Assembly (NCBI RefSeq): GCF_013205025.1
Contig: NZ_JABMLE010000001.1
Coordinates: 992,001-1,056,000, forward strand
Origin: Rathayibacter sp. VKM Ac-2857
Lineage (GTDB): Bacteria; Actinomycetota; Actinomycetes; Actinomycetales; Microbacteriaceae
Length of the DNA: 64,000 nucleotides
Reading direction: 5' to 3'
Shown here: in pieces, positions 1-64,000 of the stretch
Numbering within the stretch: the stretch's first letter is position 1
How the letters are laid out: each line of letters opens with the position of its first letter
The notes under the pieces: model-generated
What the model was told of the DNA's origin: nothing
What the model saw: only the letters and a program-made list of their open reading frames with translations
Databases searched by the model: none
Position numbers and translations under genes: made by a program

Positions 1-99
1 GAGGCCGTCCTCGAGGCTGCGCGCCGCGTCGCCCGCCTGCTCGGGACCCTCCGGGTACGGCACGAAGGTGAGGAAGTCGAGTCCGAGGCGGCGGGTCAC
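1..99 (-). CDS. 5' end of a truncated gene, possibly a luciferase-like flavin monooxygenase
   Basis: Reading the minus strand from a GTG at 99 gives 33 uninterrupted codons running off the window edge, beginning VTRRLGLDFLTFVPYPEG. The 'RLGxxxFLTFVP' opening resembles the first strand of LLM-class flavin-dependent oxidoreductases, but 33 residues are too few to be sure. Codon use fits a real gene (G or C at nearly all third positions). It would be transcribed away from sucCD. Confidence 0.35.
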   Translation of the reverse strand, partial: MTRRLGLDFLTFVPYPEGPEQAGDAARSLEDGL

Positions 100-130
100 G
101 GCACGACGCTACCGCGCCGGAGACGGCGGA

Positions 131-171
131 ACGGACGGGGCCGACCGCGCGAGGCGGCCGATCCCGTCCGT
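131..171 (-). terminator. hairpin terminator behind sucCD
   Basis: Arms ACGGACGGG (131-139) and CCCGTCCGT (163-171) pair perfectly, and inner GGCCG/CGGCC segments extend the pairing. It lies just after the sucD stop and before the divergent upstream fragment, with no obvious T-tract, as is common in high-GC actinobacteria. Confidence 0.6.
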
Positions 172-188
172 CCAGGACGTGCGGTGCG

Positions 189-1076
189 CTACAGCGCCGC
201 GTAGACCTCGCGGAGCAGGTCGGCCGTCTCGGAGGGCGTCTTGCCCACGCGGACACCGGCGGCCTCGAGTGCCTCCTTCTTCGCCTGCGCGGTGCCCGCG
301 GAGCCGGAGACGATGGCGCCGGCGTGGCCCATGGTCTTGCCCTCGGGAGCCGTGAAGCCCGCGACGTAGCCGACGACCGGCTTCGTGACGTTCGCCTTGA
401 TGAAGTCGGCCGCGCGCTCCTCGGCGTCGCCGCCGATCTCGCCGATCATCACGATCGCCTTGGTCTCGGGGTCGGCCTCGAACGCCGCGAGGGCGTCGAT
501 GTGCGTGGTGCCGATGATCGGGTCGCCGCCGATGCCGATGGCGGTCGAGAAGCCCAGATCGCGCAGCTCGTACATCATCTGGTAGGTCAGCGTGCCCGAC
601 TTCGAGACGAGGCCGATCGGGCCCTTGCCGGTGATCGTCGCGGGGGTGATGCCCACGAGCGACTCGCCCGGCGTGATGATGCCGGGGCAGTTCGGTCCGA
701 TGATCCGGGTCTTGTTGCCCTTCTCCTGCGCGTAGGCCCAGAACTCGGCCGAGTCCTGCACCGGGATGCCCTCGGTGATGACGACGAGGAGGCCGATCTC
801 GGCGTCGATCGCCTCGATGACGGCGTCCTTCGAGAAGGCGGGCGGGACGAACGCGATCGAGACGTCGGCGCCGGTGGCCTCGATGGCCTCCTTGACGGTG
901 CCGAAGACGGGCAGCTCGACGTCGCCGTGGGTGACGGTCGTGCCGGCCTTGCGGGCGTTGACACCGCCGACGACGTTCGTGCCGGCCTTGAGCATCAGCG
1001 CGGTGTGCTTGGTGCCCTCGCCGCCGGTGATGCCCTGGACGATGACCTTGGAGTCCTTGTTGAGGAAGATCGACAT
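189..1076 (-). CDS. sucD: succinyl-CoA ligase [ADP-forming] subunit alpha
   Basis: This is the alpha subunit of succinyl-CoA synthetase, the TCA-cycle enzyme that interconverts succinyl-CoA and succinate with ADP/ATP phosphorylation. The 295-residue protein has the N-terminal CoA-binding Rossmann domain ([17 protein letters not shown], residues about 13-29) and the C-terminal ligase domain. The phosphohistidine sits in [19 protein letters not shown] (about residues 247-265). Length matches the family (about 290). It follows sucC by 34 nt on the same strand, so the two are one operon and form one enzyme. Confidence 0.97.
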
Positions 1077-1110
1077 GCTTGTTCTCTGATTCCTTGAGTC
1101 GAGGGGGTCG

Positions 1111-2274
1111 TTACGCGGCGGCGAGTGCGGCGGCCTTGTCGGCGCCCTCGTCCATCGTCGCGGCCAGGGTGATGAGCGGGTTGGCGGCGGCCTCGAGGAT
1201 CGCGCGGCCCTCCTCCACCTTGTTGCCGTCGAGGCGCACGACGAGCGGCTTGGTCGCCGAGTCGCCGAGGATCTCGAGGGCCTGCAGGATGCCGTTCGCG
1301 ACCGCGTCGCAGGCGGTGATGCCGCCGAAGACGTTGACGAAGACGCTCTTGACCTGCTCGTCGCCGAGGATCACGTCGAGGCCGTTCGCCATCACCTGGG
1401 CGGAGGCTCCGCCGCCGATGTCGAGGAAGTTGGCCGGCTTCACGCCGTTGTGCTTCTCGCCGGCGTAGGCGACGACGTCGAGCGTGGACATGACCAGCCC
1501 CGCGCCGTTGCCGATGATGCCGACCTCGCCGTCGAGCTTCACGTAGTTGAGGTCGTTCTCCTTGGCCTTGGCCTCGAGCGGGTCGGCCGCGTCCTTGTCC
1601 TCGAGCGCGGCGTGCTCGGGGTGGCGGAAGCCGGCGTTCTCGTCGAGCGAGACCTTGCCGTCGAGCGCGACGATGTCGCCCTCCTCGGTGAGCACGAGCG
1701 GGTTGACCTCGACGAGCGTCGCGTCCTCGCCGGTGTAGACGTCGTAGAGCTTCACGAGCACGGGGGCGACCTTGGCGATCAGCTCCTCCGGGAACTTCGC
1801 CGCGCGGGCGATCTCCTCGGCCTTGGCCCGGTCGATGCCCTGGCCGGGGACGACCTCGACGCGCGCGAGCGCCTCGGGGCGCTCGACGGCGAGCTGCTCG
1901 ATCTCCATGCCGCCCTCGTAGGAGGTGAGCGAGAGGTAGGAGCGGTTGGCCCGGTCGAGCAGCACCGAGAAGTAGAACTCGCGGTCGATGCGGGCACCGC
2001 CGGCGACCATGACGCGCTTGACGACGTGGCCCTTGATGTCCAGGCCGAGGATCGACTTCGCCGCCTCGAACGCGTCGTCCGCGGTCTTCGCGACCTTCAC
2101 GCCGCCCGCCTTGCCGCGGCCGCCGATCTTGACCTGCGCCTTAACGACGGTGACGCCGCCCAGCTTCTCCGCCGCGGCGCGCACCTCCTCCGGCGTGTCG
2201 GCGACGATGCCGGGGAGCACGGGCACGCCGTACTTCTCGAACAGATCACGGGCCTGGTATTCGAAGAGATCCAC
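1111..2274 (-). CDS. sucC: succinyl-CoA ligase [ADP-forming] subunit beta
   Basis: This is the beta subunit of succinyl-CoA synthetase, with an N-terminal ATP-grasp domain and a C-terminal CoA-ligase domain. I start it at the GTG at 2274 ([22 protein letters not shown]), which gives 387 residues against about 388 in E. coli; the open frame continues upstream to 2418 but that extension is low-complexity. Visible motifs are [16 protein letters not shown] (ATP-grasp), [12 protein letters not shown] and [12 protein letters not shown] (phosphate-binding, near the C terminus). It is the first gene of the sucCD operon. Confidence 0.96.
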
Positions 2275-2436
2275 GCTGCATTCCCATTCCGCGCCGAGCG
2301 CGCTTGCGTTCCGAGTCCGAGGTCGGCCCACGGCGCCGTCGCGATCCGTGCTGTCCGGATCCGCGCTGCTCGTCCGCTGCGCGCTGTCCGGAGTCTCGGC
2401 ACGGTTCTGTGTCGGCACTCTTCCTGGGCCGCGCCA

Positions 2437-2442
2437 ACTCTA
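2437..2442 (-). promoter_or_regulatory. candidate -10 element for sucCD
   Basis: TAGAGT on the minus strand lies about 160 nt upstream of the sucC GTG. No convincing -35 is visible. Two direct copies of CGGAGTGTGGAG (2488-2499 and 2514-2525) lie close by and could belong to either divergent gene. The rest of 2275-2553 shows nothing else recognisable. Confidence 0.3.
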
Positions 2443-2541
2443 CTCCGGACCCCGCGAGGCGTTCCTGTGCCGCCGGGCGCGCAGCGGCGGAGTGTGGAGA
2501 GCCGCCCGGATCGCGGAGTGTGGAGGAACGCCCGCGCCGCG

Positions 2542-2547
2542 TACCGT
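2542..2547 (+). promoter_or_regulatory. -10 element of a leaderless MpaB-family gene
   Basis: TACCGT ends 6 nt before the ATG at 2554, which would place the transcription start on or next to the start codon. Confidence 0.5.
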
Positions 2548-2553
2548 GGAGGG

Positions 2554-3345
2554 ATGCCCCTGCGCGCGCCCGTCCACCGCGACGTCTTCCGCGAGGGCGT
2601 CTTCCTCGTCGCGGGAGCGAGGGCCATCCTCCTGCAGATCGCGCACCCCGCGGTCGGCGCCGGCGTCGCCGAGCACTCCGATTTCGTGCACCGCGCCCTC
2701 GGCCGGCTCTTCGGCACCCTCTCCTACCTCTACGCGCTGCAGTTCGGCTCCGAGGACGACGTCCGCACCGTCCAGCGCCGGGTCAATCGCGCGCACGCTC
2801 CGGTCCGCGGTCCCGGCTACACCGCGTTCGATCCGGAGCTGCAGCGCTGGGTCGCCGCCACCATCACCCAGTCGATGCTGCAGCTCCACGAGGGCGCCTG
2901 GGGCCCGCTCGGCCGCGCGGAGGCGGACGAGATCGTGCACCGCTCCCGTGTGGTCGGCACCGCGCTGCAGATGCCCGAGGAGCTCTGGCCCGACTCCCGC
3001 GCGGCGTTCGACGCCTACTGGGAGCGGGAGCTCGCGCGGCTCGAGGTCACGCCCGCCGCGCGCCGGGTCGCCCACGACCTGCTCGACGGCGGCATCGCGG
3101 CCTGGTGGCTGCGCCCGGTCGGCCCCTACCTCCGGCTGATGACGGCGGGACTGCTGCCGCCGGAGCTCCGCGCGCCGTTCGGCTTCCGCTGGAGCGCCCG
3201 GCAGCAGAGGCGGTTCGACCGGGCGCTCGCCTGCACCTTCGCCGTCTACCGCGTCCTGCCGACCGCGGTGCGCACGGCGCCGAGCCGGTTCTTCCTGGCC
3301 CGGGTGCGCGCGGAGTCCGACCGGCGGCTCAGAAGCCGGGCGTGA
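2554..3345 (+). CDS. oxygenase MpaB family (DUF2236) protein
   Basis: The 263-residue protein belongs to the DUF2236/MpaB family, which includes latex-clearing oxygenase and mycophenolic-acid MpaB and probably binds heme. Typical features are the opening VHRDVFREGVFLVAGARAIL, the QIAHPAVGAGVAEHSDF segment with the conserved His, and the central TITQSMLQLHEGAW stretch. The start at 2554 was chosen because the family begins close to this point and a TACCGT box sits 6 nt upstream; the open frame further upstream is antisense to sucC. The 3' end overlaps the convergent next gene by 17 nt. The substrate is unknown. Confidence 0.85.
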   Translation: MPLRAPVHRDVFREGVFLVAGARAILLQIAHPAVGAGVAEHSDFVHRALGRLFGTLSYLYALQFGSEDDVRTVQRRVNRAHAPVRGPGYTAFDPELQRWVAATITQSMLQLHEGAWGPLGRAEADEIVHRSRVVGTALQMPEELWPDSRAAFDAYWERELARLEVTPAARRVAHDLLDGGIAAWWLRPVGPYLRLMTAGLLPPELRAPFGFRWSARQQRRFDRALACTFAVYRVLPTAVRTAPSRFFLARVRAESDRRLRSRA

Positions 3346-3625
3346 TCGTCCAGCCGGCGTAGGCGGCCAGCTCGAGACCGAGCGCCTGCGCCGCGGCGCG
3401 CGCCTCGTCCTGCCCGCGCTCGTCGCGGACGTCGACGCTGATCGGCACGCTGTCGCCGAAGCCCGCGACCGAGACCCGCGCGCTGGTCGGCCCGCTGTAG
3501 AGCGGGACGTGCGCGTCCGCCGTGCGCGCGCCGACCACCCGCGAGCCGGTCGCCTCGGCGATGACCGCCAGCGCGAACGGCGCCGTCGCGATCGTCTCGG
3601 TGTAGAGCGTCGCCTCGCCGCGCAT
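3329..3625 (-). CDS. hypothetical protein, 98 aa
   Basis: This short gene starts at an ATG at 3625 behind a good GGAGGAGG ribosome-binding site. The product (MRGEATLYTETIATAPFALA...) is a soluble alpha/beta protein with no membrane segment or cysteine. I do not recognise the family. The C-terminal half (SVPISVDVRDERGQDEARAA) suggests a strand followed by a helix. It converges on and overlaps the MpaB-family gene by 17 nt. Codon bias supports it being real. Confidence 0.6.
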   Translation of the reverse strand: MRGEATLYTETIATAPFALAVIAEATGSRVVGARTADAHVPLYSGPTSARVSVAGFGDSVPISVDVRDERGQDEARAAAQALGLELAAYAGWTITPGF

Positions 3626-3739
3626 GAGCGCCTCCTCCGTCGTCGCCTCGACTGTACGGGCGGCCGTTCCGCACCGCAGGCCCTTGCCCCCCGCCGCCGT
3701 CCGCCCCCGGCCGCACGCTGAGCATCCGGTGCGCAGTGC

Positions 3740-3768
3740 TTGAACGGCGCCTCCGCCGGATCTACCGT
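3740..3768 (+). promoter_or_regulatory. sigma-70-type promoter of the acyl-CoA ligase
   Basis: TTGAAC (3740-3745), a 17-nt spacer and TACCGT (3763-3768) form one of the best -35/-10 pairs in the window. The expected start near 3775 leaves a leader of about 43 nt. Confidence 0.6.
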
Positions 3769-3817
3769 GAAGCACCCGGCGAACGCGCCGTGGCGGTCAA
3801 CGACGACTGGAGCCCCG

Positions 3818-5410
3818 ATGAGCATCACCGAACCGCGCACGACCGAGGCACCCGCCGCACCCCCGCCCCCGGCCGGGTTCGGCAGCGTCTCGGTCGCGGC
3901 GATCCTGGCGGAGGCGGCCCGCCGCACGCCGACGACGATCGCGGTCCGGGTCGGCCCGCAGGCGATCGACTACGGCACCCTCTGGGAGCAGACCCGGGCC
4001 TACGCCGGCGCTCTCCGCGCGCAGGGGATCGGGCCCGGCGACCGGGTCGCGCTGCTGATCCCGAACGTCCCCGACTTCCCGCGCGGCTACTTCGCCGTCC
4101 TCGCCCTCGGGGCCGTCGTGGTGCCGGTCCACGCGCTGCTCAAGCACGACGAGATCGCCTACGTGCTGCGCGACTCCGGAGCGACCGCGCTGATCTGCGC
4201 CGCCCCGCTGCTGGCCGAGGGCGCGGCAGGAGCCGCCCTGGCCGACGTCCCCGTGCTGAGCGTGCTGGTGCCCGACGGCACCGAGAGCCCCTTCCCCCGC
4301 CTCGAGGACCTGGCCGCCGAGGCGATCCCGATCGACACCTACGTGCCGCGCTCGCCGTTCGACACCGCGACGATCCTCTACACCAGCGGCACCACCGGCC
4401 GGCCCAAGGGCGCCGAGGGCACGCACTTCGCGATCGTCTCGCAGTCCGACGTGCTGCTGATGAACACCTTCGACCTGCACCAGGGCGACGTCGTGCTCGG
4501 CGCGCTGCCGCTCTTCCACACCTTCGGCCAGGTCTGCGCGATGAACACGGCGTTCCGCACCGCGGCGACCGTGGTGCTCGTGCCGAAGTTCGACGGCGAC
4601 GCGGCGCTCGAGGCGATGATCGCGCACGAGTGCACCGTGTTCGAGGGCGTCCCGACGATGTACGTCGCGCTGCTCGACGCCGCCACCCGCCGCGAGGACC
4701 GCCCGCCGCTGCGCTACGCCGTCTCCGGCGGAGCGGCCCTGCCCGTCGCCGTGATCGAGCGCTTCCGCGAGGTGTTCGGCGTCGAGATCTACGAGGGCTA
4801 CGGCCTGACCGAGACCTCGCCCGTCGCCACCTTCAACCACGTCGGCGTCCCGCCGCGGGCCGGCACCGTCGGCACGCCGATCTGGGGCGTGGACGTCGAG
4901 GTCGCCCGCGCCGAGGTCGTCGACCGGATCGAGCTGCTCCCCCGGGGCGAGCTGGGCGAGATCGTGGTCCGCGGCCACAACCTGATGAAGGGCTACCTCG
5001 GCAACCCCGAGGCCTCCGCCGCGGCGGTCGTCGACGGCTGGTTCCGCACCGGCGACCTCGGCACGAAGGACGACGAGGACTACATCCGCATCCTCGACCG
5101 CACCAAGGACATGATCATCCGCAACGGCTACAACGTGTACCCGCGCGAGGTCGAGGAGGTCCTGATCGGGCACTCCGCCGTGGCCAACGCCGCCGTCTTC
5201 GGTGTCCCCGACGAGAAGCACGGCCAGGAGATCATGGCCGCCGTCGTGCTGCTGCCCTCGGCGACCGCGACCGCGGAGGAGCTGATCGCCTACGCGAACG
5301 AGCACCTCGCCGCCTTCAAGTTCCCCCGCCGCATCGAGCTCGTCGACGCTCTCCCCCTCGGCCCGAGCGGCAAGATCCTGAAGCGCGAGCTCGTCGCCCA
5401 GTACTCCTGA
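3818..5410 (+). CDS. long-chain fatty acid--CoA ligase (AMP-forming)
   Basis: This member of the ANL superfamily activates a carboxylic acid, probably a fatty acid, to its acyl-CoA through an acyl-adenylate. All core motifs are visible: P-loop YTSGTTGRPKGAEGTH (about residue 187), A5 GYGLTETSPV, A7 GWFRTGDLG, A8 DRTKDMIIRNGYNVYPREVE and the A10 lysine in PSGKILKRELV at the C terminus. I start at the ATG at 3818 behind GGAG; an in-frame TTG at 3740 lies inside the promoter. The length of 530 aa is normal. It is monocistronic, with its own promoter and a long hairpin 25 nt behind the stop. The chain length preferred is not readable from sequence. Confidence 0.9.
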   Translation: MSITEPRTTEAPAAPPPPAGFGSVSVAAILAEAARRTPTTIAVRVGPQAIDYGTLWEQTRAYAGALRAQGIGPGDRVALLIPNVPDFPRGYFAVLALGAVVVPVHALLKHDEIAYVLRDSGATALICAAPLLAEGAAGAALADVPVLSVLVPDGTESPFPRLEDLAAEAIPIDTYVPRSPFDTATILYTSGTTGRPKGAEGTHFAIVSQSDVLLMNTFDLHQGDVVLGALPLFHTFGQVCAMNTAFRTAATVVLVPKFDGDAALEAMIAHECTVFEGVPTMYVALLDAATRREDRPPLRYAVSGGAALPVAVIERFREVFGVEIYEGYGLTETSPVATFNHVGVPPRAGTVGTPIWGVDVEVARAEVVDRIELLPRGELGEIVVRGHNLMKGYLGNPEASAAAVVDGWFRTGDLGTKDDEDYIRILDRTKDMIIRNGYNVYPREVEEVLIGHSAVANAAVFGVPDEKHGQEIMAAVVLLPSATATAEELIAYANEHLAAFKFPRRIELVDALPLGPSGKILKRELVAQYS

Positions 5411-5435
5411 CCCCTGCCCGAGTCCCACCTCTCTC

Positions 5436-5496
5436 CGCGAGATGCCACTTGTGCACGCCTTTCACGGCGTGTCGCGTACACAAGTGGCATCTCGCG
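5436..5496. repeat. 61-bp hairpin repeat, copy 1
   Basis: Two 23-nt arms (5436-5458 and 5474-5496) pair with a single mismatch around a 15-nt loop (5459-5473). It probably terminates the acyl-CoA ligase transcript. The same element, in the opposite orientation, lies at 6676-6736 on the other side of the next gene. Confidence 0.9.
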
Positions 5497-5597
5497 GGGG
5501 CGGGCATCCTTCGGATGCCGCCTTATTCGGGGGACACGGAGGAAGGGTCACGTGGGGCATGCTGAGGCGTCCCGCCGCGCCACCAGGAAGAACCGCC

Positions 5598-6662
5598 ATG
5601 AGCCCCCGCCACCCGCACCTCCCGCCCGACCTGCCGGGTCGCGCCCGCCGCAACGCCCTGTCCGCCGATCGGCGGTCCCCCGTCCGCCGGCGGACGGCCG
5701 CTCTGCCCGCCCTCCTCCGGTCCGCGGGTCGCCCGCAGGACAGCGTTCCCGCCGGCCCCGTCTCCGCGGACCACAGCGCCTCCGGGCGCCGCCCGTTGCG
5801 GGCGGGATCGCTGCGGCTCACCCGCCTCCGCCTCACGCCACTGCAGTGGGTGGTCGGTGGCATCACCGCCTTCCTCGCCCTCGTCGCCTGGCTGACGGGC
5901 GGGCCCTGGTCGGCGCTGATCATGGTCGCTCTCGTCGTGCTGATCACGGCCGCCTACGGCGTGCTCCTACGCAGGCCGACCTGGCTCGGACTGGCGCGCC
6001 GCCGCCGCGCCTCGGCGATGACGGGGGCCGCCGCGATGCTCGTGCTCGTTCTGAGCACGTCGGCGTTCGGAGCCACGTCCGCGCCGGCACCGGCCGACGA
6101 GCAGGCCGTCGCGTCCGGAACCGGGAGCCCGGCGTCCTTCGCCGCCGCTCCGACCCGCCCCGCCGCCCCGACTCCCACTCGGACGGCGACCCCGACTCCC
6201 ACCCCGACCCCGACCCCGACCGTCGTGACCACGACCGAGACGATCACCGAGACGGTCCCGATCGCCCGCTCCTCGCGCACCGAGGACGACCCGAGCGCCG
6301 CCCAGGGCACGAGCACCGTCGTCGCCGGCGTCGACGGCGTGCTCACCCGCACCTTCGAGATCGTGAAGCACGACGGCGCCGAGGTCTCCCGCGCACAGCT
6401 GTCCGAGGCGGTCACCACGCCCGCCGTCGACGACGTGACCCGCGTCGGCACGCTGGTCCCGGCTCCGGCCCCCGCTCCCGAGCCGGCCGACGCCGGCTGC
6501 CACCCCAGCTACGCCGGCGAGTGCGTCCCCATCGCCTCCGACGGCGACTGCGCCGCGGGCTCCGGCAACGGCCCGGTCTACATCCAGGGCCCGGTCACGG
6601 TCGTCGGCCCCGACGAGTACGACCTCGACCGCGACGGCGACGGCATCGCCTGCGACGCGTAA
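5598..6662 (+). CDS. membrane-anchored G5/excalibur-type surface protein
   Basis: The 354-residue protein begins with a basic, proline-rich cytoplasmic segment. Two membrane regions follow (LQWVVGGITAFLALVAWL and the following SALIMVALVVLITAAYGVLL, then AAAMLVLVLSTSAFGA), then a Thr/Pro-rich linker with repeated TPTP. Next comes a G5-like domain (TETITETVPIARSSRTEDD to VTRVGTLVP) and a C-terminal cysteine-containing excalibur-like motif ending DLDRDGDGIACDA, which should bind calcium. Such proteins are usually cell-wall associated in Gram-positive bacteria. The start at 5598 has AGGAAG upstream. It is flanked by two inverted copies of the same 61-bp hairpin. Confidence 0.75.
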   Translation: MSPRHPHLPPDLPGRARRNALSADRRSPVRRRTAALPALLRSAGRPQDSVPAGPVSADHSASGRRPLRAGSLRLTRLRLTPLQWVVGGITAFLALVAWLTGGPWSALIMVALVVLITAAYGVLLRRPTWLGLARRRRASAMTGAAAMLVLVLSTSAFGATSAPAPADEQAVASGTGSPASFAAAPTRPAAPTPTRTATPTPTPTPTPTVVTTTETITETVPIARSSRTEDDPSAAQGTSTVVAGVDGVLTRTFEIVKHDGAEVSRAQLSEAVTTPAVDDVTRVGTLVPAPAPAPEPADAGCHPSYAGECVPIASDGDCAAGSGNGPVYIQGPVTVVGPDEYDLDRDGDGIACDA

Positions 6663-6675
6663 CCCCCTCCCCCGC

Positions 6676-6736
6676 CGCGAGATGCCACTTGTGCACGCGA
6701 CACGCCGTGAAAGGCGTGCACAAGTGGGATCTCGCG
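6676..6736. repeat. 61-bp hairpin repeat, copy 2 (inverted)
   Basis: Arms 6676-6698 and 6714-6736 (23 nt each) surround a 15-nt loop that is the exact reverse complement of the loop at 5459-5473, so this is copy 1 flipped. It lies between two convergent genes and probably works as a bidirectional terminator. Confidence 0.9.
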
Positions 6737-6743
6737 GCAGGGG

Positions 6744-7337
6744 TCAGCTCAGGAGGGTCCAGACGAGCGAGGCGAGCACGGCGCCGACCCCGGCGCCCGC
6801 GATCACCTGGGCCGGAGTGTGCGCGCCGAGGCGCACGCGCGACCAGCCGGTCCAGAGCGCGATCGGCACGGTGACGAGCAGCGACCACGGGCCGTAGGCG
6901 ATCAGCACCACCACCGCACAGGTCGCGACGACCGCGGCGTGCCCCGACAGCTTCCAGCCGAGGTTGACGATCCCGATCACTGCGAGCACCGCCACCGTGA
7001 CGACGCCGAAGGTCGTCACCGCGGCGGGCGCGCCGAGCGCCGCCAGCAGCACGAGCCCGATCACGATCGAGACCAGCGCGAGCCCGATCGGCAGGGCCCG
7101 CTCGCGGCGGTCCGGCACGTGGTGATCCCCGCGGATCCGCCCCGCGCGCATCAGCAGCCGCACGACGAGGTACGGCAGCACGCCCACGAACAGCGCGGCG
7201 AGCGCTCCCCACGCCACCCCGAGCAGCGGCGGATCCGCCACCCGCGCGCCCACGATCAGCGGCACGACCATCGCGAGCACCGGCGGCGCGAACGCCTCCG
7301 TCGCCACCCGCGCCGCGAGCGGCCCGCGCCCGTTCAC
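6744..7337 (-). CDS. PAP2-like integral membrane protein
   Basis: The 197-residue hydrophobic protein has about six membrane helices and a C-terminal KLSGHAAVVATC ... WSRVRLGAHTPAQVIAGAGVG arrangement. This matches the SGH and SRxxxxxHxxxQ-like parts of the PAP2 phosphatase fold. The usual first catalytic motif (KxxxxxxRP) is not evident, so the enzyme may be atypical or act on lipid phosphates by a reduced site. The start is uncertain: GTG at 7337 is used, and a TTG at 7361 is the alternative. It follows pcrA closely on the same strand, so it may be cotranscribed. Confidence 0.65.
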   Translation of the reverse strand: MNGRGPLAARVATEAFAPPVLAMVVPLIVGARVADPPLLGVAWGALAALFVGVLPYLVVRLLMRAGRIRGDHHVPDRRERALPIGLALVSIVIGLVLLAALGAPAAVTTFGVVTVAVLAVIGIVNLGWKLSGHAAVVATCAVVVLIAYGPWSLLVTVPIALWTGWSRVRLGAHTPAQVIAGAGVGAVLASLVWTLLS

Positions 7338-7365
7338 GGCGCCGGCCGCCGCGCTCCTCAACAGC

Positions 7366-9825
7366 TCAGATCTTCTCGATCGGCGCGACCTTGATCAGCA
7401 GCTTCTTGGCGCCGACCTGGTCGAAGAGCACGTGCGCGACCCGCTTGCTGCCCTCGCCGGTGACCGCGTTCACGCGGCCCTCGCCGAAGTCGGTGTGCCG
7501 GATGCGGTCGCCCGCGATCAGCTCGAGGTCGCCGTTGTCGCGCACCATCCCGGTGATCCGGTTGGGGAACTCGCCCTTCGCCTTCGGCGCTGCGGCGAGC
7601 GCCTGGCGGAACTCGGTGTTCGACTTCGAGCGGCCGAACCCGGGCCGCTGCGCGTTGAGCGCCCGCGGCTGGGTGCCGCCTCGGGAGGTCGCCGCCCCCG
7701 GCGACTGGCGCCACTCGATCAGCTCGGCCGGGATCTCCTGGAGGAACCTGCTGGGCATCGCGACCGAGGTCTCGCCGTACTGCGCGCGGGTCATCGCCAG
7801 CGAGAGGTAGAGCCGCTTCCGCGCGCGGGTGATGCCCACGTAGAACAGGCGCCGCTCCTCCGCCGGGCCGCCCGGCTCGTTCGCCGAGATGCGGTGCGGG
7901 AGCAGGTCCTCCTCGATCCCGGTGAGGAACACCGCGTCGTACTCGAGCCCCTTCGCGGTGTGCAGGGTCATCAGCGACACGGTCCCGGAGTCGTCGTCCA
8001 GATCGTCGGCCGCGGCGACCAGCGACACCTCGGTGAGGAAGTCGACCAGACCGCCGTCGGGGTTGTTGCGGGCGAACTCCTTCGTCACGGCGATCAGCTC
8101 GTCGACGTTCTCGGCGCGCGCCTCGTCCTGCGGGTCGCGGCTGGCGCGGAGCATGTCGATGTACCCGCTGCGGGAGAGCAGCGCCGACAGCACCTCGTGC
8201 ACCTTCGCCTCGCCCTCGGGCCGCGCCGGGTCGAGCATCAGGGCGCACTCGTCGAGCAGCGTCGCGAGATCGACGATCGCCTTCGTCACCTTCGGGCCCA
8301 TGCCGAGCGACCCGGCGTTCCGCATCGCCTCGCGCAGCGTCACCGCGTTGGTGTCCGCGAAGGACTGCAGCTGCGCCTCGGTCGCCGGGCCGATGCCGCG
8401 CTTGGGCGTGTTCATGATCCGGCGCAGCGCCAGCACGTCCGCCGGGTTCGCGACCGTGATCAGGTAGGCGAGCGCGTCCTTGATCTCGGCGCGCTCGTAG
8501 AACTTGGTGCCGCCGAGGATCCGGTAGGGCAGCGCCGAGCGGATGAAGATCTCCTCCAGCGCGCGGGTCTGCGCGTTGGTCCGGTAGAACACGGCGATCT
8601 CGTCGTAGCCGGTTCCCGCCGCGTGGATCCGGGCGATCTCGTCGACGACGAACTGCGCCTCGTCGTGGCCGGAGTACCCGGTGTAGCCGATGATCTTCTC
8701 GCCCTCGCCGCTGGCCGACCAGAGGTTCTTCGCGCGGCGGTCGAAGTTGTTCGAGATCACCGCGTTCGCGGCCGAGAGGATGTTCTGGGTCGAGCGGTAG
8801 TTCTGCTCGAGCAGGATCACCCGGCAGCCGGGGAAGTCGCGCTCGAACTCGACGATGTTGCGGATGTCCGCCCCGCGGAACGCGTAGATCGACTGGTCGG
8901 AGTCGCCCACGACGGTGAGCGAGGCGCCGGGGATCGAGCCGTCGGCCGTCACCGGGCCGCGGTAGGGGCGGTCGAAGGCGGCCGCCGCGATCGTCGCGGG
9001 CGGCACGGCCCGGGTCAGCTCGTGGATCAGCGAGTACTGCGCGTGGTTCGTGTCCTGGTATTCGTCGACCATCACGTGCCGGAAGCGGCGCTGGTACTTC
9101 GCCGCGACATGCGGGAACGCGCGGAAGAGGTAGACCGTCTGCGCGATCAGGTCGTCGAAGTCGAAGGCGTTCGCGCTCTCGAGCGCGCGCGAGTAGGCGC
9201 GGAAGACCTGGAGGAACATCTCCTCGTTCGGATCGCTCATGTTCGCGGTCCGCGCGTAGGAGTCGACGTCGGCGAGCTCGTTCTTGAGCTTCGAGATCTT
9301 CGCCGAGGCGCTCGCGACCGTGATGCCGAGCGAGTCGGCCTCGAGGTCCTTCACGATCCGCTTGAGCAGCGCGCGCTGGTCGCCCGAGTCGTAGATGGTG
9401 AACGACGAGGTCATCCCGAAGTTCTCGGCCTCGCGGCGCAGGATCCGCACGCAGGCGGAGTGGAACGTCGAGATCCACATCCCCTCGGCGGCCTGGCCGA
9501 CGATCTTCTCGACGCGCTCGCGCATCTCGGCGGCGGCCTTGTTGGTGAAGGTGATCGCGAGGATCTGGCTGGGCCAGGCCTCCCCGCTGCCGAGCAGGCT
9601 CGCGATGCGCCGCGTCAGCACGCTGGTCTTGCCCGAGCCGGCACCCGCGACGATGAGCAGCGCGTCGCCGCGGTACTCGACCGCCTCGCGCTGCTGCGGG
9701 TTGAGTCCCGCCACGAGGCGCTCGTGCTCGGGGTCGGTGCGCGCGGAGTCGCCGGAGGGCCCGCCGGGCGCGCCGACGATGACCGGGGTGGCGCGGGAAT
9801 CGCTCGGATCGAAGAGGAGGCTCAT
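7366..9825 (-). CDS. pcrA: ATP-dependent DNA helicase PcrA/UvrD
   Basis: This superfamily 1A 3'-5' helicase acts in nucleotide-excision repair, mismatch repair and removal of recombination intermediates. The 819-aa sequence shows Walker A AGAGSGKTSVLTRR (motif I, about residue 60), TFTNKAAAEMRERV (Ia), VDEYQDTNHAQY (II), GDSDQSIYAFRGAD (III), EQNYRSTQNIL (IV) and MTLHTAKGLEYDAVFL (V). The C-terminal KVAPIEKI tail follows a tudor-like domain (DRIRHTDFGEGRV). The ATG at 9825 sits 9 nt from a TACACT box with GGAGGG in between. The length is somewhat above 780 because of an actinobacterial N-terminal extension. Confidence 0.95.
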   Translation of the reverse strand: MSLLFDPSDSRATPVIVGAPGGPSGDSARTDPEHERLVAGLNPQQREAVEYRGDALLIVAGAGSGKTSVLTRRIASLLGSGEAWPSQILAITFTNKAAAEMRERVEKIVGQAAEGMWISTFHSACVRILRREAENFGMTSSFTIYDSGDQRALLKRIVKDLEADSLGITVASASAKISKLKNELADVDSYARTANMSDPNEEMFLQVFRAYSRALESANAFDFDDLIAQTVYLFRAFPHVAAKYQRRFRHVMVDEYQDTNHAQYSLIHELTRAVPPATIAAAAFDRPYRGPVTADGSIPGASLTVVGDSDQSIYAFRGADIRNIVEFERDFPGCRVILLEQNYRSTQNILSAANAVISNNFDRRAKNLWSASGEGEKIIGYTGYSGHDEAQFVVDEIARIHAAGTGYDEIAVFYRTNAQTRALEEIFIRSALPYRILGGTKFYERAEIKDALAYLITVANPADVLALRRIMNTPKRGIGPATEAQLQSFADTNAVTLREAMRNAGSLGMGPKVTKAIVDLATLLDECALMLDPARPEGEAKVHEVLSALLSRSGYIDMLRASRDPQDEARAENVDELIAVTKEFARNNPDGGLVDFLTEVSLVAAADDLDDDSGTVSLMTLHTAKGLEYDAVFLTGIEEDLLPHRISANEPGGPAEERRLFYVGITRARKRLYLSLAMTRAQYGETSVAMPSRFLQEIPAELIEWRQSPGAATSRGGTQPRALNAQRPGFGRSKSNTEFRQALAAAPKAKGEFPNRITGMVRDNGDLELIAGDRIRHTDFGEGRVNAVTGEGSKRVAHVLFDQVGAKKLLIKVAPIEKI

Positions 9826-9889
9826 GTCCCTCCGAGTGTAGATCGCGCCTCCGACACCCGCCGCGGGACGCCGCGCGGTCGGGTCCCGA

Positions 9890-10774
9890 TCAGGCCGCGC
9901 GCTGACGCCGCACGGGCGCGGTGAGCGGCCCGCCGATGTCCAGCCCGCGCCACGCCAGCGCGAAGCCGACCACCGCGACCGTGGAGGTCGCCACCGCGAG
10001 CACCTGCAGCAGCGCGAACGCGGTGAGGTCCTTCGTGTCGTCCGGGTAGTACTGGATGCCCTGCACGGCGAGCGCCCCGAGCGTCAGCACGAGCACGACC
10101 GAGCAGACCAGCAGCACCCGCAGCACCGCCCGGCGCGGCGGCTTCCGCGGCGCCCGGCCCACCTGCGCGCGCGTCGACAGCCAGGCGCAGGCGAGAGACG
10201 CGGAGGCGAGCCCGACCAGATCGGCGCCCAGCACGTCGCTCGCGCGGTGCCAGGAGGCGGCCATCGTCAGATTCCCGACCAGCACCACCACGGCGCCGCC
10301 GACCACGAGCACGACCGTGCGCCCGCGCCTCGGGACGACCATCGCCAGCGCGAAGACCACCGACACCGCCGCCGCCGTGTGGCCGCTCGGGAAGCTGCCG
10401 CCGGTGTACCAGGAGTCGGTCTCGACGAGCAGCGGCCGCTCCAGCACGACGTTCTTCAGCAGCTGCGTCAGCCCCGCCGTGACCACGATCGAGCCGACGG
10501 AGGCGAGCGCCAGCGCCGGGCGCCGGCGGATCAGCGCGATCGCCGCGACCAGCAGCGCGCCGCCGATCATCGACACCGGGGTGACGTCGGCGAGCGCTCC
10601 TGCCGCCGTGCCGGTGGCGCGGCCGAAGACGAGGTCGGCGCCGCGCAGCCCGGAGTTCTCGGCCGCCTGGCCCTGCGGAGTCAGCACGGCCAGCCCGTAG
10701 ACGACGGCGACGCCGAGAGCGGCGAGCACGGCGAACACGATCCACCGGCGGGTGATGCGGGCGCGGGTCTTCAC
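9890..10774 (-). CDS. PAP2-family phosphatase, membrane-bound
   Basis: The protein has a complete PAP2 (type 2 phosphatidic acid phosphatase) signature: KNVVLERPL, FPSGHTAA with the catalytic His, and ASWHRASDVLGAD with the nucleophile-activating His and Asp. Together with several membrane helices this predicts hydrolysis of a lipid phosphate or pyrophosphate such as undecaprenyl pyrophosphate or phosphatidate outside the membrane. I start at GTG 10774 (VKTRARITRRWIVFAVLAAL), preceded by GAGGAG at proper spacing; the frame is open to 10840. The C terminus has two further helices. It is a single gene on the minus strand. Confidence 0.85.
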   Translation of the reverse strand: MKTRARITRRWIVFAVLAALGVAVVYGLAVLTPQGQAAENSGLRGADLVFGRATGTAAGALADVTPVSMIGGALLVAAIALIRRRPALALASVGSIVVTAGLTQLLKNVVLERPLLVETDSWYTGGSFPSGHTAAAVSVVFALAMVVPRRGRTVVLVVGGAVVVLVGNLTMAASWHRASDVLGADLVGLASASLACAWLSTRAQVGRAPRKPPRRAVLRVLLVCSVVLVLTLGALAVQGIQYYPDDTKDLTAFALLQVLAVATSTVAVVGFALAWRGLDIGGPLTAPVRRQRAA

Positions 10775-10930
10775 GGTCGGGCTCCTCTCGGCGCAGGCGG
10801 GGTCGGGAACGGGCGGACGGCGGTGCCGGGAGTCGGGCACGTGGGCCCGATGATGCCAGCGGAGGCTCCCCGTTCCCTCCGCACGCGCCGGAGCACGCGC
10901 CGGGCACGCGCCGGAGTGCCCGCCGGCGGG

Positions 10931-11974
10931 TCAGCCGGCGCGGCCCCTCGCCTCGTCCTCGGCGGCGCGCGCCTCGATCGCCAGGTCCGGCTGGTCCGCG
11001 AAGACCCCGTCGATCCCGGTGCGCAGGATCGCGCGGAACTCGTCCTGCCAGGCGCCGTACGCCTCCGGCTCCTTGCCGATCCGGTGCACCTTCTCGAGGA
11101 AGCGGTTCTCGGCGCGCAGCGTCCAGGTGTACACCTGCAGGCCGACGGCGTGCGCCTCGGCCACCAGAGCGTTCGTCCCGGTGGCGCGCCCCGCGCCGTC
11201 CCGCGAGAACAGCATGCTCTTGTCGACGCTGATGCCGTCGACCGTCCCCGCGAGCCCGCGCAGGCCCGCAGGAGTGACGAAGTCGGCGTAGGGAGTGGCC
11301 CGCGAGCCGTGCGCGGCGACGAGATCCGGCGGAGTCCCGCGCGACTCGATCAGATAGATCCGCTTCGCCCCCACCCCGCGGACCGCGAGGCGCTCCAGGA
11401 CGGTCTTCTCGAAGCTCTCGATCGTCAGCCTCGGATCGGTCCGCGCCCAGCCCGCCGCGGCCAGCTCCTGCTCGAGCAGCACGTCCAGCGGCAGGCCGAG
11501 GGCGTCGAAAGACGTCGCGTGCTTGATCTCGGCCACGAGCCCCGGCGGTGCTTGCGGCGCGTCCTCCGCCGCCCGGTCGAGCAGCGCGAGCAGCTCGCTG
11601 AAACGGAGGATCGGGAACTGGCCGTCGAAGGTGGCACTGGAGGCGCGGACGGCCGGCAGCCGCTCCCGCGCCCGCAGGGTCGACAGCTCGGCCCAGGTGA
11701 AGTCCTCGATGAACCAGCCGGTGATGTCCTTGCCGTCGACGCGCTTCGTCGTGCGACGCTGCGCGAACTCGGGGCGACGTTCCACGTCAGTGGTGCCGGA
11801 AATCTCGTTCTCGTGCCGGAGCACGAGCACGCCGTCGCGCGAGGCGACGAGATCCGGCTCGACGGCGTCGGCGCCGAGTGCGATCGCCAGCTCGTAGGCT
11901 GATCTGGTGTGCTCCGGGCGGTAGCCGCTGGCCCCGCGGTGACCGATGACGAGCGGGACGGGGCGGGTCGGCAT
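10931..11974 (-). CDS. glycerophosphodiester phosphodiesterase
   Basis: This GDPD-family hydrolase splits glycerophosphodiesters to glycerol-3-phosphate and an alcohol. The N terminus carries the diagnostic HRGASGYRPEHTRSAYELAI (residues 12-31) with GADAVEPDLVASRDGVLVLRH, which together supply the metal-binding His, Glu and Asp residues. The 347-aa length and the insert between strands 2 and 3 (HENEISGTTDVERRPEFAQR) resemble GlpQ-type rather than short UgpQ-type enzymes. No signal peptide is seen, so it may act in the cytosol. The ATG lies 6 nt from a -10 box. Confidence 0.9.
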   Translation of the reverse strand: MPTRPVPLVIGHRGASGYRPEHTRSAYELAIALGADAVEPDLVASRDGVLVLRHENEISGTTDVERRPEFAQRRTTKRVDGKDITGWFIEDFTWAELSTLRARERLPAVRASSATFDGQFPILRFSELLALLDRAAEDAPQAPPGLVAEIKHATSFDALGLPLDVLLEQELAAAGWARTDPRLTIESFEKTVLERLAVRGVGAKRIYLIESRGTPPDLVAAHGSRATPYADFVTPAGLRGLAGTVDGISVDKSMLFSRDGAGRATGTNALVAEAHAVGLQVYTWTLRAENRFLEKVHRIGKEPEAYGAWQDEFRAILRTGIDGVFADQPDLAIEARAAEDEARGRAG

Positions 11975-11980
11975 GCGGCG

Positions 11981-11986
11981 ATCCTA
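11981..11986 (-). promoter_or_regulatory. -10 element of the leaderless GDPD gene
   Basis: TAGGAT on the minus strand, 6 nt before the ATG at 11974. Confidence 0.55.
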
Positions 11987-12046
11987 CGGGCGACGGCAGG
12001 CGACTCCGGGCGGAACCGGGGCTCCCGCGAAGGGAATAGCCAGACT

Positions 12047-12070
12047 CTGAGAGATGTTCTCAGATACTGT
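12047..12070 (+). promoter_or_regulatory. inverted repeat overlapping a -10 box upstream of the Bax-inhibitor gene
   Basis: CTGAGA (12047-12052), 5 nt, TCTCAG (12058-12063) is followed at once by TACTGT (12065-12070). The position, about 120 nt before the ATG at 12192, would suit a repressor or activator site at the promoter. No regulator is identified. Confidence 0.35.
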
Positions 12071-12191
12071 GGGCGTACCGCTGGTGGTCCCGAGAGGGCA
12101 GCCGGTGGATCCCGCATTCACAGCGACTCAGCTCCGCGAGTCCCGACGGGCCTTTCCGTCACCGTCGAGCGCACCTGAGAGAAGAGGAACC

Positions 12192-12974
12192 ATGGCAAGC
12201 AACAACCCGGCGTTCGGTCGTCCGGAGTTCAGCAACCGGGGCTACGCCGGCCGCGTGCAGGACGTCCCGGACGTGTCGCCCGGCACGCTCGACCAGATGT
12301 ACAACCGTCCGGCCGCGGGCTCGGCCGACACCAACCGGATGACCGTCGAGGACACCCTCGCGAAGACGGCTCTCGCCTTCGTCGTGCTCCTCGCGGGTGC
12401 CGCGGTGGGCTGGTTCGTCCCCGGCCTGATGCTGCCGGCCGTGCTCGTCGCACTGGTCCTCGGCATCGTCAACGCCTTCAAGAAGGTGCCGTCGCCCGGC
12501 CTCATCCTCGGCTACGCCGCCTTCCAGGGCATCGCGGTCGGCGGGATCTCCAAGTTCTTCGAGAGCGCCTACGAGGGCGCGGTCGTCCAGGCCCTGCTCG
12601 CGACCGTCGTCGTGATCGGCGTCACCCTGGCGCTGTTCATGAACGGCAAGATCCGCACCTCGCCGAAGCTGAACAAGATCTTCTTCATCGGCATGATCAG
12701 CTACGCGGTCTTCTCGCTCGTCAACCTCGGCCTCGGCTTGTTCGGCGTCGGCGGCGGCTTCGGTCTCCGCACCGGCTTCATCGGCATCGTGATCGGCCTC
12801 ATCGCCATCGCGCTCGCCACCTACTCCCTCGTGATGGACTTCGAGTTCATCCAGCAGGGCGTCCGCAACGGCGCCCCGCGCATCTACGGCTGGACGGGCG
12901 CCTACGGCATCCTCGTCACCGTCGTCTGGATGTACCTCGAGCTGCTGCGACTGATCTCGATCTTCCGCCAGTAG
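12192..12974 (+). CDS. Bax inhibitor-1/YccA family membrane protein
   Basis: The 260-residue protein has a hydrophilic N terminus (about 50 residues) and seven predicted membrane helices, ending VWMYLELLRLISIFRQ as in actinobacterial YccA-like proteins. The family includes pH-sensitive calcium-leak channels, and the bacterial role is unsettled. The conserved C-terminal helix region IYGWTGAYGILVTVVWMYLE is clear. The ATG at 12192 has AGAGGAA just upstream. It is a single gene with a leader of about 115 nt and a strong terminator behind it. Confidence 0.9.
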   Translation: MASNNPAFGRPEFSNRGYAGRVQDVPDVSPGTLDQMYNRPAAGSADTNRMTVEDTLAKTALAFVVLLAGAAVGWFVPGLMLPAVLVALVLGIVNAFKKVPSPGLILGYAAFQGIAVGGISKFFESAYEGAVVQALLATVVVIGVTLALFMNGKIRTSPKLNKIFFIGMISYAVFSLVNLGLGLFGVGGGFGLRTGFIGIVIGLIAIALATYSLVMDFEFIQQGVRNGAPRIYGWTGAYGILVTVVWMYLELLRLISIFRQ

Positions 12975-13012
12975 TCCTCTCCACCCCGCTCCGGAGCGAT
13001 CCGGAGCGGCCC

Positions 13013-13047
13013 GACGGGCGCTCGACCACTCCGGTCGGGCGCCCGTC
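13013..13047 (+). terminator. hairpin terminator behind the Bax-inhibitor gene
   Basis: GACGGGCGC (13013-13021) pairs with GCGCCCGTC (13039-13047), and an inner CGACC/GGTCG extends the stem. The loop-proximal part and the following CGTC lack a T-tract. Confidence 0.65.
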
Positions 13048-13103
13048 GTCGTTCCGCGGCTGAGCCGACGCCCCTGCTCGCCCGCTCCTGACACGATGGA
13101 GGA

Positions 13104-14138
13104 ATGATGGCCGCCCCTTCGTCCCGCATCGTCGGACTCGACGTCGCCCGCGGTCTCGCCGTGCTCGGGATGTTCGCCGCGCACCTCGCCCCCGTCGAGC
13201 GCGAGGCGGCCTGGGACGGCCGCAGCGCCGTCCTCTTCGCGGTGCTCGCCGGCGTCTCGATCGGCCTGATGTCCGGCGGCGCCCGGCGCTCGACCCGCCC
13301 GTTCCTCGACACCGCGTCGATCCTCCTGCGCGGCCTCTACCTCCTGGTGATCGGGGTGGGACTCAACCTGCTCGGCACCCCGATCGCGGTGATCCTGCCG
13401 CACTACGGCCTGATGTTCGTCGTCGCGGCCCTGCTGATGTTCCTGCCGCGAGCGGTGCTCGCCGTCCTCGCCGCCGTCTTCGCCGTCGGCGGCCCCCTGC
13501 TCGTCGACCGGATCGTCACCGCCGGGAACGACTGGATCGCGACGCTCTCCCCCGAGGACGCCCTGCTCGCGCGCATGCCGCTGACCTGGCTGACGCAGTA
13601 CTACCCCGTGCCCTCCTGGCTCGCCTACGTGATGCTGGGCCTGCTGATCGCCCGCTGCGACATCCGCTCGGCCACGACGCAGCGCTGGCTCGTGATCGGC
13701 GGCGCGGTCGCCGCGGTGCTCGGCTACGGCCTCGGCCTCGCCCTCGGCGGGCCGGAGAGCGTCGAGGCGCACTCGAGCACGACCGCGGAGATCCTCGGCG
13801 CCGGCGGCATCGCGGCCGTCGCGATCGGGTCGCTCACCGCGCTCGCCGCGCGCCTCGCCGTCGTCCGCGCGGTCACCGCGCCGCTCGCCGCGGTGGGGGC
13901 GATGCCGCTGACGGTCTACTCCGTGCAGCTCGTCGCGCTGGCGGTCTACCTGATCCCCTACGAGCCCTTCGACTTCGCCGCGTGGCAGAGCTGGACGCTG
14001 CTCGCGTCCTTCACCGTCGTCGCGGTGTTCGGCGCCCTGCTCTGGCGCCGCTTCGTCGGCCAAGGGCCGCTGGAGTGGCTGGTCGCGCGGGCCTCGCTCC
14101 GGCCGCGCACCCGGGCCGCCCGGCCGGTGCTCGGCTAG
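13104..14138 (+). CDS. multi-pass membrane protein, acyltransferase-like (DUF1624/DUF418 type)
   Basis: The 344-aa protein has about ten membrane helices and opens with IVGLDVARGLAVLGMFAAH. That is the signature of the heparan-alpha-glucosaminide N-acetyltransferase-like/DUF418 group ('LDxxRGxAxxxMxxxH'), in which the conserved Asp-x-x-Arg-Gly and His are thought to be catalytic for transmembrane acyl transfer. The C-terminal half has the DUF418-like PLTVYSVQLVALAVYL segment. The substrate is unknown. The ATG at 13104 is 6 nt from a CACGAT box (possible leaderless start); an ATG also follows directly at 13107. Confidence 0.75.
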   Translation: MMAAPSSRIVGLDVARGLAVLGMFAAHLAPVEREAAWDGRSAVLFAVLAGVSIGLMSGGARRSTRPFLDTASILLRGLYLLVIGVGLNLLGTPIAVILPHYGLMFVVAALLMFLPRAVLAVLAAVFAVGGPLLVDRIVTAGNDWIATLSPEDALLARMPLTWLTQYYPVPSWLAYVMLGLLIARCDIRSATTQRWLVIGGAVAAVLGYGLGLALGGPESVEAHSSTTAEILGAGGIAAVAIGSLTALAARLAVVRAVTAPLAAVGAMPLTVYSVQLVALAVYLIPYEPFDFAAWQSWTLLASFTVVAVFGALLWRRFVGQGPLEWLVARASLRPRTRAARPVLG

Positions 14139-14141
14139 GGT
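14136..14141 (+). promoter_or_regulatory. -10 element overlapping the preceding stop codon
   Basis: TAGGGT lies 6 nt before the ATG at 14148, and its TAG is the stop codon of the upstream membrane-protein gene. Confidence 0.55.
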
Positions 14142-14147
14142 GATCCG

Positions 14148-14510
14148 ATGATCACGCGACGCGAAGCCGCTCAGCGCCTCGACATCTCCGTCGAGATGGC
14201 GACGCGGCACGGGCTGCCCACCCGCCTCTCCGAGGAGGAGCTCGTCGCCCTGGAGCAGGATCCGCCGGCCTGGCTCGCCCAGTCGCGCGAGAACCGCACG
14301 GGCAAGCGCCCGGTCTGGGTGACCCTGGACTGCGCGATCTGCGGCCGCTCCGAGTCGGCCCGCCCGAAGAAGTGGTGGCCCGAGTTCAGCTTCCTCGTCT
14401 GCGAGGACCACTCCCCCGACGAGTGGCCGCACCACCCCGAGGGCCACCGCCGCGACGAGTACGACGGCATCGGCACCCGCTTCGTCGGCGTCCTCGACAC
14501 CCCCGTCTGA
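14148..14510 (+). CDS. hypothetical protein with CxxC...CxxH zinc-ribbon-like motif
   Basis: The 120-residue soluble protein has an N-terminal helix-turn-helix-like stretch (TRREAAQRLDISVEMATRHG) followed by a central C62-x2-C65 ... C85-x2-H88 cluster (CAICGRS ... VCEDH) that could bind one zinc ion. The C terminus is acidic and His-rich. I do not recognise a named family; similar small proteins occur in actinobacteria next to unrelated genes. It may bind DNA, but this is inference from the MerR-like opening only. It is probably expressed as a leaderless mRNA. Confidence 0.6.
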   Translation: MITRREAAQRLDISVEMATRHGLPTRLSEEELVALEQDPPAWLAQSRENRTGKRPVWVTLDCAICGRSESARPKKWWPEFSFLVCEDHSPDEWPHHPEGHRRDEYDGIGTRFVGVLDTPV

Positions 14511-14528
14511 CCCGCCCCGGAAACGCGG

Positions 14529-14554
14529 AACGGGCCCCCCGGAGGAGGCCCGTT
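14529..14554. terminator. hairpin terminator
   Basis: AACGGGCC (14529-14536) pairs with GGCCCGTT (14547-14554) around a 10-nt loop, 18 nt behind the stop at 14510. It can serve the plus-strand gene and, in the other direction, guaA read-through. Confidence 0.7.
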
Positions 14555-14563
14555 CACCTGAAC

Positions 14564-14667
14564 GACGCGGGTGTCCGCGCGGTCAGCTGCAAGGCGGAGA
14601 AGGAAGCGATACCAGCGGTATCGCGCCCGACGACAACGCCGCAGATGGCCGTGCGGACGCCCGCGTC
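14564..14667. repeat. 104-bp imperfect inverted repeat at the guaA 3' end
   Basis: The arms 14564-14584 and 14647-14667 match at 18 of 21 positions, and the three mismatches are of the G-T wobble type. In the middle is a second perfect hairpin, GCGATACC-AGC-GGTATCGC (14606-14624). The right arm reaches into the guaA stop codon (14666-14668). It looks like a small structured interspersed element, but I cannot name it. Confidence 0.65.
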
Positions 14668-16261
14668 ACTCCCATTCGATAGTGCCCGGCGGCTTCGAGG
14701 TCACGTCGAGCACCACGCGGTTCACGCCGCTCACCTCGTTGGTGATGCGGTTGGAGATGCGGGCGAGAAGGTCGTACGGAAGCCGCGTCCAGTCGGCCGT
14801 CATCGCGTCCTCGGAGGAGACGGGGCGCAGCACGATCGGGTGGCCGTAGGTGCGGCCGTCACCCTGCACGCCGACCGAGCGGACGTCGGCGAGCAACACG
14901 ACCGGGCACTGCCAGATCTCGCTGTCGAGGCCCGCCGCGGTGAGCTCGGCTCGGACGATGGCGTCCGCCTCCTGGAGCAGGTCGAGCCGCTCCTGGGTGA
15001 CCTCGCCGACAATGCGGATGCCGAGGCCGGGGCCGGGGAACGGCTGACGGCCGACGATGACCTCGGGCAGCCCGAGCTCGCGGCCGATCGCGCGGACCTC
15101 GTCCTTGAAGAGGGTGCGCAGCGGCTCGACGAGCGCGAACTGCAGGTCCTCGGGGAGGCCGCCGACGTTGTGGTGCGACTTGATGTTCGCGGTGCCGGTG
15201 CCGCCGCCCGACTCGACGACGTCGGGGTAGAGCGTGCCCTGCACGAGGAAGTCGATCGACGTGCCCTCGCCCTGCGCCTCGAGCACGAGCGCCTCGGCGG
15301 CGCCCTCGAAGGTGCGGATGAACTCGCGGCCGATGATCTTGCGCTTCTGCTCGGGGTCGCTGACGCCGGCGAGCGCGTCGAGGAACTGCTCGCGCGCGTC
15401 GACCGTCACCAGGCGCACACCCGTGGCGGCGACGTAGTCCTCCTCGACCTGGCGGCGCTCGTCCTTGCGCAGCAGGCCGTGGTCGACGAAGACGCAGACC
15501 AGCTGGTCGCCGACGGCGCGGTGCACGATCGCCGCGGCGACGGCGGAGTCGACGCCGCCGGACAGGCCGCAGATGACGCGACCGGTGCCGACCTGCTCGC
15601 GGATCAGCGCGACCTGGTCGTCGATGACGTTGGAGGAGTTCCAGTCGGCGGGGATGCCGGCGGCGCGGTGCAGGAAGTTCTCGATGACGGCCTGGCCGTG
15701 CGCGGAGTGCTTGACCTCGGGGTGCCACTGCACGCCGTAGAGGCGGCGCGCGTCGCTGCCGAACGCGGCGACGGCGGTCGAGCCGGTCGAGGCGAGGACG
15801 TCGAAGCCCTCGGGAGCCTTCGAGACCTGGTCGCCGTGGCTCATCCAGACCGTCTGGTCGACGGGCTGGTCGCCGAGGAGCACGCCGCCCTCGGCGGAGA
15901 CGGACGCGTCGGTCGCGCCGTACTCGCGCAGGCCCGTGTTCGCGACCTCGCCGCCGAGCGTCTTCGCCATCACCTGGAAGCCGTAGCAGATGCCCAGCAC
16001 GGGGATGCCGAGATCGAAGATGGCGGGGTCGAGCTGCGGCGCCCCCTCCTCGTAGACGCTGGAGGGACCACCGGAGAGGATGATGCCGACGGGCGACTTG
16101 GCGGCGATCTCGGCGGCCGTCGTGTTCGACGGGACGATCTCGGAGTACACGTTCGCCTCGCGGACGCGCCGCGCGATCAGCTGGGCGTACTGGGCGCCGA
16201 AGTCGACGACGAGCACGGGCTGGGCGGCGAGGTGCGGCTGCGTGCCGGACTGCTCACTGAT
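14666..16261 (-). CDS. guaA: GMP synthase (glutamine-hydrolysing)
   Basis: This enzyme converts XMP to GMP using glutamine and ATP. The N-terminal class I amidotransferase has [12 protein letters not shown] (nucleophile Cys) and YGVQWHPEV (catalytic His). The ATP-pyrophosphatase domain has the P-loop [14 protein letters not shown], and the dimerisation domain ends [11 protein letters not shown]. The start is a real problem. The only in-frame standard codons are GTG 16339 (deep inside the upstream gene) and GTG 16216 (no ribosome-binding site, which would cut the N terminus to [12 protein letters not shown]). The best-placed position is an ATC at 16261, 6 nt behind GGAGG, giving [11 protein letters not shown]... 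and 531 aa. It overlaps DUF3817 by 8 nt. Confidence 0.95.
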
Positions 16262-16739
16262 GGGGGGCCTCCACGGAGTCGGACGGGGTCTTCGGATCGA
16301 GACCGGCGGTGCGCCGCTCGAGGTACTGCTCGACCTCACGGGCGATGCGGGTCTCGACGAAGAAGGACAGGGTGGGCACGACTCCGCCGAGCGCGATGAG
16401 GATGAACCGCGAGAACGGCCAGCGCATCAGGCTCCACAGGCGGAAGTCGGCGAAGAGGTAGACGACGTAGAACCAGCCGTGCGCGATCAGGATGCCGGTC
16501 GACAGGTTCGCGCCCGTCCCGCTCGACTTCCACTCACCGCCCGGCACCTCGTACATCGGGGCGAAGTGCGCGATCCCCTGCTGCCCGAAGACGAACAGCT
16601 CGAGGTGGAACACGTACTTCAGCAGCATCTCGGCGCAGAGCAGCAGGAGCATCACACCGGTGATGATCGAGGTCACCCGGTAGAAGCGCAGCGCGCTCCG
16701 GATCGCAGGGAACTGCGCGGGCTTGGGCTCGAGGGGCAT
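16254..16739 (-). CDS. DUF3817 membrane protein
   Basis: The 161-residue protein has three to four membrane segments ([54 protein letters not shown]) and the DUF3817 core [10 protein letters not shown]. Members are actinobacterial and often sit directly upstream of guaA, as here. The function is unknown. The ATG lies 7 nt from a TAAACT box, so the gene and the overlapping guaA are probably one leaderless transcript. Confidence 0.85.
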
Positions 16740-16746
16740 GGGGTCC

Positions 16747-16752
16747 AGTTTA
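16747..16752 (-). promoter_or_regulatory. -10 element of the DUF3817-guaA transcript
   Basis: TAAACT on the minus strand, 7 nt before the ATG at 16739. It overlaps the stop codon (16750-16752) of the upstream SURF1 gene. Confidence 0.55.
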
Positions 16753-17568
16753 CGGGGCGGAGGCGGGGACCGGGCTCTGCGCGAGCTCCGCGGCCTCGAG
16801 GGCCTCCTCGGTCTCGCGCTCCCAGGCGTCGCGGACGAGGCGGAACCACAGGTAGAGCGCGAAGCCGGCGAAGACGACCCACTCGATCGCGTAGAAGACG
16901 TTGAGCCAGTTCAGCGAGACGTCGGTGACGCGAGCGGGCGAGTCGATCGCCTCGAGCCCCGCCACGGGCTGATCGAGGACGACGTAGCCCTGGTAGACGT
17001 CCAGCGGTGGGTCGGTCCAGCGGTTGATCAGCGCGGGGATCGACAGCGCGGTGAGGGTCATCGGATCGGTGCCCTCGGCGGGCACCTCGGCCGCCTCGTT
17101 CGCGACCAGGCGGCCCGTGAAGCCGGTCGGAGCCGCCTCCGCGCCGTCGTTCAGGCGCTCGGCGACGCTCCGCGCCTGCTCCTCATCCGCGGTCCAGCCG
17201 TAGGCGACCACGAGGTCGGCGTCCGCGGTGCGGGTGCGCGCGATGACCCACCAGCCGGGCTGCTCGCCGTTCAGGCGCCCGCCCAGGATCTCGGCGCCGC
17301 CCGGGACGAGCTCGGAGGTCTCCTCCACGCGCTGGCCGTCGGCGGTCGCCGTGATCGGGCGCGAGGGGGCGGCCACCTCGTCGAGCGGCAGCACGGTCTC
17401 GGAGATCCCGGAGTCGGGGGCCGCGGCCTCGACCGCGCGACCGACCTGCCACTGGCCGAGGGCCGCGAAGAGCCCGGCGATGACCAGGGCCAGGACCAGG
17501 GCCGCGAGCCAGCGCGGGCGCCGCGCGACCTGCCAGACCGTGCTCTGCGGCGGGGCGCTCTGCGTCAT
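16750..17568 (-). CDS. SURF1 family cytochrome c oxidase assembly protein
   Basis: The 272-aa protein has the SURF1 layout: an N-terminal membrane helix (WLAALVLALVIAGLFAALGQWQ), a large extracytoplasmic domain with the GWWVIARTRTADADLVVAYGW segment, and a C-terminal helix (WLNVFYAIEWVVFAGFALYLWF). SURF1 proteins help insert heme a into cytochrome oxidase. The start at ATG 17568 has GAGGAA upstream; the frame is open to 17745, but the extension is low-complexity. The gene stands directly upstream of DUF3817-guaA with no oxidase genes nearby. Confidence 0.88.
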   Translation of the reverse strand: MTQSAPPQSTVWQVARRPRWLAALVLALVIAGLFAALGQWQVGRAVEAAAPDSGISETVLPLDEVAAPSRPITATADGQRVEETSELVPGGAEILGGRLNGEQPGWWVIARTRTADADLVVAYGWTADEEQARSVAERLNDGAEAAPTGFTGRLVANEAAEVPAEGTDPMTLTALSIPALINRWTDPPLDVYQGYVVLDQPVAGLEAIDSPARVTDVSLNWLNVFYAIEWVVFAGFALYLWFRLVRDAWERETEEALEAAELAQSPVPASAP

Positions 17569-17708
17569 GCGTTCCTCGTTCGGGGGGCGGATCCGCTCGG
17601 CGGCGGCGGACCGACGAATCCTAACGAACCAGGGTGGGAGGACCCTCGGATCGCTCCCTGACCGACGTCGTGCGGGTCGAGCACCGCCGAAGCGGCGGCG
17701 GCCCTCTC

Positions 17709-17905
17709 CATGCTGGTCGACCAGCCCCGCAGGGGCGTCTCTCATGCTGGTCGAGCAGCCCCGCAGGGGCGTCTTCCATGCTGGTCGAGTAGCCCCGCAG
17801 GGGCGTATCGAGACCCGCCGTCACCAGCAGGGCGGGTCTGCAGACTCGTCCTTCTGACTGCGTGGATCTCGATACGCCCGCTCCGCGGGCTACTCGATCA
17901 GCATG
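17709..17905. repeat. REP-like array 1 (four units)
   Basis: Three plus-oriented units start at 17709, 17743 and 17777, and one inverted unit spans 17864-17905. Each has the form CATGCTGGTCGAGTAG followed by a short hairpin and GTATCGAGA. The plus units have stem CCCC/GGGG around a GCA loop, and the inverted unit has CCCGC/GCGGG around GGA. The first two units are truncated after the hairpin and have a CAG instead of a TAG foot. The rest of 17569-17956 shows nothing else. Confidence 0.85.
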
Positions 17906-17956
17906 GGACATCCCCTCGTTCACGGTGACTCCGCGAAGGAGACCGAAGCCGGCGGA

Positions 17957-19402
17957 TCAGTAGTCGGGCTCGCGCGGGCGCCGCGGACGGTCGGAGTCGA
18001 TCCCGTCGGACTGCTGCATCGCCTGGTCGATCAGGGCCTGCCGCATCGGATCCGGGAACTCGTCGTCCAGTTCGTCGGGCTCGACCGGGCGGCGCGGACG
18101 CGGTGCCGGCTCGACGACAGGCGCCTCCGGGACATCGCCCTGCGGGCGCTCGTCGGACGCCTCCTCCGCCATCGCCGCCTCGACGAGGGCGAAGTCCTCC
18201 TCCGCCATCGCGCTGCGGGTGGCCGCCTTCGGCCGGTGCCGCCGGCGCGAGAGAAACAGCCCGATGCTCTCCGACCGCGACGCCAGGATCGGGCCGACGA
18301 TCGCCATGATCAGGACGTAGAGGCCGGCGAACGGCTGGATCCGCTCGTCGAGCCCCGCCGAGAGCGAGAGCGTCGCGAGGATCAGCGCGAACTCGCCGCG
18401 GTTGTGCAGGATGAACGCCGCATTCAGCCCGGCGCGCGGTCCGAGCTTGTTCAGCCAGGCGACGAACTGCCCGGCGCCGAGGTTGAGCACGATCGTCATC
18501 ACGGCGGCGGCGATCACCGGCAGCACCACGTCGGGGAACGCACCGGGGTCGAGGCCGAGGCCGAAGTTGACGAAGAAGAAGGCGCCGAACACGTCGCGCA
18601 GCGGGATCGCGATCCGCTCGACCCGCGCGCGGAACCGGGTGGCACCGATCACCAGACCGATCAGGAACGCGCCGATCGCGTCGGTCACGCCGAGCACCTC
18701 GCCGATCCCGCCGAAGAGGATCGCGAGACCGAAGAAGAGGATCGTGAACAGCTCGTCGTCCCGGGTGCGGAAGAACCGCGAGACCACCCGGCCACCCCAG
18801 CGCGCGATCGCGAACATCACCACCAGGAACGCGAACGCGATGACCAGCTTGAGCACGACCGGCCACGGCTCCGTCTCGCCGGAGAGCACGACCGACACGA
18901 TCGCCAGGTAGACCGCGATGAAGATGTCCTCGACCACTGTCACGCCGAGGATCATCGGCGTCTCCGGGTTGGCGAGGCGCTTGAGCTCGATCAGCAGCTT
19001 CGTCACGATCGCGCTCGAGCTCGTCGCCGTGATGCCCGCGATGATCAGCGCCTCGCGGCTGCCCCAGCCCAGCACGAAGCCGAAGGCGAGCCCGGCCGCC
19101 ATGTTGACGGCGATGTAGGAGCCGCCGGAGAGGATCAGCCGCCCCGCGTTGCCGTAGAACTCGTCCTGGTCGAACTCCAGGCCGAGGTTGAACAGCAGCA
19201 GGATCAGCCCGAAGACCGCCGTCAGCTCGATGTAGGACGACTCGAAGTCGAGCGGGAAGAGGTGGAAGTTCGGGCTCGCGAGCAAACCGACGACCATGTA
19301 GATCGGGATGGCCGGGAGGCCGATCGTGCGCCCCAGCCGCCCGAGGACGTAGGCGACGACGAACAGGATGCCGAGGACGATGAGGTCTTCGCCGTGGTGC
19401 AT
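17957..19402 (-). CDS. cation:proton antiporter, KhtU/KefB-like (CPA2)
   Basis: The 481-residue protein has about 12 membrane helices with CPA2 hallmarks: AIPIYMVVGLLASPNF, ATSSSAIVTKLLIEL (helix-break region), VTVVEDIFIAVYLAIVSVVL (the Glu-Asp ion-binding pair) and FFVNFGLGLDPG. The C-terminal 90 residues are a hydrophilic Pro/Glu/Asp-rich tail without a TrkA-N domain. It is preceded, 2 nt apart, by a TrkA-C protein, so the pair matches the KhtT-KhtU potassium/proton antiporter of Bacillus subtilis. In that system KhtT gates KhtU by nucleotide and pH. Substrate K+ is inference. Confidence 0.85.
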   Translation of the reverse strand: MHHGEDLIVLGILFVVAYVLGRLGRTIGLPAIPIYMVVGLLASPNFHLFPLDFESSYIELTAVFGLILLLFNLGLEFDQDEFYGNAGRLILSGGSYIAVNMAAGLAFGFVLGWGSREALIIAGITATSSSAIVTKLLIELKRLANPETPMILGVTVVEDIFIAVYLAIVSVVLSGETEPWPVVLKLVIAFAFLVVMFAIARWGGRVVSRFFRTRDDELFTILFFGLAILFGGIGEVLGVTDAIGAFLIGLVIGATRFRARVERIAIPLRDVFGAFFFVNFGLGLDPGAFPDVVLPVIAAAVMTIVLNLGAGQFVAWLNKLGPRAGLNAAFILHNRGEFALILATLSLSAGLDERIQPFAGLYVLIMAIVGPILASRSESIGLFLSRRRHRPKAATRSAMAEEDFALVEAAMAEEASDERPQGDVPEAPVVEPAPRPRRPVEPDELDDEFPDPMRQALIDQAMQQSDGIDSDRPRRPREPDY

Positions 19403-19404
19403 CC

Positions 19405-19923
19405 TCAGACTCCGGGCGGCGTCTCGGGAGCCTTGGCGAAGACGCCGGAGCGGAAGAAGGCGAAGGCCTTGGCGACCTTCTCGGGGCTGCCGGCGACGAC
19501 GAGAGTGTCGCCCGGGAACACCCGGAAGTCGGGGGCGGGCGCGGGGTTGGCCGCATCGCCGCGGACGACGGCCACGACCGTCAGGCCGACGATGCCGCGG
19601 TCGGCGGGCTTGCCGAGCTGCTGGCCCGCGATGTGGTCGTCGTAGTCGACGGTGAACCAGTCGATCGAGAGCCCGGGGATCTGATCGAGCGCGGTGAGCG
19701 ACTCGGTGATCTGGGTGCCGCCGAGCAGCTCGGCGAGGGTGTGCGCCTCGTCGTCGCTGAGGCGGAGCGAGACCTTCGCGCCGTCCTGGTCGCCCTCGGC
19801 GAAGGTGATCAGGTCGCTGTGACCCGAGCGGTGCGCGATGACGCCGACCTTGCCGCCGTCGGCGGTCAGGAAGGTGTGCAGGACACCGACTCCGGGCAGC
19901 TTGACCCTGCGGACCTCGACCAT
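19405..19923 (-). CDS. TrkA-C domain regulatory subunit, KhtT-like
   Basis: The 172-residue cytosolic protein has an N-terminal 80-residue domain and a C-terminal TrkA-C (RCK_C) domain (GLTVVAVVRGD ... FPGDTLVVAGSPEKVAKAFAFF). This is the architecture of KhtT, which binds c-di-AMP or another nucleotide and controls the partner antiporter. The stop is 2 nt before the antiporter start, so the two are translationally coupled. If c-di-AMP is the ligand here, the module would be part of osmotic or potassium homeostasis. Confidence 0.82.
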   Translation of the reverse strand: MVEVRRVKLPGVGVLHTFLTADGGKVGVIAHRSGHSDLITFAEGDQDGAKVSLRLSDDEAHTLAELLGGTQITESLTALDQIPGLSIDWFTVDYDDHIAGQQLGKPADRGIVGLTVVAVVRGDAANPAPAPDFRVFPGDTLVVAGSPEKVAKAFAFFRSGVFAKAPETPPGV

Positions 19924-20058
19924 GCGTGCTCCATCCGCGCCTCGCAGCGCTCCGACCTCGGGATTCCTCCCAGTTTAGGCGGCCCCCGCCCACCCCCGTC
20001 CGCCGTTCGCCCACGGAGGACCCGGCGGCCGGTCACCGCCGCCGAGGCGTCCTCCAAC

Positions 20059-20094
20059 GGTCGAGACGTCCAGCCACAGCAGGACGCCTCGACC
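20059..20094. repeat. 36-bp palindromic repeat, copy A
   Basis: GGTCGAGACGTCC (20059-20071) and GGACGCCTCGACC (20082-20094) pair with one mismatch around a 10-nt loop. A trailing GGGACGCCTCG follows at about 20100. A second copy with the same geometry is at 21099-21134. Confidence 0.8.
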
Positions 20095-20192
20095 GCAGCG
20101 GGACGCCTCGCTGTCCACAGGGCGTCGCGCGCCGTCCACAGGTCGGGGGAGGGGTCGGCCGACGAGAGCCCTCGAGGTGGGAGGGTTCCGGG

Positions 20193-21167
20193 ATGACACG
20201 GGTGGAGCTGTTCCGGGGCGGGGCCTGCGGGAGGTCGGCGGAGTTCGTCCGCCTCCGTCGCGGGGTGCACGTGCGCGCGGCGGAGTGGGCGAGCGCCTCC
20301 GTCGACGCGCGCCACCGCGCCCGCATCGACGCGGTCGCCGCGACGTGGGGCCGTCCCGTCTTCGTCCGTGAGTCCGCCGCCGCTGTCTGGGGCCTCCCCC
20401 TGGTCGAGCCGCTCGACGAGACCGTGCACGTCGCCGCGTCGCCGGCGGTCGGCGGCCGATCGCGCAACCGCGTCGCGGAGCACCGAGGCGCGGCCTCCGA
20501 TTCAGCGCTGGTCGTCGACGGGCTGACGGTCTCCGATCTCGCGCAGACCGTGCTCGACCTCTGCCGCTTCTCGTCCTTCCGGCGCGCCGTCACCGCGGCG
20601 GACCACGCCCTACGGATGCGCGGCAGCCACGGCGAGCACCTTCTCGAGCTGGAGGAGCTGAGGGAGCGCCTCGCCGTCCTTCCCGGTGGGGCCCGCGGCC
20701 GTGCGGCGGCGGCGCGGGTGATCGACTTCGCCGACGAGCGCGCCGAGTCGCCGCTGGAATCGATCAGCCGGGTCGCGATGCATCAGGCGGGGCTCCCCCG
20801 CCCTGTCCTCCAGCGGCCCTTCCACGACGACGAGGGCCTGATCGGCCCGGTCGACTTCTTCTTCGAGGACGCCGACGTCATCGGCGAGGCCGATGGGGCA
20901 CACAAGTACACGGACCCGCGGTTCCTCCGCGGGCGCAGCCCCGAGCAGGCGCTGCTGGACGAGAAGCGACGGGAGGACCGCCTCCGCGCTCTCGTCAGCG
21001 GCGTCGTCCGCTGGCGCTGGCAGGACGCTTACGCCGCGCGCCCGATGCTCGCCGCCCTTGCGCACGCCGGAGTCCGCCCCACCGAGACGGCCTCGAACGG
21101 TCGAAGCGTCCAGCTGCTGCAGGACGTCTCGACCGTTCGGGGACGCCTCGGACGGTCGGACGGCTAG
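20193..21167 (+). CDS. Vsr/DUF559-like endonuclease-fold protein with AbiEi-type N terminus
   Basis: The 324-aa protein is typical of a large Microbacteriaceae group. The N-terminal half (RVELFRGGACGRSAEFVRLR ... RPVFVRESAAAVWGLPL) resembles the AbiEi antitoxin/winged-helix type. The C-terminal part looks like a PD-(D/E)XK fold: ESPLESISRVAMHQAGL, GPVDFFFEDADVIGEADGAHKYT and a final RVxRWRWQDA-like strand. Enzyme activity and partner are unknown, and no toxin gene is adjacent. ATG 20193 follows GGGAGGG. The last 25 or so codons lie inside repeat copy B, so the original stop was probably replaced. Confidence 0.7.
   Translation: MTRVELFRGGACGRSAEFVRLRRGVHVRAAEWASASVDARHRARIDAVAATWGRPVFVRESAAAVWGLPLVEPLDETVHVAASPAVGGRSRNRVAEHRGAASDSALVVDGLTVSDLAQTVLDLCRFSSFRRAVTAADHALRMRGSHGEHLLELEELRERLAVLPGGARGRAAAARVIDFADERAESPLESISRVAMHQAGLPRPVLQRPFHDDEGLIGPVDFFFEDADVIGEADGAHKYTDPRFLRGRSPEQALLDEKRREDRLRALVSGVVRWRWQDAYAARPMLAALAHAGVRPTETASNGRSVQLLQDVSTVRGRLGRSDG
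21099..21134. repeat. 36-bp palindromic repeat, copy B (inside coding sequence)
   Basis: Arms 21099-21111 and 21122-21134 (two mismatches) with a 10-nt loop, and again a trailing GGGACGCCTCG. It encodes the C-terminal tail of the preceding gene (SNGRSVQLLQDVSTVRGRLG). Confidence 0.8.
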
Positions 21168-22282
21168 CTGGGCTGGTACGGGGCGACGACGACCTCGACG
21201 CGCTGGAACTCCTTGAGGTCGGAGTAGCCGGTGGTCGCCATCGAGCGGCGCAGGGCGCCGATCAGGTTGGCGGTGCCGTTCGCGTCGGTCGCCGGGCCGT
21301 AGAGGACCTGCTCGAGCGTGCCGACGGTGCCGACCTGGACGCGGCGGCCGCGCGGGAGCTGCTGGTGGTGCGCCTCGGCGCCCCAGTGCCAGCCGCCGCC
21401 GGGAGCGTCGGTCGCGCGGGCGAGCGCGGAGCCGAGCATCACGGCGTCCGCGCCGACCGCGACGGCCTTCACGATGTCGCCGGAGGTGCCGAGGCCGCCG
21501 TCCGCGATCACGTGCACGTAGCGTCCGCCGGACTCGTCGAGGTAGTCGCGGCGAGCGCCGGCGACGTCGGCGACCGCGGTGGCCATCGGCGCCTGGATGC
21601 CCAGCGTCGCGCGGGTGGTCGAGGCGGCGCCGCCGCCGAAGCCGACGAGGACGCCCGCGGCGCCCGTGCGCATCAGGTGCAGGGCGGCCGTGTACGTCGA
21701 GGCCCCGCCGACGATGACCGGCACGTCGAGCTCGTAGATGAACTTCTTCAGGTTGAGCGGCTCGGTGTCCCGCGAGACGTGCTCCGCGGACACCGTCGTC
21801 CCGCGGATGACGAAGACGTCGACCCCCGCGTCGACGACCGTCTGGTACAGCTCGGCGGTGCGCTGCGGCGACAGCGCGCCCGCGACCGTGACGCCGGCCG
21901 CGCGGATCTCCGCGAGCCGCGCCGTCACCAGCTCCGGCTTCACCGGCTCCGAGTAGATCTCCTGCATGCGCTGCGTCGCGCGCTCCGCCGGCAGCTCCCG
22001 GATCTCCGCGAGCAGCGGCTCCGGGTCCTCGTAGCGCGTCCACAGCCCCTCGAGGTCGAGGACGCCCAGCGCCCCCAGCCGGCCCAGCGTGATCGCCGTC
22101 GCCGGCGAGACCACCGAGTCCATCGGCGCCGCGAGGATCGGAGTCGCGAACTGGTACGCGTCGATCGACCACTTCACCGACACCACCTCCGGATCGCGGG
22201 TCCGGCGGCTCGGGACCACCGCGATGTCGTCGAAGGCGTACGCGCGGCGAGCGCGCTTGGCGCGCCCGATCTCGATCTCCAT
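21164..22282 (-). CDS. GuaB3 family IMP dehydrogenase-related protein
   Basis: The 372-residue TIM-barrel protein of the IMPDH/GMP-reductase superfamily lacks the CBS domains of true GuaB. It has the barrel motifs FDDIAVVPSRRT, ATPILAAPMDSVVSP, VPVIVGGASTYTAALHLM, VIADGGLGTSGDIVKAVAVGADAVMLGS and the C-terminal GLRQ-like region replaced by ANLIGALRRSMATTGYSDL. At the catalytic loop, GuaB's GSICTTR is here GAASTTR, so the nucleophilic Cys is a Ser. Either the protein is not a conventional dehydrogenase or it is regulatory. The gene lies downstream of guaB on the same strand but has its own leaderless promoter. Confidence 0.9.
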   Translation of the reverse strand: MEIEIGRAKRARRAYAFDDIAVVPSRRTRDPEVVSVKWSIDAYQFATPILAAPMDSVVSPATAITLGRLGALGVLDLEGLWTRYEDPEPLLAEIRELPAERATQRMQEIYSEPVKPELVTARLAEIRAAGVTVAGALSPQRTAELYQTVVDAGVDVFVIRGTTVSAEHVSRDTEPLNLKKFIYELDVPVIVGGASTYTAALHLMRTGAAGVLVGFGGGAASTTRATLGIQAPMATAVADVAGARRDYLDESGGRYVHVIADGGLGTSGDIVKAVAVGADAVMLGSALARATDAPGGGWHWGAEAHHQQLPRGRRVQVGTVGTLEQVLYGPATDANGTANLIGALRRSMATTGYSDLKEFQRVEVVVAPYQPS

Positions 22283-22289
22283 ATGGCCG

Positions 22290-22295
22290 AGTTTA
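22290..22295 (-). promoter_or_regulatory. -10 element of guaB3
   Basis: TAAACT on the minus strand, 7 nt before the ATG at 22282. Confidence 0.55.
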
Positions 22296-22475
22296 CTGTG
22301 GCTCCATCCTCGCTCCGCGCCTCGCTCCGCTCAGCACTCCGCTCGTCTATCGCCCGCAGTCGGCTCGAGCAGGTGGTCGCGTCCCACAGAGCGTCCTCCG
22401 TCCGCGCACGCCGATCCGCTGGCACGCGGATCGCCGGATAGCGCTCCCTCCCTGCTGCCGCACGTGCCTGGCTGG

Positions 22476-22555
22476 GCAGTCGCGGCGGGCGCAGCCCGCT
22501 CGCGCTGCCGCCAGCAGGCGCAGTCGCGGCGGCGCGCCAGCGCCGCTCGCGCTGC
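22476..22555. repeat. two tandem 33-36-bp hairpins
   Basis: The first (22476-22508) is GCAGTCGCG-GCGGGC-GCA-GCCCGC-TCGCGCTGC. The second (22520-22555) keeps the same outer arms but has GCGGCGC/GCGCCGC as the inner stem. The inner stems differ but both pair, again with compensatory changes. The pair lies in the 430-bp gap between guaB3 and guaB. Confidence 0.75.
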
Positions 22556-22596
22556 GACTCTCGGTCTCCCCCAGGTCCGCGTGCCCCGAGTGGGAG

Positions 22597-22686
22597 GCGT
22601 CGGGTCGTGAGGGCGGCCCCTCCGGCGTGGTGGGCGTATGGGCCGAAGGCCCATCGGGCAGAGGGGCCGCCCTCACGACCCGACGC
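22597..22686. repeat. 90-bp element with perfect 25-bp inverted repeats
   Basis: Arms 22597-22621 and 22662-22686 are perfect 25-nt inverted repeats. The 40-nt loop holds another hairpin, ATGGGCC-GAA-GGCCCAT (22638-22654). It starts 27 nt behind the guaB stop and may terminate guaB, but it is far longer than a normal terminator. Confidence 0.85.
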
Positions 22687-22713
22687 CGACCCCCACCCAG
22701 AGACGCAGCAGAA

Positions 22714-24225
<1,512 letters not shown>

Positions 24226-24413
24226 TTATGAGGTCGAGCGGGTGGCCCGGAGGTGGAGGTGGCGCATCCGGTCACGGGTGTCCCGGATGCTCAATCTTAA
24301 GCGCGCGGACGCGCCCGGTATTCCTGCCCGGCCGCCCCTCGGATCTGCACCGGATGTGCATCGGACGCGCTCGCGACCCTTGCGGGGGACACGGGAGCGC
24401 TCTCCGCCCCGCA

Positions 24414-24419
24414 TAATGT
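24414..24419 (+). promoter_or_regulatory. candidate -10 element of the liv operon
   Basis: TAATGT in the 413-bp gap between guaB and livH, without a clear -35. It would give a leader of about 200 nt. Apart from this, the guaB promoter box and the palindrome at 24473-24492, the gap shows nothing recognisable. Confidence 0.35.
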
Positions 24420-24472
24420 CGTCACGCAGTAGTGCAGGTGGGGAAACACCGCCGACACATGCGGAACGTATG

Positions 24473-24492
24473 GTCAACCAACGTTGTTTGAC
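24473..24492. promoter_or_regulatory. 20-bp palindrome, candidate operator of livHMGF
   Basis: GTCAA-CC-AACGTT-GT-TTGAC is palindromic at 18 of 20 positions and lies about 50 nt after the candidate -10 box, where a repressor would block the liv transcript. Its AT-rich centre stands out from the surrounding GC-rich DNA. The binding regulator is not known. Confidence 0.45.
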
Positions 24493-24629
24493 GACGGCGA
24501 TCCGGGCGTGCCCGAGGACCCCATCCGTCTGTGCACCCTGACGAGAGGTAGACGTCTTGCTCACAGCCAGCCGTTCGACGCGCCACAAGCGCGCGACGAC
24601 CCTGCATCCGACGGACCGGGAGGCCCCCC

Positions 24630-26060
24630 GTGCCTAGGAGGCTCCCCACACTGCGCACGCTCCGCGACGGCATCGTCGCGCTCGGTCTGCTCGCCGCGAC
24701 CCTGACCGGGGTCGCCGCCGCCGCGCCCGCCGCGACGGCCGAGACCACGGCCGACCAGTCGATCATCGCCTGGGTCCGCGTGCAGGGCACGAACGAGAAC
24801 CTCGTGGGCGTGACCGTCGAGCTCGGCGGCGACGCCACCGCGACCCTCACCACGGGCGACGACGGCCGCGCCGTCTTCCCGCTCGAGGAGGCCGGCACGT
24901 TCAGCGTGACGGTCGACGAGGAGACGCTGCCCGCCGACAAGGGCTACCCCGCAGCGGGGCAGAACCCGAAGCAGGTGACGATCGTCTCCTCGCAGAACCA
25001 GATCGTGAACTTCATCGTCTCGACCGCGAACCCGATCGGCACGGGCGCGAGCGCTCCGGTGCCGACCGACTCCGCCGCCCCGACGAGCCCCGCCACCGAG
25101 GGCACCACGGGCAACGACGCGACGAACCCCGACGGGACCTCGAACGCGGTGAACCAGCCGGTCTCCGCCGACACCTTCTGGATCATCTTCTGGCCCAAGG
25201 TCGTCACCGGCCTGATCTTCGGACTGCTGATCGCCCTCGCGGCGATCGGCGCCTCGCTGATCTACGGCGTCACCGGGCTGAACAACTTCGCCCACGGCGA
25301 GCTGGTGACCTTCGGCGCGCTGATGGCCTACCTCTTCTCCGGCGTCTTCGGTCTGCCGGCGCTGCTCGCCATCCCCATCGCGGTGGTCCTCGGCGGGGCG
25401 TTCGGCTTCGCGCAGGACGGTCTGCTCTGGAAGCCGCTGCGCAAGAAGAACATCCAGCTGATCCCGCTGATGATCGTGACCATCGGCCTGTCGCTCGCGC
25501 TGCGCTACACGTTCGTCTTCTTCTTCGGCGCGGACCGCCTTTCGCTGCCCAACAGCACGGCGCCGTTCTTCACGGTCCCGGCGCTCGGCATCAGCCTGAA
25601 GTTCACCGACCTGGTCGGCGCGGCCGTCGGCATCGTCTGCATCGTCGGCGTGGCCCTGCTGCTCACGAAGACCAAGATCGGCAAGGCGATGCGCGCGGTG
25701 TCCGACAACCGGGCCCTCGCCTCCGCCTCCGGCATCAACGTCGAGCGCGTCATCCGCGTGGTCTGGGTGCTTTCCGGAGCCCTCGCCGCGCTGGCCGGCG
25801 TCTACATCGGCTACTACCAGTCGCTGCGCTGGGACACCGGAGCGTCGATCCTGCTGCTCATCTTCGCGGCGATCACGCTCGGCGGACTCGGCTCCGCCTA
25901 CGGAGCGCTGGTCGGCTCGCTCATCATCGGCCTGATGATGAACATCTCGACGATCTGGATCCCGGAGAACCTCAAGTACGTGGCTCCGCTGGTCCTGATG
26001 ATCGTCATCCTGCTGGTCAGACCGCAGGGCATCCTCGGTCGCAAGGAACGGATCGGCTGA
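24630..26060 (+). CDS. livH: branched-chain amino-acid ABC transporter permease with secreted N-terminal domain
   Basis: The C-terminal part (from about residue 185) is a normal LivH permease, with GASLIYGVTGLNNFAHGELVTFGAL, the EAA-like loop KAMRAVSDNRALASASGINVERV and the end PQGILGRKERIG. In front of it are about 180 extra residues: a signal peptide (RDGIVALGLLAATLTGVAAA), a beta-rich domain of about 95 residues resembling carboxypeptidase-regulatory/SpaA-like folds (VGVTVELGGDATATLTT), and a Ser/Thr/Pro/Asn linker. The GTG at 24630 has GGGAGG at 7 nt. Normal LivH is about 300 aa; this one is 476. First gene of livHMGF. Confidence 0.92.
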   Translation: MPRRLPTLRTLRDGIVALGLLAATLTGVAAAAPAATAETTADQSIIAWVRVQGTNENLVGVTVELGGDATATLTTGDDGRAVFPLEEAGTFSVTVDEETLPADKGYPAAGQNPKQVTIVSSQNQIVNFIVSTANPIGTGASAPVPTDSAAPTSPATEGTTGNDATNPDGTSNAVNQPVSADTFWIIFWPKVVTGLIFGLLIALAAIGASLIYGVTGLNNFAHGELVTFGALMAYLFSGVFGLPALLAIPIAVVLGGAFGFAQDGLLWKPLRKKNIQLIPLMIVTIGLSLALRYTFVFFFGADRLSLPNSTAPFFTVPALGISLKFTDLVGAAVGIVCIVGVALLLTKTKIGKAMRAVSDNRALASASGINVERVIRVVWVLSGALAALAGVYIGYYQSLRWDTGASILLLIFAAITLGGLGSAYGALVGSLIIGLMMNISTIWIPENLKYVAPLVLMIVILLVRPQGILGRKERIG

Positions 26061-26064
26061 CACC

Positions 26065-27051
26065 ATGAACCTCAACTTCATCTGGCTGGCGATCGGGCAG
26101 ATCGTCGATCCCACCGTCGCCGCCTACGCGCTCGCGACGATCGGCCTGGTCATCCACTTCGGATTCACCGGCCTCCTCAACTTCGGCCAGGCCGGCTTCA
26201 TGGCGGTGGGCGGCTACGCCTTCGCCATCACCTCGGTCAAGTTCGAATGGCCCGTCTGGGGCTCCCTGCTCGCGACGATCGTCGCGGCGACCCTCTTCGC
26301 CCTCATCCTCGGCATCCCGACGCTGAGACTGCGGGCGGACTACCTCTCGATCGTCACCATCGCGGCGGCCGAGATCGTCCGGCTCTCGGTCAAGACACCC
26401 GAGTTCTCGGCGGTCACCGGCGGCTCCGAGGGCATCAACGGCGCGGCGAAGGCGTTCAACGACCTCAATCCGCTCCCGGAGGGGCGCTGGGGCATCGGCA
26501 TCCTCACCTACACCCAGGACCAGTGGTGGGTCCGCATCGTCGGCTGGAGCCTCGTGCTCCTGGCCTGCCTGCTGGTCTTCCTGCTGATGCGCAGCCCCTG
26601 GGGCCGCGTCATCAAGGGCATCCGCGAGGACGAGGACGCCGTGCGCTCGCTCGGCAAGAACGTCTTCTCCTACAAGATCCAGGCGCTGATCCTCGGTGGC
26701 GTGCTGGGCGGCCTGGCCGGAGCGCTGTTCATCCTGCCGCGCTCGCTGCAGCCCGACAACTACGGCACCCAGCTGACGTTCTTCCTCTACACGATCATGC
26801 TGCTGGGCGGCGCCGCGACGGTCTTCGGACCGGTCGTCGGCTCGATCATCTTCTGGGTCGTGCTCGGTCTGACCGACGGTCTGCTCACGCTCGGGATCGA
26901 CACCGGGGTCCTCAACAACGACCTCATCAAGCTCACCACCGTGCAGACCGGACCGATCCGGTTCATCGTGGTGGGTGTGGCCCTCATGCTCCTGGTGATC
27001 TTCAGACCCCAGGGCATCTTCGGCAAGAAGAAGGATCTGCACTTTGCCTAA
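26065..27051 (+). CDS. livM: branched-chain amino-acid ABC transporter permease
   Basis: The second membrane subunit of the Liv importer, with 328 residues and about nine to ten helices. Characteristic stretches are LVIHFGFTGLLNFGQAGFMAVGGYAFAI near the N terminus and the cytoplasmic loop GRVIKGIREDEDAVRSLGKNVF, which contacts the ATPase. It starts 4 nt after livH and overlaps livG by 8 nt, so the operon is tightly coupled. Confidence 0.95.
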   Translation: MNLNFIWLAIGQIVDPTVAAYALATIGLVIHFGFTGLLNFGQAGFMAVGGYAFAITSVKFEWPVWGSLLATIVAATLFALILGIPTLRLRADYLSIVTIAAAEIVRLSVKTPEFSAVTGGSEGINGAAKAFNDLNPLPEGRWGIGILTYTQDQWWVRIVGWSLVLLACLLVFLLMRSPWGRVIKGIREDEDAVRSLGKNVFSYKIQALILGGVLGGLAGALFILPRSLQPDNYGTQLTFFLYTIMLLGGAATVFGPVVGSIIFWVVLGLTDGLLTLGIDTGVLNNDLIKLTTVQTGPIRFIVVGVALMLLVIFRPQGIFGKKKDLHFA

Positions 27052-28138
27052 AACGCCGGTCTCGGACATCACCGAGCAGGAAATCGTCCCCGGGGTCGTC
27101 AAGAAGGACCCCATCCTCGTCGCCGACGGCGTCAGCCGCCGCTTCGGCGGCCTGACCGCGGTCGACGTCGCCCACGTCGAGATCCCGCGCGGCTCGATCA
27201 CGGCCCTGATCGGCCCGAACGGCGCCGGCAAGACCACGTTCTTCAACCTGCTGACGGGCTTCGACAAGCCCAACACCGGGCGCTGGAACTTCAAGGGCAA
27301 GAACCTCGCGAACGTCCCCGCCTACAAGGTGTCGCGGATGGGCATGGTGCGCACGTTCCAGCTCACCAAGGCCCTCGGCGGCATGACGGTGCTCGAGAAC
27401 ATGCTCCTCGGCGCCAAGGGCCAGAAGGGCGAGAACATCCTCACCTCGCTCATCCGGCCGCTGTGGTCGAAGGAGGAGGAGACGATCGAGACCCGGGCCA
27501 TCCGGCTGCTCGAGAAGTTCAAGCTCGACACCAAGAAGGACGACTACGCGTCGAGCCTCTCGGGCGGTCAGAAGAAGCTGCTCGAGATGGCGCGCGCCCT
27601 GATGTCGGAGCCCGAGCTGGTCATGCTCGACGAGCCGATGGCGGGCGTGAACCCGGCACTGACGCAGTCGCTGCTGGGCCACATCGTCAACCTGAAGGAC
27701 GAGGGCATGACCGTCCTCTTCGTCGAGCACGACATGCACATGGTCAACACGATCGCCGACTGGGTGATCGTGATGGCCGAGGGCAAGGTCGTCGCCGAGG
27801 GCCCGCCCTCGACCGTGATGAACGACCCCGCGGTCATCGACGCCTACCTCGGCGCGCACCACGACACCGACCTCGGCACGATCGAGGGCCAGCTCGAGGT
27901 CGCGGAGGAGATGGACTCGGACCTGGTCCGCGAGGACGTCGAGAAGCGGGCGGAGGCGGCCGGCGTGGACGTGCACCACGCGCACGCCGACCACGTCGCC
28001 GAGCCGACCACCGCCGAGTCGACCGCCGACGCACCCGCCTCCTCCCCCGCGACGGCCGCCCCCGCGGACGGCGCCCCGACGAGCATCGCGCCGACCACGG
28101 ACGCGCCCGCCGTCGACTTCGGAAAGGACGAGAAGTGA
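27044..28138 (+). CDS. livG: branched-chain amino-acid ABC transporter ATPase LivG, with acidic C-terminal tail
   Basis: ABC ATPase with Walker A GPNGAGKTTFFNLLTG, Q-loop FQLTKALGGMTVLENM, signature SLSGGQKKLLEMARALM, Walker B LVMLDEPMAGVNP and H-loop VEHDMHMV. The core ends near residue 270; a further 95 residues are Asp/Glu/Ala/Pro/Thr-rich (AEPTTAESTADAP...), unusual for LivG (about 255 aa). The start codon is a TTG at 27044 with AAGGAT upstream and an 8-nt overlap with livM. Alternative starts inside would cut the extended N terminus (LPKTPVSDITEQEIVPG). Confidence 0.94.
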   Translation: MPKTPVSDITEQEIVPGVVKKDPILVADGVSRRFGGLTAVDVAHVEIPRGSITALIGPNGAGKTTFFNLLTGFDKPNTGRWNFKGKNLANVPAYKVSRMGMVRTFQLTKALGGMTVLENMLLGAKGQKGENILTSLIRPLWSKEEETIETRAIRLLEKFKLDTKKDDYASSLSGGQKKLLEMARALMSEPELVMLDEPMAGVNPALTQSLLGHIVNLKDEGMTVLFVEHDMHMVNTIADWVIVMAEGKVVAEGPPSTVMNDPAVIDAYLGAHHDTDLGTIEGQLEVAEEMDSDLVREDVEKRAEAAGVDVHHAHADHVAEPTTAESTADAPASSPATAAPADGAPTSIAPTTDAPAVDFGKDEK

Positions 28139-28896
28139 CCCAGAACACGCTCGAGACGCACGACCTCCACGCGGGGTACGTGCCGGGAGTCAACATCCTG
28201 AACGGGTCGAACGTCTATGTGAAGAAGGGCGAGCTCGTCGGCATCATCGGCCCCAACGGCGCGGGGAAGTCCACGCTGCTGAAGGCGATGTTCGGGCTGG
28301 TGAACATCCGCCAGGGCACCGTCCTGCTCAACGGCGAGGACATCACCGGCTTCAAGGCCGACAAGCTGGTCTCGAAGGGCGTGGGATTCGTCCCGCAGAA
28401 CAACAACGTCTTCCCGTCGCTCACCATCGAGGAGAACCTCGAGATGGGCATGTACCAGAAGCCGAAGCGGTTCAAGGAGCGCCTCGAGTTCGTCACGGAG
28501 CTCTTCCCCGAGCTGACGAAGCGCCTCAAGCAGCGCTCCGGCTCGCTCTCGGGCGGCGAGCGCCAGATGGTCGCGATGTCGCGGGCCTTGATGATGGACC
28601 CGTCGATGCTGCTGCTGGACGAGCCGAGCGCCGGCCTCTCGCCGATGCGCCAGGACGAGACGTTCGTGAACGTCCAGCGGATCAACCGTGCCGGTGTCTC
28701 GATCATGATCGTCGAGCAGAACGCCCGTCGCGCCCTGCAGATCTGCGACCGCGGCTACGTGCTCGACCAGGGCCGCGACGCCTACGAGGGCCCCGGCCGC
28801 GAGCTGATGAACGACCCGAAGGTGATCGAGCTCTACCTCGGCACGCTCGCGACGACCAACGAGGTCACCACGAGCACGCCCACCGTCGGCGGCTGA
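28135..28896 (+). CDS. livF: branched-chain amino-acid ABC transporter ATPase LivF
   Basis: The second ATPase of the complex, 253 aa. Walker A GPNGAGKSTLLKAMFG, Q-loop PQNNNVFPSLTIEENLEMG, signature SLSGGERQMVAMSRALM, Walker B MLLLDEPSAGLSP and H-loop VEQNARRA are intact. It begins at GTG 28135, overlapping the livG stop by 4 nt (GTGA), with AAGGAC upstream. Last gene of livHMGF, followed by a terminator. Confidence 0.95.
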   Translation: MTQNTLETHDLHAGYVPGVNILNGSNVYVKKGELVGIIGPNGAGKSTLLKAMFGLVNIRQGTVLLNGEDITGFKADKLVSKGVGFVPQNNNVFPSLTIEENLEMGMYQKPKRFKERLEFVTELFPELTKRLKQRSGSLSGGERQMVAMSRALMMDPSMLLLDEPSAGLSPMRQDETFVNVQRINRAGVSIMIVEQNARRALQICDRGYVLDQGRDAYEGPGRELMNDPKVIELYLGTLATTNEVTTSTPTVGG

Positions 28897-28912
28897 GTCC
28901 GCCGCACCCTCC

Positions 28913-28950
28913 GGGGCCCGTCGTCCGCCGCTCCGGTGGCGGCGGGCCCC
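28913..28950 (+). terminator. terminator of livHMGF
   Basis: GGGGCCCG (28913-28920) pairs with CGGGCCCC (28943-28950), continued inward by CCGCC/GGCGG, starting 17 nt after the livF stop. Confidence 0.65.
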
Positions 28951-28974
28951 GTCGTCGTCCAGGAGGAGGACCGG

Positions 28975-29820
28975 ATGCGCCGCACCGCCGCCCTGCTCGT
29001 CGTCGCGGTCGCGGCGGGGCTCCTCGCCGGCTGCGCGCCCGGCCCCGTCTCCGAGCTGCCGGAGGGCGTCTCCGTGGGAGTGCAGCAGAACCGCGACGAC
29101 TACGGGCCTCGCCGGATCGAGGTCCTGGTGACGAACTCCTCAGCCGAGCCGTTGGACGTCTGGGAGGCGCGGCTCGACTCCCCCGCCTTCACCGAGGCCG
29201 CCGCGACCGACGGCCCGACCACGGTGCGACCGGGGACGACGACCGCGCTCCGGCTGCTGCTCGCCCCGCCCGACTGCACAGACGCCGGCTCCGACGCCCA
29301 CGTGCGCCTCGCCTTCACGCAGGGCGAGGTCTCCGGGACCGCGGTGATCGCGCCGGACGATCCGCTCGGCAGCCTGCCGCGCATCCACGCCGAGGACTGC
29401 CTCGCGCAGCGGGTGGCGGAGGTCGTCTCGATCGTGCCCGGAGACGCCGTTACGGTCGCTCAGGAGGGCGGGAGACCCGTCGCGCACCTCGGACTGACCC
29501 TGACGCCCACGGGGGCGGACGGCGGCGTCTCGATCGCGTCCGTCGGGCGCACGATCCTGCTCCGGCCGGCCTCCGGTGAGGACAGCTGGCCCGTCGCCGT
29601 GCGCGTCGACTCCGGTGCCGCGGCGACCCGCGTCGACCTCGCGATCGTGCCGAACAACTGCAACACCCACACCGTGTCGGAGGACAAGCGCGGGACGTTC
29701 TTCCCGGTCGCGGTGACCCTCGACGACGGCACGTCGGGCGTCGTCGCGGTGGGTGTCTCCGATGCCGTCCGCGGCGCGATCTACCGCTTCATCGCCGAGG
29801 ACTCCTGCCACTGGGAGTGA
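28975..29820 (+). CDS. secreted lipoprotein of unknown function
   Basis: The 281-aa protein has a lipoprotein signal peptide with lipobox LLAG-C (MRRTAALLVVAVAAGLLAGC), so it should be anchored outside the membrane. The mature part is beta-rich with cysteines (PPDCTDAG, HAEDCLA, PNNCNTHTVSEDKRG, EDSCHWE) that may form disulphides. I do not recognise a named domain. It starts at ATG 28975 behind AGGAGGAGG. It lies between livF and the convergent livK; a link to transport is possible but unproved. Confidence 0.75.
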   Translation: MRRTAALLVVAVAAGLLAGCAPGPVSELPEGVSVGVQQNRDDYGPRRIEVLVTNSSAEPLDVWEARLDSPAFTEAAATDGPTTVRPGTTTALRLLLAPPDCTDAGSDAHVRLAFTQGEVSGTAVIAPDDPLGSLPRIHAEDCLAQRVAEVVSIVPGDAVTVAQEGGRPVAHLGLTLTPTGADGGVSIASVGRTILLRPASGEDSWPVAVRVDSGAAATRVDLAIVPNNCNTHTVSEDKRGTFFPVAVTLDDGTSGVVAVGVSDAVRGAIYRFIAEDSCHWE

Positions 29821-29833
29821 CCGGGGAGACGAC

Positions 29834-29868
29834 GGGGACACCGAGTCTCTCTCTCCGACTGCGTCCCC
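29834..29868 (+). terminator. hairpin terminator behind the lipoprotein gene
   Basis: GGGGAC (29834-29839) pairs with GTCCCC (29863-29868), and the inner AGTC/GACT (29844-29847 with 29857-29860) extends the fold. CCTTCC follows. Confidence 0.55.
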
Positions 29869-29894
29869 CTTCCAAGGGCCAGGGCAGCGGGAGT

Positions 29895-29921
29895 CTTGCC
29901 GTAATTTTGGTGACAAGAAAC
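29895..29921. other. AT-rich island with TCTTG/CAAGA inverted repeat
   Basis: The stretch TCTTG (29894-29898) ... CAAGA with GTAATTTTGGTGA between them is unusually AT-rich for this genome and precedes the 67-codon gene by about 130 nt. It may hold that gene's promoter or an operator; no good -35/-10 pair is obvious. Confidence 0.3.
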
Positions 29922-30052
29922 GTCGGCGCCAACGGCCCGGCCGCCGTCCTCCCCACCTGATCAGGGGCGGATCCGGCCCCCTCGGCACCGACTCCTTCCC
30001 CCTTCCGCGGCCCCCTCCGGCGCCGCGGTCCTCGCCTTCGAAGGAGCCGACC

Positions 30053-30256
30053 ATGAAGAGCTACACCCCCGCGCCCGTCGCCCTCGGCGCGACCTTCGGC
30101 ACCGGCGCGATCGGCGACTACGAGCGCTGGTCCGTCGTCGGCGTCTACGCGCAGGTCGTGATCGCCGAGACCACCGGCGGCAAGCGCCGCAACTACAGCC
30201 GCTCGTTCGTCACCTACCGCCTGGCCCAGGAGGCCGAGCTGCTGCGCGCCTCCTAG
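30053..30256 (+). CDS. small hypothetical protein, 67 aa
   Basis: The ATG at 30053 has a strong AAGGAG at 6 nt, and the codon bias is that of a real gene. The product (MKSYTPAPVALGATFGTGAI...) is a soluble, basic protein with an aromatic central strand pair (YERWSVVGVYAQVVIAE) and a polar C terminus. I do not recognise it. It is bracketed by a terminator on each side, so it is transcribed alone. Confidence 0.65.
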   Translation: MKSYTPAPVALGATFGTGAIGDYERWSVVGVYAQVVIAETTGGKRRNYSRSFVTYRLAQEAELLRAS

Positions 30257-30271
30257 GCCGCCCCGAGCACT

Positions 30272-30307
30272 CGTCGAGCGCGCGTCCCCTCGGGGGCGCG
30301 CGCTCGA
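30272..30307 (+). terminator. terminator of the 67-aa gene
   Basis: A stem formed by GTCGAGCGCGCG and CGCGCGCTCGAC, continued by CCCC/GGGG around a TCGG loop, starting 15 nt after the stop. Confidence 0.75.
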
Positions 30308-30348
30308 CGCGTCGTACGGCGATTCCTCCTCGACCGACGCCCCTCCGG

Positions 30349-30596
30349 CCATGCTGGTCGAGTAGCCGCGCAGCGGCGTATCGAGACCCACCGTCCCCAG
30401 CACGGCAGGTCTGCCGATCCGACTTCTGACGGTGGTGGATCTCGATACGCCCTCTGCGAGGGCTACTCGATCAGCATGAGTCGAGCGGCCCCATCATGCT
30501 GGTCGAGTAGCCGCGCAGCGGCGTATCGAGACCCACCCGTCGGTCCTGCAGCACCGAGCGCCGCGTCCATGCCGGTCAGCAGCCGCGCAACGGCCT
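30349..30596. repeat. REP-like array 2 (four units)
   Basis: Units: plus at 30349-30388 (stem CCGC/GCGG, loop GCA), minus at 30436-30477 (stem CCCTC/GAGGG, loop GCA), plus at 30494-30533 (CCGC/GCGG, GCA), and a decayed plus unit from 30568 (CAG foot, mismatch in the stem). The array fills the gap between the convergent small gene and livK; nothing else is seen in 30308-30608. Confidence 0.85.
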
Positions 30597-30608
30597 CCCG
30601 GGCACGAC

Positions 30609-30640
30609 GAAGGGGCCCGGTCGGATGACCGGGCCCCTTC
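30609..30640 (-). terminator. terminator of livK
   Basis: A perfect 14-bp stem, GAAGGGGCCCGGTC / GACCGGGCCCCTTC, around a GGAT loop, 31 nt behind the livK stop and followed by TCGTCG on the minus strand. Confidence 0.9.
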
Positions 30641-30671
30641 GCGCGTCACGGCCGGAGCCGCGAGCGGAGTG

Positions 30672-31961
30672 CTAGTTCAGCGAGCCGTCGACGGTCTCCT
30701 CGAACGAGGTGACGTTGCCGGGGCCGTACTTGTAGATCGAGACGGACGCCTCGGTCGGGTCGCCGTTCTCGTCCCACGAGATCGGGCCGGAGAGGCCGTC
30801 GTAGTCGATGTCCTCGCCGTCGGCGAGCATCGTGGCGCAGTCGGCGAACGTGGTGCACTTCGTGCCGTCGGTCGAGACCGCCTGCAGGTTGTCGCGGATG
30901 GTCGCACCGTCGGTCGCGCCGCCCGCGAGCGCTGCGAGAGCAGCGAGCACCGTGGCGTCGTACGACTCGGGGGCGTAGCTGAACACCGTCAGCGCGTCGT
31001 TCCCCTGCTCCTCGACGAGAGCCTGGAGGTTCGACTGGAACTCGTCGGACGCCTGGACACCGGGGTTGGTGAACTGCGCGCCGTCGATGTCGACGTTCGT
31101 GTCCGCATCGGTGATGACGCCGTAGTTGCCGTCCGTGCCGTAGAGGTTCGCGAAGTCGAAGCCCTTGGCCGCGAGCTGCTCCGCGATCGTGGTGATCTCG
31201 TCGAACGAGATGACGACGAGCGCGTCCGGGTTCGGGGCGAGCAGCGAGGTCAGCGCCGAGTTGAAGTCGGTCGAGGCCGGCTCGAAGATCTCCTCGGCCG
31301 CGACGGTCGCGCCGCCCGCCTCCAGGGTCTCCTTGATGTTCGACTCGAGGCCGGTGCCGTAGGCGTCGTTCAGGTACAGGATCGAGACGTTGGTCTTGCC
31401 GTCGCCGAGGATCTTGTTGCCGAGGATGCGGCCCTGGAGCACGTCCGAGGGAGCGGTGCGCCAGTAGTAGCCGTCGTCGTCGTAGGTCGTGAAGTCCGGC
31501 GAGGTGTTGGCCGGCGAGATCTGGACGACGCCCGCCTGGGTCACCTGGTCGATGAACGTCTTCGAGACGCCCGAGGAGGCCGCACCGATGATGACGCTCG
31601 CGCCGTCGGCGATGAGCGAGGTCGCGGACTGCGTCGCGATGTCCGTCGTGGTGTCGCCGGAGTCCTTCTGCTCGACATCGATGGTGAGGCCGGCAGCGGC
31701 GTCGTTGATGTCCTTGACCGCGAGGTCGACGCCCGCGATCTCGGGCGGGCCGAGGACGGCCAGGGTGCCCGTCTGCGGGAGGATCGTGCCGATCTTGAGG
31801 GACAGGCCGCCGGACTCGCCGCCGTCGGTGCCCGCGTCTCCGCCGCCGCCGCTGGCGCAACCGGCGAGGACGAGAGCGCTGGCGCCCAGGAAGGCGACGC
31901 CGCCGAGGGTCGCCCGGAGGGATCGCGTACGGGCCGTCCCGGCCTTCGCGTGAACGCGCAT
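30672..31961 (-). CDS. ABC transporter substrate-binding lipoprotein, branched-chain amino-acid type
   Basis: The 429-aa protein is a periplasmic-binding-protein-like lipoprotein: signal peptide with lipobox LVLAG-C (FLGASALVLAGCASGGGG), then a type I binding fold (KIGTILPQTGTLAVLGPPEI, VIIGAASSGVSKTFIDQV, VVISFDEITTIAEQLAAKGF). The family binds leucine/isoleucine/valine or related ligands and delivers them to LivHM. The start at 31961 has AAGGAG 5 nt away. It converges on livHMGF rather than being in the operon, so binding protein and importer are transcribed separately. The ligand is not certain. Confidence 0.88.
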   Translation of the reverse strand: MRVHAKAGTARTRSLRATLGGVAFLGASALVLAGCASGGGGDAGTDGGESGGLSLKIGTILPQTGTLAVLGPPEIAGVDLAVKDINDAAAGLTIDVEQKDSGDTTTDIATQSATSLIADGASVIIGAASSGVSKTFIDQVTQAGVVQISPANTSPDFTTYDDDGYYWRTAPSDVLQGRILGNKILGDGKTNVSILYLNDAYGTGLESNIKETLEAGGATVAAEEIFEPASTDFNSALTSLLAPNPDALVVISFDEITTIAEQLAAKGFDFANLYGTDGNYGVITDADTNVDIDGAQFTNPGVQASDEFQSNLQALVEEQGNDALTVFSYAPESYDATVLAALAALAGGATDGATIRDNLQAVSTDGTKCTTFADCATMLADGEDIDYDGLSGPISWDENGDPTEASVSIYKYGPGNVTSFEETVDGSLN

Positions 31962-32082
31962 GTTTCTCCTTGAGAGGTTCTGTCGTGGGAGCGGCGCCGG
32001 TGGCAACCGCTCGGCCAACCTAACCTTCGGAGAAGCCGTGAACAATACGGGGGTGTTTCAGATGCGTTTCGCGACCTGATCG

Positions 32083-33126
32083 TTACTTTTCGTCGTGGGA
32101 GCGCTCTGCGGCGACGCGATCCGCAGGTCGGGCCGGCGCGCGACGCCTGCGGCGCTCGGCCGAGACGAGGTCGACTGAGAAGATCGCCAGGGCCGCCCAG
32201 ACGAGTGCGAACCCGATCCAGCGCTCCGGCGGCATGTCCTCGCGCAGGACGAACGCACCGACGACGAACTGCAGCACCGGCGTCAGGTACTGGATGAAGC
32301 CGACGATCGAGAGCGGGAGGCGCCGCGCCGCACCCGCGAAGAGCAGCAGCGGGACCGCGGTGACGATGCCGGCCGAGGCGAGGATGAGCGCGTGCCCCGT
32401 CCCCTCCGTGCCGAGGGTCAGCCCAACCAGCGAGCCGACCACGGTCAGCTGGACGATCGCGAGCGGGGCGAGCCAGAGCGTCTCGAGCGTGAGGCCGCTC
32501 ACCGCGTCCATCCGGCCGCCGACGCGGCTCTTCACCAGGCCGTAGAGGCCGAAGGAGAAGGCGAGCGCCAGCGAGACCCAGGGGAACGACCCGTAGCCGA
32601 CGGCGATGACGAGGACGGCGACGGCGCTGATCCCCATCGCGACCCACTGCGCGGGACGCAGCCGCTCCCGCAGCACGATCACGCCGAGCAGCACCGTGAC
32701 GAGCGGGTTCATGAAGTAGCCGAGGGCCGCCTCGATCACGTGGCCCGTGGTCGTCGCGATGACGTAGACCTGCCAGTTGATGTAGATCAGCACGCCGGCG
32801 ATCGCCATCACACCGAGCAGCCTCGGCTCGCGGAACAGGCCGGCGAAGCCGCGCCAGCTGCGGGTCACCGTCAGCAGGAGCAGGCAGAAGACGAGCGAGA
32901 ACAGCACCCGCAGCGCGACGATCTCGAACGGGGAGGCGGGCGCCATCGCGAGGAAGTAGAGCGGCATCGCGCCCCAGAGCAGGTACGCCGAGAAGCCGAA
33001 CCACAGGCCGGTCGACGACAGCGCGCCACCGGCGCCCTTCACCGGGAGCGCCTCGACGCCCTCGCCGGCCGCGGCGTCGCTCGTCGTGGGCGACGCGGAG
33101 TCGGCGGGGAGGCGGGAGGCGGGCAC
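32083..33126 (-). CDS. rarD: EamA family transporter RarD
   Basis: The 347-residue drug/metabolite-transporter protein has ten helices in two EamA repeats (GLWFGFSAYLLWGAMPLYF ... YINWQVYVIATTTGHVIEAALGYFMNPLVTVLLGV), the RarD signature. RarD of Gram-negatives was linked to chloramphenicol sensitivity, but the substrate here is unknown. I start at GTG 33126, 7 nt from a TAGCAT box; the frame is open to 33177. Downstream, the last residues are basic (SAERRRRRAPARP). Confidence 0.85.
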   Translation of the reverse strand: MPASRLPADSASPTTSDAAAGEGVEALPVKGAGGALSSTGLWFGFSAYLLWGAMPLYFLAMAPASPFEIVALRVLFSLVFCLLLLTVTRSWRGFAGLFREPRLLGVMAIAGVLIYINWQVYVIATTTGHVIEAALGYFMNPLVTVLLGVIVLRERLRPAQWVAMGISAVAVLVIAVGYGSFPWVSLALAFSFGLYGLVKSRVGGRMDAVSGLTLETLWLAPLAIVQLTVVGSLVGLTLGTEGTGHALILASAGIVTAVPLLLFAGAARRLPLSIVGFIQYLTPVLQFVVGAFVLREDMPPERWIGFALVWAALAIFSVDLVSAERRRRRAPARPADRVAAERSHDEK

Positions 33127-33133
33127 CCGACCG

Positions 33134-33139
33134 ATGCTA
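33134..33139 (-). promoter_or_regulatory. -10 element of rarD
   Basis: TAGCAT on the minus strand, 7 nt before the GTG at 33126. Confidence 0.5.
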
Positions 33140-33222
33140 CGCAGGACGCGGACCCGCCGACCGCCCGGAACGGTCACCGGACGTCAGGATCAGGCCACCG
33201 GTCGCGAAGAGGACCGGGCGCA

Positions 33223-33257
33223 CGACGAAGGGCCGGCGACTCCCACCGCCGGGCCCA
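33223..33257 (-). repeat. degenerate tandem copy of the groES terminator
   Basis: CACGACGAAGGGCCGGCGAC ... CCGCCGGGCCC repeats the sequence of the intact hairpin at 33272-33305, about 46 nt away, but has lost pairing in part of the stem. Confidence 0.6.
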
Positions 33258-33271
33258 CCGCGCTGGACGAC

Positions 33272-33305
33272 GAAGGGCCCGGCGACTCGCGTCGCCGGGC
33301 CCTTC
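33272..33305 (-). terminator. terminator of groES
   Basis: A perfect 15-bp stem, GAAGGGCCCGGCGAC / GTCGCCGGGCCCTTC, around a TCGC loop, starting 11 nt after the groES stop. Confidence 0.9.
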
Positions 33306-33316
33306 AGGATCCGTCT

Positions 33317-33613
33317 CTAGCGGACGACGACCGCGAGGACGTCGCGAGCGGAGAGGACCAGGAGGTCGTCTCCACCGAACTTGACCTCGGTTCCGCCGTA
33401 CTTGGAGTAGATGACCTTGTCACCGACGGCCACGTCGAGCGGGACGCGGTTGCCGTTGTCGTCGATGCGGCCGGGGCCGACGGCGACGACTTCGCCCTCC
33501 TGGGGCTTCTCCTTGGCGGTGTCGGGGATGACGAGACCGGAAGCAGTGACCTGCTCGGCCTCGACCTGCTTGATGACGATGCGATCTTCGAGCGGCTTGA
33601 TGGACACCGACAC
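33317..33613 (-). CDS. groES: 10 kDa co-chaperonin GroES
   Basis: The 98-residue lid of the GroEL chaperonin, with the family opening [20 protein letters not shown], mobile loop [18 protein letters not shown] and the end [20 protein letters not shown]. The start is GTG 33613 with AAAGAGG at 7 nt. It is followed by a strong terminator and no groEL, so GroEL must be elsewhere, which is common in actinobacteria. Expression is likely controlled by HrcA through the CIRCE-like site overlapping its promoter. Confidence 0.97.
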
Positions 33614-33687
33614 GGTTGACCTCTTTCTTGACGACGACGGGGGCGGAGCGCCGCCGTTGGCAGACACGCTCCGAGAGTGCTAGCTCC

Positions 33688-33717
33688 ACTGTAGAGGCTC
33701 CGCTGGCACTCGTGCAA
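33688..33717 (-). promoter_or_regulatory. promoter of groES
   Basis: On the minus strand TTGCAC (33717-33712), an 18-nt spacer and TACAGT (33693-33688) give a good promoter whose -35 lies inside the CIRCE-like palindrome. Confidence 0.65.
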
Positions 33718-33729
33718 TCAGAGTGCCAG
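33703..33729. promoter_or_regulatory. CIRCE-like heat-shock operator of groES
   Basis: CTGGCACTC-N9-GAGTGCCAG matches the CIRCE consensus TTAGCACTC-N9-GAGTGCTAA at most positions, with compensating changes (TG for TA and CAG for TAA) that keep the palindrome perfect. HrcA is the known repressor at such sites. A second, more decayed copy with one good half site (GAGTGCTAG, 33675-33683) lies near the start of transcription. Confidence 0.9.
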
Positions 33730-33762
33730 GCAGGCGCGCCGTGACGGTCGGAGGCGGTGGCC

Positions 33763-33768
33763 TAGCAT
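33763..33768 (+). promoter_or_regulatory. -10 element of the THUMP-like methyltransferase
   Basis: TAGCAT, 6 nt before the ATG at 33775, with GTGACG at 33741-33746 as a possible -35 (16-nt spacer). Confidence 0.6.
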
Positions 33769-33774
33769 GGCCGG

Positions 33775-34962
33775 ATGCAACGCGCCGAGCTGGTCGAGCT
33801 CCTCTCCCCCGAGGGCCTCCGGCTCCTCGACTCGCTCGACGGCTACCGGGCGGACGACCTGGTGCGCGCCGTCGCGACGCTCCGCTCCGCCGGCCACTCC
33901 CCCGGCCTGGTGTCCGCCGTGCTGACCCAGGCGCGGCTGCGGGCGAAGGCGACCGGGAAGTTCGGCGAGTTCGCCCGGTCGATGCTCTTCACCGACGCCG
34001 GGCTCGAGCAGGCCACCCGGCTCCGGGTCGCGGCACTGCACGCCGGCCGCTACTCCTCGGCCGGCCTGACCCGCATCGCCGACCTCGGCAGCGGCATCGG
34101 CGGCGACGCTCTGGCGATGGCGGCCATCGACCTCGAGGTCACGGCCGTCGACGCGGACGAGATCACTGCCACCCTCGCCAGCTTCAACCTCGCCCCGTTC
34201 CCCTCGGCGCAGGCCGTGCACGGCGACGCCGAGGCGTTCGACCTGGACGGCTTCGACGCCGTCTACCTCGATCCGGCCCGCCGCACCGCCGGCCACCGCG
34301 AGACCCGCCGCCTCGACGACCCCGACGACTACTCGCCGTCGCTCGACTTCGCCTTCGGGCTGGGGGAGGAGCGGCCCGTCGGCGTGAAGCTCGGGCCGGG
34401 CTTCGACCGCGAGCGGATCCCCGCCGACGCGGAGGCGCAGTGGGTCTCCGTCGACGGCGAGCTCGTCGAGATGGGGCTCTGGTTCGGTGCGCTGGCGCGG
34501 CCGGGTGTCCGGCGCTCCGCGCTCCTGCTCGGGGCGACGGGCGCCGTCGAACTCACCGCGCCGGCCGACAGCGAGGACGAGGAGGTGGGCGACCTCGGCG
34601 CCTTCGTCCACGAGCCGGACGGGTCGGCCATCCGCGCGCGCCTGCTCGGCGAGCTGGCCCGCACCAGCGGGTCGCGCATGCTGTCGCCGGGCATCGCCTA
34701 CCTCACGGGCGACGAGCCGGCCGTCTCGCCGTTCCTGCGCAGCTTCCGCGTGCTCGCGGAGCTGCCGCTGGACGAGCGCACCCTCGCTCGCGAGCTGCGC
34801 GCTCGCGGCATCGGAGTGCTGGAGATCAAGAAGCGCGGCGTCGACGTCGATCCCGCGCGCTTCCGCAAGAAGCTCGGCCTCGCGGGGCGGGGCAGCGCCG
34901 TCCTGATCCTCACGAGGATCCAGGGGCGCCACCGGGCCCTGCTGTCCGAGCGCGTCTCCTGA
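33775..34962 (+). CDS. THUMP-like class I SAM-dependent methyltransferase
   Basis: The 395-aa protein carries a Rossmann methyltransferase domain with motif I IADLGSGIGGDALAMAA (about residue 100), motif II VTAVDADEITATLA and the catalytic-loop-like FDAVYLDPARRTAGHRE. C-terminally, a THUMP-like domain (RGIGVLEIKKRGVDVDPARF) is present. Such proteins are thought to methylate RNA, but the substrate is not established. It is divergent from groES and starts as a leaderless ATG; the intervening 160 bp hold both promoters. Confidence 0.88.
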   Translation: MQRAELVELLSPEGLRLLDSLDGYRADDLVRAVATLRSAGHSPGLVSAVLTQARLRAKATGKFGEFARSMLFTDAGLEQATRLRVAALHAGRYSSAGLTRIADLGSGIGGDALAMAAIDLEVTAVDADEITATLASFNLAPFPSAQAVHGDAEAFDLDGFDAVYLDPARRTAGHRETRRLDDPDDYSPSLDFAFGLGEERPVGVKLGPGFDRERIPADAEAQWVSVDGELVEMGLWFGALARPGVRRSALLLGATGAVELTAPADSEDEEVGDLGAFVHEPDGSAIRARLLGELARTSGSRMLSPGIAYLTGDEPAVSPFLRSFRVLAELPLDERTLARELRARGIGVLEIKKRGVDVDPARFRKKLGLAGRGSAVLILTRIQGRHRALLSERVS

Positions 34963-34978
34963 GACCGACCGCCTGCGC

Positions 34979-35518
34979 CTAGAGGCCGCCGGGGGAGCTC
35001 GCCGCGTTCAGCGCGAGAACGAGGAGCACGATGGTGACGGCCAAGTAGATCAGCGAGATCACGACGCCGGCGATGCCGGTGATGATCGCGGTCAGCGCGA
35101 GTCCGCGGGCACCCGGCTCGCGGCGGCGCCCGAGGAAGCCGAGCACGATCGCGGGCGCCGACAGGATGAAGCCGAAGCCCCAGCCGAAGATCGAGATCAC
35201 CAGGCCCACGATGCCGAGGATCATGCCGGTGAGGCTCAGCGTCTTGGGCACCGTCGTGGGCGCCGGGACGTAGGCGTACTGCGGCGGCGCGGCGGTCGGG
35301 GCCGACGGGAGCGGTGTCCCGTAGGCGGGCGGCGCAGAGTCGCGAGCGCCCTGGCCGGGGGCCGCCGGGGTGCCACCGGTGTACGCGGGCGGGGCCGGGG
35401 GCGCCGGAGTTCCGCCGAAGTAGACGGGCGGGGCCGGGGGCGTCGGCGGCACGGGAGGAGCAGGGGGGACGGGAGGGCCCTGTCGGTCGTCGGACCCGGG
35501 CCGGCTGCTGTCGCTCAT
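34979..35518 (-). CDS. DUF4190 membrane protein with Pro-rich N terminus (paralogue 1)
   Basis: The 179-residue protein has about 85 residues rich in Pro, Ala and Tyr, followed by the DUF4190-type two-helix hairpin: SLTGMILGIVGLVISIFGWG, a basic loop RREPGARGLALTAIITG, then VVISLIYLAVTIVLLVLAL. The Pro-rich stretch probably faces the cytosol. The function is unknown. The ATG at 35518 is 7 nt from a TAGACT box. First of three tandem paralogues on the minus strand. Confidence 0.8.
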   Translation of the reverse strand: MSDSSRPGSDDRQGPPVPPAPPVPPTPPAPPVYFGGTPAPPAPPAYTGGTPAAPGQGARDSAPPAYGTPLPSAPTAAPPQYAYVPAPTTVPKTLSLTGMILGIVGLVISIFGWGFGFILSAPAIVLGFLGRRREPGARGLALTAIITGIAGVVISLIYLAVTIVLLVLALNAASSPGGL

Positions 35519-35525
35519 GCCTCGA

Positions 35526-35531
35526 AGTCTA
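35526..35531 (-). promoter_or_regulatory. -10 element of DUF4190 paralogue 1
   Basis: TAGACT on the minus strand, 7 nt before the ATG at 35518. It also makes this gene independent of the two paralogues upstream. Confidence 0.5.
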
Positions 35532-35551
35532 GAACGCGGCCGCCGACCGGC

Positions 35552-35998
35552 TCAGGCCGGGAGGTAGCCGTCCGTCCTGAGTCCTGTGACGAAGGCCGAG
35601 TAGACCAGGGCGCCGACGAGCAGCAGCACGAGCGCGAGGTAGCCGAGGAGGAAGCCGGCGATCGCGAGGCCGCGGCCGCGCTGCCCCGAGCGTCGCGCCT
35701 GCGCGAAGCCGACGTGCCCGAGGACGATCGCGGCGGGAGCGAGACCGAGGATGCCGCAGATCAGGGCGGCGACGGCGAGGCCGTTCAGTGGCGGGCGCGG
35801 CGCGGGGGCGCCGGGGCGGCCATCACCGTCTGCGTAGCCGTCCGGCGGGACGGCGGAGCCGGATTCCCCGGTTCCCGCCGCCTCCGGCCGCTCCGTCGGG
35901 GGCGCGGACTCCGGCGACGGCGGGACGGAGGGCGGCGCGTACCGCGGCGGCGGTGCCGCCGATCCCGCTGCCGGATCGCCGGTGGTGTCGTCGTTCAC
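35552..35998 (-). CDS. DUF4190 membrane protein (paralogue 2)
   Basis: 148 residues from GTG 35998 (VNDDTTGDPAAG), with GGAGGG just upstream; a GTG at 36016 would add six residues. It has a Pro-rich head followed by NGLAVAALICGILGLAPAAIVLGHVGFAQARRSGQRGRG and a second helix YLALVLLLVGALVYSAFV, the same hairpin as its neighbours. Function unknown. Confidence 0.78.
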   Translation of the reverse strand: MNDDTTGDPAAGSAAPPPRYAPPSVPPSPESAPPTERPEAAGTGESGSAVPPDGYADGDGRPGAPAPRPPLNGLAVAALICGILGLAPAAIVLGHVGFAQARRSGQRGRGLAIAGFLLGYLALVLLLVGALVYSAFVTGLRTDGYLPA

Positions 35999-36053
35999 GT
36001 CGCCCTCCTCGAGCACGTCACGTCCCGCCCTGTGGGGCGCGGGACGCTGTCGA

Positions 36054-36314
36054 TCAGTAGTCCGTCGTCGTGCTCGCCAGGCCCGCGATCGAGAACAGGG
36101 CGACGACGGAGATGATGGTGACGATGATGGCGACGAAGCCGATCACGACGGCGGCGATGGCGAGGCCGCGACCGCGCTCGCCGGTCCGCTTGATCTGCGA
36201 CAGAGCGATGAAGCCGAGGACGATGCCGACGATCGAGACGAAGAACGAGGCGATGAAGCCGATGATCGCCAGGATGTTGTAGCGGTCGGACGCGGGCGTG
36301 TACGGAGTGGTCAT
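36054..36314 (-). CDS. DUF4190 membrane protein (paralogue 3, shortest)
   Basis: 86 residues with only a short N terminus (MTTPYTPASDRYNILAII), then two helices (GFIASFFVSIVGIVLGFIAL and VVIGFVAIIVTIISVVALF) joined by the conserved QIKRTGERGRGLAIAAV loop. It appears to be the minimal core of the family. AAGGGGGAT precedes the ATG, and a TTGACA promoter lies further upstream, so this gene may head the cluster. Confidence 0.8.
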   Translation of the reverse strand: MTTPYTPASDRYNILAIIGFIASFFVSIVGIVLGFIALSQIKRTGERGRGLAIAAVVIGFVAIIVTIISVVALFSIAGLASTTTDY

Positions 36315-36352
36315 GGCGGATCCCCCTTGATCAGGAACGAGTGAGTGCGCTC

Positions 36353-36382
36353 AGCGTGGCAGCGCCGTCGGTGGGCTGTCAA
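36353..36382 (-). promoter_or_regulatory. promoter of the DUF4190 cluster
   Basis: On the minus strand TTGACA (36382-36377) and CACGCT (36358-36353) are 18 nt apart, about 40 nt upstream of the ATG at 36314. Confidence 0.5.
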
Positions 36383-36429
36383 AACCCTGGGCGGCGCTTG
36401 TGACCCGGTGCGACGCTGCAGTAAGACGC

Positions 36430-37494
36430 CTATCGGACCTGGATCTCGGTGACGGGCAGGGTGGAGTCGGCGCCGAAGGAGAGGCTCGACGGAGCGTGCC
36501 CGGCCTCGATCAGCTGGGCGCCGAGGGCCGCGATCATCGCGCCGTTGTCGGTGCAGAGCGAGAGTGCAGGGATCCGCAGCGTGACGCCCGCGGCCGCGCA
36601 GCGCTCCTCGGCCAGCTCGCGGACACGGGCGTTGGCGACCACTCCCCCGCCCAGCAGCAGCCGCGGCACCCCGCGGTCGACGCAGGCCGCGATCGCCTTG
36701 GTCAGCAGGACGTCGGCGACGGCCTCGCGGAAGCTCGCGGCGACGTCGGCGACCGGCACCTCCTCGCCCGCGTCCTGGCGCTTCTCGACCCAGCGGGCGA
36801 CCGCGGTCTTCAGCCCCGAGAACGAGAAGTCGTAGCGGTGCTTCTCCTTGTCCTTCGGCAGCGTGAGGCCGCGGGGGAAGCGGATCGCCCGTGGATCGCC
36901 GTCGGCCGCGACCCGGTCGATCTGCGGGCCGCCGGGATAGGGCAGGCCGAGCACGCGGGCGACCTTGTCGAACGCCTCGCCGGCCGCGTCGTCGATCGTC
37001 TCGCCGAGCAGCTCGACGTCCGAGACGAGATCGCGCACGTGCAGGAGCGAGGTGTGCCCGCCCGAGACGAGCAGCGCGATGGTGGGCACCTCGACCGGGC
37101 TGCCGGCGCCGCCGTCGGCGCGCAGGACGTCGGCGCCGACGTGCCCGACGAGGTGGTTCACCGCGTAGAGCGGCTTCCCCAGCGAGACCGCGAGCGCCTT
37201 CGCCGCGCCGACGCCGACCATCAGCGCGCCCGAGAGCCCGGGGCCGCTGGTGACCGCGATCGCGTCCAGCTCCTGCAGCGAGACGCCGGCCTCGGCGAGC
37301 GCCGTGCGCAGCGTCGGCTCGAGCGCCTCGAGGTGCGCGCGGGCGGCGACCTCGGGCACGACGCCGCCGTAGCGGGCGTGCTCCTCCATCGACGAGGCGA
37401 TGGTGTTGGCGAGCAGCGTCGTGCCGCGGACGATGCCGATCCCGGTCTCGTCGCAGCTGGTCTCGATGCCGAGGACGAGCGGACCGGCGGTCAT
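36430..37494 (-). CDS. tsaD: tRNA N6-threonylcarbamoyladenosine transferase TsaD
   Basis: The catalytic subunit that moves threonylcarbamoyl to A37 of ANN-decoding tRNAs. The 354-aa protein has the ASKHA fold with [16 protein letters not shown], the metal-binding HxxxH in [26 protein letters not shown] and [13 protein letters not shown]. The ATG at 37494 overlaps the rimI stop by 4 nt. It is the last gene of tsaB-rimI-tsaD, which together with TsaE (38.9 kb) and TsaC (not in window) makes t6A. Confidence 0.97.
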
Positions 37495-37964
37495 GACGAC
37501 TCCTGTCGAGGGGCGGGGACCGGCACGCGCATCACGAGCGCGTCGACGTCGTCCGGCTGGTAGTAGGCGGGGCGGACCCCGATCTCCTCGAAGCCCTCCG
37601 AGCGGTAGAGCGACTGGGCGGCCGGATTGTCGGCGCGGACCTCGAGGAAGACCTCGCGGGCGCCGCGCTCGGCGGCGGTGGCGACGAGAGCGCGCAGGAG
37701 GCTCCGGCCGAGCCCCGTGCGGCGGGCGGAGGCGAGCACCGCGAGGGTCTGCACGTCGCCCTCGTGCGCGCCGACCGGGCAGAGCAGCCCGGCGTAGCCG
37801 ACCAGCTCGCCCGCGTCCTCGGCGACGAGGTAGCGGGTGTGCCGGCTGCGGATCTCCTCGAGCATCATGGTGCGCGACCACGCGTCGCTGGTGAACTCCG
37901 ACTCCTCGATCGCCATGATCGCGTCCAGGTCGTCGACGGTGGCGTCGCGCAGCTCGGCGCTCAC
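37491..37964 (-). CDS. rimI: ribosomal protein S18-alanine N-acetyltransferase-like RimI
   Basis: GNAT-family acetyltransferase of 157 aa: motif [28 protein letters not shown] (acetyl-CoA loop RRTGLG) and the [22 protein letters not shown] motif B. In many bacteria this gene sits between tsaB and tsaD, as here, and acetylates S18 or other N termini; the target is inference. The GTG start overlaps the tsaB stop by 4 nt and its stop overlaps tsaD by 4 nt. Confidence 0.92.
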
Positions 37965-38581
37965 GCCGTGACCCGCTTCGGACCGGCCGAGAGCGTGACG
38001 TCGGGCGAGCGGAGGTAGAGCGGCTCGTCCGCGGCGGGAGCGCGGCCGGCGGCGCGGGTCAGCGCGGCCACGACGCCGAGCTCCGCCGCGGACACCGTCT
38101 CGGCCTCGAGGCGGGGCAGTTCGGGGAAGGGCAGCGCGGGCGGCTTGTCGAGGCCGGGCCCGCCGGTACGGACGGGGAGGCCCTGCTCGTCCAGGCCGGC
38201 GTAGGCGCTCCAGTAGAGCTCGCGGCGGCGCGCGTCAGTGACGACGAGGAACCCGTCGGCGCGGCCGTGGCGCAGCGCGCCGAGCGCGACCGCGTCGTGC
38301 GAGACGACCGGGAGGGTGGGCACGTCGCGGCCGAACGCGAAGGCGCGGGCCGCGGCGATGCCGACCCGGAGGCCGGTGAAGGGGCCGGGGCCCATGCCGA
38401 CGGCGACGGCCTCGATCGCGTCGGGGCCGATGCCTGCCGCCTCGAGGGACTCCTGGATCAGCCGGCCGACGACCTCGGCGTGCCGCATGGTGTCGGTCTC
38501 GGTGCGCTCGGCGCGGACCTCGCCGTCGATGCCGACGACGGCGACGGAGGTACCGGAGGAGGTGTCGATCGCGAGCAGCAC
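37961..38581 (-). CDS. tsaB: tRNA t6A biosynthesis protein TsaB
   Basis: The 206-aa TsaD partner has the ASKHA opening [16 protein letters not shown] and [22 protein letters not shown], typical of TsaB, which dimerises with TsaD and recruits TsaE. The start is a GTG at 38581, 6 nt from a TACCCT box; the open frame continues through the REP array, but that extension is artefactual. First gene of tsaB-rimI-tsaD. Confidence 0.93.
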
Positions 38582-38587
38582 CCTGAC

Positions 38588-38593
38588 AGGGTA
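38588..38593 (-). promoter_or_regulatory. -10 element of tsaB-rimI-tsaD
   Basis: TACCCT on the minus strand, 6 nt before the GTG at 38581. It lies between the REP array and the operon. Confidence 0.55.
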
Positions 38594-38640
38594 CCCGCGG
38601 CCGGCGGGGCACCGGCCGCGGAGCCTGCGGCGCCACTCGC

Positions 38641-38871
38641 CTGCTGGTCGAGCAGCCGTGCACCACCCTGCTGACACGGGGGATCTCGATACGCCCTCTC
38701 CGAGGGCTACTCGATCAGCATGCGGACCATGCTGGTCGAGTAGCCGCGCAGCGGCGTATCGAGACCCACCCACCGGACGACGGTGGATCTCGATACGCCC
38801 TCTCCGAGGGCTGCTCGATCAGCAGGCGGACCATGCTGGTCGAGTAGCCGCGCAGCGGCGTATCGAGACCC
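38641..38871. repeat. REP-like array 3 (five units)
   Basis: A truncated plus unit from 38641 (GCAG foot) is followed by a minus unit 38681-38722 (stem CCCTC/GAGGG, loop GGA), plus 38728-38767 (CCGC/GCGG, GCA), minus 38785-38824 (CCCTC/GAGGG, GGA) and plus 38832-38871 (CCGC/GCGG, GCA). It separates tsaE from tsaB, genes that act together and are often joined. Nothing else is seen in 38594-38887. Confidence 0.85.
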
Positions 38872-38887
38872 GCCGCGAGCAGAGCGC

Positions 38888-39370
38888 TCAGCGCCAGCCC
38901 GTGCCGCGGAAGCGCACGGTGCGCGGCTCGATCGGCTCCTCGCCGTCCTCGGCGTCGGAGCCGCCGGTCGGGCGTTCGAGGACGACGTCGAGCCACGACT
39001 CCGCGACGCCGTCGAGCAGCCCGGCGCCCCACTCCACCACGACGACCGAGTGCTCGAGATCGAGGTCGAGGTCGTCCAGCTCCACGGCCGAGCCGACGCG
39101 GTAGGCGTCCACGTGCACCAGCGGCGGCCCGCCGTGCAGCGGAGGATGCGTCCGCGCGATCACGAAGGTGGGGCTGGTCACCGGCCCGCGCACCCCCAGC
39201 CCGTCGCCCAGGCCGCGGGTGAAGGTCGTCTTGCCCGCGCCGAGCGGCCCGGTCAGCACCAGCAGGTCGCCGGCGCGCAGCACCCGGCCGAGGGAGCGGC
39301 CGAGCTCCTCCATCGCCTCCGGGTCGTCGATCTCGACCGTGCGGTCGGCGAACCAGCCGCGCTCAGGCAC
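38888..39370 (-). CDS. tsaE: tRNA t6A biosynthesis ATPase TsaE
   Basis: The 160-aa P-loop protein has Walker A LTGPLGAGKTTFTRGLGDGL and SPTFVIARTHPP, then VHVDAYRVGSAVELDDLDLD (family Walker-B-like stretch) and VVVVEWGAGL. TsaE hydrolyses ATP to reset the TsaB-TsaD complex. The GTG start at 39370 overlaps the alr stop by 8 nt, so it is coupled to alr. The C-terminal 30 residues are a divergent acidic/basic tail. Confidence 0.93.
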   Translation of the reverse strand: MPERGWFADRTVEIDDPEAMEELGRSLGRVLRAGDLLVLTGPLGAGKTTFTRGLGDGLGVRGPVTSPTFVIARTHPPLHGGPPLVHVDAYRVGSAVELDDLDLDLEHSVVVVEWGAGLLDGVAESWLDVVLERPTGGSDAEDGEEPIEPRTVRFRGTGWR

Positions 39371-40508
39371 GGGCGCCTCCCGCAGGGCCGCCGACCGTCC
39401 TGCGCGGGACGCGGTGCCCGATCCGGGTGACCAGCTCGTAGTTGATCGTCCCGCACCAGCGCGCCCACTCGTCGACCGAGGGGACGCCGGTGGTCGGATC
39501 GCCCCAGAGCGTCACCGGGTCGCCGACCGCGACGGGAGCGTCCCCGACGTCGACGACGAACTGGTCCATCGCCACCCGCCCCGCGATGCGGTGGCGGCGC
39601 CCGCCGATCGACACCTCGGCGACACCGGAGGCGGCACGCGGGATCCCGTCGGCGTAGCCGAACGGCACCAGCGCGAGAGTCGTCTCCCCGGCGGCACGGT
39701 AGGCGTAGTCGTAGCTGACCCCGGTCCCCGCGGACACCCGGCGCACTCCGGCCACCCGCCCCTGCACAGTCATCGCCGGCACCAGGCCGAGCCCGAGGGA
39801 GGTCTCGTCGTCGAACGGCGACAGCCCGTAGACGCCGATGCCGGTGCGCACCTGGTCCAGGCGCGCCTCCGGCAGGCGGAGCGCGGCGGCCGTCGCGGCG
39901 AGGTGCACCAGCGGCGCGGGCGTCCCGTGCGTGCGCAGCACCTCCTCGGCACGGCGCAGGAGGGCGAGCTGCGCGAGGTCCTCCTCGCGCGAGGTGTTCG
40001 AGAGGTGCGAGAACAGACCGGTGAGCTGCAGCGAGCCGCGCGCCGCGTGGCGGACGAGGGACTGCGCGAGCGGCACCCACTCCGCCTCCGCGGCGCCGTT
40101 CCGGCTGAGACCGGTGTCGACCTTGAGCTGCACCGCCCCGCGCACCCCGCGGTCCTCGGCGGCCTGCGCCAGCCGGTCGAGCTGCGCCACCGAGGAGACG
40201 GCCACCTCGATCCCGTGCTCGAGGGCGGTGTCGAAGTCCTGCTCGGGGTCGTGCAGCCAGCAGAGCACCGGCGCCAGGATCCCCGCCTCGCGGAGCGCGA
40301 CCGCCTCCTCGAGGTCGGCGGTCCCGAGCGCGTCCGCCCCGCCGGCGAGCGCCGCCTGCGCGACCGGGAGTGCGCCGTGCCCGTAGGCGTTCGCCTTGAC
40401 GACCGCCATCAGCCGGGGTGCGGCCGTCAGCTCCCGGAGCCGCGCCGTGTTCGCCGCGACGGCGTCGAGATCGATCAGCGCCTCGCGGAAGGCGACCGGC
40501 GCGATCAC
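39363..40508 (-). CDS. alr: alanine racemase
   Basis: PLP-dependent enzyme making D-alanine for peptidoglycan. The 381-aa sequence has the PLP lysine in MAVVKANAYGHGALPVAQAA (residue about 38), QLKVDTGLSRNG, LFSHLSNTSREED and the C-terminal-barrel catalytic Tyr near GTGVSYDYAYRAAGETTLAL. The start GTG 40508 overlaps acpS by 4 nt. It is part of the glmS-acpS-alr-tsaE operon. Confidence 0.96.
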   Translation of the reverse strand: MIAPVAFREALIDLDAVAANTARLRELTAAPRLMAVVKANAYGHGALPVAQAALAGGADALGTADLEEAVALREAGILAPVLCWLHDPEQDFDTALEHGIEVAVSSVAQLDRLAQAAEDRGVRGAVQLKVDTGLSRNGAAEAEWVPLAQSLVRHAARGSLQLTGLFSHLSNTSREEDLAQLALLRRAEEVLRTHGTPAPLVHLAATAAALRLPEARLDQVRTGIGVYGLSPFDDETSLGLGLVPAMTVQGRVAGVRRVSAGTGVSYDYAYRAAGETTLALVPFGYADGIPRAASGVAEVSIGGRRHRIAGRVAMDQFVVDVGDAPVAVGDPVTLWGDPTTGVPSVDEWARWCGTINYELVTRIGHRVPRRTVGGPAGGARA

Positions 40509-40855
40509 GACTCGGCCACCACGAACGCGCAGGCCACGCCGGCGTCATGGCTCATCGAGAGGTGCACGCGGGCGATCCCGCGCGACTCGGCCGCCGCGAG
40601 GGCCGCGCCGTGCAGGGCGAAGGAGGGGTTCCCGTGCTCGTCGCGCTCGACGACCATGTCGTGCCAGCGGGCACCGGCCGAGTCGCCGAGCGCCTTGATC
40701 AGCGCCTCCTTCGCCGCGAACCGGCCGGCCAGCGAGGCGATCGGCAGGTCGCGTTCGCTCTCGGCGAACAGCCGGTCGCGGAGCCGGGGCGTGCGGGAGA
40801 TCGCCCGCTCGAAGCGCGCGAGATCCACCACGTCCACGCCGATCCCGACGATCAC
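40505..40855 (-). CDS. acpS: holo-[acyl-carrier-protein] synthase
   Basis: Transfers 4'-phosphopantetheine from CoA to ACP. The 116-aa protein has IVGIGVDVVDLARFERAI with the metal-binding Asp, RFAAKEALIKALG with the conserved Lys-Glu and VHLSMSHDAGVACAFVV. It starts with GTG 40855, 7 nt after the glmS stop, and overlaps alr by 4 nt. Confidence 0.95.
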   Translation of the reverse strand: MIVGIGVDVVDLARFERAISRTPRLRDRLFAESERDLPIASLAGRFAAKEALIKALGDSAGARWHDMVVERDEHGNPSFALHGAALAAAESRGIARVHLSMSHDAGVACAFVVAES

Positions 40856-40862
40856 GGCAGGG

Positions 40863-42710
40863 TCACTCGACCGTGACCGACTTGGCGAGGTTCCGCGGCT
40901 GGTCGACGTCGAGGCCCTTCGCCGAGGCGAGCTCCATCGCGAACATCTGCAGCGGCGTCACGGCGAGCAGCGGCTCGAACAGCGGGTCGGCCAGCGGGAT
41001 CGGCACGACCTCGTCGGCGATCTGGATCGCGGCCGCGTCGCCCTGCTCGGCGATCGCGATCACCCGGGCGCCGCGCGCCTTGATCTCCTGGATGTTCGAG
41101 ATCACCTTGCGCTGCAGCTCGTAGGACTCGCTCGGGCTCGGCACGATCACGAAGACGACCTGACCCGGCTCGATCAGCGCGATCGGCCCGTGCTTCAGCT
41201 CGCCCGCGGCGAAGCCCTCGGCGTGGATGTAGGCGAGCTCCTTGAGCTTGAGCGCGCCCTCGAGCGCCACCGGGTAGCCGACGTGGCGGCCCAGGAAGAG
41301 CACCGCGCGGGTGTCCGCCATCCAGCCGGCGAGCTGGGCGATCGCCTCCGAGGCGTCGAGCACGCGCGAGAGCTTCTCGGGGATCGCCGCGAGCTGCGCG
41401 GCCTGCGAGGCGATCAGCTCGGGCGTGGCTGCGCCGCGCACCGCGGCCAGGTGCAGGCCGAAGAGGTAGAGCGCCGCGATCTGCGCGACGAACGCCTTGG
41501 TCGAGGCGACCGCGACCTCCGGGCCGGCGTGGGTGTAGAGCACGGCGTCGGACTCGCGCGGGATCGTCGCGCCCTGGGTGTTGCAGACGGAGAGCGTCTT
41601 GGCGCCCTTCTCCCGGGCGTACTTCACGGCCATCAGCGTGTCCATGGTCTCGCCGGACTGGCTGATCGAGACGACCAGGGTGCGCGGGGTCAGCACCGGG
41701 TCGCGGTAGCGGAACTCGTGACTCAGCTCGACCTCGACGGGCACGCGCGCCCACTTCTCGATCGCGTACTTGGCGACCATGCCGGAGTAGGCGGCGGTGC
41801 CGCAGGCGATCACGGTGATCCGGTCGATGTCGGTGAGGGTCGCGTCGAGAGAGGCGAGCTCGGGCAGCACGACCACGCCGTCCTGGATGCGGCCGAGCAG
41901 CGTCTTGGCGACGGCCTCCGGGCCCTCGCTGATCTCCTTGGCCATGAAGCTCGACCAGCCGCCCTTCTCGGAGGCGGAGGCGTCCCAGGCGATCTCGAAC
42001 GGCTCGGTCTCGACGGCGTTGCCGAAGAAGTCGGTGACGGTGACCGCGTCGGGCGTGATCGTGACGATCTGGTCCTGGCCGATCGCGACCGCGCGGCGGG
42101 TGAACTCGACGAAGGCGGCGACATCGGAGCCGAGGAAGTTCTCGCCGTCGCCGAGGCCGATCACGAGCGGCGAGTTGCGGCGCGCGCCGACGACGACACC
42201 GGGCTGGTCCTGGTGCAGGGCGAGCAGCGTGAAGGCGCCCTCGAGGCGCGCGACGACGGCCTGGAACGCGAGCACCAGATCGCCGGTGCGGCGGTGCTCC
42301 CGCGCGATCAGGTGCGCGGCGACCTCGGTGTCGGTCTCGCTCTCGAAGACCGCGCCCTCGGCGAGCAGCTCCTCCTTGAGGGGCTGGAAGTTCTCGATGA
42401 TGCCGTTGTGGATGACGGCGAGGCGCCCGTCGTCCGCGAGGTGCGGGTGCGCGTTGCGGTCGGTCGGGCCGCCGTGTGTCGCCCAGCGGGTGTGCCCGAT
42501 GCCGGTGGTGCCCTGCGCGATCGGGTGCGCCTCGAGGTCGTCGACGAGGACGCTGAGCTTGCCCGAGCGCTTGCGGCTGTCGATCCGGCCGTCCGCGTCG
42601 ATCACGGCCACACCGGCGGAGTCGTACCCGCGGTACTCCAGTCGCTTCAGTCCCCCGAGCAGCACGGCCAGGCTGTCGCGCGCGCCGACGTATCCAACGA
42701 TTCCACACAT
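40863..42710 (-). CDS. glmS: glutamine--fructose-6-phosphate aminotransferase (isomerizing)
   Basis: First committed enzyme of UDP-GlcNAc synthesis. The 615-aa protein has the class II amidotransferase N terminus MCGIVGYVGARDSLAVLLGG (Cys2 nucleophile after Met removal), two SIS domains (IACGTAAYSGMVAKYAIEKW, VVSISQSGETMDTLMAVKYA) and the C-terminal LAKSVTVE. The ATG at 42710 is 7 nt from TAGGAT. Nothing in the short upstream space resembles a glmS ribozyme, so control is not by that route. It heads glmS-acpS-alr-tsaE. Confidence 0.97.
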   Translation of the reverse strand: MCGIVGYVGARDSLAVLLGGLKRLEYRGYDSAGVAVIDADGRIDSRKRSGKLSVLVDDLEAHPIAQGTTGIGHTRWATHGGPTDRNAHPHLADDGRLAVIHNGIIENFQPLKEELLAEGAVFESETDTEVAAHLIAREHRRTGDLVLAFQAVVARLEGAFTLLALHQDQPGVVVGARRNSPLVIGLGDGENFLGSDVAAFVEFTRRAVAIGQDQIVTITPDAVTVTDFFGNAVETEPFEIAWDASASEKGGWSSFMAKEISEGPEAVAKTLLGRIQDGVVVLPELASLDATLTDIDRITVIACGTAAYSGMVAKYAIEKWARVPVEVELSHEFRYRDPVLTPRTLVVSISQSGETMDTLMAVKYAREKGAKTLSVCNTQGATIPRESDAVLYTHAGPEVAVASTKAFVAQIAALYLFGLHLAAVRGAATPELIASQAAQLAAIPEKLSRVLDASEAIAQLAGWMADTRAVLFLGRHVGYPVALEGALKLKELAYIHAEGFAAGELKHGPIALIEPGQVVFVIVPSPSESYELQRKVISNIQEIKARGARVIAIAEQGDAAAIQIADEVVPIPLADPLFEPLLAVTPLQMFAMELASAKGLDVDQPRNLAKSVTVE

Positions 42711-42717
42711 GCGCTCG

Positions 42718-42723
42718 ATCCTA
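42718..42723 (-). promoter_or_regulatory. -10 element of glmS
   Basis: TAGGAT on the minus strand, 7 nt before the ATG at 42710. It faces the coaA box in a 77-bp divergent region. Confidence 0.6.
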
Positions 42724-42774
42724 ATCGCGCGCGGGGGCGCTCCCGCGGCGACGGGGCCGGACCGCGGCGGCCGC

Positions 42775-42780
42775 TAGGAT
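42775..42780 (+). promoter_or_regulatory. -10 element of coaA
   Basis: TAGGAT, 7 nt before the ATG at 42788. Confidence 0.6.
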
Positions 42781-42787
42781 CGTGCAG

Positions 42788-43744
42788 ATGTCCTCGTCAG
42801 CTCGCGAACCCGGGCGCGAGGCGCACCCCTCCCCGTTCGTCGAGATCGTCCGCTCCGACTGGGCCGAGCTCGCCCGCAGCACCGAGCTGCCGCTGAGCGA
42901 GACCGAGGTCGTGCAGCTGCGGGGGCTGGGCGACCGGCTGAGCCTCACCGAGGTCGCCGAGGTCTACCTGCCGCTGTCGCGGCTGCTCACCCTCTACGCC
43001 GGCGGCGCGCGCCAGCTGCACCGCGCGACGAGCACCTTCCTCGGCGAGCGCGCGCAGCCCACCCCGTTCGTGATCGGCGTGGCCGGCTCGGTCGCGGTCG
43101 GCAAGTCGACCATCGCCCGCCTGCTCCGCGAGCTCCTCGCCCGCTGGGACGACACCCCCCGCGTCGAGCTGGTGACGACCGACGGCTTCCTCCTGCCCAA
43201 CCGCGAGCTGGAGCGGCGCGGGCTGATGAGCCGCAAGGGCTTCCCGGAGTCGTACGACCGCCGGGCGCTGCTGCGCTTCGTCTCGGAGGTGAAGGGCGGC
43301 GCCGCCGAGGTGCGCGCGCCGTTCTACTCGCACCTCTCCTACGACATCGTGCACGACGCGGAGATCGTGGTCCGCCGACCCGACGTGCTGATCGTCGAGG
43401 GCCTGAACGTGCTGCAGCCGCCCGCGCCCGGGCACGGTCTCGCCGTCAGCGACCTGTTCGACTTCACGGTCTACGTCGACGCCCGCACGAGCGACATCGC
43501 GCGCTGGTACGAGGAGCGCTTCCTCGCCCTGCAGCAGGGCGCCTTCGCCAGCCCGACCTCGTACTTCCACCGCTACGCCTCGCTGACTCCCGACGAGGCG
43601 CGCGCGCAGGCCCGCAGCATCTGGTCCTCGATCAACGAGCCGAACCTGCTGCAGAACGTGCGGCCGACCCGCTCCCGCGCGAGCCTCGTCCTGCGCAAGC
43701 AGGCCGACCACACCGTCTCCTCGGTGCTCCTCCGCAAGATCTGA
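42788..43744 (+). CDS. coaA: type I pantothenate kinase
   Basis: Phosphorylates pantothenate, the first step to CoA. The 318-aa protein has P-loop [20 protein letters not shown] (about residue 100), [26 protein letters not shown] in two parts and [10 protein letters not shown], plus the C-terminal [19 protein letters not shown] 42788 is chosen over the in-frame GTG at 42782 because it fits the leaderless spacing. It is divergent from glmS and followed by a REP array. Confidence 0.96.
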
Positions 43745-43781
43745 GCGCGCGATCGCCGACGGCTCACGTACTGACGACGGC

Positions 43782-44064
43782 GGGTCTCGATACGCGCCTC
43801 CGGCGCTACTCGACCAGCATGGAAGGCGCAGACCTGCACCCGGTGCGCGGCGCAAGCATGTTGATCGAGTAGCCCGCACAGCGGGCGTATCGAGATCCGC
43901 CGTCCTGACGACGGCGGGTCTCGAGACGCGCCTCCGGCGCTACTCGACCAGCATGGGGCGGGCAGGCTGCGCCATGCCGTGCCTCCGGCCCCGGTCGACT
44001 CGCGCACAGCGCGCGGCGGAAGCATGCTGATCGAGTAGCCCGCGCAGCGGGCGTATCGAGATCC
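43782..44064. repeat. REP-like array 4 (four units)
   Basis: Minus units 43782-43821 and 43916-43955 (stem GCGCC/GGCGC, loop GGA) alternate with plus units 43857-43898 (CCCGC/GCGGG, loop ACA, the only exception to GNA) and 44023-44064 (CCCGC/GCGGG, GCA). The array fills the 340-bp gap between the convergent coaA and glmM. Confidence 0.85.
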
Positions 44065-44085
44065 CCGAGCCGGCGGCTCGGCCCG

Positions 44086-45441
44086 CTAGGACGCGACGCG
44101 AAGCTGCTCGAGCACGACCGCGGCGAGGGACTCCGCCAGCCGGTCGGCGGTCTCCTTCGTGGAGGCCTCGACCATGACGCGGACCATCGGCTCGGTGCCG
44201 GAGGGCCGCAGCAGGACGCGCCCGCCGGTGCCCAGCTCGGCCTCGGCCTCGGCGATGGCCGCCGCGATCACGGTGTCGTCGTGCACGCCCTCGCGGTCGA
44301 CCCCGCGCACGTTGACGAGCGTCTGCGGGAACACCCGCATCACCGAGGCCAGCTCGGCGAGGGTCTTCCCCGTGCGCGCCATCTCGGCCGCGAGCTGCAG
44401 ACCCGTGAGGACGCCGTCGCCGGTCGTCGCGAAGCGGCTCATGATGACGTGGCCGGACTGCTCGCCGCCGAGCGAGTAGCCGCCGTCGTTCATCGCCTCG
44501 AGCACGTAGCGGTCGCCCACACCGGTCTCGATCACGCGGATGCCGGCGTCGGCCATCGCGGTCTTGAGGCCGAGGTTGCTCATCACCGTGGCGACGAGCA
44601 CGTTGTCGCGCAGGACGCCGCGTCGCGCCATGGAGGTCGCGAGGATCGCCATGATCTGGTCGCCGTCGACGACGCGCCCCTCGGCGTCGACCGCGAGGCA
44701 GCGGTCCGCATCGCCGTCGTGCGCGATGCCGATGTCGGCGCCCGCCTCGCGGACGGCCTCGGCGACGTGGTCGAGGTGGGTCGAGCCCACGCCGTCGTTG
44801 ATGTTGATGCCGTCCGGATCGTTGCCGATCACCGTGACGGTCGCGCCGGCGTCGGTGAACACCTCGGGCGAGATCCCTGCGGCGGCGCCGTGCGCGCAGT
44901 CGATGACCACGTGCAGTCCGTCCAGGCGGGTGCTGTCGAGCGAGCCGAGCAGGTGGAGGACGTAGCGGTCCTCGGCGTCGGCGAAGCGGCGGATCCGGCC
45001 CACGTCGGGGCCGAGCGGCGTGAGCGGCGGGACGCCGAGAGCCGCCTCGATGCGGTTCTCGAGCTCGTCCGGGAGCTTGCGGCCACCGGCCGCGAAGAAC
45101 TTGATGCCGTTGTCGGCGGCGGGGTTGTGCGACGCCGAGATCATCACGCCGAAGTCGGCGCTCTCGTCGGCGATGAGGTAGGCGGCGGCGGGCGTCGGGA
45201 TCACTCCCGCGTCGAGCACGTCGACGCCGGCGCTCGCGAGGCCGGCCGCGACGGCGGCACCGATGAACTGTCCCGAGATCCGAGGATCGCGGGCCAGGAC
45301 GGCGAGGGGCCGACGGCCTTCCGCCCGGGCGGCCGCACCGAGTACACGGGCGGCCGCCTGAGCGAGGCCGAGGGCCAGGTCGGCCGTGACATCGCGATTC
45401 GCGAGGCCACGGACGCCATCTGTTCCGAACAGGCGCGGCAT
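44086..45441 (-). CDS. glmM: phosphoglucosamine mutase
   Basis: Converts glucosamine-6-phosphate to glucosamine-1-phosphate, the step after GlmS. The 451-aa protein starts [19 protein letters not shown] and has the phosphoserine loop [17 protein letters not shown], metal loop [14 protein letters not shown] and the C-terminal phosphate site [17 protein letters not shown]. It follows rpsI by 53 nt on the same strand, as in many actinobacteria, and so shares the rplM-rpsI promoter. Confidence 0.97.
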
Positions 45442-45494
45442 GGTGCCAGTCCCCTTCTGAAGCTGCTGATCGACGGCCGCAGGGGCCGCAGCGA

Positions 45495-45980
45495 CTAGCG
45501 CTTCGAGAACTGGGACGCCTTGCGGGCCTTCTTGAGACCGGCCTTCTTGCGCTCGATGACGCGAGCGTCGCGGGTGAGGAAGCCGGCCTTCTTGAGGATG
45601 GCGCGGTTGTTCTCGCGGTCGATCTCGTTCAGCGCACGGGCGATCGCGAGGCGGAGCGCACCGGCCTGGCCGGAGGGGCCGCCGCCGGTGATCTTCGCGA
45701 CGACGTCGTACGAGCCGAGGAGGTCGAGGACCTTGAACGGGTCGTTGATCAGCTGCTGGTGCAGCTTGTTCGGGAAGTACTCCGCGAACTCGCGAGCGTT
45801 CACGGTCAGGCTTCCGGAGCCCGGGACCAGGCGCACGCGGGCGATGGCCTGCTTGCGACGGCCCACGGCTGCGCCGGAGACGTTGAGGACGGCGCGGGGC
45901 GTCGTGGACGCCTCGGTGGCCGGGCTTTCGGTGGAGTAGCTCTCGGGAGCCACGTCGATCTGGTCTGCGATCTTCGCCAC
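45495..45980 (-). CDS. rpsI: 30S ribosomal protein S9
   Basis: The 161-aa protein has a 35-residue acidic/Ser/Thr N-terminal extension, then the S9 core [41 protein letters not shown] and the basic C-terminal end [18 protein letters not shown] that reaches the P-site tRNA. The start is a GTG at 45980. It follows rplM by 53 nt. Confidence 0.97.
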
Positions 45981-46033
45981 GGTGTAGGTGATCCTTTGTC
46001 TTCGAAGTCTGGGGTGTCGGGGAGGGCCGGAGC

Positions 46034-46480
46034 CTACTGGGCGACCTGGGTGAAGGCGTACGCCTTGGGCTGCTGAGCCGCGTGAGGGTGCTCGGTGCCC
46101 GTGTAGACCTTCAGCTTGCGCAGCTGCGCACGACCGAGGGAGTTCTTGGGGAGCATTCCGCGGATGGCCTTCTCGACGGCGCGGATCGGGTTCTTCTCGA
46201 GGAGCTCGGCGTACGTGGTGGCCGTGAGGCCGCCCGGGTAGCCGGAGTGGCGGTACGCCTTCTTCTGGAGGAGCTTCTGGCCGGTGAGGGCCACCTTCTC
46301 GGCGTTGACGATGATGACGAAGTCGCCCATGTCCATGTGCGGCGCGAACGTCGGCTTGTGCTTGCCGCGCAGGAGCGCAGCGGCGTGGGTGGCCAGACGG
46401 CCGAGCACGACGTCGGACGCGTCGATGACGATCCAGTCGTGCTGGACGTCAGCCGGCTTCGGAGAAAAAGTGCGAGTCAC
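46034..46480 (-). CDS. rplM: 50S ribosomal protein L13
   Basis: The 148-residue protein has the L13 features [41 protein letters not shown] and [21 protein letters not shown] start at GTG 46480 ([16 protein letters not shown]); the frame is open upstream, but the region there is a structured leader. The leader of about 130 nt has a hairpin and an initiation motif shared with infA. Confidence 0.96.
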
Positions 46481-46534
46481 GTGAGTGCTGCTTTCTGATC
46501 GGAGTGAGGAGTTCGTGAATCCCGCTCCGTGGCC

Positions 46535-46558
46535 GTTCGACCCGCGAGGGGGCCGAAC
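46535..46558 (-). promoter_or_regulatory. hairpin in the rplM leader
   Basis: GTTCG (46535-46539) pairs with CGAAC (46554-46558), and the CCC/GGG inside extends the stem. It lies about 55 nt upstream of the GTG and could be an autoregulatory L13 binding site; this is inference. Confidence 0.35.
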
Positions 46559-46603
46559 CGATCCGGTGGAGGGCTCAACTTCGGGTGCCGGCACGCGGCC
46601 GAG

Positions 46604-46624
46604 AACACCAAGGGACGACGCTAC
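46604..46624 (-). promoter_or_regulatory. promoter/leader motif of rplM-rpsI-glmM shared with infA
   Basis: The plus-strand sequence AACACCAAGGG-A-CGA-CG-CTAC corresponds on the minus strand to a TAGCGT -10 box (46623-46618) followed by CGTCCCTTGGTGTT. The same motif with identical spacing lies upstream of infA at 52261-52281. Confidence 0.6.
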
Positions 46625-46688
46625 AGCAATCCGACCCGGAGCGGAAGCTCGCCGGTCGCCGCTCCCGTCCTCCGGAGGGTGGCGGGGC

Positions 46689-47282
46689 TCAGGAGGGCTC
46701 CTGCCCCAGCGCGGTGAGGACGTCGGTCGCCAGCTCCTCGAGCGGCCCCTGTGCACCGACGTACGAGCGGAGGGAGAGCAGCCGGTCCCCCGCCAGCACC
46801 ACGACCGTCGCGGCCGGGTCGGCCGCCGGATCGCCGGCGCGGAAGAAGGCGGCGTCGCCGAGTCCGCTCGGTTGCACGGGTGCTGCCGACTCCTGGGCGG
46901 TGAACTCGGCGGTCCCCGCGCCGGTCGCCGACTGCAGCACCAGCGCCGCCGGGTTCCCCGCCATCGCCCAGGTGCAGCCGGAGCCCTGCTCGGAGGGCGT
47001 CACGAAGCCCTCGGGCAGCTCGAGGACGGCCTCGATCGTCTCGACCGGCAGCACCGCCGCGCAGTCGAGGACCTCGATGCTCGAGGCGGCGGACGGCGAC
47101 GGAGCGGTCGCGGTCGGCTCCGCGGTGGGCGCGGTGCTCGGCGCGGCCGACTCGACGGCGGCCTGCGGCGCCTCGTCCGGCACATCGATCGTGGACGACG
47201 ACGAGCAGCTCGCGAGCAGCAGTGCCGCCGGCAGGACGAGCGCGGTGGCGAGAGCGGCCGTGCGACGGTCCCTGCGCATCAT
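46689..47282 (-). CDS. secreted lipoprotein (paralogue of the one at 48.2 kb)
   Basis: The 197-aa protein has a lipoprotein signal (AALLLAS-C), a Pro/Ala/Thr/Glu-rich linker ([18 protein letters not shown]) and a compact C-terminal domain with VLDCAAVLP ... [16 protein letters not shown], where two cysteines probably pair. About half of the domain aligns with the lipoprotein at 48224-48781. The function is unknown. It overlaps the truA stop by 4 nt, so it is translated from the truA message. Confidence 0.75.
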
Positions 47283-48169
47283 GCGTCGTCCTCCCCCTCG
47301 CCGACCCCCGCCGGCAGTGTCCGCTTCACCCGGGTCAGCACGGCCCGCTCGGCCAGTTCGGAGTCCTCAGGGTAATCGACCTCGCGCAGGACGAGACCGC
47401 GGGCCGGCATGACCGCGAAGGCGTTGGTGCGCCGCGCCGCGTCGCGCAGCAGCGGGAGCTCGCCCGCGTCGAGCTTGCCGATCCCCACGGCCACGCAGGA
47501 GCCGACGAGCGCCCGCACCATGCTGTGGCAGAAGGCGTCGGCGCGCAGGTGGGCGTGCAGCACGCCGTCCTCGTCCCGCTCCCAGGTGAAGTCGAGCAGG
47601 CTCCGGATGGTGGTGGCCCCGACGCGCGCCCGGCAGAACGACGCGTAGTCGTGCAGGCCGAGCAGCGACTCCGCGGCACCCGCCATCAGGCTCTCGTCGA
47701 CCGCCTCGTTGATCCAGGTGGTGTAGGCGCGGTCGAGAGGGCGGCGGAGCGAGGACCGGTCGGCGAGCCGGTACTCGTAGCGCCGCCAGCGGGCCGAGAA
47801 GCGCGCGTCGAAGCCCTCGGGCGCCCGCGACACCCGGTGCACCGACAGGTCGGAGTACTGGCCCAGGATCCCCTGCAGCTTGCGCTGGAGCACGACCTCG
47901 GGCTCGACCTTCTCGGTGCCGGCCCGCGGGCGGCCGTTCAGGCGCGACCACTGCTCGGGAGTGAGGTCCAGGTGCGCCACCTGCGCGCTCGCGTGCACTC
48001 CGGCGTCGGTCCGGCCCGCGACGGTGACGACCGTGCGCTCCTCGGACCGCAGCAGGAGCCCGAGCGCGTCCTCGAGGACCCCCTGGACCGTGCGGAGACC
48101 GGGCTGCAGGGCCCAGCCGGCGAAGTGGGTGCCGTCGTAGGCCAGATCGAGGCGGACACGGCGGAGCAC
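47279..48169 (-). CDS. truA: tRNA pseudouridine(38-40) synthase TruA
   Basis: Makes pseudouridines in the tRNA anticodon stem. The 296-aa protein has RLDLAYDGTHFAGWALQPGL, catalytic Asp in VTVAGRTDAGVHASAQVAHL, FDARFSARWRRYEYRL and DYASFCRAR. GTG 48169 is 6 nt from a TAGACT box. Although truA is often behind rplQ, here it has its own promoter and a lipoprotein gene in between. Confidence 0.96.
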   Translation of the reverse strand: MLRRVRLDLAYDGTHFAGWALQPGLRTVQGVLEDALGLLLRSEERTVVTVAGRTDAGVHASAQVAHLDLTPEQWSRLNGRPRAGTEKVEPEVVLQRKLQGILGQYSDLSVHRVSRAPEGFDARFSARWRRYEYRLADRSSLRRPLDRAYTTWINEAVDESLMAGAAESLLGLHDYASFCRARVGATTIRSLLDFTWERDEDGVLHAHLRADAFCHSMVRALVGSCVAVGIGKLDAGELPLLRDAARRTNAFAVMPARGLVLREVDYPEDSELAERAVLTRVKRTLPAGVGEGEDDA

Positions 48170-48175
48170 TCGACG

Positions 48176-48181
48176 AGTCTA
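48176..48181 (-). promoter_or_regulatory. -10 element of truA
   Basis: TAGACT on the minus strand, 6 nt before the GTG at 48169. Confidence 0.55.
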
Positions 48182-48223
48182 GATCGTCCGCCGCGGCCGC
48201 CCGGAGCGGTCGGACGAGCCGGA

Positions 48224-48781
48224 TCAGCCCGCCGAGAGCCGCACGCCGAGCGAGTCGAGGACGGCGACCGCCCAGTCCGCGAGCGCGTCCTGGTCCCCGA
48301 CGAACGACTCGACGTGGAGCTCGTAGCCGCCCGCCAGCACCGCGAGCTCGGACGGCGTCGTCGGCGAGCCCTCGAGCCGGTAGGCCGCCTCCCCCAGCGG
48401 AGCGGGGACCGCGCCGACGGCCTCGCCCGCGCCCGTGAAGGTCTCGGCCAGGCGAGCGGGACCGACGGTGACGAGGACCGCGGACGGGTTGCCGGCGATC
48501 GCGTACGAGCAGGCGTCCTCCGTCTGCAGCAGCACGGCCGTCCCCGCGGGCAGCCCCACGGCGCTCTCCACGGCAGCGGCCGGGAGCGCGGCCGAGCAGT
48601 CCAGCTCGGGCGCCGCCGGGGTGTCGGTCGCGGCGGTCGCCGTCGGCACCGCCTCGGGCGCCGCGACCGAGGTCGGAGCGGCGGTGCCCGCCGACTCCGG
48701 CACGTCGAGGACCGCGGGCGAGGAGCAACCGGCCAGCAGGACCGTCGCGGCGATCAGGAGCAGCGGGTGGTGCGGACGCAC
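48224..48781 (-). CDS. secreted lipoprotein (paralogue of the one at 46.7 kb)
   Basis: The 185-residue protein starts at GTG 48781, 6 nt behind GGAGG; the longer open frame to 48892 is not needed. The signal peptide ends in the lipobox VLLAG-C. A low-complexity Ala/Pro/Thr stretch follows, then a domain with LDCSAALP ... DACSYAIAGNPSAVLVTVG that aligns with the second lipoprotein beyond truA, including two matching cysteines. Function unknown. Confidence 0.78.
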   Translation of the reverse strand: MRPHHPLLLIAATVLLAGCSSPAVLDVPESAGTAAPTSVAAPEAVPTATAATDTPAAPELDCSAALPAAAVESAVGLPAGTAVLLQTEDACSYAIAGNPSAVLVTVGPARLAETFTGAGEAVGAVPAPLGEAAYRLEGSPTTPSELAVLAGGYELHVESFVGDQDALADWAVAVLDSLGVRLSAG

Positions 48782-48917
48782 GGGGCACCTCCTGCCGGGC
48801 GGCGGCGAGGCGGACGCCGGGAGCCGGTCGCGCCCCGCCCTGCCGCTGAGACGATTCCGCCATCGTAAGCGACGTTCCGCGCCACCGAGCACGACGCGAA
48901 CCGCCGCCGGGGACGAC

Positions 48918-48953
48918 GAGAGCCCCCCGTCCCCGAAGGGGCGGAGGGCTCTC
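48918..48953 (-). terminator. terminator of the rplQ end of the alpha operon
   Basis: GAGAGCCC (48918-48925) pairs with GGGCTCTC (48946-48953), with inner CCCC/GGGG pairing, 15 nt behind the rplQ stop. Confidence 0.75.
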
Positions 48954-48968
48954 GAGACGTGCGCGGGA

Positions 48969-49514
48969 CTACTTGGTCTCGGCGGTCGTCTCGACCGGGG
49001 CGTCCTCGACGGGCGCGTCCTGGACGGTCGCGTCGGCCTCGGTCGTCTCGGCGACGGGCGCCTCCTCGACGGTGGCGTCCTCGACGACGGTCTCGTCCTC
49101 GACCGGAGCCGAGACGGGAGCGGCGCCGGTGCGCGACTTCTTGACCTTCGGCGTCACGGGCTCGAGGACGAGCTCGATGACGGCCATGGGCGCGTTGTCG
49201 CCCTTGCGGGGACCGATCTTCGTGATGCGGGTGTAGCCGCCCTCACGCTCGGCGACGAGCGGCGCGATCTCGGTGAAGAGCTCGTGCACGACGCTCTTGT
49301 CGCCGATGGTCGCGAGGACGCGGCGGCGAGCGTGCAGGTCGCCGCGCTTCGCGAACGTCACCAGACGCTCGGCGAGGGGACGCAGGCGCTTGGCCTTGGT
49401 CTCGGTCGTCTTGATGCTCTTGTGCGTGAACAGGGCCGCGGCCAGGTTCGCGAGCAGCAGACGCTCGTGTGCGGGACCGCCTCCGAGGCGGGGGCCCTTC
49501 GTGGGCTTGGGCAT
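48969..49514 (-). CDS. rplQ: 50S ribosomal protein L17 with acidic C-terminal tail
   Basis: The first 120 or so residues are a normal L17 ([60 protein letters not shown]). The remaining 60 are Val/Glu/Asp/Thr repeats ([20 protein letters not shown]), an extension seen in actinobacterial L17 proteins. The total is 181 aa against about 120-130 in E. coli. It follows rpoA by 55 nt. Confidence 0.97.
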
Positions 49515-49569
49515 GTCTTTACTCCAGTACTAAAGGGGTGTCAGAAGGTCGAACGCCGGAGCGGGAGAC

Positions 49570-50556
49570 CTAGATGCTCTCGTCGTCGTAGCTGTAGAAG
49601 TGGGCGCCGTCGAACCCGGGGACCGAGTCCTTCAGCGACAGGCCCAGCTCCGTCAGCTTCTCCTTGACCTCATCCACCGACTTCTGACCGAAGTTGCGGA
49701 TGTTCATGAGCTGCGTCTCCGAGAGGGCGACGAGCTCGTTGACGTTGTTGATGCCCTCGCGCTTGAGGCAGTTGTAGCTGCGCACCGAGAGGTCGAGGTC
49801 CTCGATGGGCATGGACAGCTCGGTCGAGAGGACGGCGTCGACCGGCGCGGGGCCGATCTCGATGCCCTCGGCCGCGTTGTTCAGCTCGCGGGCGAGTCCG
49901 AACAGCTCGGTCAGCGTGCGACCGGCCGACGCGATGGCGTCGCGCGGCGTGATGGCCGGCTTCGACTCGACGTCGACGACCAGGCGGTCGAAGTCGGTGC
50001 GCTCGCCGGCACGGGTGGCCTCGACGCGATAGGTGACCTTGAGCACGGGCGAGTAGATCGAGTCGACCGGGATCTGGCCGGCCTCGGAGAACTCGCTGCG
50101 GTTCTGGGTCGCCGAGACGTAGCCGCGGCCGCGCTCGATGGTGAGCTCGAGCTCGAACTTCGCCTTGTCGTTCAGGGTCGCGATGACGAGGTCCGGGTTG
50201 TGGATCTCGACACCGGCCGGAGCCGAGATGTCGGCGGCGGTGACCTGGCCGGCGCCCTGCTTGCGCAGGTAGGCGGTGATCGGCTCGTCGTGCTCGGAGG
50301 AGACGACGAGTCCCTTGATGTTCAGGATGATCTCGGTGACGTCCTCGCGGACGCCCGGGACGGTCGTGAACTCGTGCAGGACTCCGTCGATCCGGATGCT
50401 GGTGACAGCGGCGCCGGGGATGGAGGACAGCAGGGTGCGACGCAGCGAGTTGCCGAGCGTGTAGCCGAAGCCGGGCTCGAGGGGCTCGATGACGAAGCGG
50501 GAACGGAACTCCGAGATGTTCTCCTCGGTGAGCGTCGGACGCTGTGCGATAAGCAC
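49570..50556 (-). CDS. rpoA: DNA-directed RNA polymerase subunit alpha
   Basis: The 328-aa protein has the assembly domain ([40 protein letters not shown]) and the C-terminal domain [20 protein letters not shown] with the DNA-contacting [20 protein letters not shown]. It starts at GTG 50556 behind AAAGGA. Position between rpsK and rplQ is normal; rpsD is missing from the cluster, as in many actinobacteria. Confidence 0.98.
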
Positions 50557-50702
50557 TGTTGATTCCTTTCGATCACGTGTCCGCTATATGACACGTGCGT
50601 TTGCGAGTCTGAAGTTGTGAAAGAAATGCGCGATCCGCCGGCCGGCCTCACGCCGCGCTGAAGAGCGCTTCGCTCGGCCGGCCGACGGCTGCGAGTGCTG
50701 CG

Positions 50703-51101
50703 TTAGACGCGACGGCGCTTCGGCGGGCGGCAGCCGTTGTGCGCCTGCGGGGTGACGTCGTTGATCGAGCCGACCTCGAGGCCTGCGGCCTGGAGCGAGC
50801 GGATCGCGGTCTCGCGACCCGAGCCCGGGCCCTTCACGAAGACGTCGACCTTCTTCATGCCGTGCTCCTGCGCCTGACGCGCGGCCGACTCGGCAGCGAG
50901 CTGGGCGGCGAACGGCGTCGACTTGCGCGAGCCCTTGAAGCCGACTCCACCGGACGAGGCCCAGCTGATGACGGCCCCGGCGGGGTCGGTGATCGACACG
51001 ATGGTGTTGTTGAACGTCGACTTGATGTGGGCCTGGCCCACAGCGATGTTCTTCTTCTCCTTGCGGCGCGGCTTGCGCGCGGCCGACTTGGGGGTAGCCA
51101 C
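50703..51101 (-). CDS. rpsK: 30S ribosomal protein S11
   Basis: The 132-aa protein has [38 protein letters not shown] and the C-terminal [18 protein letters not shown]. The start is a GTG at 51101, 32 nt after rpsM. Confidence 0.98.
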
Positions 51102-51133
51102 TTGTTATCTCCTCTAGGTCCGTGTCGCCCGCG

Positions 51134-51514
51134 TTACTTGCGGCCGGCCTTCTTCTTGCCGGCGACGGTGCGCTTCGGGCCCTTGCGGGTGCGAGCGTTC
51201 GTCTTGGTGCGCTGTCCACGGACCGGGAGGCCGCGACGGTGGCGGATGCCCTCGTAGGACCCGATCTCGACCTTGCGGCGGATGTCGGCGGCGACCTCGC
51301 GGCGGAGGTCTCCCTCCACCTTGTAGTTGCCCTCGATGTAGTCGCGGAGCGCGACGAGCTGGTCGTCGGTGAGGTCCTTGACGCGGATGTTGCCGTCGAT
51401 CCCCGTGTCGCTCAGCGTCTTCAGCGCGCTGGTGCGGCCGACTCCGTAGATGTAGGTCAGTGCGACCTCCACGCGCTTCTCGCGCGGGATGTCTACTCCT
51501 GCCAGACGTGCCAT
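51134..51514 (-). CDS. rpsM: 30S ribosomal protein S13
   Basis: The 126-aa protein starts [20 protein letters not shown], has the helix-two-turns-helix region and ends in the basic [20 protein letters not shown] tail. The 196 nt up to rpmJ are long for this operon, but I see no promoter of quality in them. Confidence 0.98.
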
Positions 51515-51710
51515 GGTGGCTTCTCCTGTGAGTGAGTGGAGGTGTGAAGCAACGTCGGTGCCTCGGCCTCCGACCGAAGGTGTCCTCGCCGTTCACCCCG
51601 GGAGACCCGGGGCGCTGCGCGATTTCTGACGTTGCGGGGTGGTGTGTTGCCGTGCTGCTGGGCGGTTTCCCGCCCGCGCTCCTCGCAGGAGCGCCGGGAG
51701 TCCCGGAGGA

Positions 51711-51827
51711 CTAGCCCTGGCGCTGCTTGTGGCGGGGGTTGCTGCTGCAGATGACCATCACGTTGCCGTGGCGGCGGATGATCTTGCAGTGGTCGCAGAT
51801 GCGCTTGACGCTGGGGTTGACCTTCAT
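51711..51827 (-). CDS. rpmJ: 50S ribosomal protein L36
   Basis: The 38-residue protein [20 protein letters not shown]... has the zinc-binding C-x2-C ... C-x4-H pattern (CDHC, CSSNPRH), so this is the zinc-binding type. It is too short for most ORF cut-offs. It lies between infA and rpsM, as expected. Confidence 0.97.
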
Positions 51828-51924
51828 TGTTCTGTTCCTTGTTTTCGCTGGCGTCGTGCTCCCGGCGGATGCCGGGGCCGTTCCTTACAGGACACGCACG
51901 TCGCGAACTGAGCGGAGCGAACGT

Positions 51925-52146
51925 CTACTTGTAGCGGTAGACGATCCGGCCGCGGGTCAGGTCGTAGGGGCTGAGCTCCACGATCACGCGGTCCTCGGGG
52001 AGGATGCGGATGTAGTGCTGACGCATCTTGCCCGAGATGTGGGCGAGAACCTTGTGTCCGTTGGTGAGCTCCACGCGGAACATCGCGTTGGGGAGCGCCT
52101 CGACAACCGCACCTTCGATTTCGATGACACCGTCTTTTTTGGCCAT
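51925..52146 (-). CDS. infA: translation initiation factor IF-1
   Basis: The 73-residue OB-fold protein [20 protein letters not shown] ... [15 protein letters not shown] ... [13 protein letters not shown] is a standard IF-1. It has a leader of about 120 nt with strong GC hairpins and the motif shared with rplM. In many relatives map and adk lie upstream; here lepB and the mannitol genes come between. Confidence 0.98.
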
Positions 52147-52260
52147 AGCCTCACTGTCGTTCGGAAGTAGTGTGTGTACTGGTCGTGCGAATGCTTCCGC
52201 GACGATCCTCCCCCGGGCGGAGCCCGGAAGGCGGTGCGCGGGCGTGCCGGAGCACGCGCA

Positions 52261-52281
52261 AACACCAAGGGTCGATACTAC
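52261..52281 (-). promoter_or_regulatory. promoter/leader motif of infA shared with rplM
   Basis: AACACCAAGGG-T-CGA-TA-CTAC on the plus strand; on the minus strand a TAGTAT -10 box (52280-52275) is followed by CGACCCTTGGTGTT. It has the same order and spacing as at 46604-46624. Confidence 0.65.
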
Positions 52282-52398
52282 GCGAATCCCCGCCTCTCCG
52301 CCAGCCCGGGCGTGTCGCCACCGGCCGGGGCGCTGCGCGCCGCGGGCGGCGGGCACGACGGCCTCCGCCTAGGCTCTCCCACGTCGAAGGGACCGCGG

Positions 52399-53127
52399 AT
52401 GGCGCGCACGGAGAAGACGACGGACGGCACCACGGCGAGGGGCCGGCGGAGCTGGTACTCGCATCCGCTGGTGACCGTGCTCGTCGCGATCGTCGTCATC
52501 GCCCTCGTGCAGACCTTCTTCGTGAAGGTGTACACCGTGCCGACCGGCTCGATGGAGAACACCCTGCAGGGCGGCGGCTTCTTCGGCGACCGCATCCTGG
52601 TCGACCGCACCGCGGCACTGTCGGGCGAGCCCGAGTCGGAGCAGATCGTCGTCTTCTCCCGAGACGCCCGCTGGGGCGCGACCGACGCGGTGGGGAACCC
52701 GCTCTCCGAGGCGGTGAAGTACTTCGGCGACGTCACGAGCATCGGCCCGTCGCACGAGGAGTTCCTCGTGAAGCGCGTGATCGCCACCGGCGGCCAGACG
52801 GTCTCCTGCTGCGACGCCGAGGGGCACGTGCTCGTCGACGGGCAGCCGCTCGAGGGCGACTACGTCTTCGAGGACTTCCCGTTCACCCCCGGCACGCAGG
52901 ACTGCGACTCGCAGCCCGCCTCGACCCGCTGCTTCCAGGAGTACACGGTGCCGGAGGACACGCTCTTCGTCCTCGGCGACCACCGCTCGAACTCCAACGA
53001 CTCGCTCGGCGACTGCCGCGGCGCGCCGGGCCCGATCGACTCCTGCGTGAAGACGGTGCCGATCGAGCGGGTGGTCGGGCGCGTCTTCGCCGTGGCCTGG
53101 CCGCTGACCCGCTGGCGCCTGTTCTAG
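52399..53127 (+). CDS. lepB: signal peptidase I
   Basis: Membrane-anchored serine protease that removes signal peptides. The 242-aa protein has one N-terminal helix (LVTVLVAIVVIALVQTFFV), the nucleophile box VPTGSMENTLQGG, the general-base Lys in EEFLVKRVIATGGQTV and box E VLGDHRSNSNDS. ATG 52399 follows AAGGGA; the frame is open to 52174, but the extension overlaps the infA leader. Compared with E. coli it lacks the second helix, as in other Gram-positives. Confidence 0.95.
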   Translation: MARTEKTTDGTTARGRRSWYSHPLVTVLVAIVVIALVQTFFVKVYTVPTGSMENTLQGGGFFGDRILVDRTAALSGEPESEQIVVFSRDARWGATDAVGNPLSEAVKYFGDVTSIGPSHEEFLVKRVIATGGQTVSCCDAEGHVLVDGQPLEGDYVFEDFPFTPGTQDCDSQPASTRCFQEYTVPEDTLFVLGDHRSNSNDSLGDCRGAPGPIDSCVKTVPIERVVGRVFAVAWPLTRWRLF

Positions 53128-53166
53128 CCCGACCCGCTCCGGCCCGATCCGCACCGGGAACGGCGG

Positions 53167-53206
53167 AGGGGCGGGGCCGGATGCCGGAGCACCCGATCCC
53201 GCCCCT
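53167..53206. terminator. bidirectional terminator between lepB and mtlD
   Basis: AGGGGCGGG (53167-53175) pairs with CCCGCCCCT (53198-53206), between two convergent genes. Confidence 0.7.
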
Positions 53207-53227
53207 TCGGACGGAGACTCGCGAGGG

Positions 53228-54367
53228 TCAGCCGCGGACGACCCCGACCACCTGCGCGTACAGCGGGTGGTCCGAGCCGAGTCCGGTCACCTCGGTGACG
53301 AACTCCTCCGGCGACAGCGCCGCCAGCTTCTCCTTCAGCTCGACGCTCTGCGGGTCCTCCGGCACGTCGAAGCGGAGGGCCGCTCCGATCGCCGTGAGCA
53401 GACCGCTCGGCACGTGGCCGAGCTCGGCGAGCTCCGCCGCCGGGCCGATGAAGCGCTCGTGGCGCGAGAGCTTGCGCAGCGGCTGGCGCCCGACCCGATC
53501 GACCGTGTCGGTCAGGAACGGGTTGCCGAAGCGCTTCAGCGTCTTCTGGAGGTAGGCCTCCTGCTCCTCGTCGCTGAAGCCGTGCTTCTCGACGATGAGC
53601 GTCTTGGTGTCCTCGAGCGCGGCCTTCACCGCGTCGTGCACCTCGGGCAGCGCGAGCGCGTCCGACAGCTTGTGCGCGCCGGCCGCGAAGCCGACGTACG
53701 CCGCCGTCGCGTGACCGGTGTTCACCGTGAAGAGCTTGCGCTCGATGAACGGCTCGAGGTCGTCGACCCAGGTCGCACCGGGGATCTCGGGCTCGGAGCC
53801 CTCGAACGGCGTGCGGTCGACGACCCACTCGAAGAAGCTCTCGACCGTGACGTCGAGGCCCTGGCCGGCGTCCTGGTTCGGCACGATCCGGTCGACCGCC
53901 GTGTCGGCGAAGACCGCGCGGGTGCGCAGGCGCTCCCACTCGTCCGCGCCGAGGCTCGCGGCGACCTCGGTCTGCAGCAGCCGGGTCGCGTTGATCGCGT
54001 TCTCGCAGGCCATCACGGCCAGGCGGGGCGCCGACTCCGCTCGGGCCGCGAGGCCCTTCGCGATGACCGGGGCGACGAAGCGCAGGATGTTCGGGCCCAC
54101 CGCGGTGGTGACGACGTCGGCGGCGGCGATCTCGCGGACGAGGGCCTCCTCGTCGCTCGCCGAGTTGATCGCGCGGAAGCCGTCGACGACGTGGGTGGCG
54201 GACGACTCCCCCACCTCGTGCACCTCGTAGCTGTCGGCGGCGGCGAGCTGGTCGATCAGCGCCGCGTTGACGTCGGCGAAGACGAGCTCGTAGCCGGCAC
54301 CGTGCAGGATCAGCCCGACGAAGCCGCGGCCGATGTTGCCGGCGCCGAAGTGGACGGCGGTGGGCAT
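53228..54367 (-). CDS. mtlD: mannitol-1-phosphate 5-dehydrogenase
   Basis: Oxidises mannitol-1-phosphate to fructose-6-phosphate with NAD+. The 379-aa protein starts [20 protein letters not shown] (NAD site) and has [20 protein letters not shown] with the catalytic Lys and the conserved His. Length is as in E. coli (382). It overlaps the IIA gene by 1 nt and is the last gene of the mannitol PTS operon. Confidence 0.96.
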
Positions 54368-54801
54368 CAGGAGTTGACCTCGCCCAGCAGCGCGTAGAGC
54401 GCCTGCGCGTCGGGGGCGTCGAGGAGCTTCTGCACCTCGTCCTCCTCGGAGAAGATGATCGCGATCTTGGAGAGGATCTCGAGGTGCTCGTTGTTCACTC
54501 CGGCGATGCCGACGACGAAGCGGACCTCGTTGCCGTCCCAGTCGATCGGCTGCGCGTAGCGGACGAAGGACAGCGCCGACGATCGGATCTCGTCCTTCGC
54601 GTCGTTCGTGCCGTGCGGGATGGCGAGCAGGTTGCCCATGTAGGTGGAGACGGTCGCCTCGCGGGCGAGCATCGCCTCGTGGTAGGCGGGCGTGACGGCG
54701 CCGACGCCGACCAGCATGTCGGCGGCCTCCTTGATGGCGGTCTCCTTCGACGTGGCGGTGCCGGAGGCGTTGATCTGTCCGATGGTGAGCACATCGCTCA
54801 T
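54367..54801 (-). CDS. PTS mannitol transporter subunit IIA
   Basis: 144 residues, IIA-Mtl type, with the phosphorylatable His in [19 protein letters not shown] (about residue 65). It accepts phosphate from HPr and passes it to the IIB domain of the membrane protein upstream. I start at ATG 54801 behind AAAGGA. In E. coli this domain is fused to MtlA; here it is separate, as in many Gram-positives (MtlF). Confidence 0.95.
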
Positions 54802-54833
54802 GGCGTGCGTCCTTTCCGTGGGTGGTGAACGAA

Positions 54834-54895
54834 TGAGGGAACCCGCAGGGGCGAGCGGAGCGTCTCCGCCACGTCGCACCCTACGGGTTCCCTCA
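54834..54895 (-). terminator. hairpin between mtlA and the IIA gene
   Basis: TGAGGGAACCCG (54834-54845) pairs perfectly with CGGGTTCCCTCA (54884-54895), and the inner CAGGG/CCCTA lengthens the stem. It lies 14 nt behind the EIICB stop and 33 nt ahead of the IIA start, inside the operon, so it may attenuate downstream genes or stabilise the EIICB message. Confidence 0.75.
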
Positions 54896-54908
54896 GGGGT
54901 GTTCCCGA

Positions 54909-56486
54909 CTACTTGCCGTGCTGCTCCGCGACGAGCGAGACGACCTCGTCGTACTTGGGGCTGTTCATGAAGTTGTCGACGGAGACGTGGATCGCGCCCG
55001 GCGTGCGCTGGCGCGCCCGCTCGGTCAGCTCGGCCTGGGTGATGACCAGGTCGACGTCGTCCTCGAGGGCCGCGATCGCCTTGTTGGTGACCGTGACGTC
55101 CTCGAAGCCCGCCTTCTTCATCTTGTTGCGCAGGACGGAGGCGCCCATGGCGGACGATCCCATTCCGGCGTCGCAGGCGAAGACGATGTTGCGCACCTGC
55201 GTGGCGGTGGCGGTCGCCGAGGCGCCGTCCTGGTTCGACGCGCCGCTCGCGTTGAGGAGCGAGCCGACGGCGCTCTCCTTGCCCTTGTTCGACGAGTTGG
55301 CGGCGACGGCGGCGGCGAGCTTGTCGTCACCGGCCTCCATGGCGTCGAGGTCGCGCTTGCGGCTGCCGCGGATGATGAACGACGCGACGACGAACGACAC
55401 GGCCATCGAGAGCAGGACCGAGAGGATCACGCCGAGGTAGCTGTCGCGCGAGGTCTGCAGGAGCACCGCGATGATCGATCCCGGGGACGCCGGGGCGACG
55501 AGACCGGAGTCGAACGCGACGTTGGTCGCGACGCCGGTCATGCCGCCGAGGATGACGGCCGCGACGAGCGCGGGCTTCATCAGCACGTAGGGGAAGTAGA
55601 TCTCGTGGATGCCGCCGACGAAGTGGATCAGCGCGGCGCCGGGAGCGGAGCCGCGGGCGATGCCCACACCGAAGATCGCGAAGGCGAGCAGCACGCCCAT
55701 GCCGGGGCCGGGGTTGGCCTCGAGCAGGAACAGGTACGACTTGCCCTGCTCCTGCGCCATGACGGTGCCGAGCGGGGTGAGGACGCCCTGGTTGATGGCG
55801 TTGTTGAGGAACAGGATCTTCGCCGGCTCGATGAAGATCGAGGTCAGCGGCAGCAGGCCCGCGTTCACCAGGAGGTCGACGCCGTCGCCGAGGATCTTGG
55901 TGAGGAACGAGATGATCGGGGCGATTCCGAAGAACGCGCCGAGCGAGAGCAGCATGCCGAGGATTCCGGCGGAGAAGTTGTTGACCAGCATCTCGAAGCC
56001 GGGCTTGATCTTGCCGTCCCAGATCGAGTCGACCTTCTTCATCAGCCACGCGGCCAGCGGGCCGATGATCATGGCGCCGAGGAACATCGGGATGGTGGCG
56101 CCGACGATGACGCCCATGGTGGCGATCGAGGCGACCACGCCACCGCGCTGGCCGTAGACCATGCGGCCACCGGTGTTCGCGATGAGCAGCGGCAGCAGGT
56201 AGGTGATCATCGGGGCGACGAGACCGACGTACTGCTGGAAGGTCGCGCCGTCCTCACCGGCGGCGAGCTGGGTGCGGGCACCCTCCCAGCCGATCTGGGC
56301 CGCGTCGCCGAAGCCGCCGAGGATGCCGTTGGGCAGCCAGCCCGCGGCGATGAAGAGCGAGGTGATGAGACCCCACGCGATGAAGGCCGCGATGTTCGGC
56401 ATGACCATCCCCGAGAGGAAGGTGCCGAATCGCTGGACGTGGACGCGCGTACCTCCGCGCGTCGACGTCGCTGACGTCGTTGTCAT
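54909..56486 (-). CDS. mtlA: PTS mannitol transporter subunit IICB
   Basis: The membrane permease/phosphotransferase, 525 aa from ATG 56486. The IIC domain has about eight helices with GTFLSGMVMPNIAAFIAWGL and the substrate-binding GGIHEIYFPYVLMKP. A Ser/Asn/Ala linker (KGKESAVGSLLNASGASNQD) then leads to the IIB domain with the phosphocysteine in VFACDAGMGSSAMG. It lacks the fused IIA domain of E. coli MtlA; that is the separate gene behind the hairpin. Confidence 0.96.
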   Translation of the reverse strand: MTTTSATSTRGGTRVHVQRFGTFLSGMVMPNIAAFIAWGLITSLFIAAGWLPNGILGGFGDAAQIGWEGARTQLAAGEDGATFQQYVGLVAPMITYLLPLLIANTGGRMVYGQRGGVVASIATMGVIVGATIPMFLGAMIIGPLAAWLMKKVDSIWDGKIKPGFEMLVNNFSAGILGMLLSLGAFFGIAPIISFLTKILGDGVDLLVNAGLLPLTSIFIEPAKILFLNNAINQGVLTPLGTVMAQEQGKSYLFLLEANPGPGMGVLLAFAIFGVGIARGSAPGAALIHFVGGIHEIYFPYVLMKPALVAAVILGGMTGVATNVAFDSGLVAPASPGSIIAVLLQTSRDSYLGVILSVLLSMAVSFVVASFIIRGSRKRDLDAMEAGDDKLAAAVAANSSNKGKESAVGSLLNASGASNQDGASATATATQVRNIVFACDAGMGSSAMGASVLRNKMKKAGFEDVTVTNKAIAALEDDVDLVITQAELTERARQRTPGAIHVSVDNFMNSPKYDEVVSLVAEQHGK

Positions 56487-56638
56487 GTGGTGTGTTCTCC
56501 GATTCTGAGGGTGGGAGATCCGGTCGCTCCTGAGGCGGGCCGGGCTCCCGCGGGGCGGGACGAGACGGGGTGGTGCAGGGGTGGTGCGGGGTGGTGCTGC
56601 GGAGGATCGTGCGCATGCGGGCCGCGCGATCCCCGGGA

Positions 56639-58330
56639 TCAGGAGGCGGCGATCGCCTCGGTGACGGCGGACCGGGCGTCCGCCGCGCTGTCGGCCGCGA
56701 GGGCGAGCTCGGCGTAGCGCTTCGCGTCCTCGAGGGTGTGCTCGGCCAGCTCGGCGCGGACGTCGGCCAGAGCCGACGGCGACATCGAGAGGGTCGTCGC
56801 GCCGAGGCCCACGAGGACCACGGCGAGCAGCGGATCCGCGGCGGCCTCGCCGCAGATGCCGACGGGCTTGCCCAGTGCGGCGCCCGCGCGGCCTACCTCG
56901 CCGACGAGGCGGAGGACGGCGGGGTGCCACGGGTCCTGGAACGCCGACACGGTGCCGAGCATCCGGTCGGCGGCGAGGGTGTACTGGGTCAGGTCGTTGG
57001 TGCCGATGGAGGCGAAGTCGGCGACTCCGAGGATCCGGTCGGCGAGCAGGGCGGAGGAGGGGACCTCCACCATCACGCCGGCGGTGCGGATCCCGAGCTC
57101 CTTGGCCATGGAGGTGAAGTAGCGGGTCTCGTCGACCGTCGCGACCATCGGCGCCATGACCCAGAGGTCGGCATCGGTCGCGGAGTCGGCCTGGGCGAGC
57201 GCGGTGAGCTGGTCGCGGAGGATCTGCTCGCTCGCGCGCAGGGCGCGGAGACCGCGGAGGCCGAGCGCCGGGTTCTCCTCGTGGTTGTCGTTCAGGAAGG
57301 CGAGCGGCTTGTCGGCGCCGGCGTCGAGCGCCCGCACCACGACCTTGCGGCCGGGGAAGGCGGCGAGGAGACGGGTGTACTGCTCGGCCTGCTCGGCGAC
57401 CGAGGGCGCCTCCTTCGCGTCGAGGAAGAGGAACTCGGTGCGGAACAGGCCCACGCCCTCCGCGCCGAGCTCGACGGCGTTCGCGGCGCCGTCGGCGGAG
57501 CCGAGGTTCGCCAGCAGCGGCACGGCGTGACCGTCGGCGAGGGCGCCGGGAACGACGGGGGCGGCGAGCATCTCGGCGCGCTCCGCGATCGAGGACTTCG
57601 CGTCGCCGATCTCGACGTCGGACGGGTTCACCGTCACGACGCCGGAGGAGGCGTCGAGGATGACGAGCTGGCCGTCGCGCAGGTCGAGCGCGCCGGTGGT
57701 GCCGACGATGGCGGTGATCGACTTCTCGCGGGCGAGGATCGCCGTGTGCGAGGTCGGGCCGCCGTCGCTCGTGATCAGGCCGAGGACCTTCTCGAGGTCG
57801 AGCAGCGCGGTGTCGGCCGGGGCGAGGTCGCGGGCGACGAGCACGAAGGGCTCGTCCGACTCCGGGACGCCGGGCGCCGGGACGCCGCGCAGGTGCGCCA
57901 CGACCCGCTGCGAGACGTCGTCCAGGTCGGTCGCCCGCTCGGCCATGTAGCCGCCCATCGCGACCAGCAGGTCGCGGAAGCCGGCGAACGCCTCGTGCAC
58001 CGCGCGCTCAGCGGTCTTGCCGGTCGCGAGCCGCGCCTTCACGTCGTCCGCGAGCGAGGGGTCCTCCGCCATCAGCGCCTGCGCGTCGAGCACGTCCTTC
58101 GCCGAGCCGCCGGCGCGCTCACCGCGGTGGCGGATGGTCGCGGCGGTCGCCGACAGCGAGGCGACGGCGCGCTCCTCCTCCTGGGCGACGGAGCGGGTGC
58201 TGGCGGTGTCCTCGGGCTCGGGGAGCGGATCGGGCATGCGCAGGACCGGCCCGAGGGCCAGGCCGCGGCCGACACCGGTGCCCTGGAGCTTCGCGGAGGC
58301 GTAGGCGGTCGAAGGAGTGGACAGCGTCAT
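56639..58330 (-). CDS. ptsI: phosphoenolpyruvate--protein phosphotransferase (PTS enzyme I)
   Basis: The general PTS enzyme that takes phosphate from PEP to HPr. The 563-aa sequence has the active-site His in DGGPTSHTAILAREKSITAI, PEP-binding GVGLFRTEFLFLD, MVEVPSSALLADRI and the C-terminal CGEAAADPLLAVVLVGLG. General PTS genes inside a sugar operon suggest that mannitol may be the main PTS sugar of this organism. Confidence 0.96.
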   Translation of the reverse strand: MTLSTPSTAYASAKLQGTGVGRGLALGPVLRMPDPLPEPEDTASTRSVAQEEERAVASLSATAATIRHRGERAGGSAKDVLDAQALMAEDPSLADDVKARLATGKTAERAVHEAFAGFRDLLVAMGGYMAERATDLDDVSQRVVAHLRGVPAPGVPESDEPFVLVARDLAPADTALLDLEKVLGLITSDGGPTSHTAILAREKSITAIVGTTGALDLRDGQLVILDASSGVVTVNPSDVEIGDAKSSIAERAEMLAAPVVPGALADGHAVPLLANLGSADGAANAVELGAEGVGLFRTEFLFLDAKEAPSVAEQAEQYTRLLAAFPGRKVVVRALDAGADKPLAFLNDNHEENPALGLRGLRALRASEQILRDQLTALAQADSATDADLWVMAPMVATVDETRYFTSMAKELGIRTAGVMVEVPSSALLADRILGVADFASIGTNDLTQYTLAADRMLGTVSAFQDPWHPAVLRLVGEVGRAGAALGKPVGICGEAAADPLLAVVLVGLGATTLSMSPSALADVRAELAEHTLEDAKRYAELALAADSAADARSAVTEAIAAS

Positions 58331-58387
58331 GAGATCTCGGTTCCTGTGTGCGTCTCGGCGGTGAGAGGGCGGTGGGGGCGAGGGGTC

Positions 58388-58654
58388 TTAGGCGTCGTGG
58401 TCGGTGCTGAGGAACTCCGCGAGCTCGTCGAGGATCGCCTGCTCGTTGTCGCCCTCGACCGAGAGGGTCAGCGAGTCGCCGTGCTCGATGCCGAGCGAAA
58501 TGATCCCGAGGATCGAGGCCGCGTTCACTGCGGTGCCCTCGCCCTTCTTCACGAGGACCTTCTGACCCGACTTCGCCGCGGCCTGGCTGAAGAGCGAGGC
58601 GGGGCGGGCGTGGAGGCCCTTCGACGATGCAACCTGCACGGTGCGCTCGACCAT
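58388..58654 (-). CDS. ptsH: phosphocarrier protein HPr
   Basis: 88 residues with the active-site His15 in SSKGLHARPASLFSQAA and the regulatory-type Ser in VNAASILGIISLGIEHGD, which corresponds to Ser46. No HPr kinase is seen in the window. ptsH is followed by ptsI in the same operon. Confidence 0.96.
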   Translation of the reverse strand: MVERTVQVASSKGLHARPASLFSQAAAKSGQKVLVKKGEGTAVNAASILGIISLGIEHGDSLTLSVEGDNEQAILDELAEFLSTDHDA

Positions 58655-58689
58655 GAACGTTTCTCCTTGATCCTGCAGTCGGAACTGCG

Positions 58690-59073
58690 TCAGTGGTTCC
58701 CGGCGCCGGGCGCGAGGCCCGGGGCGGGAGGTGGGGCGTCCCCGTCCGATCCTGCGACGACCGCGCGAGCGGCGAAGAGGACGGGCAGGGTGTCGAGCAC
58801 GGCATCGGCACCGTGCGCCCCGAAGACGTCGTGCGGGAGGAGGGCTGCCGCGGCGCCGACGTGCACCGCGCGCTGGCGGAGCTCGTCGAACTGCGGCTCG
58901 AGGTGCGGCCCGACCAGGAGGACGTCCGCCTGGGGCAGAGCGTCCGCGAGACCGGGAAGGGTCTCGGATCGGAACACGGCATCGATGCCGCGCTGCTTCG
59001 CGCCCGCTCGCAGCCGGTGGGCCAGGAACGTGCTCGACGCGCCTGCACCGCAGACGATCAGGATCGTGCGCAC
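58690..59073 (-). CDS. PTS IIB-like protein (lactose/cellobiose type)
   Basis: The 127-residue protein opens VRTILIVCGAGASSTFLAHR with the phosphocysteine loop VCGAGASSTF of PTS IIB proteins. The remaining beta/alpha part (ADVLLVGPHLEPQFDELRQR) fits the IIB fold. There is no matching IIC in the window, so it may be a regulator or an additional phosphate acceptor rather than a transporter part. GTG 59073 follows GAGGAGG. It is the first gene of the operon. Confidence 0.8.
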   Translation of the reverse strand: MRTILIVCGAGASSTFLAHRLRAGAKQRGIDAVFRSETLPGLADALPQADVLLVGPHLEPQFDELRQRAVHVGAAAALLPHDVFGAHGADAVLDTLPVLFAARAVVAGSDGDAPPPAPGLAPGAGNH

Positions 59074-59135
59074 CTCGTTCGCCTCCTCGCGTCCGGGTCT
59101 TGCCTCATCCAAGCATCTCGGCGGCTGTGCGTCCG

Positions 59136-59168
59136 CCCCCCGCAGACAATCTTCCGCGGGGGCGGAAG
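59136..59168. promoter_or_regulatory. candidate operator between mtlR and the PTS operon
   Basis: CTTCCGC-GGGG-GCGGAAG (59151-59168) is a perfect 7-bp inverted repeat, and CCCCCGC (59137-59143) repeats the other half. It lies in the divergent region between the IIB-like gene and mtlR, where MtlR or a catabolite regulator would act. Confidence 0.5.
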
Positions 59169-59234
59169 AGCGCTCCCGGCGGCTTCGGCGCGGGTCCGAC
59201 CCCGCCGACCCGGAGATGGTTGACTGGAAGACCG

Positions 59235-61154
59235 ATGCCTGACAACCGCGAACGACTGCTGGAGTACCTCTCCCGCGCAGACGGCTGGGTGACCGCGCAC
59301 GAGCTGGCCGACCGGCTCGGGGTCACCACCCGGAGCGTCCGCAGCTACGTGACGGCGGTGAAGGCCCAGGCGGCTCCGCTCGAGCCCGTGGAGTCGTCGG
59401 CCAACGGCTACCGGCTCGCCCGCGACGCGTACACGGCGTTCCTCGAGACCCGGCTGCTCCGCGACGTCGAGCCGGACACCCCGCGCGACCGGCTGTACAG
59501 CATCGTCCGGCGCCTCGTCGACTCCGACGACGGGCTCGACGTCGCCGCGCTCGCCGAGACGCTCTCCGTCAGCGAGTCGACGATCGACGCCGATCTGCGC
59601 CGGGTGAAGGCGCTGGCGGACGAGGCCGGCCTGGCGCTCGTGCGCCGCGGCCCGGCGGTGCGGCTCGAGGGCAGCGAGGAGGCGCGGCGCCGGCTGATCT
59701 CGCGGATGTTCCGCGACGAGAGCGCGCAGGGCGTCTTCACGCTCGACGACGTGCAGCGCGAGTTCGCCTCCCCCGGCCTCGGCGCGTTCAAGACCGAGCT
59801 GCTCGCCGAGCTCGAGACCCGCGGCTACTACATCAACGACTACGGCGTGAACAGCGTGCTGCTGCACATCGCGATCGCCGTAGACCGCGTCTCGCGGGGC
59901 ATCGGCGACCCGTCCGGCTCGCGCCCCTCCCCCGCCGTCCACGGCGAGCTCGCCGCGCTGCTCGCCGAGCTCGTCGAGCGCCACTTCGCCACGCGCCTCA
60001 CCGACGCGGAGCTGGCTCAGCTGGCGATCCTGATGACCACGCGGGTGGCGACGCCGGGGCAGAACGAGCCGGTCGCGACCGTCGTCGAGAACTACCTCGA
60101 CCCCGAGGACGTCGCGGTGGTCCGCGAGCTCGTCGCCGACGTGAACGACGCCTACCTGGTCGATCTGGACGACGAGGGCTTCATCGTCCGCCTCGCGCTG
60201 CACGTGCGGAACCTCGTCGCGCGGGCGGCGGAGGGCGGCTACTCGCGGAACCCGCTCACGCGCTCGATCAAGACCAGCTTCCCGATGACCTACGAGATCG
60301 CGGTGTTCCTCGCGAGCGGGCTGCAGCGGCTCCGCGGCATCACGGTCAACGAGGACGAGATCGCGTACATCGCCCTGCACGTCGGCTCGTTCCTCGAGCG
60401 GGTGTCCCGGCGCGAGGAGCGGCTCTCCTGCGTCATCGTCTGCCCGAACTACTACGACCTCGCGCACATGCTGCGGCTCCGGGTCGAGCGCTCGCTCGGC
60501 ACCGAGGTGGAGGTCCGCTCGCTGATCACGCGGAGCGACGTCGACTGGGACCGCCTCACTGCGGACCTGGTGATCACGACGATCGACGAGCGGCCCGCGT
60601 CCGAGGACGTCGTCGTGGTGCAGCCGTTCCTCACCGACCACGACGTGGACGCCGTTCGCCGCGCGATCGCGCGCGTGCGCCGGCACCGCCGCCGCGCGCG
60701 GATCAAGGACGAGCTGCTGCAGTTCTTCGACGAGTCGCTCTTCTTCCGCAACGTGCACGCCCGGGACGAACCGGCGATGATCCGGCTTCTCGGCGAGCGG
60801 ATGATCGCCGGCGGCATCATCGACGACGACTACGTCGACGGGGCGATCGAGCGCGAGCGGATGAGCTCCACCGCGTTCACCGACAACCTCGCCGTCCCGC
60901 ACGCCATGGCGATGAGCGCGCGCCGGACCGCGATCGCCATCGTCGTCAACGACGTGCCGATGGCCTGGGGCGAGCAGCGCGTGAACGTGATCGCGATGAT
61001 CGCCTTCGCCTCGGCCGGGCGCAGCAGCTTCCAGTCCGTCTTTGACCAGTTCGTCGAGGTCTTCGCGGACCGCGCCGAGGTGCAGCGCCTGATCCGCCGC
61101 TCCACGGACTTCGGCGGCTTCATCGAGGAGCTCGTCCGCGTCATCGACAGCTGA
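59235..61154 (+). CDS. mtlR: mannitol operon transcriptional activator MtlR (BglG/PRD family)
   Basis: The 639-aa protein has two N-terminal winged-helix domains (WVTAHELADRLGVTTRSVRS; LAETLSVSESTIDADLRRVK), two PTS-regulation domains (conserved His in DYGVNSVLLHIAIAVDRVSR and in EDEIAYIALHVGSFLERV), an EIIB-Gat-like domain (EERLSCVIVCPNYYDLAHML) and a C-terminal EIIA-Mtl-like domain with the His in DNLAVPHAMAMSA. Phosphorylation by the PTS should switch it on or off. It is divergent from the PTS operon it probably controls. Confidence 0.94.
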   Translation: MPDNRERLLEYLSRADGWVTAHELADRLGVTTRSVRSYVTAVKAQAAPLEPVESSANGYRLARDAYTAFLETRLLRDVEPDTPRDRLYSIVRRLVDSDDGLDVAALAETLSVSESTIDADLRRVKALADEAGLALVRRGPAVRLEGSEEARRRLISRMFRDESAQGVFTLDDVQREFASPGLGAFKTELLAELETRGYYINDYGVNSVLLHIAIAVDRVSRGIGDPSGSRPSPAVHGELAALLAELVERHFATRLTDAELAQLAILMTTRVATPGQNEPVATVVENYLDPEDVAVVRELVADVNDAYLVDLDDEGFIVRLALHVRNLVARAAEGGYSRNPLTRSIKTSFPMTYEIAVFLASGLQRLRGITVNEDEIAYIALHVGSFLERVSRREERLSCVIVCPNYYDLAHMLRLRVERSLGTEVEVRSLITRSDVDWDRLTADLVITTIDERPASEDVVVVQPFLTDHDVDAVRRAIARVRRHRRRARIKDELLQFFDESLFFRNVHARDEPAMIRLLGERMIAGGIIDDDYVDGAIERERMSSTAFTDNLAVPHAMAMSARRTAIAIVVNDVPMAWGEQRVNVIAMIAFASAGRSSFQSVFDQFVEVFADRAEVQRLIRRSTDFGGFIEELVRVIDS

Positions 61155-61157
61155 CGC

Positions 61158-61529
61158 GGGTCTCGATACGCCGCTCCGCGGCTACTCGACCAGCATGGAG
61201 CGGCCGCGCTGCCCGTGAGCAGCGCACTCCCGCGCCCATGCTGACCAGCCCGCGCGCCCATGCTGATCGAGTAGCCCGCGCAGCGGGCGTATCGAGATCC
61301 CGCACCGTCAGACGTCGAGTCTGCAGTCCCGCCCTGCTGACGACGGCGGGTCTCGATACGCCCCTGCGGGGCTACTCGACCAGCATGGAGCGGCCGCGCC
61401 GCCCGTGAGCAGCGCACTCCCGCGCCCATGCTGATCAGCCCGCGCGCCCATGTTGATCGAGTAGCCCGCGCAGCGGGCGTATCGAGATCCGCCACCGCCA
61501 GAACGCCGGGTCTCGATGCGCCCCTGCAC
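61158..61529. repeat. REP-like array 5 with 190-bp tandem duplication
   Basis: Minus unit 61158-61197 (stem CCGC/GCGG, loop GGA), plus 61259-61300 (CCCGC/GCGGG, GCA), minus 61348-61387 (CCCC/GGGG, GCA), plus 61449-61490 (CCCGC/GCGGG, GCA) and a truncated minus unit 61509-61529. The block 61185-61300 recurs at 61375-61490 with about four mismatches. The array lies between mtlR and the PLP-enzyme gene; nothing else is visible in 61155-61533. Confidence 0.85.
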
Positions 61530-61533
61530 GGTG

Positions 61534-61562
61534 TGCAGCGCCCGATCCGCCGCTCCACGGAA
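61534..61562 (+). pseudogene. duplicated fragment of the mtlR 3' end
   Basis: 29 nt here match mtlR positions 61080-61108 at 28 of 29 sites (the QRLIRRST codons). The fragment lies directly behind the REP array and is a scar of recombination rather than a gene. Confidence 0.7.
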
Positions 61563-61652
61563 CCCGATCTGCGCGTGCCCCTGTCCCTGGCCCAGGTGGG
61601 CGGTCAGACTCGGCAGGGGGCGCCCCCGATCGCTGCGACGAAGGAGCATCCC

Positions 61653-63041
61653 ATGTCTGTCGATCCCGAGCTCTACCGTTCGGCGCTGGACCGATCGTCC
61701 GCCGCCGCGATGCGCTGGATCGAGTCCCTTCCTGGTCGGCCGATACCGCCGTCCAGGACCGTCGACCAGATGGCGGAGACGTTCGGCGGGCCGTGGCAGG
61801 AGAGCCCGCTCGAGCCCGCCGCCGTGGTGGAGGAGCTCGCGACGCTCGCCGAGCCCGGACTGATGGCGATGCCCTCCGGGCGCTTCTTCGGCTGGGTGAT
61901 CGGCGGCACCCTGCCCGCCGCGCTCGGCGCGGACTGGCTGGTCAGCGCCTGGGATCAGAACGCTGCCATGCGCTACGCCTCACCGGCGACGGCCGCCGTC
62001 GAGCAGGTCGCCGGCGAGTGGCTGCTCACGGCGCTCGGGCTTCCGGTGAAGGCGGACGTCGGCTTCACCACCGGGGCGACGACGGCGAACTTCGTCGGGC
62101 TGGCCGCCGCCCGTGCCTTCGCACTGGATCGGGTCGGCTGGGACGTGAACGCCCACGGCCTGCAGGGAGCACCGCGGCTCACCGTGCTCGCCGGAGCGGA
62201 GCGGCACACCTCCGTCGATCTCGCCCTGCGCTACCTGGGGCTCGGGGCACCCGCTGTCGTCGACACCGACGACCAGGGCCGCCTCCTCGTCGACGCCCTC
62301 CACCTCGCGCTGGAGCGCGCGGACGGCCCCGTGATCGTCTGCCTCCAGGCGGGGAACCTGCACTCCGGCGCCTTCGATCCGATGGCCGACGCGATCGCGG
62401 TCGCGCACGAGCACGGCGCATGGGTGCACGTCGACGGCGCCTTCGGTCTGTGGGCGGGAGCCAGCCCCGCGCTCCGCCCGCTCCTGCGCGGGATCGAGAC
62501 GGCGGACTCCTGGGCGACGGACGCGCACAAGACGCTCAACGTCCCGTACGACTGCGGAGTCGCCGTCGTGGCGCGGAGCGGGGCCGCCGGCGCGGCACTG
62601 GGGACCCGGACGGCCTACCTGATCCGCGCCGACGGCGACGAGCCCGACCCCATGGACCTGACACCGGAGATGTCCCGCCGAGCACGCGGCGTCCCGGTGT
62701 GGGCGGCTCTGCGCCAGCTGGGCCGGACCGGCCTCGTCTCCCTGGTCGACGGACTGGCCGCCACAGCGCGGGATCTGGCGGATCGGCTCTCGGAGATCCC
62801 GGGTGTCACCGTGCTGAACGAGGTCGTCTTCACCCAGGTCTGCCTGGCCTTCGAGTCCGACGAACGGACCCGGGAGGTGACCCGCCGGCTCATCGAGGAC
62901 GGGACCGTCTGGATGTCGGGCTCCCACTGGCGGGGGCGGGACGTGCTGCGGATCTCGGTGAGCAACTGGTCGACCGATGCCGCCGACGTCGCCACGAGCG
63001 TCGCCGCCGTCCGCGCGGCGGCGGGCGCTCCCCCGGTGTGA
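61653..63041 (+). CDS. PLP-dependent decarboxylase-family enzyme
   Basis: The 462-aa fold-type I PLP enzyme of the group II decarboxylase family (aromatic-L-amino-acid, glutamate or diaminobutyrate decarboxylases). The PLP lysine is in SWATDAHKTLNVPYDCGVAV, the cofactor-binding Asp-x-Ala in VHVDGAFGLWAG, and substrate-side His in LAGAERHTSVDLALRYLG. ATG 61653 has AAGGAG 8 nt away. The substrate cannot be read from sequence. It is convergent with map and next to no obvious pathway partner. Confidence 0.85.
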   Translation: MSVDPELYRSALDRSSAAAMRWIESLPGRPIPPSRTVDQMAETFGGPWQESPLEPAAVVEELATLAEPGLMAMPSGRFFGWVIGGTLPAALGADWLVSAWDQNAAMRYASPATAAVEQVAGEWLLTALGLPVKADVGFTTGATTANFVGLAAARAFALDRVGWDVNAHGLQGAPRLTVLAGAERHTSVDLALRYLGLGAPAVVDTDDQGRLLVDALHLALERADGPVIVCLQAGNLHSGAFDPMADAIAVAHEHGAWVHVDGAFGLWAGASPALRPLLRGIETADSWATDAHKTLNVPYDCGVAVVARSGAAGAALGTRTAYLIRADGDEPDPMDLTPEMSRRARGVPVWAALRQLGRTGLVSLVDGLAATARDLADRLSEIPGVTVLNEVVFTQVCLAFESDERTREVTRRLIEDGTVWMSGSHWRGRDVLRISVSNWSTDAADVATSVAAVRAAAGAPPV

Positions 63042-63074
63042 CCTCGCCGAGGCGCGGCGGGACACCGGAGCGTC

Positions 63075-63920
63075 TCAGGCGATCGGGGTCGGCACGATCC
63101 CGTACTGCGCCAGGCCCGCGGCCCCGCCGTCGGCGAGCGTCGTCACCCAGATGCCGTCGCGGTGCACCGCGACGGAGTGCTCCCAGTGCGCGGACATGCT
63201 GCCGTCGACGGTGGCGACCGTCCAGTCGTCCTCGCGCACGACGGTCTCGGCGCTGCCGGCCGTGACCATGGGCTCGATGGCGACGACGAGGCCGGGCTTC
63301 ACCTCCGGGCCGCGCTGGCGCACCCGGTAGTTGAAGACCGGCGGCGCCTCGTGCATCGTGCGGCCGATGCCGTGGCCGATGTAGTCGGTGAGGATGCCGT
63401 AGACGCGGCCCGACGCCTCGGCCTCGTCCTCGATGTACTCCTCGATCGCCGCGCCCACCTCGTTGAGGTGCCGGGCCGACGCGAGAGCCGCGATGCCGCG
63501 CCAGAGCGAGCCCTCGGTGACGCGGGACAGCGCCTCGCGGCGCACGACCTCGTCGGGTCGCTCGTCGTCGGGCAGCACGAGCGTCATCGCGGAGTCGCCG
63601 TTCCAGCCGTCGATCTCGGCGCCGCTGTCGATCGAGACGATGTCTCCGGGCTCGAGCACGCGCCCGCCGGGGATGCCGTGCACGACCTCCTCGTTCACCG
63701 AGGCGCAGATCGTGTGCCGGTAGCCCGGCACGAGCTGGAAGTTCGAGTGCCCGCCGAGCGCGACGATCGCGGCCTCCGCGATCGCGTCGAGCTCGAGCGT
63801 GCTGATACCGGGGCGGATGGCAGCGCGCACGGCGTCGAGGGAGGCGGCGGTCGCCAGCCCCGGCGCGATCATTGATCGCAGCTGGGCCGGCGTCTTGTAG
63901 AGGGAGGAGCGCAGCGCCAC
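63075..63920 (-). CDS. map: type I methionyl aminopeptidase
   Basis: Removes N-terminal Met. The 281-aa protein has the five metal ligands of the family: VSIDSGAEIDGWNGDSAMTL (two Asp), GHGIGRTMHEAPPVFNY (His), VVAIEPMVTAGS (Glu) and SAHWEHSVAVHRDGI (Glu). Substrate-side His is in NEEVVHGIPGGRVLEPGD. It starts at GTG 63920, 3 nt behind the gene upstream. Confidence 0.96.
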   Translation of the reverse strand: MALRSSLYKTPAQLRSMIAPGLATAASLDAVRAAIRPGISTLELDAIAEAAIVALGGHSNFQLVPGYRHTICASVNEEVVHGIPGGRVLEPGDIVSIDSGAEIDGWNGDSAMTLVLPDDERPDEVVRREALSRVTEGSLWRGIAALASARHLNEVGAAIEEYIEDEAEASGRVYGILTDYIGHGIGRTMHEAPPVFNYRVRQRGPEVKPGLVVAIEPMVTAGSAETVVREDDWTVATVDGSMSAHWEHSVAVHRDGIWVTTLADGGAAGLAQYGIVPTPIA

Positions 63921-63923
63921 GGG

Positions 63924-64000
63924 TCAGGCGGCCGGCGAATCGCCCACGAGGCGACCGACGCGGTGGCCCTCGAGCGCGACGACGATGCGCTCGGTGACCT
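63924..64000 (-). CDS. 3' end of a gene, probably adenylate kinase
   Basis: The last 24 codons are visible, ending VTERIVVALEGHRVGRLVGD.... The final-helix pattern 'VTxRIxxALEG' and the position directly upstream of map fit adk in the secY-adk-map order, but the diagnostic P-loop lies outside the window. Confidence 0.6.
   Translation of the reverse strand, partial: VTERIVVALEGHRVGRLVGDSPAA

Follow-up and report, generated by a model that had tools for sequence, protein, structure and literature searches.

Five intergenic stretches of a 64,000-nucleotide piece of the Rathayibacter sp. VKM Ac-2857 genome (the window, i.e. the whole stretch of DNA analysed) carry copies of one short palindromic repeat, raising the question of how the repeat folds and of what has spread it. 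RAYTs (TnpA-REP) are the usual explanation for the spread of REPs, and the original prediction was of a REP-like family, a GTAG foot plus a short hairpin, recognised by a RAYT. The repeat family is real, and all five arrays, predicted at 17.7, 30.3, 38.6, 43.8 and 61.2 kb, are confirmed (Table 1). A covariance model trained on 33 rows, 8 of them window copies, and run with filters off identifies 17 full copies in the arrays, on both strands, each with E < 1e-8; about 18 had been claimed, and the eighteenth match, which scores 17.9 bits (E 0.008) at 15785, is probably due to chance. By eye, all 17 copies have a paired inner stem and 16 of them a GCA or GGA loop, as predicted for all but one, the exception being ACA at 43857. 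An exact pattern finds 434 forward and 431 reverse copies (865 in total) in the 4.6-Mb genome, with none for the reversed control. The statement that no named family has such a sequence holds for the literature and databases searched; there was no Rfam match at gathering score in the window or in 12 phage-like loci. A whole-REPIN query of plasmid and phage GenBank collections also gave no match, which is a weak test because the stems are variable.

Table 1. Repeat copies and REPIN-like units in the five arrays of the window.
Feature	Position	Strand	Composition and coordinates
Two degenerate copies	17709 and 17743	+	5' of the unit at 17777..17905
REPIN-like unit, 129 bp	17777..17905		+ G-type 17777-17815, - A-type 17865-17905; CATGCTG ends outward
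REPIN-like unit, 129 bp	30350..30478		+ G-type (model 30356-30388), - A-type (30438-30472)
G-type copy, third of its array	30495..30533	+	model 30501-30533
A-type copy	38682..38722	-	model 38682-38716
REPIN-like unit, 99 bp	38728..38826		+ G-type 38734-38766, - A-type 38786-38820
G-type copy	38832..38870	+	model 38838-38870
G-type copy	43783..43821	-	stem CGCC/GGCG; model 43783-43815
REPIN-like unit, 99 bp	43857..43955		+ A-type with ACA loop 43863-43897, - G-type 43917-43949
A-type copy	44023..44063	+	model 44029-44063
G-type copy	61159..61197	-	model 61159-61191
REPIN-like unit, 129 bp	61259..61387		+ A-type 61265-61299, - G-type 61349-61381
A-type copy	61449..61489	+	model 61455-61489
Degenerate copy	near 61511-61520	-	3' of the copy at 61449..61489

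The fold is larger than first described: both an outer helix and the inner stem covary, and the junction between them is invariant. The outer helix is of about 4 bp, mostly GRTY with RAYC, and its existence follows from the manner in which the G/A of CTG(G/A)TCGA tracks the C/T of GA(C/T)C across the repeat (152 G-C, 105 A-T, 3 G-T and 2 other combinations in 262 copies). A search that did not fix the outer pairs gave pairing in 258 of 260 cells, with 19 double changes compared with a shuffle mean of 2.7 and a maximum of 7; for the named structure every cell was paired in two alignments (132/132 and 264/264), with a covariation score reached by none of 500 shuffles. Weaker results came from two measures on alignment A4, where 9 of 500 shuffles reached the number of double-change pairs and 327 that of further pair types. 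The TCGA/TCGA outer pairing of the minimum-energy fold was set aside, because the GGTT...AACC and CGTT...AACG variants fit GGTC/GACC.

The junction between the helices has GAGTA on its 5' side and GTATCGA on its 3' side; when it was left free, these were present in 179 and 181 of 189 copies, respectively, spanning 52 inner hairpins. The predicted GTAG is present, but it lies within a longer hairpin, with conserved sequence extending outside it, and does not appear to be a free foot, its final G being paired with the C preceding GTATC in 228 of 232 copies. Inner pairing exceeds that of half-swaps in all seven sets (here 4.72 versus 2.99 bp); in IMG/VR contigs the values are 3.50 and 1.45. The two sides of the stems change together, as had been noticed, and compensatory pairs exceed those in shuffles, also at orthologous places. 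The further claim that such change implies selection on the folded form goes too far: imperfect palindromes can also regain pairing, and so acquire paired changes, by template-switch correction. GNA loops are dominant here (192/232 copies), with 21/26 in G009 and 46/60 in G011, and are not dominant in the other four sets (12/55, 2/63, 8/37 and 4/7).

The layout is BIME/REPIN-like. The predicted inverted pairs are borne out, 163 of 181 close neighbours being opposite in orientation and 143 also of opposite subtype, such that two subtypes, G and A, alternate. Inner gaps lie near 49 or 19 bases (44-50 bases in 58 and 18-20 in 15, i.e. 73 of the 78 outward G/A pairs), whereas the back-to-back spacers are diffuse. 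Only 5 of 262 copies lie mostly inside called genes, as compared with 90% of random places, which, together with the 865 exact copies, agrees with the proposal of a REP-like family of short extragenic palindromes. Clusters favour the 3' ends of genes, with 41 per 119 convergent spaces against 5 per 156 divergent ones. The first element of a cluster is sense to the genes in 69 cases and antisense in 48, a weak bias in the window's own genome, and the order of subtypes in tandem spaces is A-first in 20 and G-first in 11. In 1.2 Mb only four intervals between clusters are below 2.6 kb, and in these no transposase-like gene was seen by eye.

The repeat core matches 65 of 249 sampled Microbacteriaceae genomes, in 31 of 85 genera, with at least five copies in 39 genomes. 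Within the genus exact copies range from 865 to 0, the latter in R. iranicus (G002), implying that the element is not needed. Sites are mostly common to close relatives, and the copy number inside them varies by local growth and loss of arrays; of the 24 clusters that could be placed in each of two relatives, 20 are found in both, which means that new jumps are rare. The 38.6-kb site (38728..38826) is occupied in 4 and empty in 9 of the 13 genus genomes in which it was placed (the window's own and 12 others), G010 and G012 being left out of the comparison of its edges. Two empty-looking states in G009 are deletions ending inside a hairpin. Comparison of two sites, five aligned clusters and two phage gaps showed no visible duplication of the target, but the edges were not clean and none marked a precise insertion boundary.

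The same two-helix fold and junction are present in unrelated, phage-like contigs, including those from IMG/VR. Phage gaps carry single copies, and at one such gap the element is present in 4 of 8 related loci. In phage operons there is an orientation bias, which 13 of 15 distinct tandem cases follow. Reading frames close to the phage copies gave no hit in a simple scan for the HUH motif.

We tentatively favour the interpretation that this is a non-autonomous family of REP-like hairpins, probably mobilised as a single strand by a putative enzyme. Each copy folds as a single strand, with an outer helix, an asymmetric junction, an inner helix of free sequence and a small loop, and a protein acting in trans would read the junction on the folded strand; this protein would most likely be a nuclease or transposase of single-stranded DNA, and not one recognisable as a RAYT. 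This protein may have seeded copies between genes long ago, with events presumably running from there to the inheritance of established sites, at which arrays would expand and contract locally into alternating G/A pairs, as in REPINs and BIMEs. In weighing this explanation we counted against it that no mobilising enzyme was found, the lack of a clean duplication or edge, the rarity of new jumps, the G009 deletions and the weaker measures on A4. A wider version, which we consider possible though rather doubtful, is that the hairpins belong to a family of distant bacteria and phages, the GAGTA/GTATCGA junction of which is read by a non-RAYT single-strand enzyme, and that in some Microbacteriaceae they have multiplied to form REPIN arrays, converging on the BIME layout of E. 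coli.

Alternatively, the host may select the element in place as a DNA or RNA hairpin at gene ends (a terminator, 3' end protection, or a gyrase or nucleoid site), with recombination spreading it and selection retaining it. The enrichment between convergent genes, the conservation of positions among relatives and the orientation bias in phage operons are as such a role would have it; we nevertheless consider it unlikely, since no T run lies 3' of the hairpin in the five arrays read, the strand of the element shows no clear preference with respect to genes here, and the fall to zero exact copies inside one genus means that the element is dispensable.

A canonical REP/REPIN system, with a RAYT either too diverged for the models or lost after the spread, is in our view improbable. 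Because PF01797 detects RAYTs weakly (15.7 bits for E. coli RayT), NF047646 was adopted, for which the same control scores 179 bits. It gave no match above cut-off in any of the 249 Microbacteriaceae genomes and none at E<=1 in 12 further genomes, high-copy carriers being among the genomes searched. Five weak partial matches, one of them scoring 14.6 bits within a 1416-codon frame of carrier G141, were taken as chance. PF01797 has no match in the window's own genome and matches 3 of the 249, all three without repeat copies, the samples for model and repeat core being the same genomes as far as listed. Two such genes above cut-off, both in non-carriers, were set aside, one being part of an IS605-type element with a TnpB-like gene next to it (L031) and the other a Y1-like orphan adjacent to a lexA-like gene (L032). 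Nothing in the window's genome matches the orphan; among 120 genomes, its own apart, it has three weak matches (16.9-21.4 bits), one in carrier G062. The original prediction held that the REP interpretation would fail if all carriers had the repeat and no Y1/RAYT transposase; this is the situation in the genomes searched (249 plus 12), and the RAYT reading therefore fails that test. GTAG with a hairpin, inverted pairs of two subtypes and an extragenic 3' location are all as in REPs, RAYT subclasses are diverse (PMC6006769), and E. coli strains lacking the RAYT gene are described as still holding REPINs, in lower number (PMC8049555); a RAYT history would nonetheless have to accommodate a paired last G of GTAG and conserved sequence beyond it. 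Least probable is a neutral by-product without a dedicated enzyme, in which hairpins are copied as replication slips or switches template and regain their pairing through quasi-palindrome correction; this would account for local array growth and shrinkage, deletions ending inside hairpins and paired changes, but leaves unexplained the dispersed sites and a junction that is invariant across 52 different inner hairpins and recurs in phage-like contigs.

The preferred reading, of a REP-like hairpin family mobilised by an enzyme that is no recognisable RAYT, can be set beside known systems. GTAG-tagged REPs, BIMEs and REPINs of E. coli, Pseudomonas and Stenotrophomonas, which are RAYT-associated, are similar in being, as described in PMC3733652, short extragenic GTAG hairpins of high copy number, with two subtypes alternating as inverted pairs at gene 3' ends; the present repeat differs in the absence of a detected RAYT, the paired last G, a further covarying helix that lies outside GTAG, and the invariant 3' half-junction GTATCGA. 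The CGTC REPs, mainly of alphaproteobacteria, share the REP-like character with no associated transposase gene, mostly as HH dimers, in the account given there, and are distinguished, by that description only, by another tag and stems of 8-9 bp (PMC3733652). MITEs of DDE insertion sequences are likewise non-autonomous, of about 100-130 bp and with inverted ends, whereas here each end is itself a hairpin whose stem covaries, no duplication of the target was visible and phage gaps hold single copies. Within the genus, a dispersed, unnamed palindromic repeat of about 75 nt was described in 2018, its copies numbering 99 in R. festucae, 19 in R. toxicus and 15-50 in other isolates (PMC6113626); compared by description only, it is possibly the same repeat, a point of difference being that R. 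iranicus lacks the exact pattern used here.

The overall results describe a very abundant REP/BIME-like population with no detectable RAYT. They pose the testable questions of which protein reads the junction and of whether a RAYT is needed for REP-like populations to arise and persist. The precise consensus will enable others to annotate these intergenic repeats.

The intergenic repeat of Rathayibacter sp. VKM Ac-2857 (genome G000) constitutes a REP-like population without a detectable REP-associated tyrosine transposase (RAYT). All five arrays that the original prediction had placed between genes were found in the window, where a covariance model trained on 33 sequences, including 8 window copies, and run with filters off located 17 full copies. 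Genome-wide, the pattern CATGCTGRTCGAGTAG-N5-25-GTATCGAGA occurs 434 times in forward and 431 times in reverse orientation, with 0 matches for the reversed control; a looser repeat core gives 567 and 569 matches on the two strands, and a tolerant search of the first 1.2 Mb of contig C1 gave 262 copies.

Locations of the arrays and associated features (kb and unprefixed coordinates are those of the window)
Feature	Location	Observation
Window	C1:992001-1056000	4.6-Mb genome, 8 contigs
Arrays	~17.7, 30.3, 38.6 (site A), 43.8 (site B), 61.2 kb	
GC-rich inverted repeats	30276-30308, 30610-30642	Two, strong, flanking the 30.3-kb array; ordinary-terminator look (by eye)
Array compared with G009	61159-61540	G009 keeps first half of first hairpin, then jumps to array's far side
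REPINs L040, L060 (G000)	C1:130920, 532233	Near-identical; flanks alike on both sides
Y1-transposase-like protein, locus L032 (genome G025)	L032:1456-1875	140 aa; directly downstream of lexA-like gene

Pairing and junction counts define a consensus in which an invariant junction links an outer helix to a variable inner helix with its loop. When the eight outer bases were left free and the sole requirement was an inner hairpin of 3 bp or more, outer pairs 1, 2, 3 and 4 were formed in 209, 209, 209 and 218 of 218 G000 copies; in other sets pair 4 also occurs as T-A and pair 1 as C-G. A set of 65 distinct sequences, drawn from the window, from named genomes, from other genera and from IMG/VR, has 258 of its 260 outer cells paired; outer double changes number 19, and shuffles average 2.7 and reach 7 at most. 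The rows of this set and of two alignments of repeat copies, A3 (12 rows) and A4 (33 rows), had to have an inner stem of 4 bp or more, so their inner pairing is partly selected, which does not apply to the outer helix. Under the named structure pairing is complete (132/132 cells in A3, 264/264 in A4). The covariation score of either alignment was reached by 0/500 shuffles; for A4, pairs with a double change were equalled by 9/500 and further pair types by 327/500. Independently of alignment, inner-stem pairing exceeded that of swapped halves in 7/7 sets, and, with the junction left free, 179 of 189 copies have GAGTA and 181 have GTATCGA, with 52 distinct inner hairpins among them. The proposal that both sides of the stems change together is supported, outer and inner pairing lying above shuffles or swapped halves.

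Among the 262 copies, the R of CTGRTCGA and the Y of GAYC combine as 152 G-C, 105 A-T, 3 G-T and 2 others, the main subtypes being G-type with a 12-base core (n = 114) and A-type with a 14-base core (n = 100); taken alone, the R/Y pair could reflect a single old split into two lineages. As DNA, a whole 129-base unit folds at -50.2 kcal/mol (z -9.8), and single copies show just a modest gain over shuffles (z -1.4 and -2.2 for the two copies folded). The C-GNA-G loop of the window arrays is the complement of C(UNCG)G, the extra-stable RNA tetraloop, and a tight loop could therefore form on either strand, in DNA as well as in RNA.

Neighbouring copies less than 250 bases apart are in opposite orientation in 163 of 181 cases, 143 of the 181 being of opposite subtype too. 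Gaps in 78 outward G/A pairs are mostly of 44-50 (n = 58) or 18-20 bases (n = 15; other, n = 5), and back-to-back spacers are diffuse in length. A simple purpose-made gene caller (1104 genes, 88.9% coding) puts 5 of 262 copies mostly inside genes, compared with 90% of randomly chosen positions. The 80 clusters divide into 41 in convergent (119 such spaces), 32 in tandem (406) and 5 in divergent (156) spaces, with 2 flagged as possibly intragenic. This layout is the REP pattern as given in PMC3733652. Several other G000 REPINs share parts of the L040/L060 flanking sequence, and this sharing suggests a longer duplicated unit.

Past 780 kb, 24 G000 clusters could be placed in both relatives G009 and G011 (7 were unplaceable), and both hold 20 of the 24; a stricter count gives 20/26 in G009 and 25/28 in G011. 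Copy number per cluster varies between G000 and relatives, and the sole cluster missing from both is seemingly a spurious match without a hairpin. Between orthologous copies both arms of the stem change together, as from CCGCC/GGCGG to CCGCT/AGCGG and from CCCGC/GCGGG to TCCGC/GCGGA. Site A is occupied in G000, in G011 and, by partly degenerate copies, in G007 and G009. It is empty in nine genomes (G001-G006, G008, G013, G014), and its sequence is identical in G002 and Rathayibacter iranicus; a phosphomannomutase/phosphoglucomutase-like protein of the window is 91% identical to its R. iranicus counterpart. Among the sequences examined, site B holds the array in G000, G001, G006, G009 and G011 and a decayed form of it in G005 and G013; G003, G004, G014 and R. 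iranicus lack it. No target duplication was seen at sites A and B, and their edges are not clean. The G009 state of the 61.2-kb array is a deletion with one end within a hairpin.

Within the genus, the exact pattern, which overlooks variants such as those in G001, occurs in 10 of 15 genomes at 1 to 865 copies. The repeat core was found in 65 of 249 Microbacteriaceae genomes and 31 of 85 genera; 39 genomes hold at least five copies and 26 between one and four, the lowest counts perhaps being chance, since the reversed control matched three times in total across the 249. A slightly stricter core occurs in 5 of 396 genomes of the phylum, each at least 90% complete, two being from another family. 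The covariance model matched 7 of 80 named loci (Agreia 1, Agromyces 4, Agrococcus 1 and, weakly, Herbiconiux 1).

IMG/VR scans yielded 52 loci, several on one contig, with 61 places having four outer and at least three inner pairs, from 151 raw places, many of them expected by chance; sampled neighbouring proteins look, by eye, like terminase, portal and head-tail proteins. With duplicates, copies inside picked reading frames and copies not flanked on each side by a neighbour within 300 bases omitted, 15 tandem and 5 convergent phage copies were left, and in 13 of the tandem cases GAGTA lies on the strand that runs against the genes (p 0.007; relatives not independent). One phage gene pair holds the repeat in 4 of 8 related loci and lacks it in 4; the gap after a terminase-like gene holds it in 1 of 12 compared loci (15 found) and lacks it in 11, five of these being distant relatives. 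In L180, L185, L197 and L211 a longer imperfect palindrome, its arms resembling CCCCAAA...TTTGGGG, encloses the repeat, which gives the look of one repeat nested within another.

The suggestion that a RAYT recognises the repeat found no support in profile searches. The Y1 transposase profile PF01797 had 0 matches in the own genome and none in 22 IMG/VR records with the repeat (fragments); it matched 3 of 249 family genomes, 0 of them carriers. Because PF01797 gives Escherichia coli RayT just 15.7 bits (179 bits with the RAYT model NF047646), NF047646 was run on the 249 family genomes, with 0 above cut-off and five weak partial matches (14.2-19.5 bits), one in carrier G141 (14.6 bits, within a 1416-codon frame); at E≤1 it matched 0 of 12 further genomes, including G007, G009, G478 and G642. 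A very diverged RAYT may lie beyond the reach of these models, many RAYT subclasses being described in PMC6006769. The Y1-like protein of L032 may be a domesticated DNA-binding relative, as its HUH histidines and catalytic tyrosine are, by eye, replaced.

In the open-access literature no sequence or fold like the repeat appeared among the matches listed; an earlier description may exist elsewhere, for instance in subscription papers or figures. The text seen of PMC6113626, which gives no sequence, describes a Rathayibacter palindromic repeat of ~75 nt (R. festucae carrying 99 copies, other isolates 15-50 and R. toxicus 19) that may be the present family. We infer that the repeat may move as a folded single strand via a putative enzyme.
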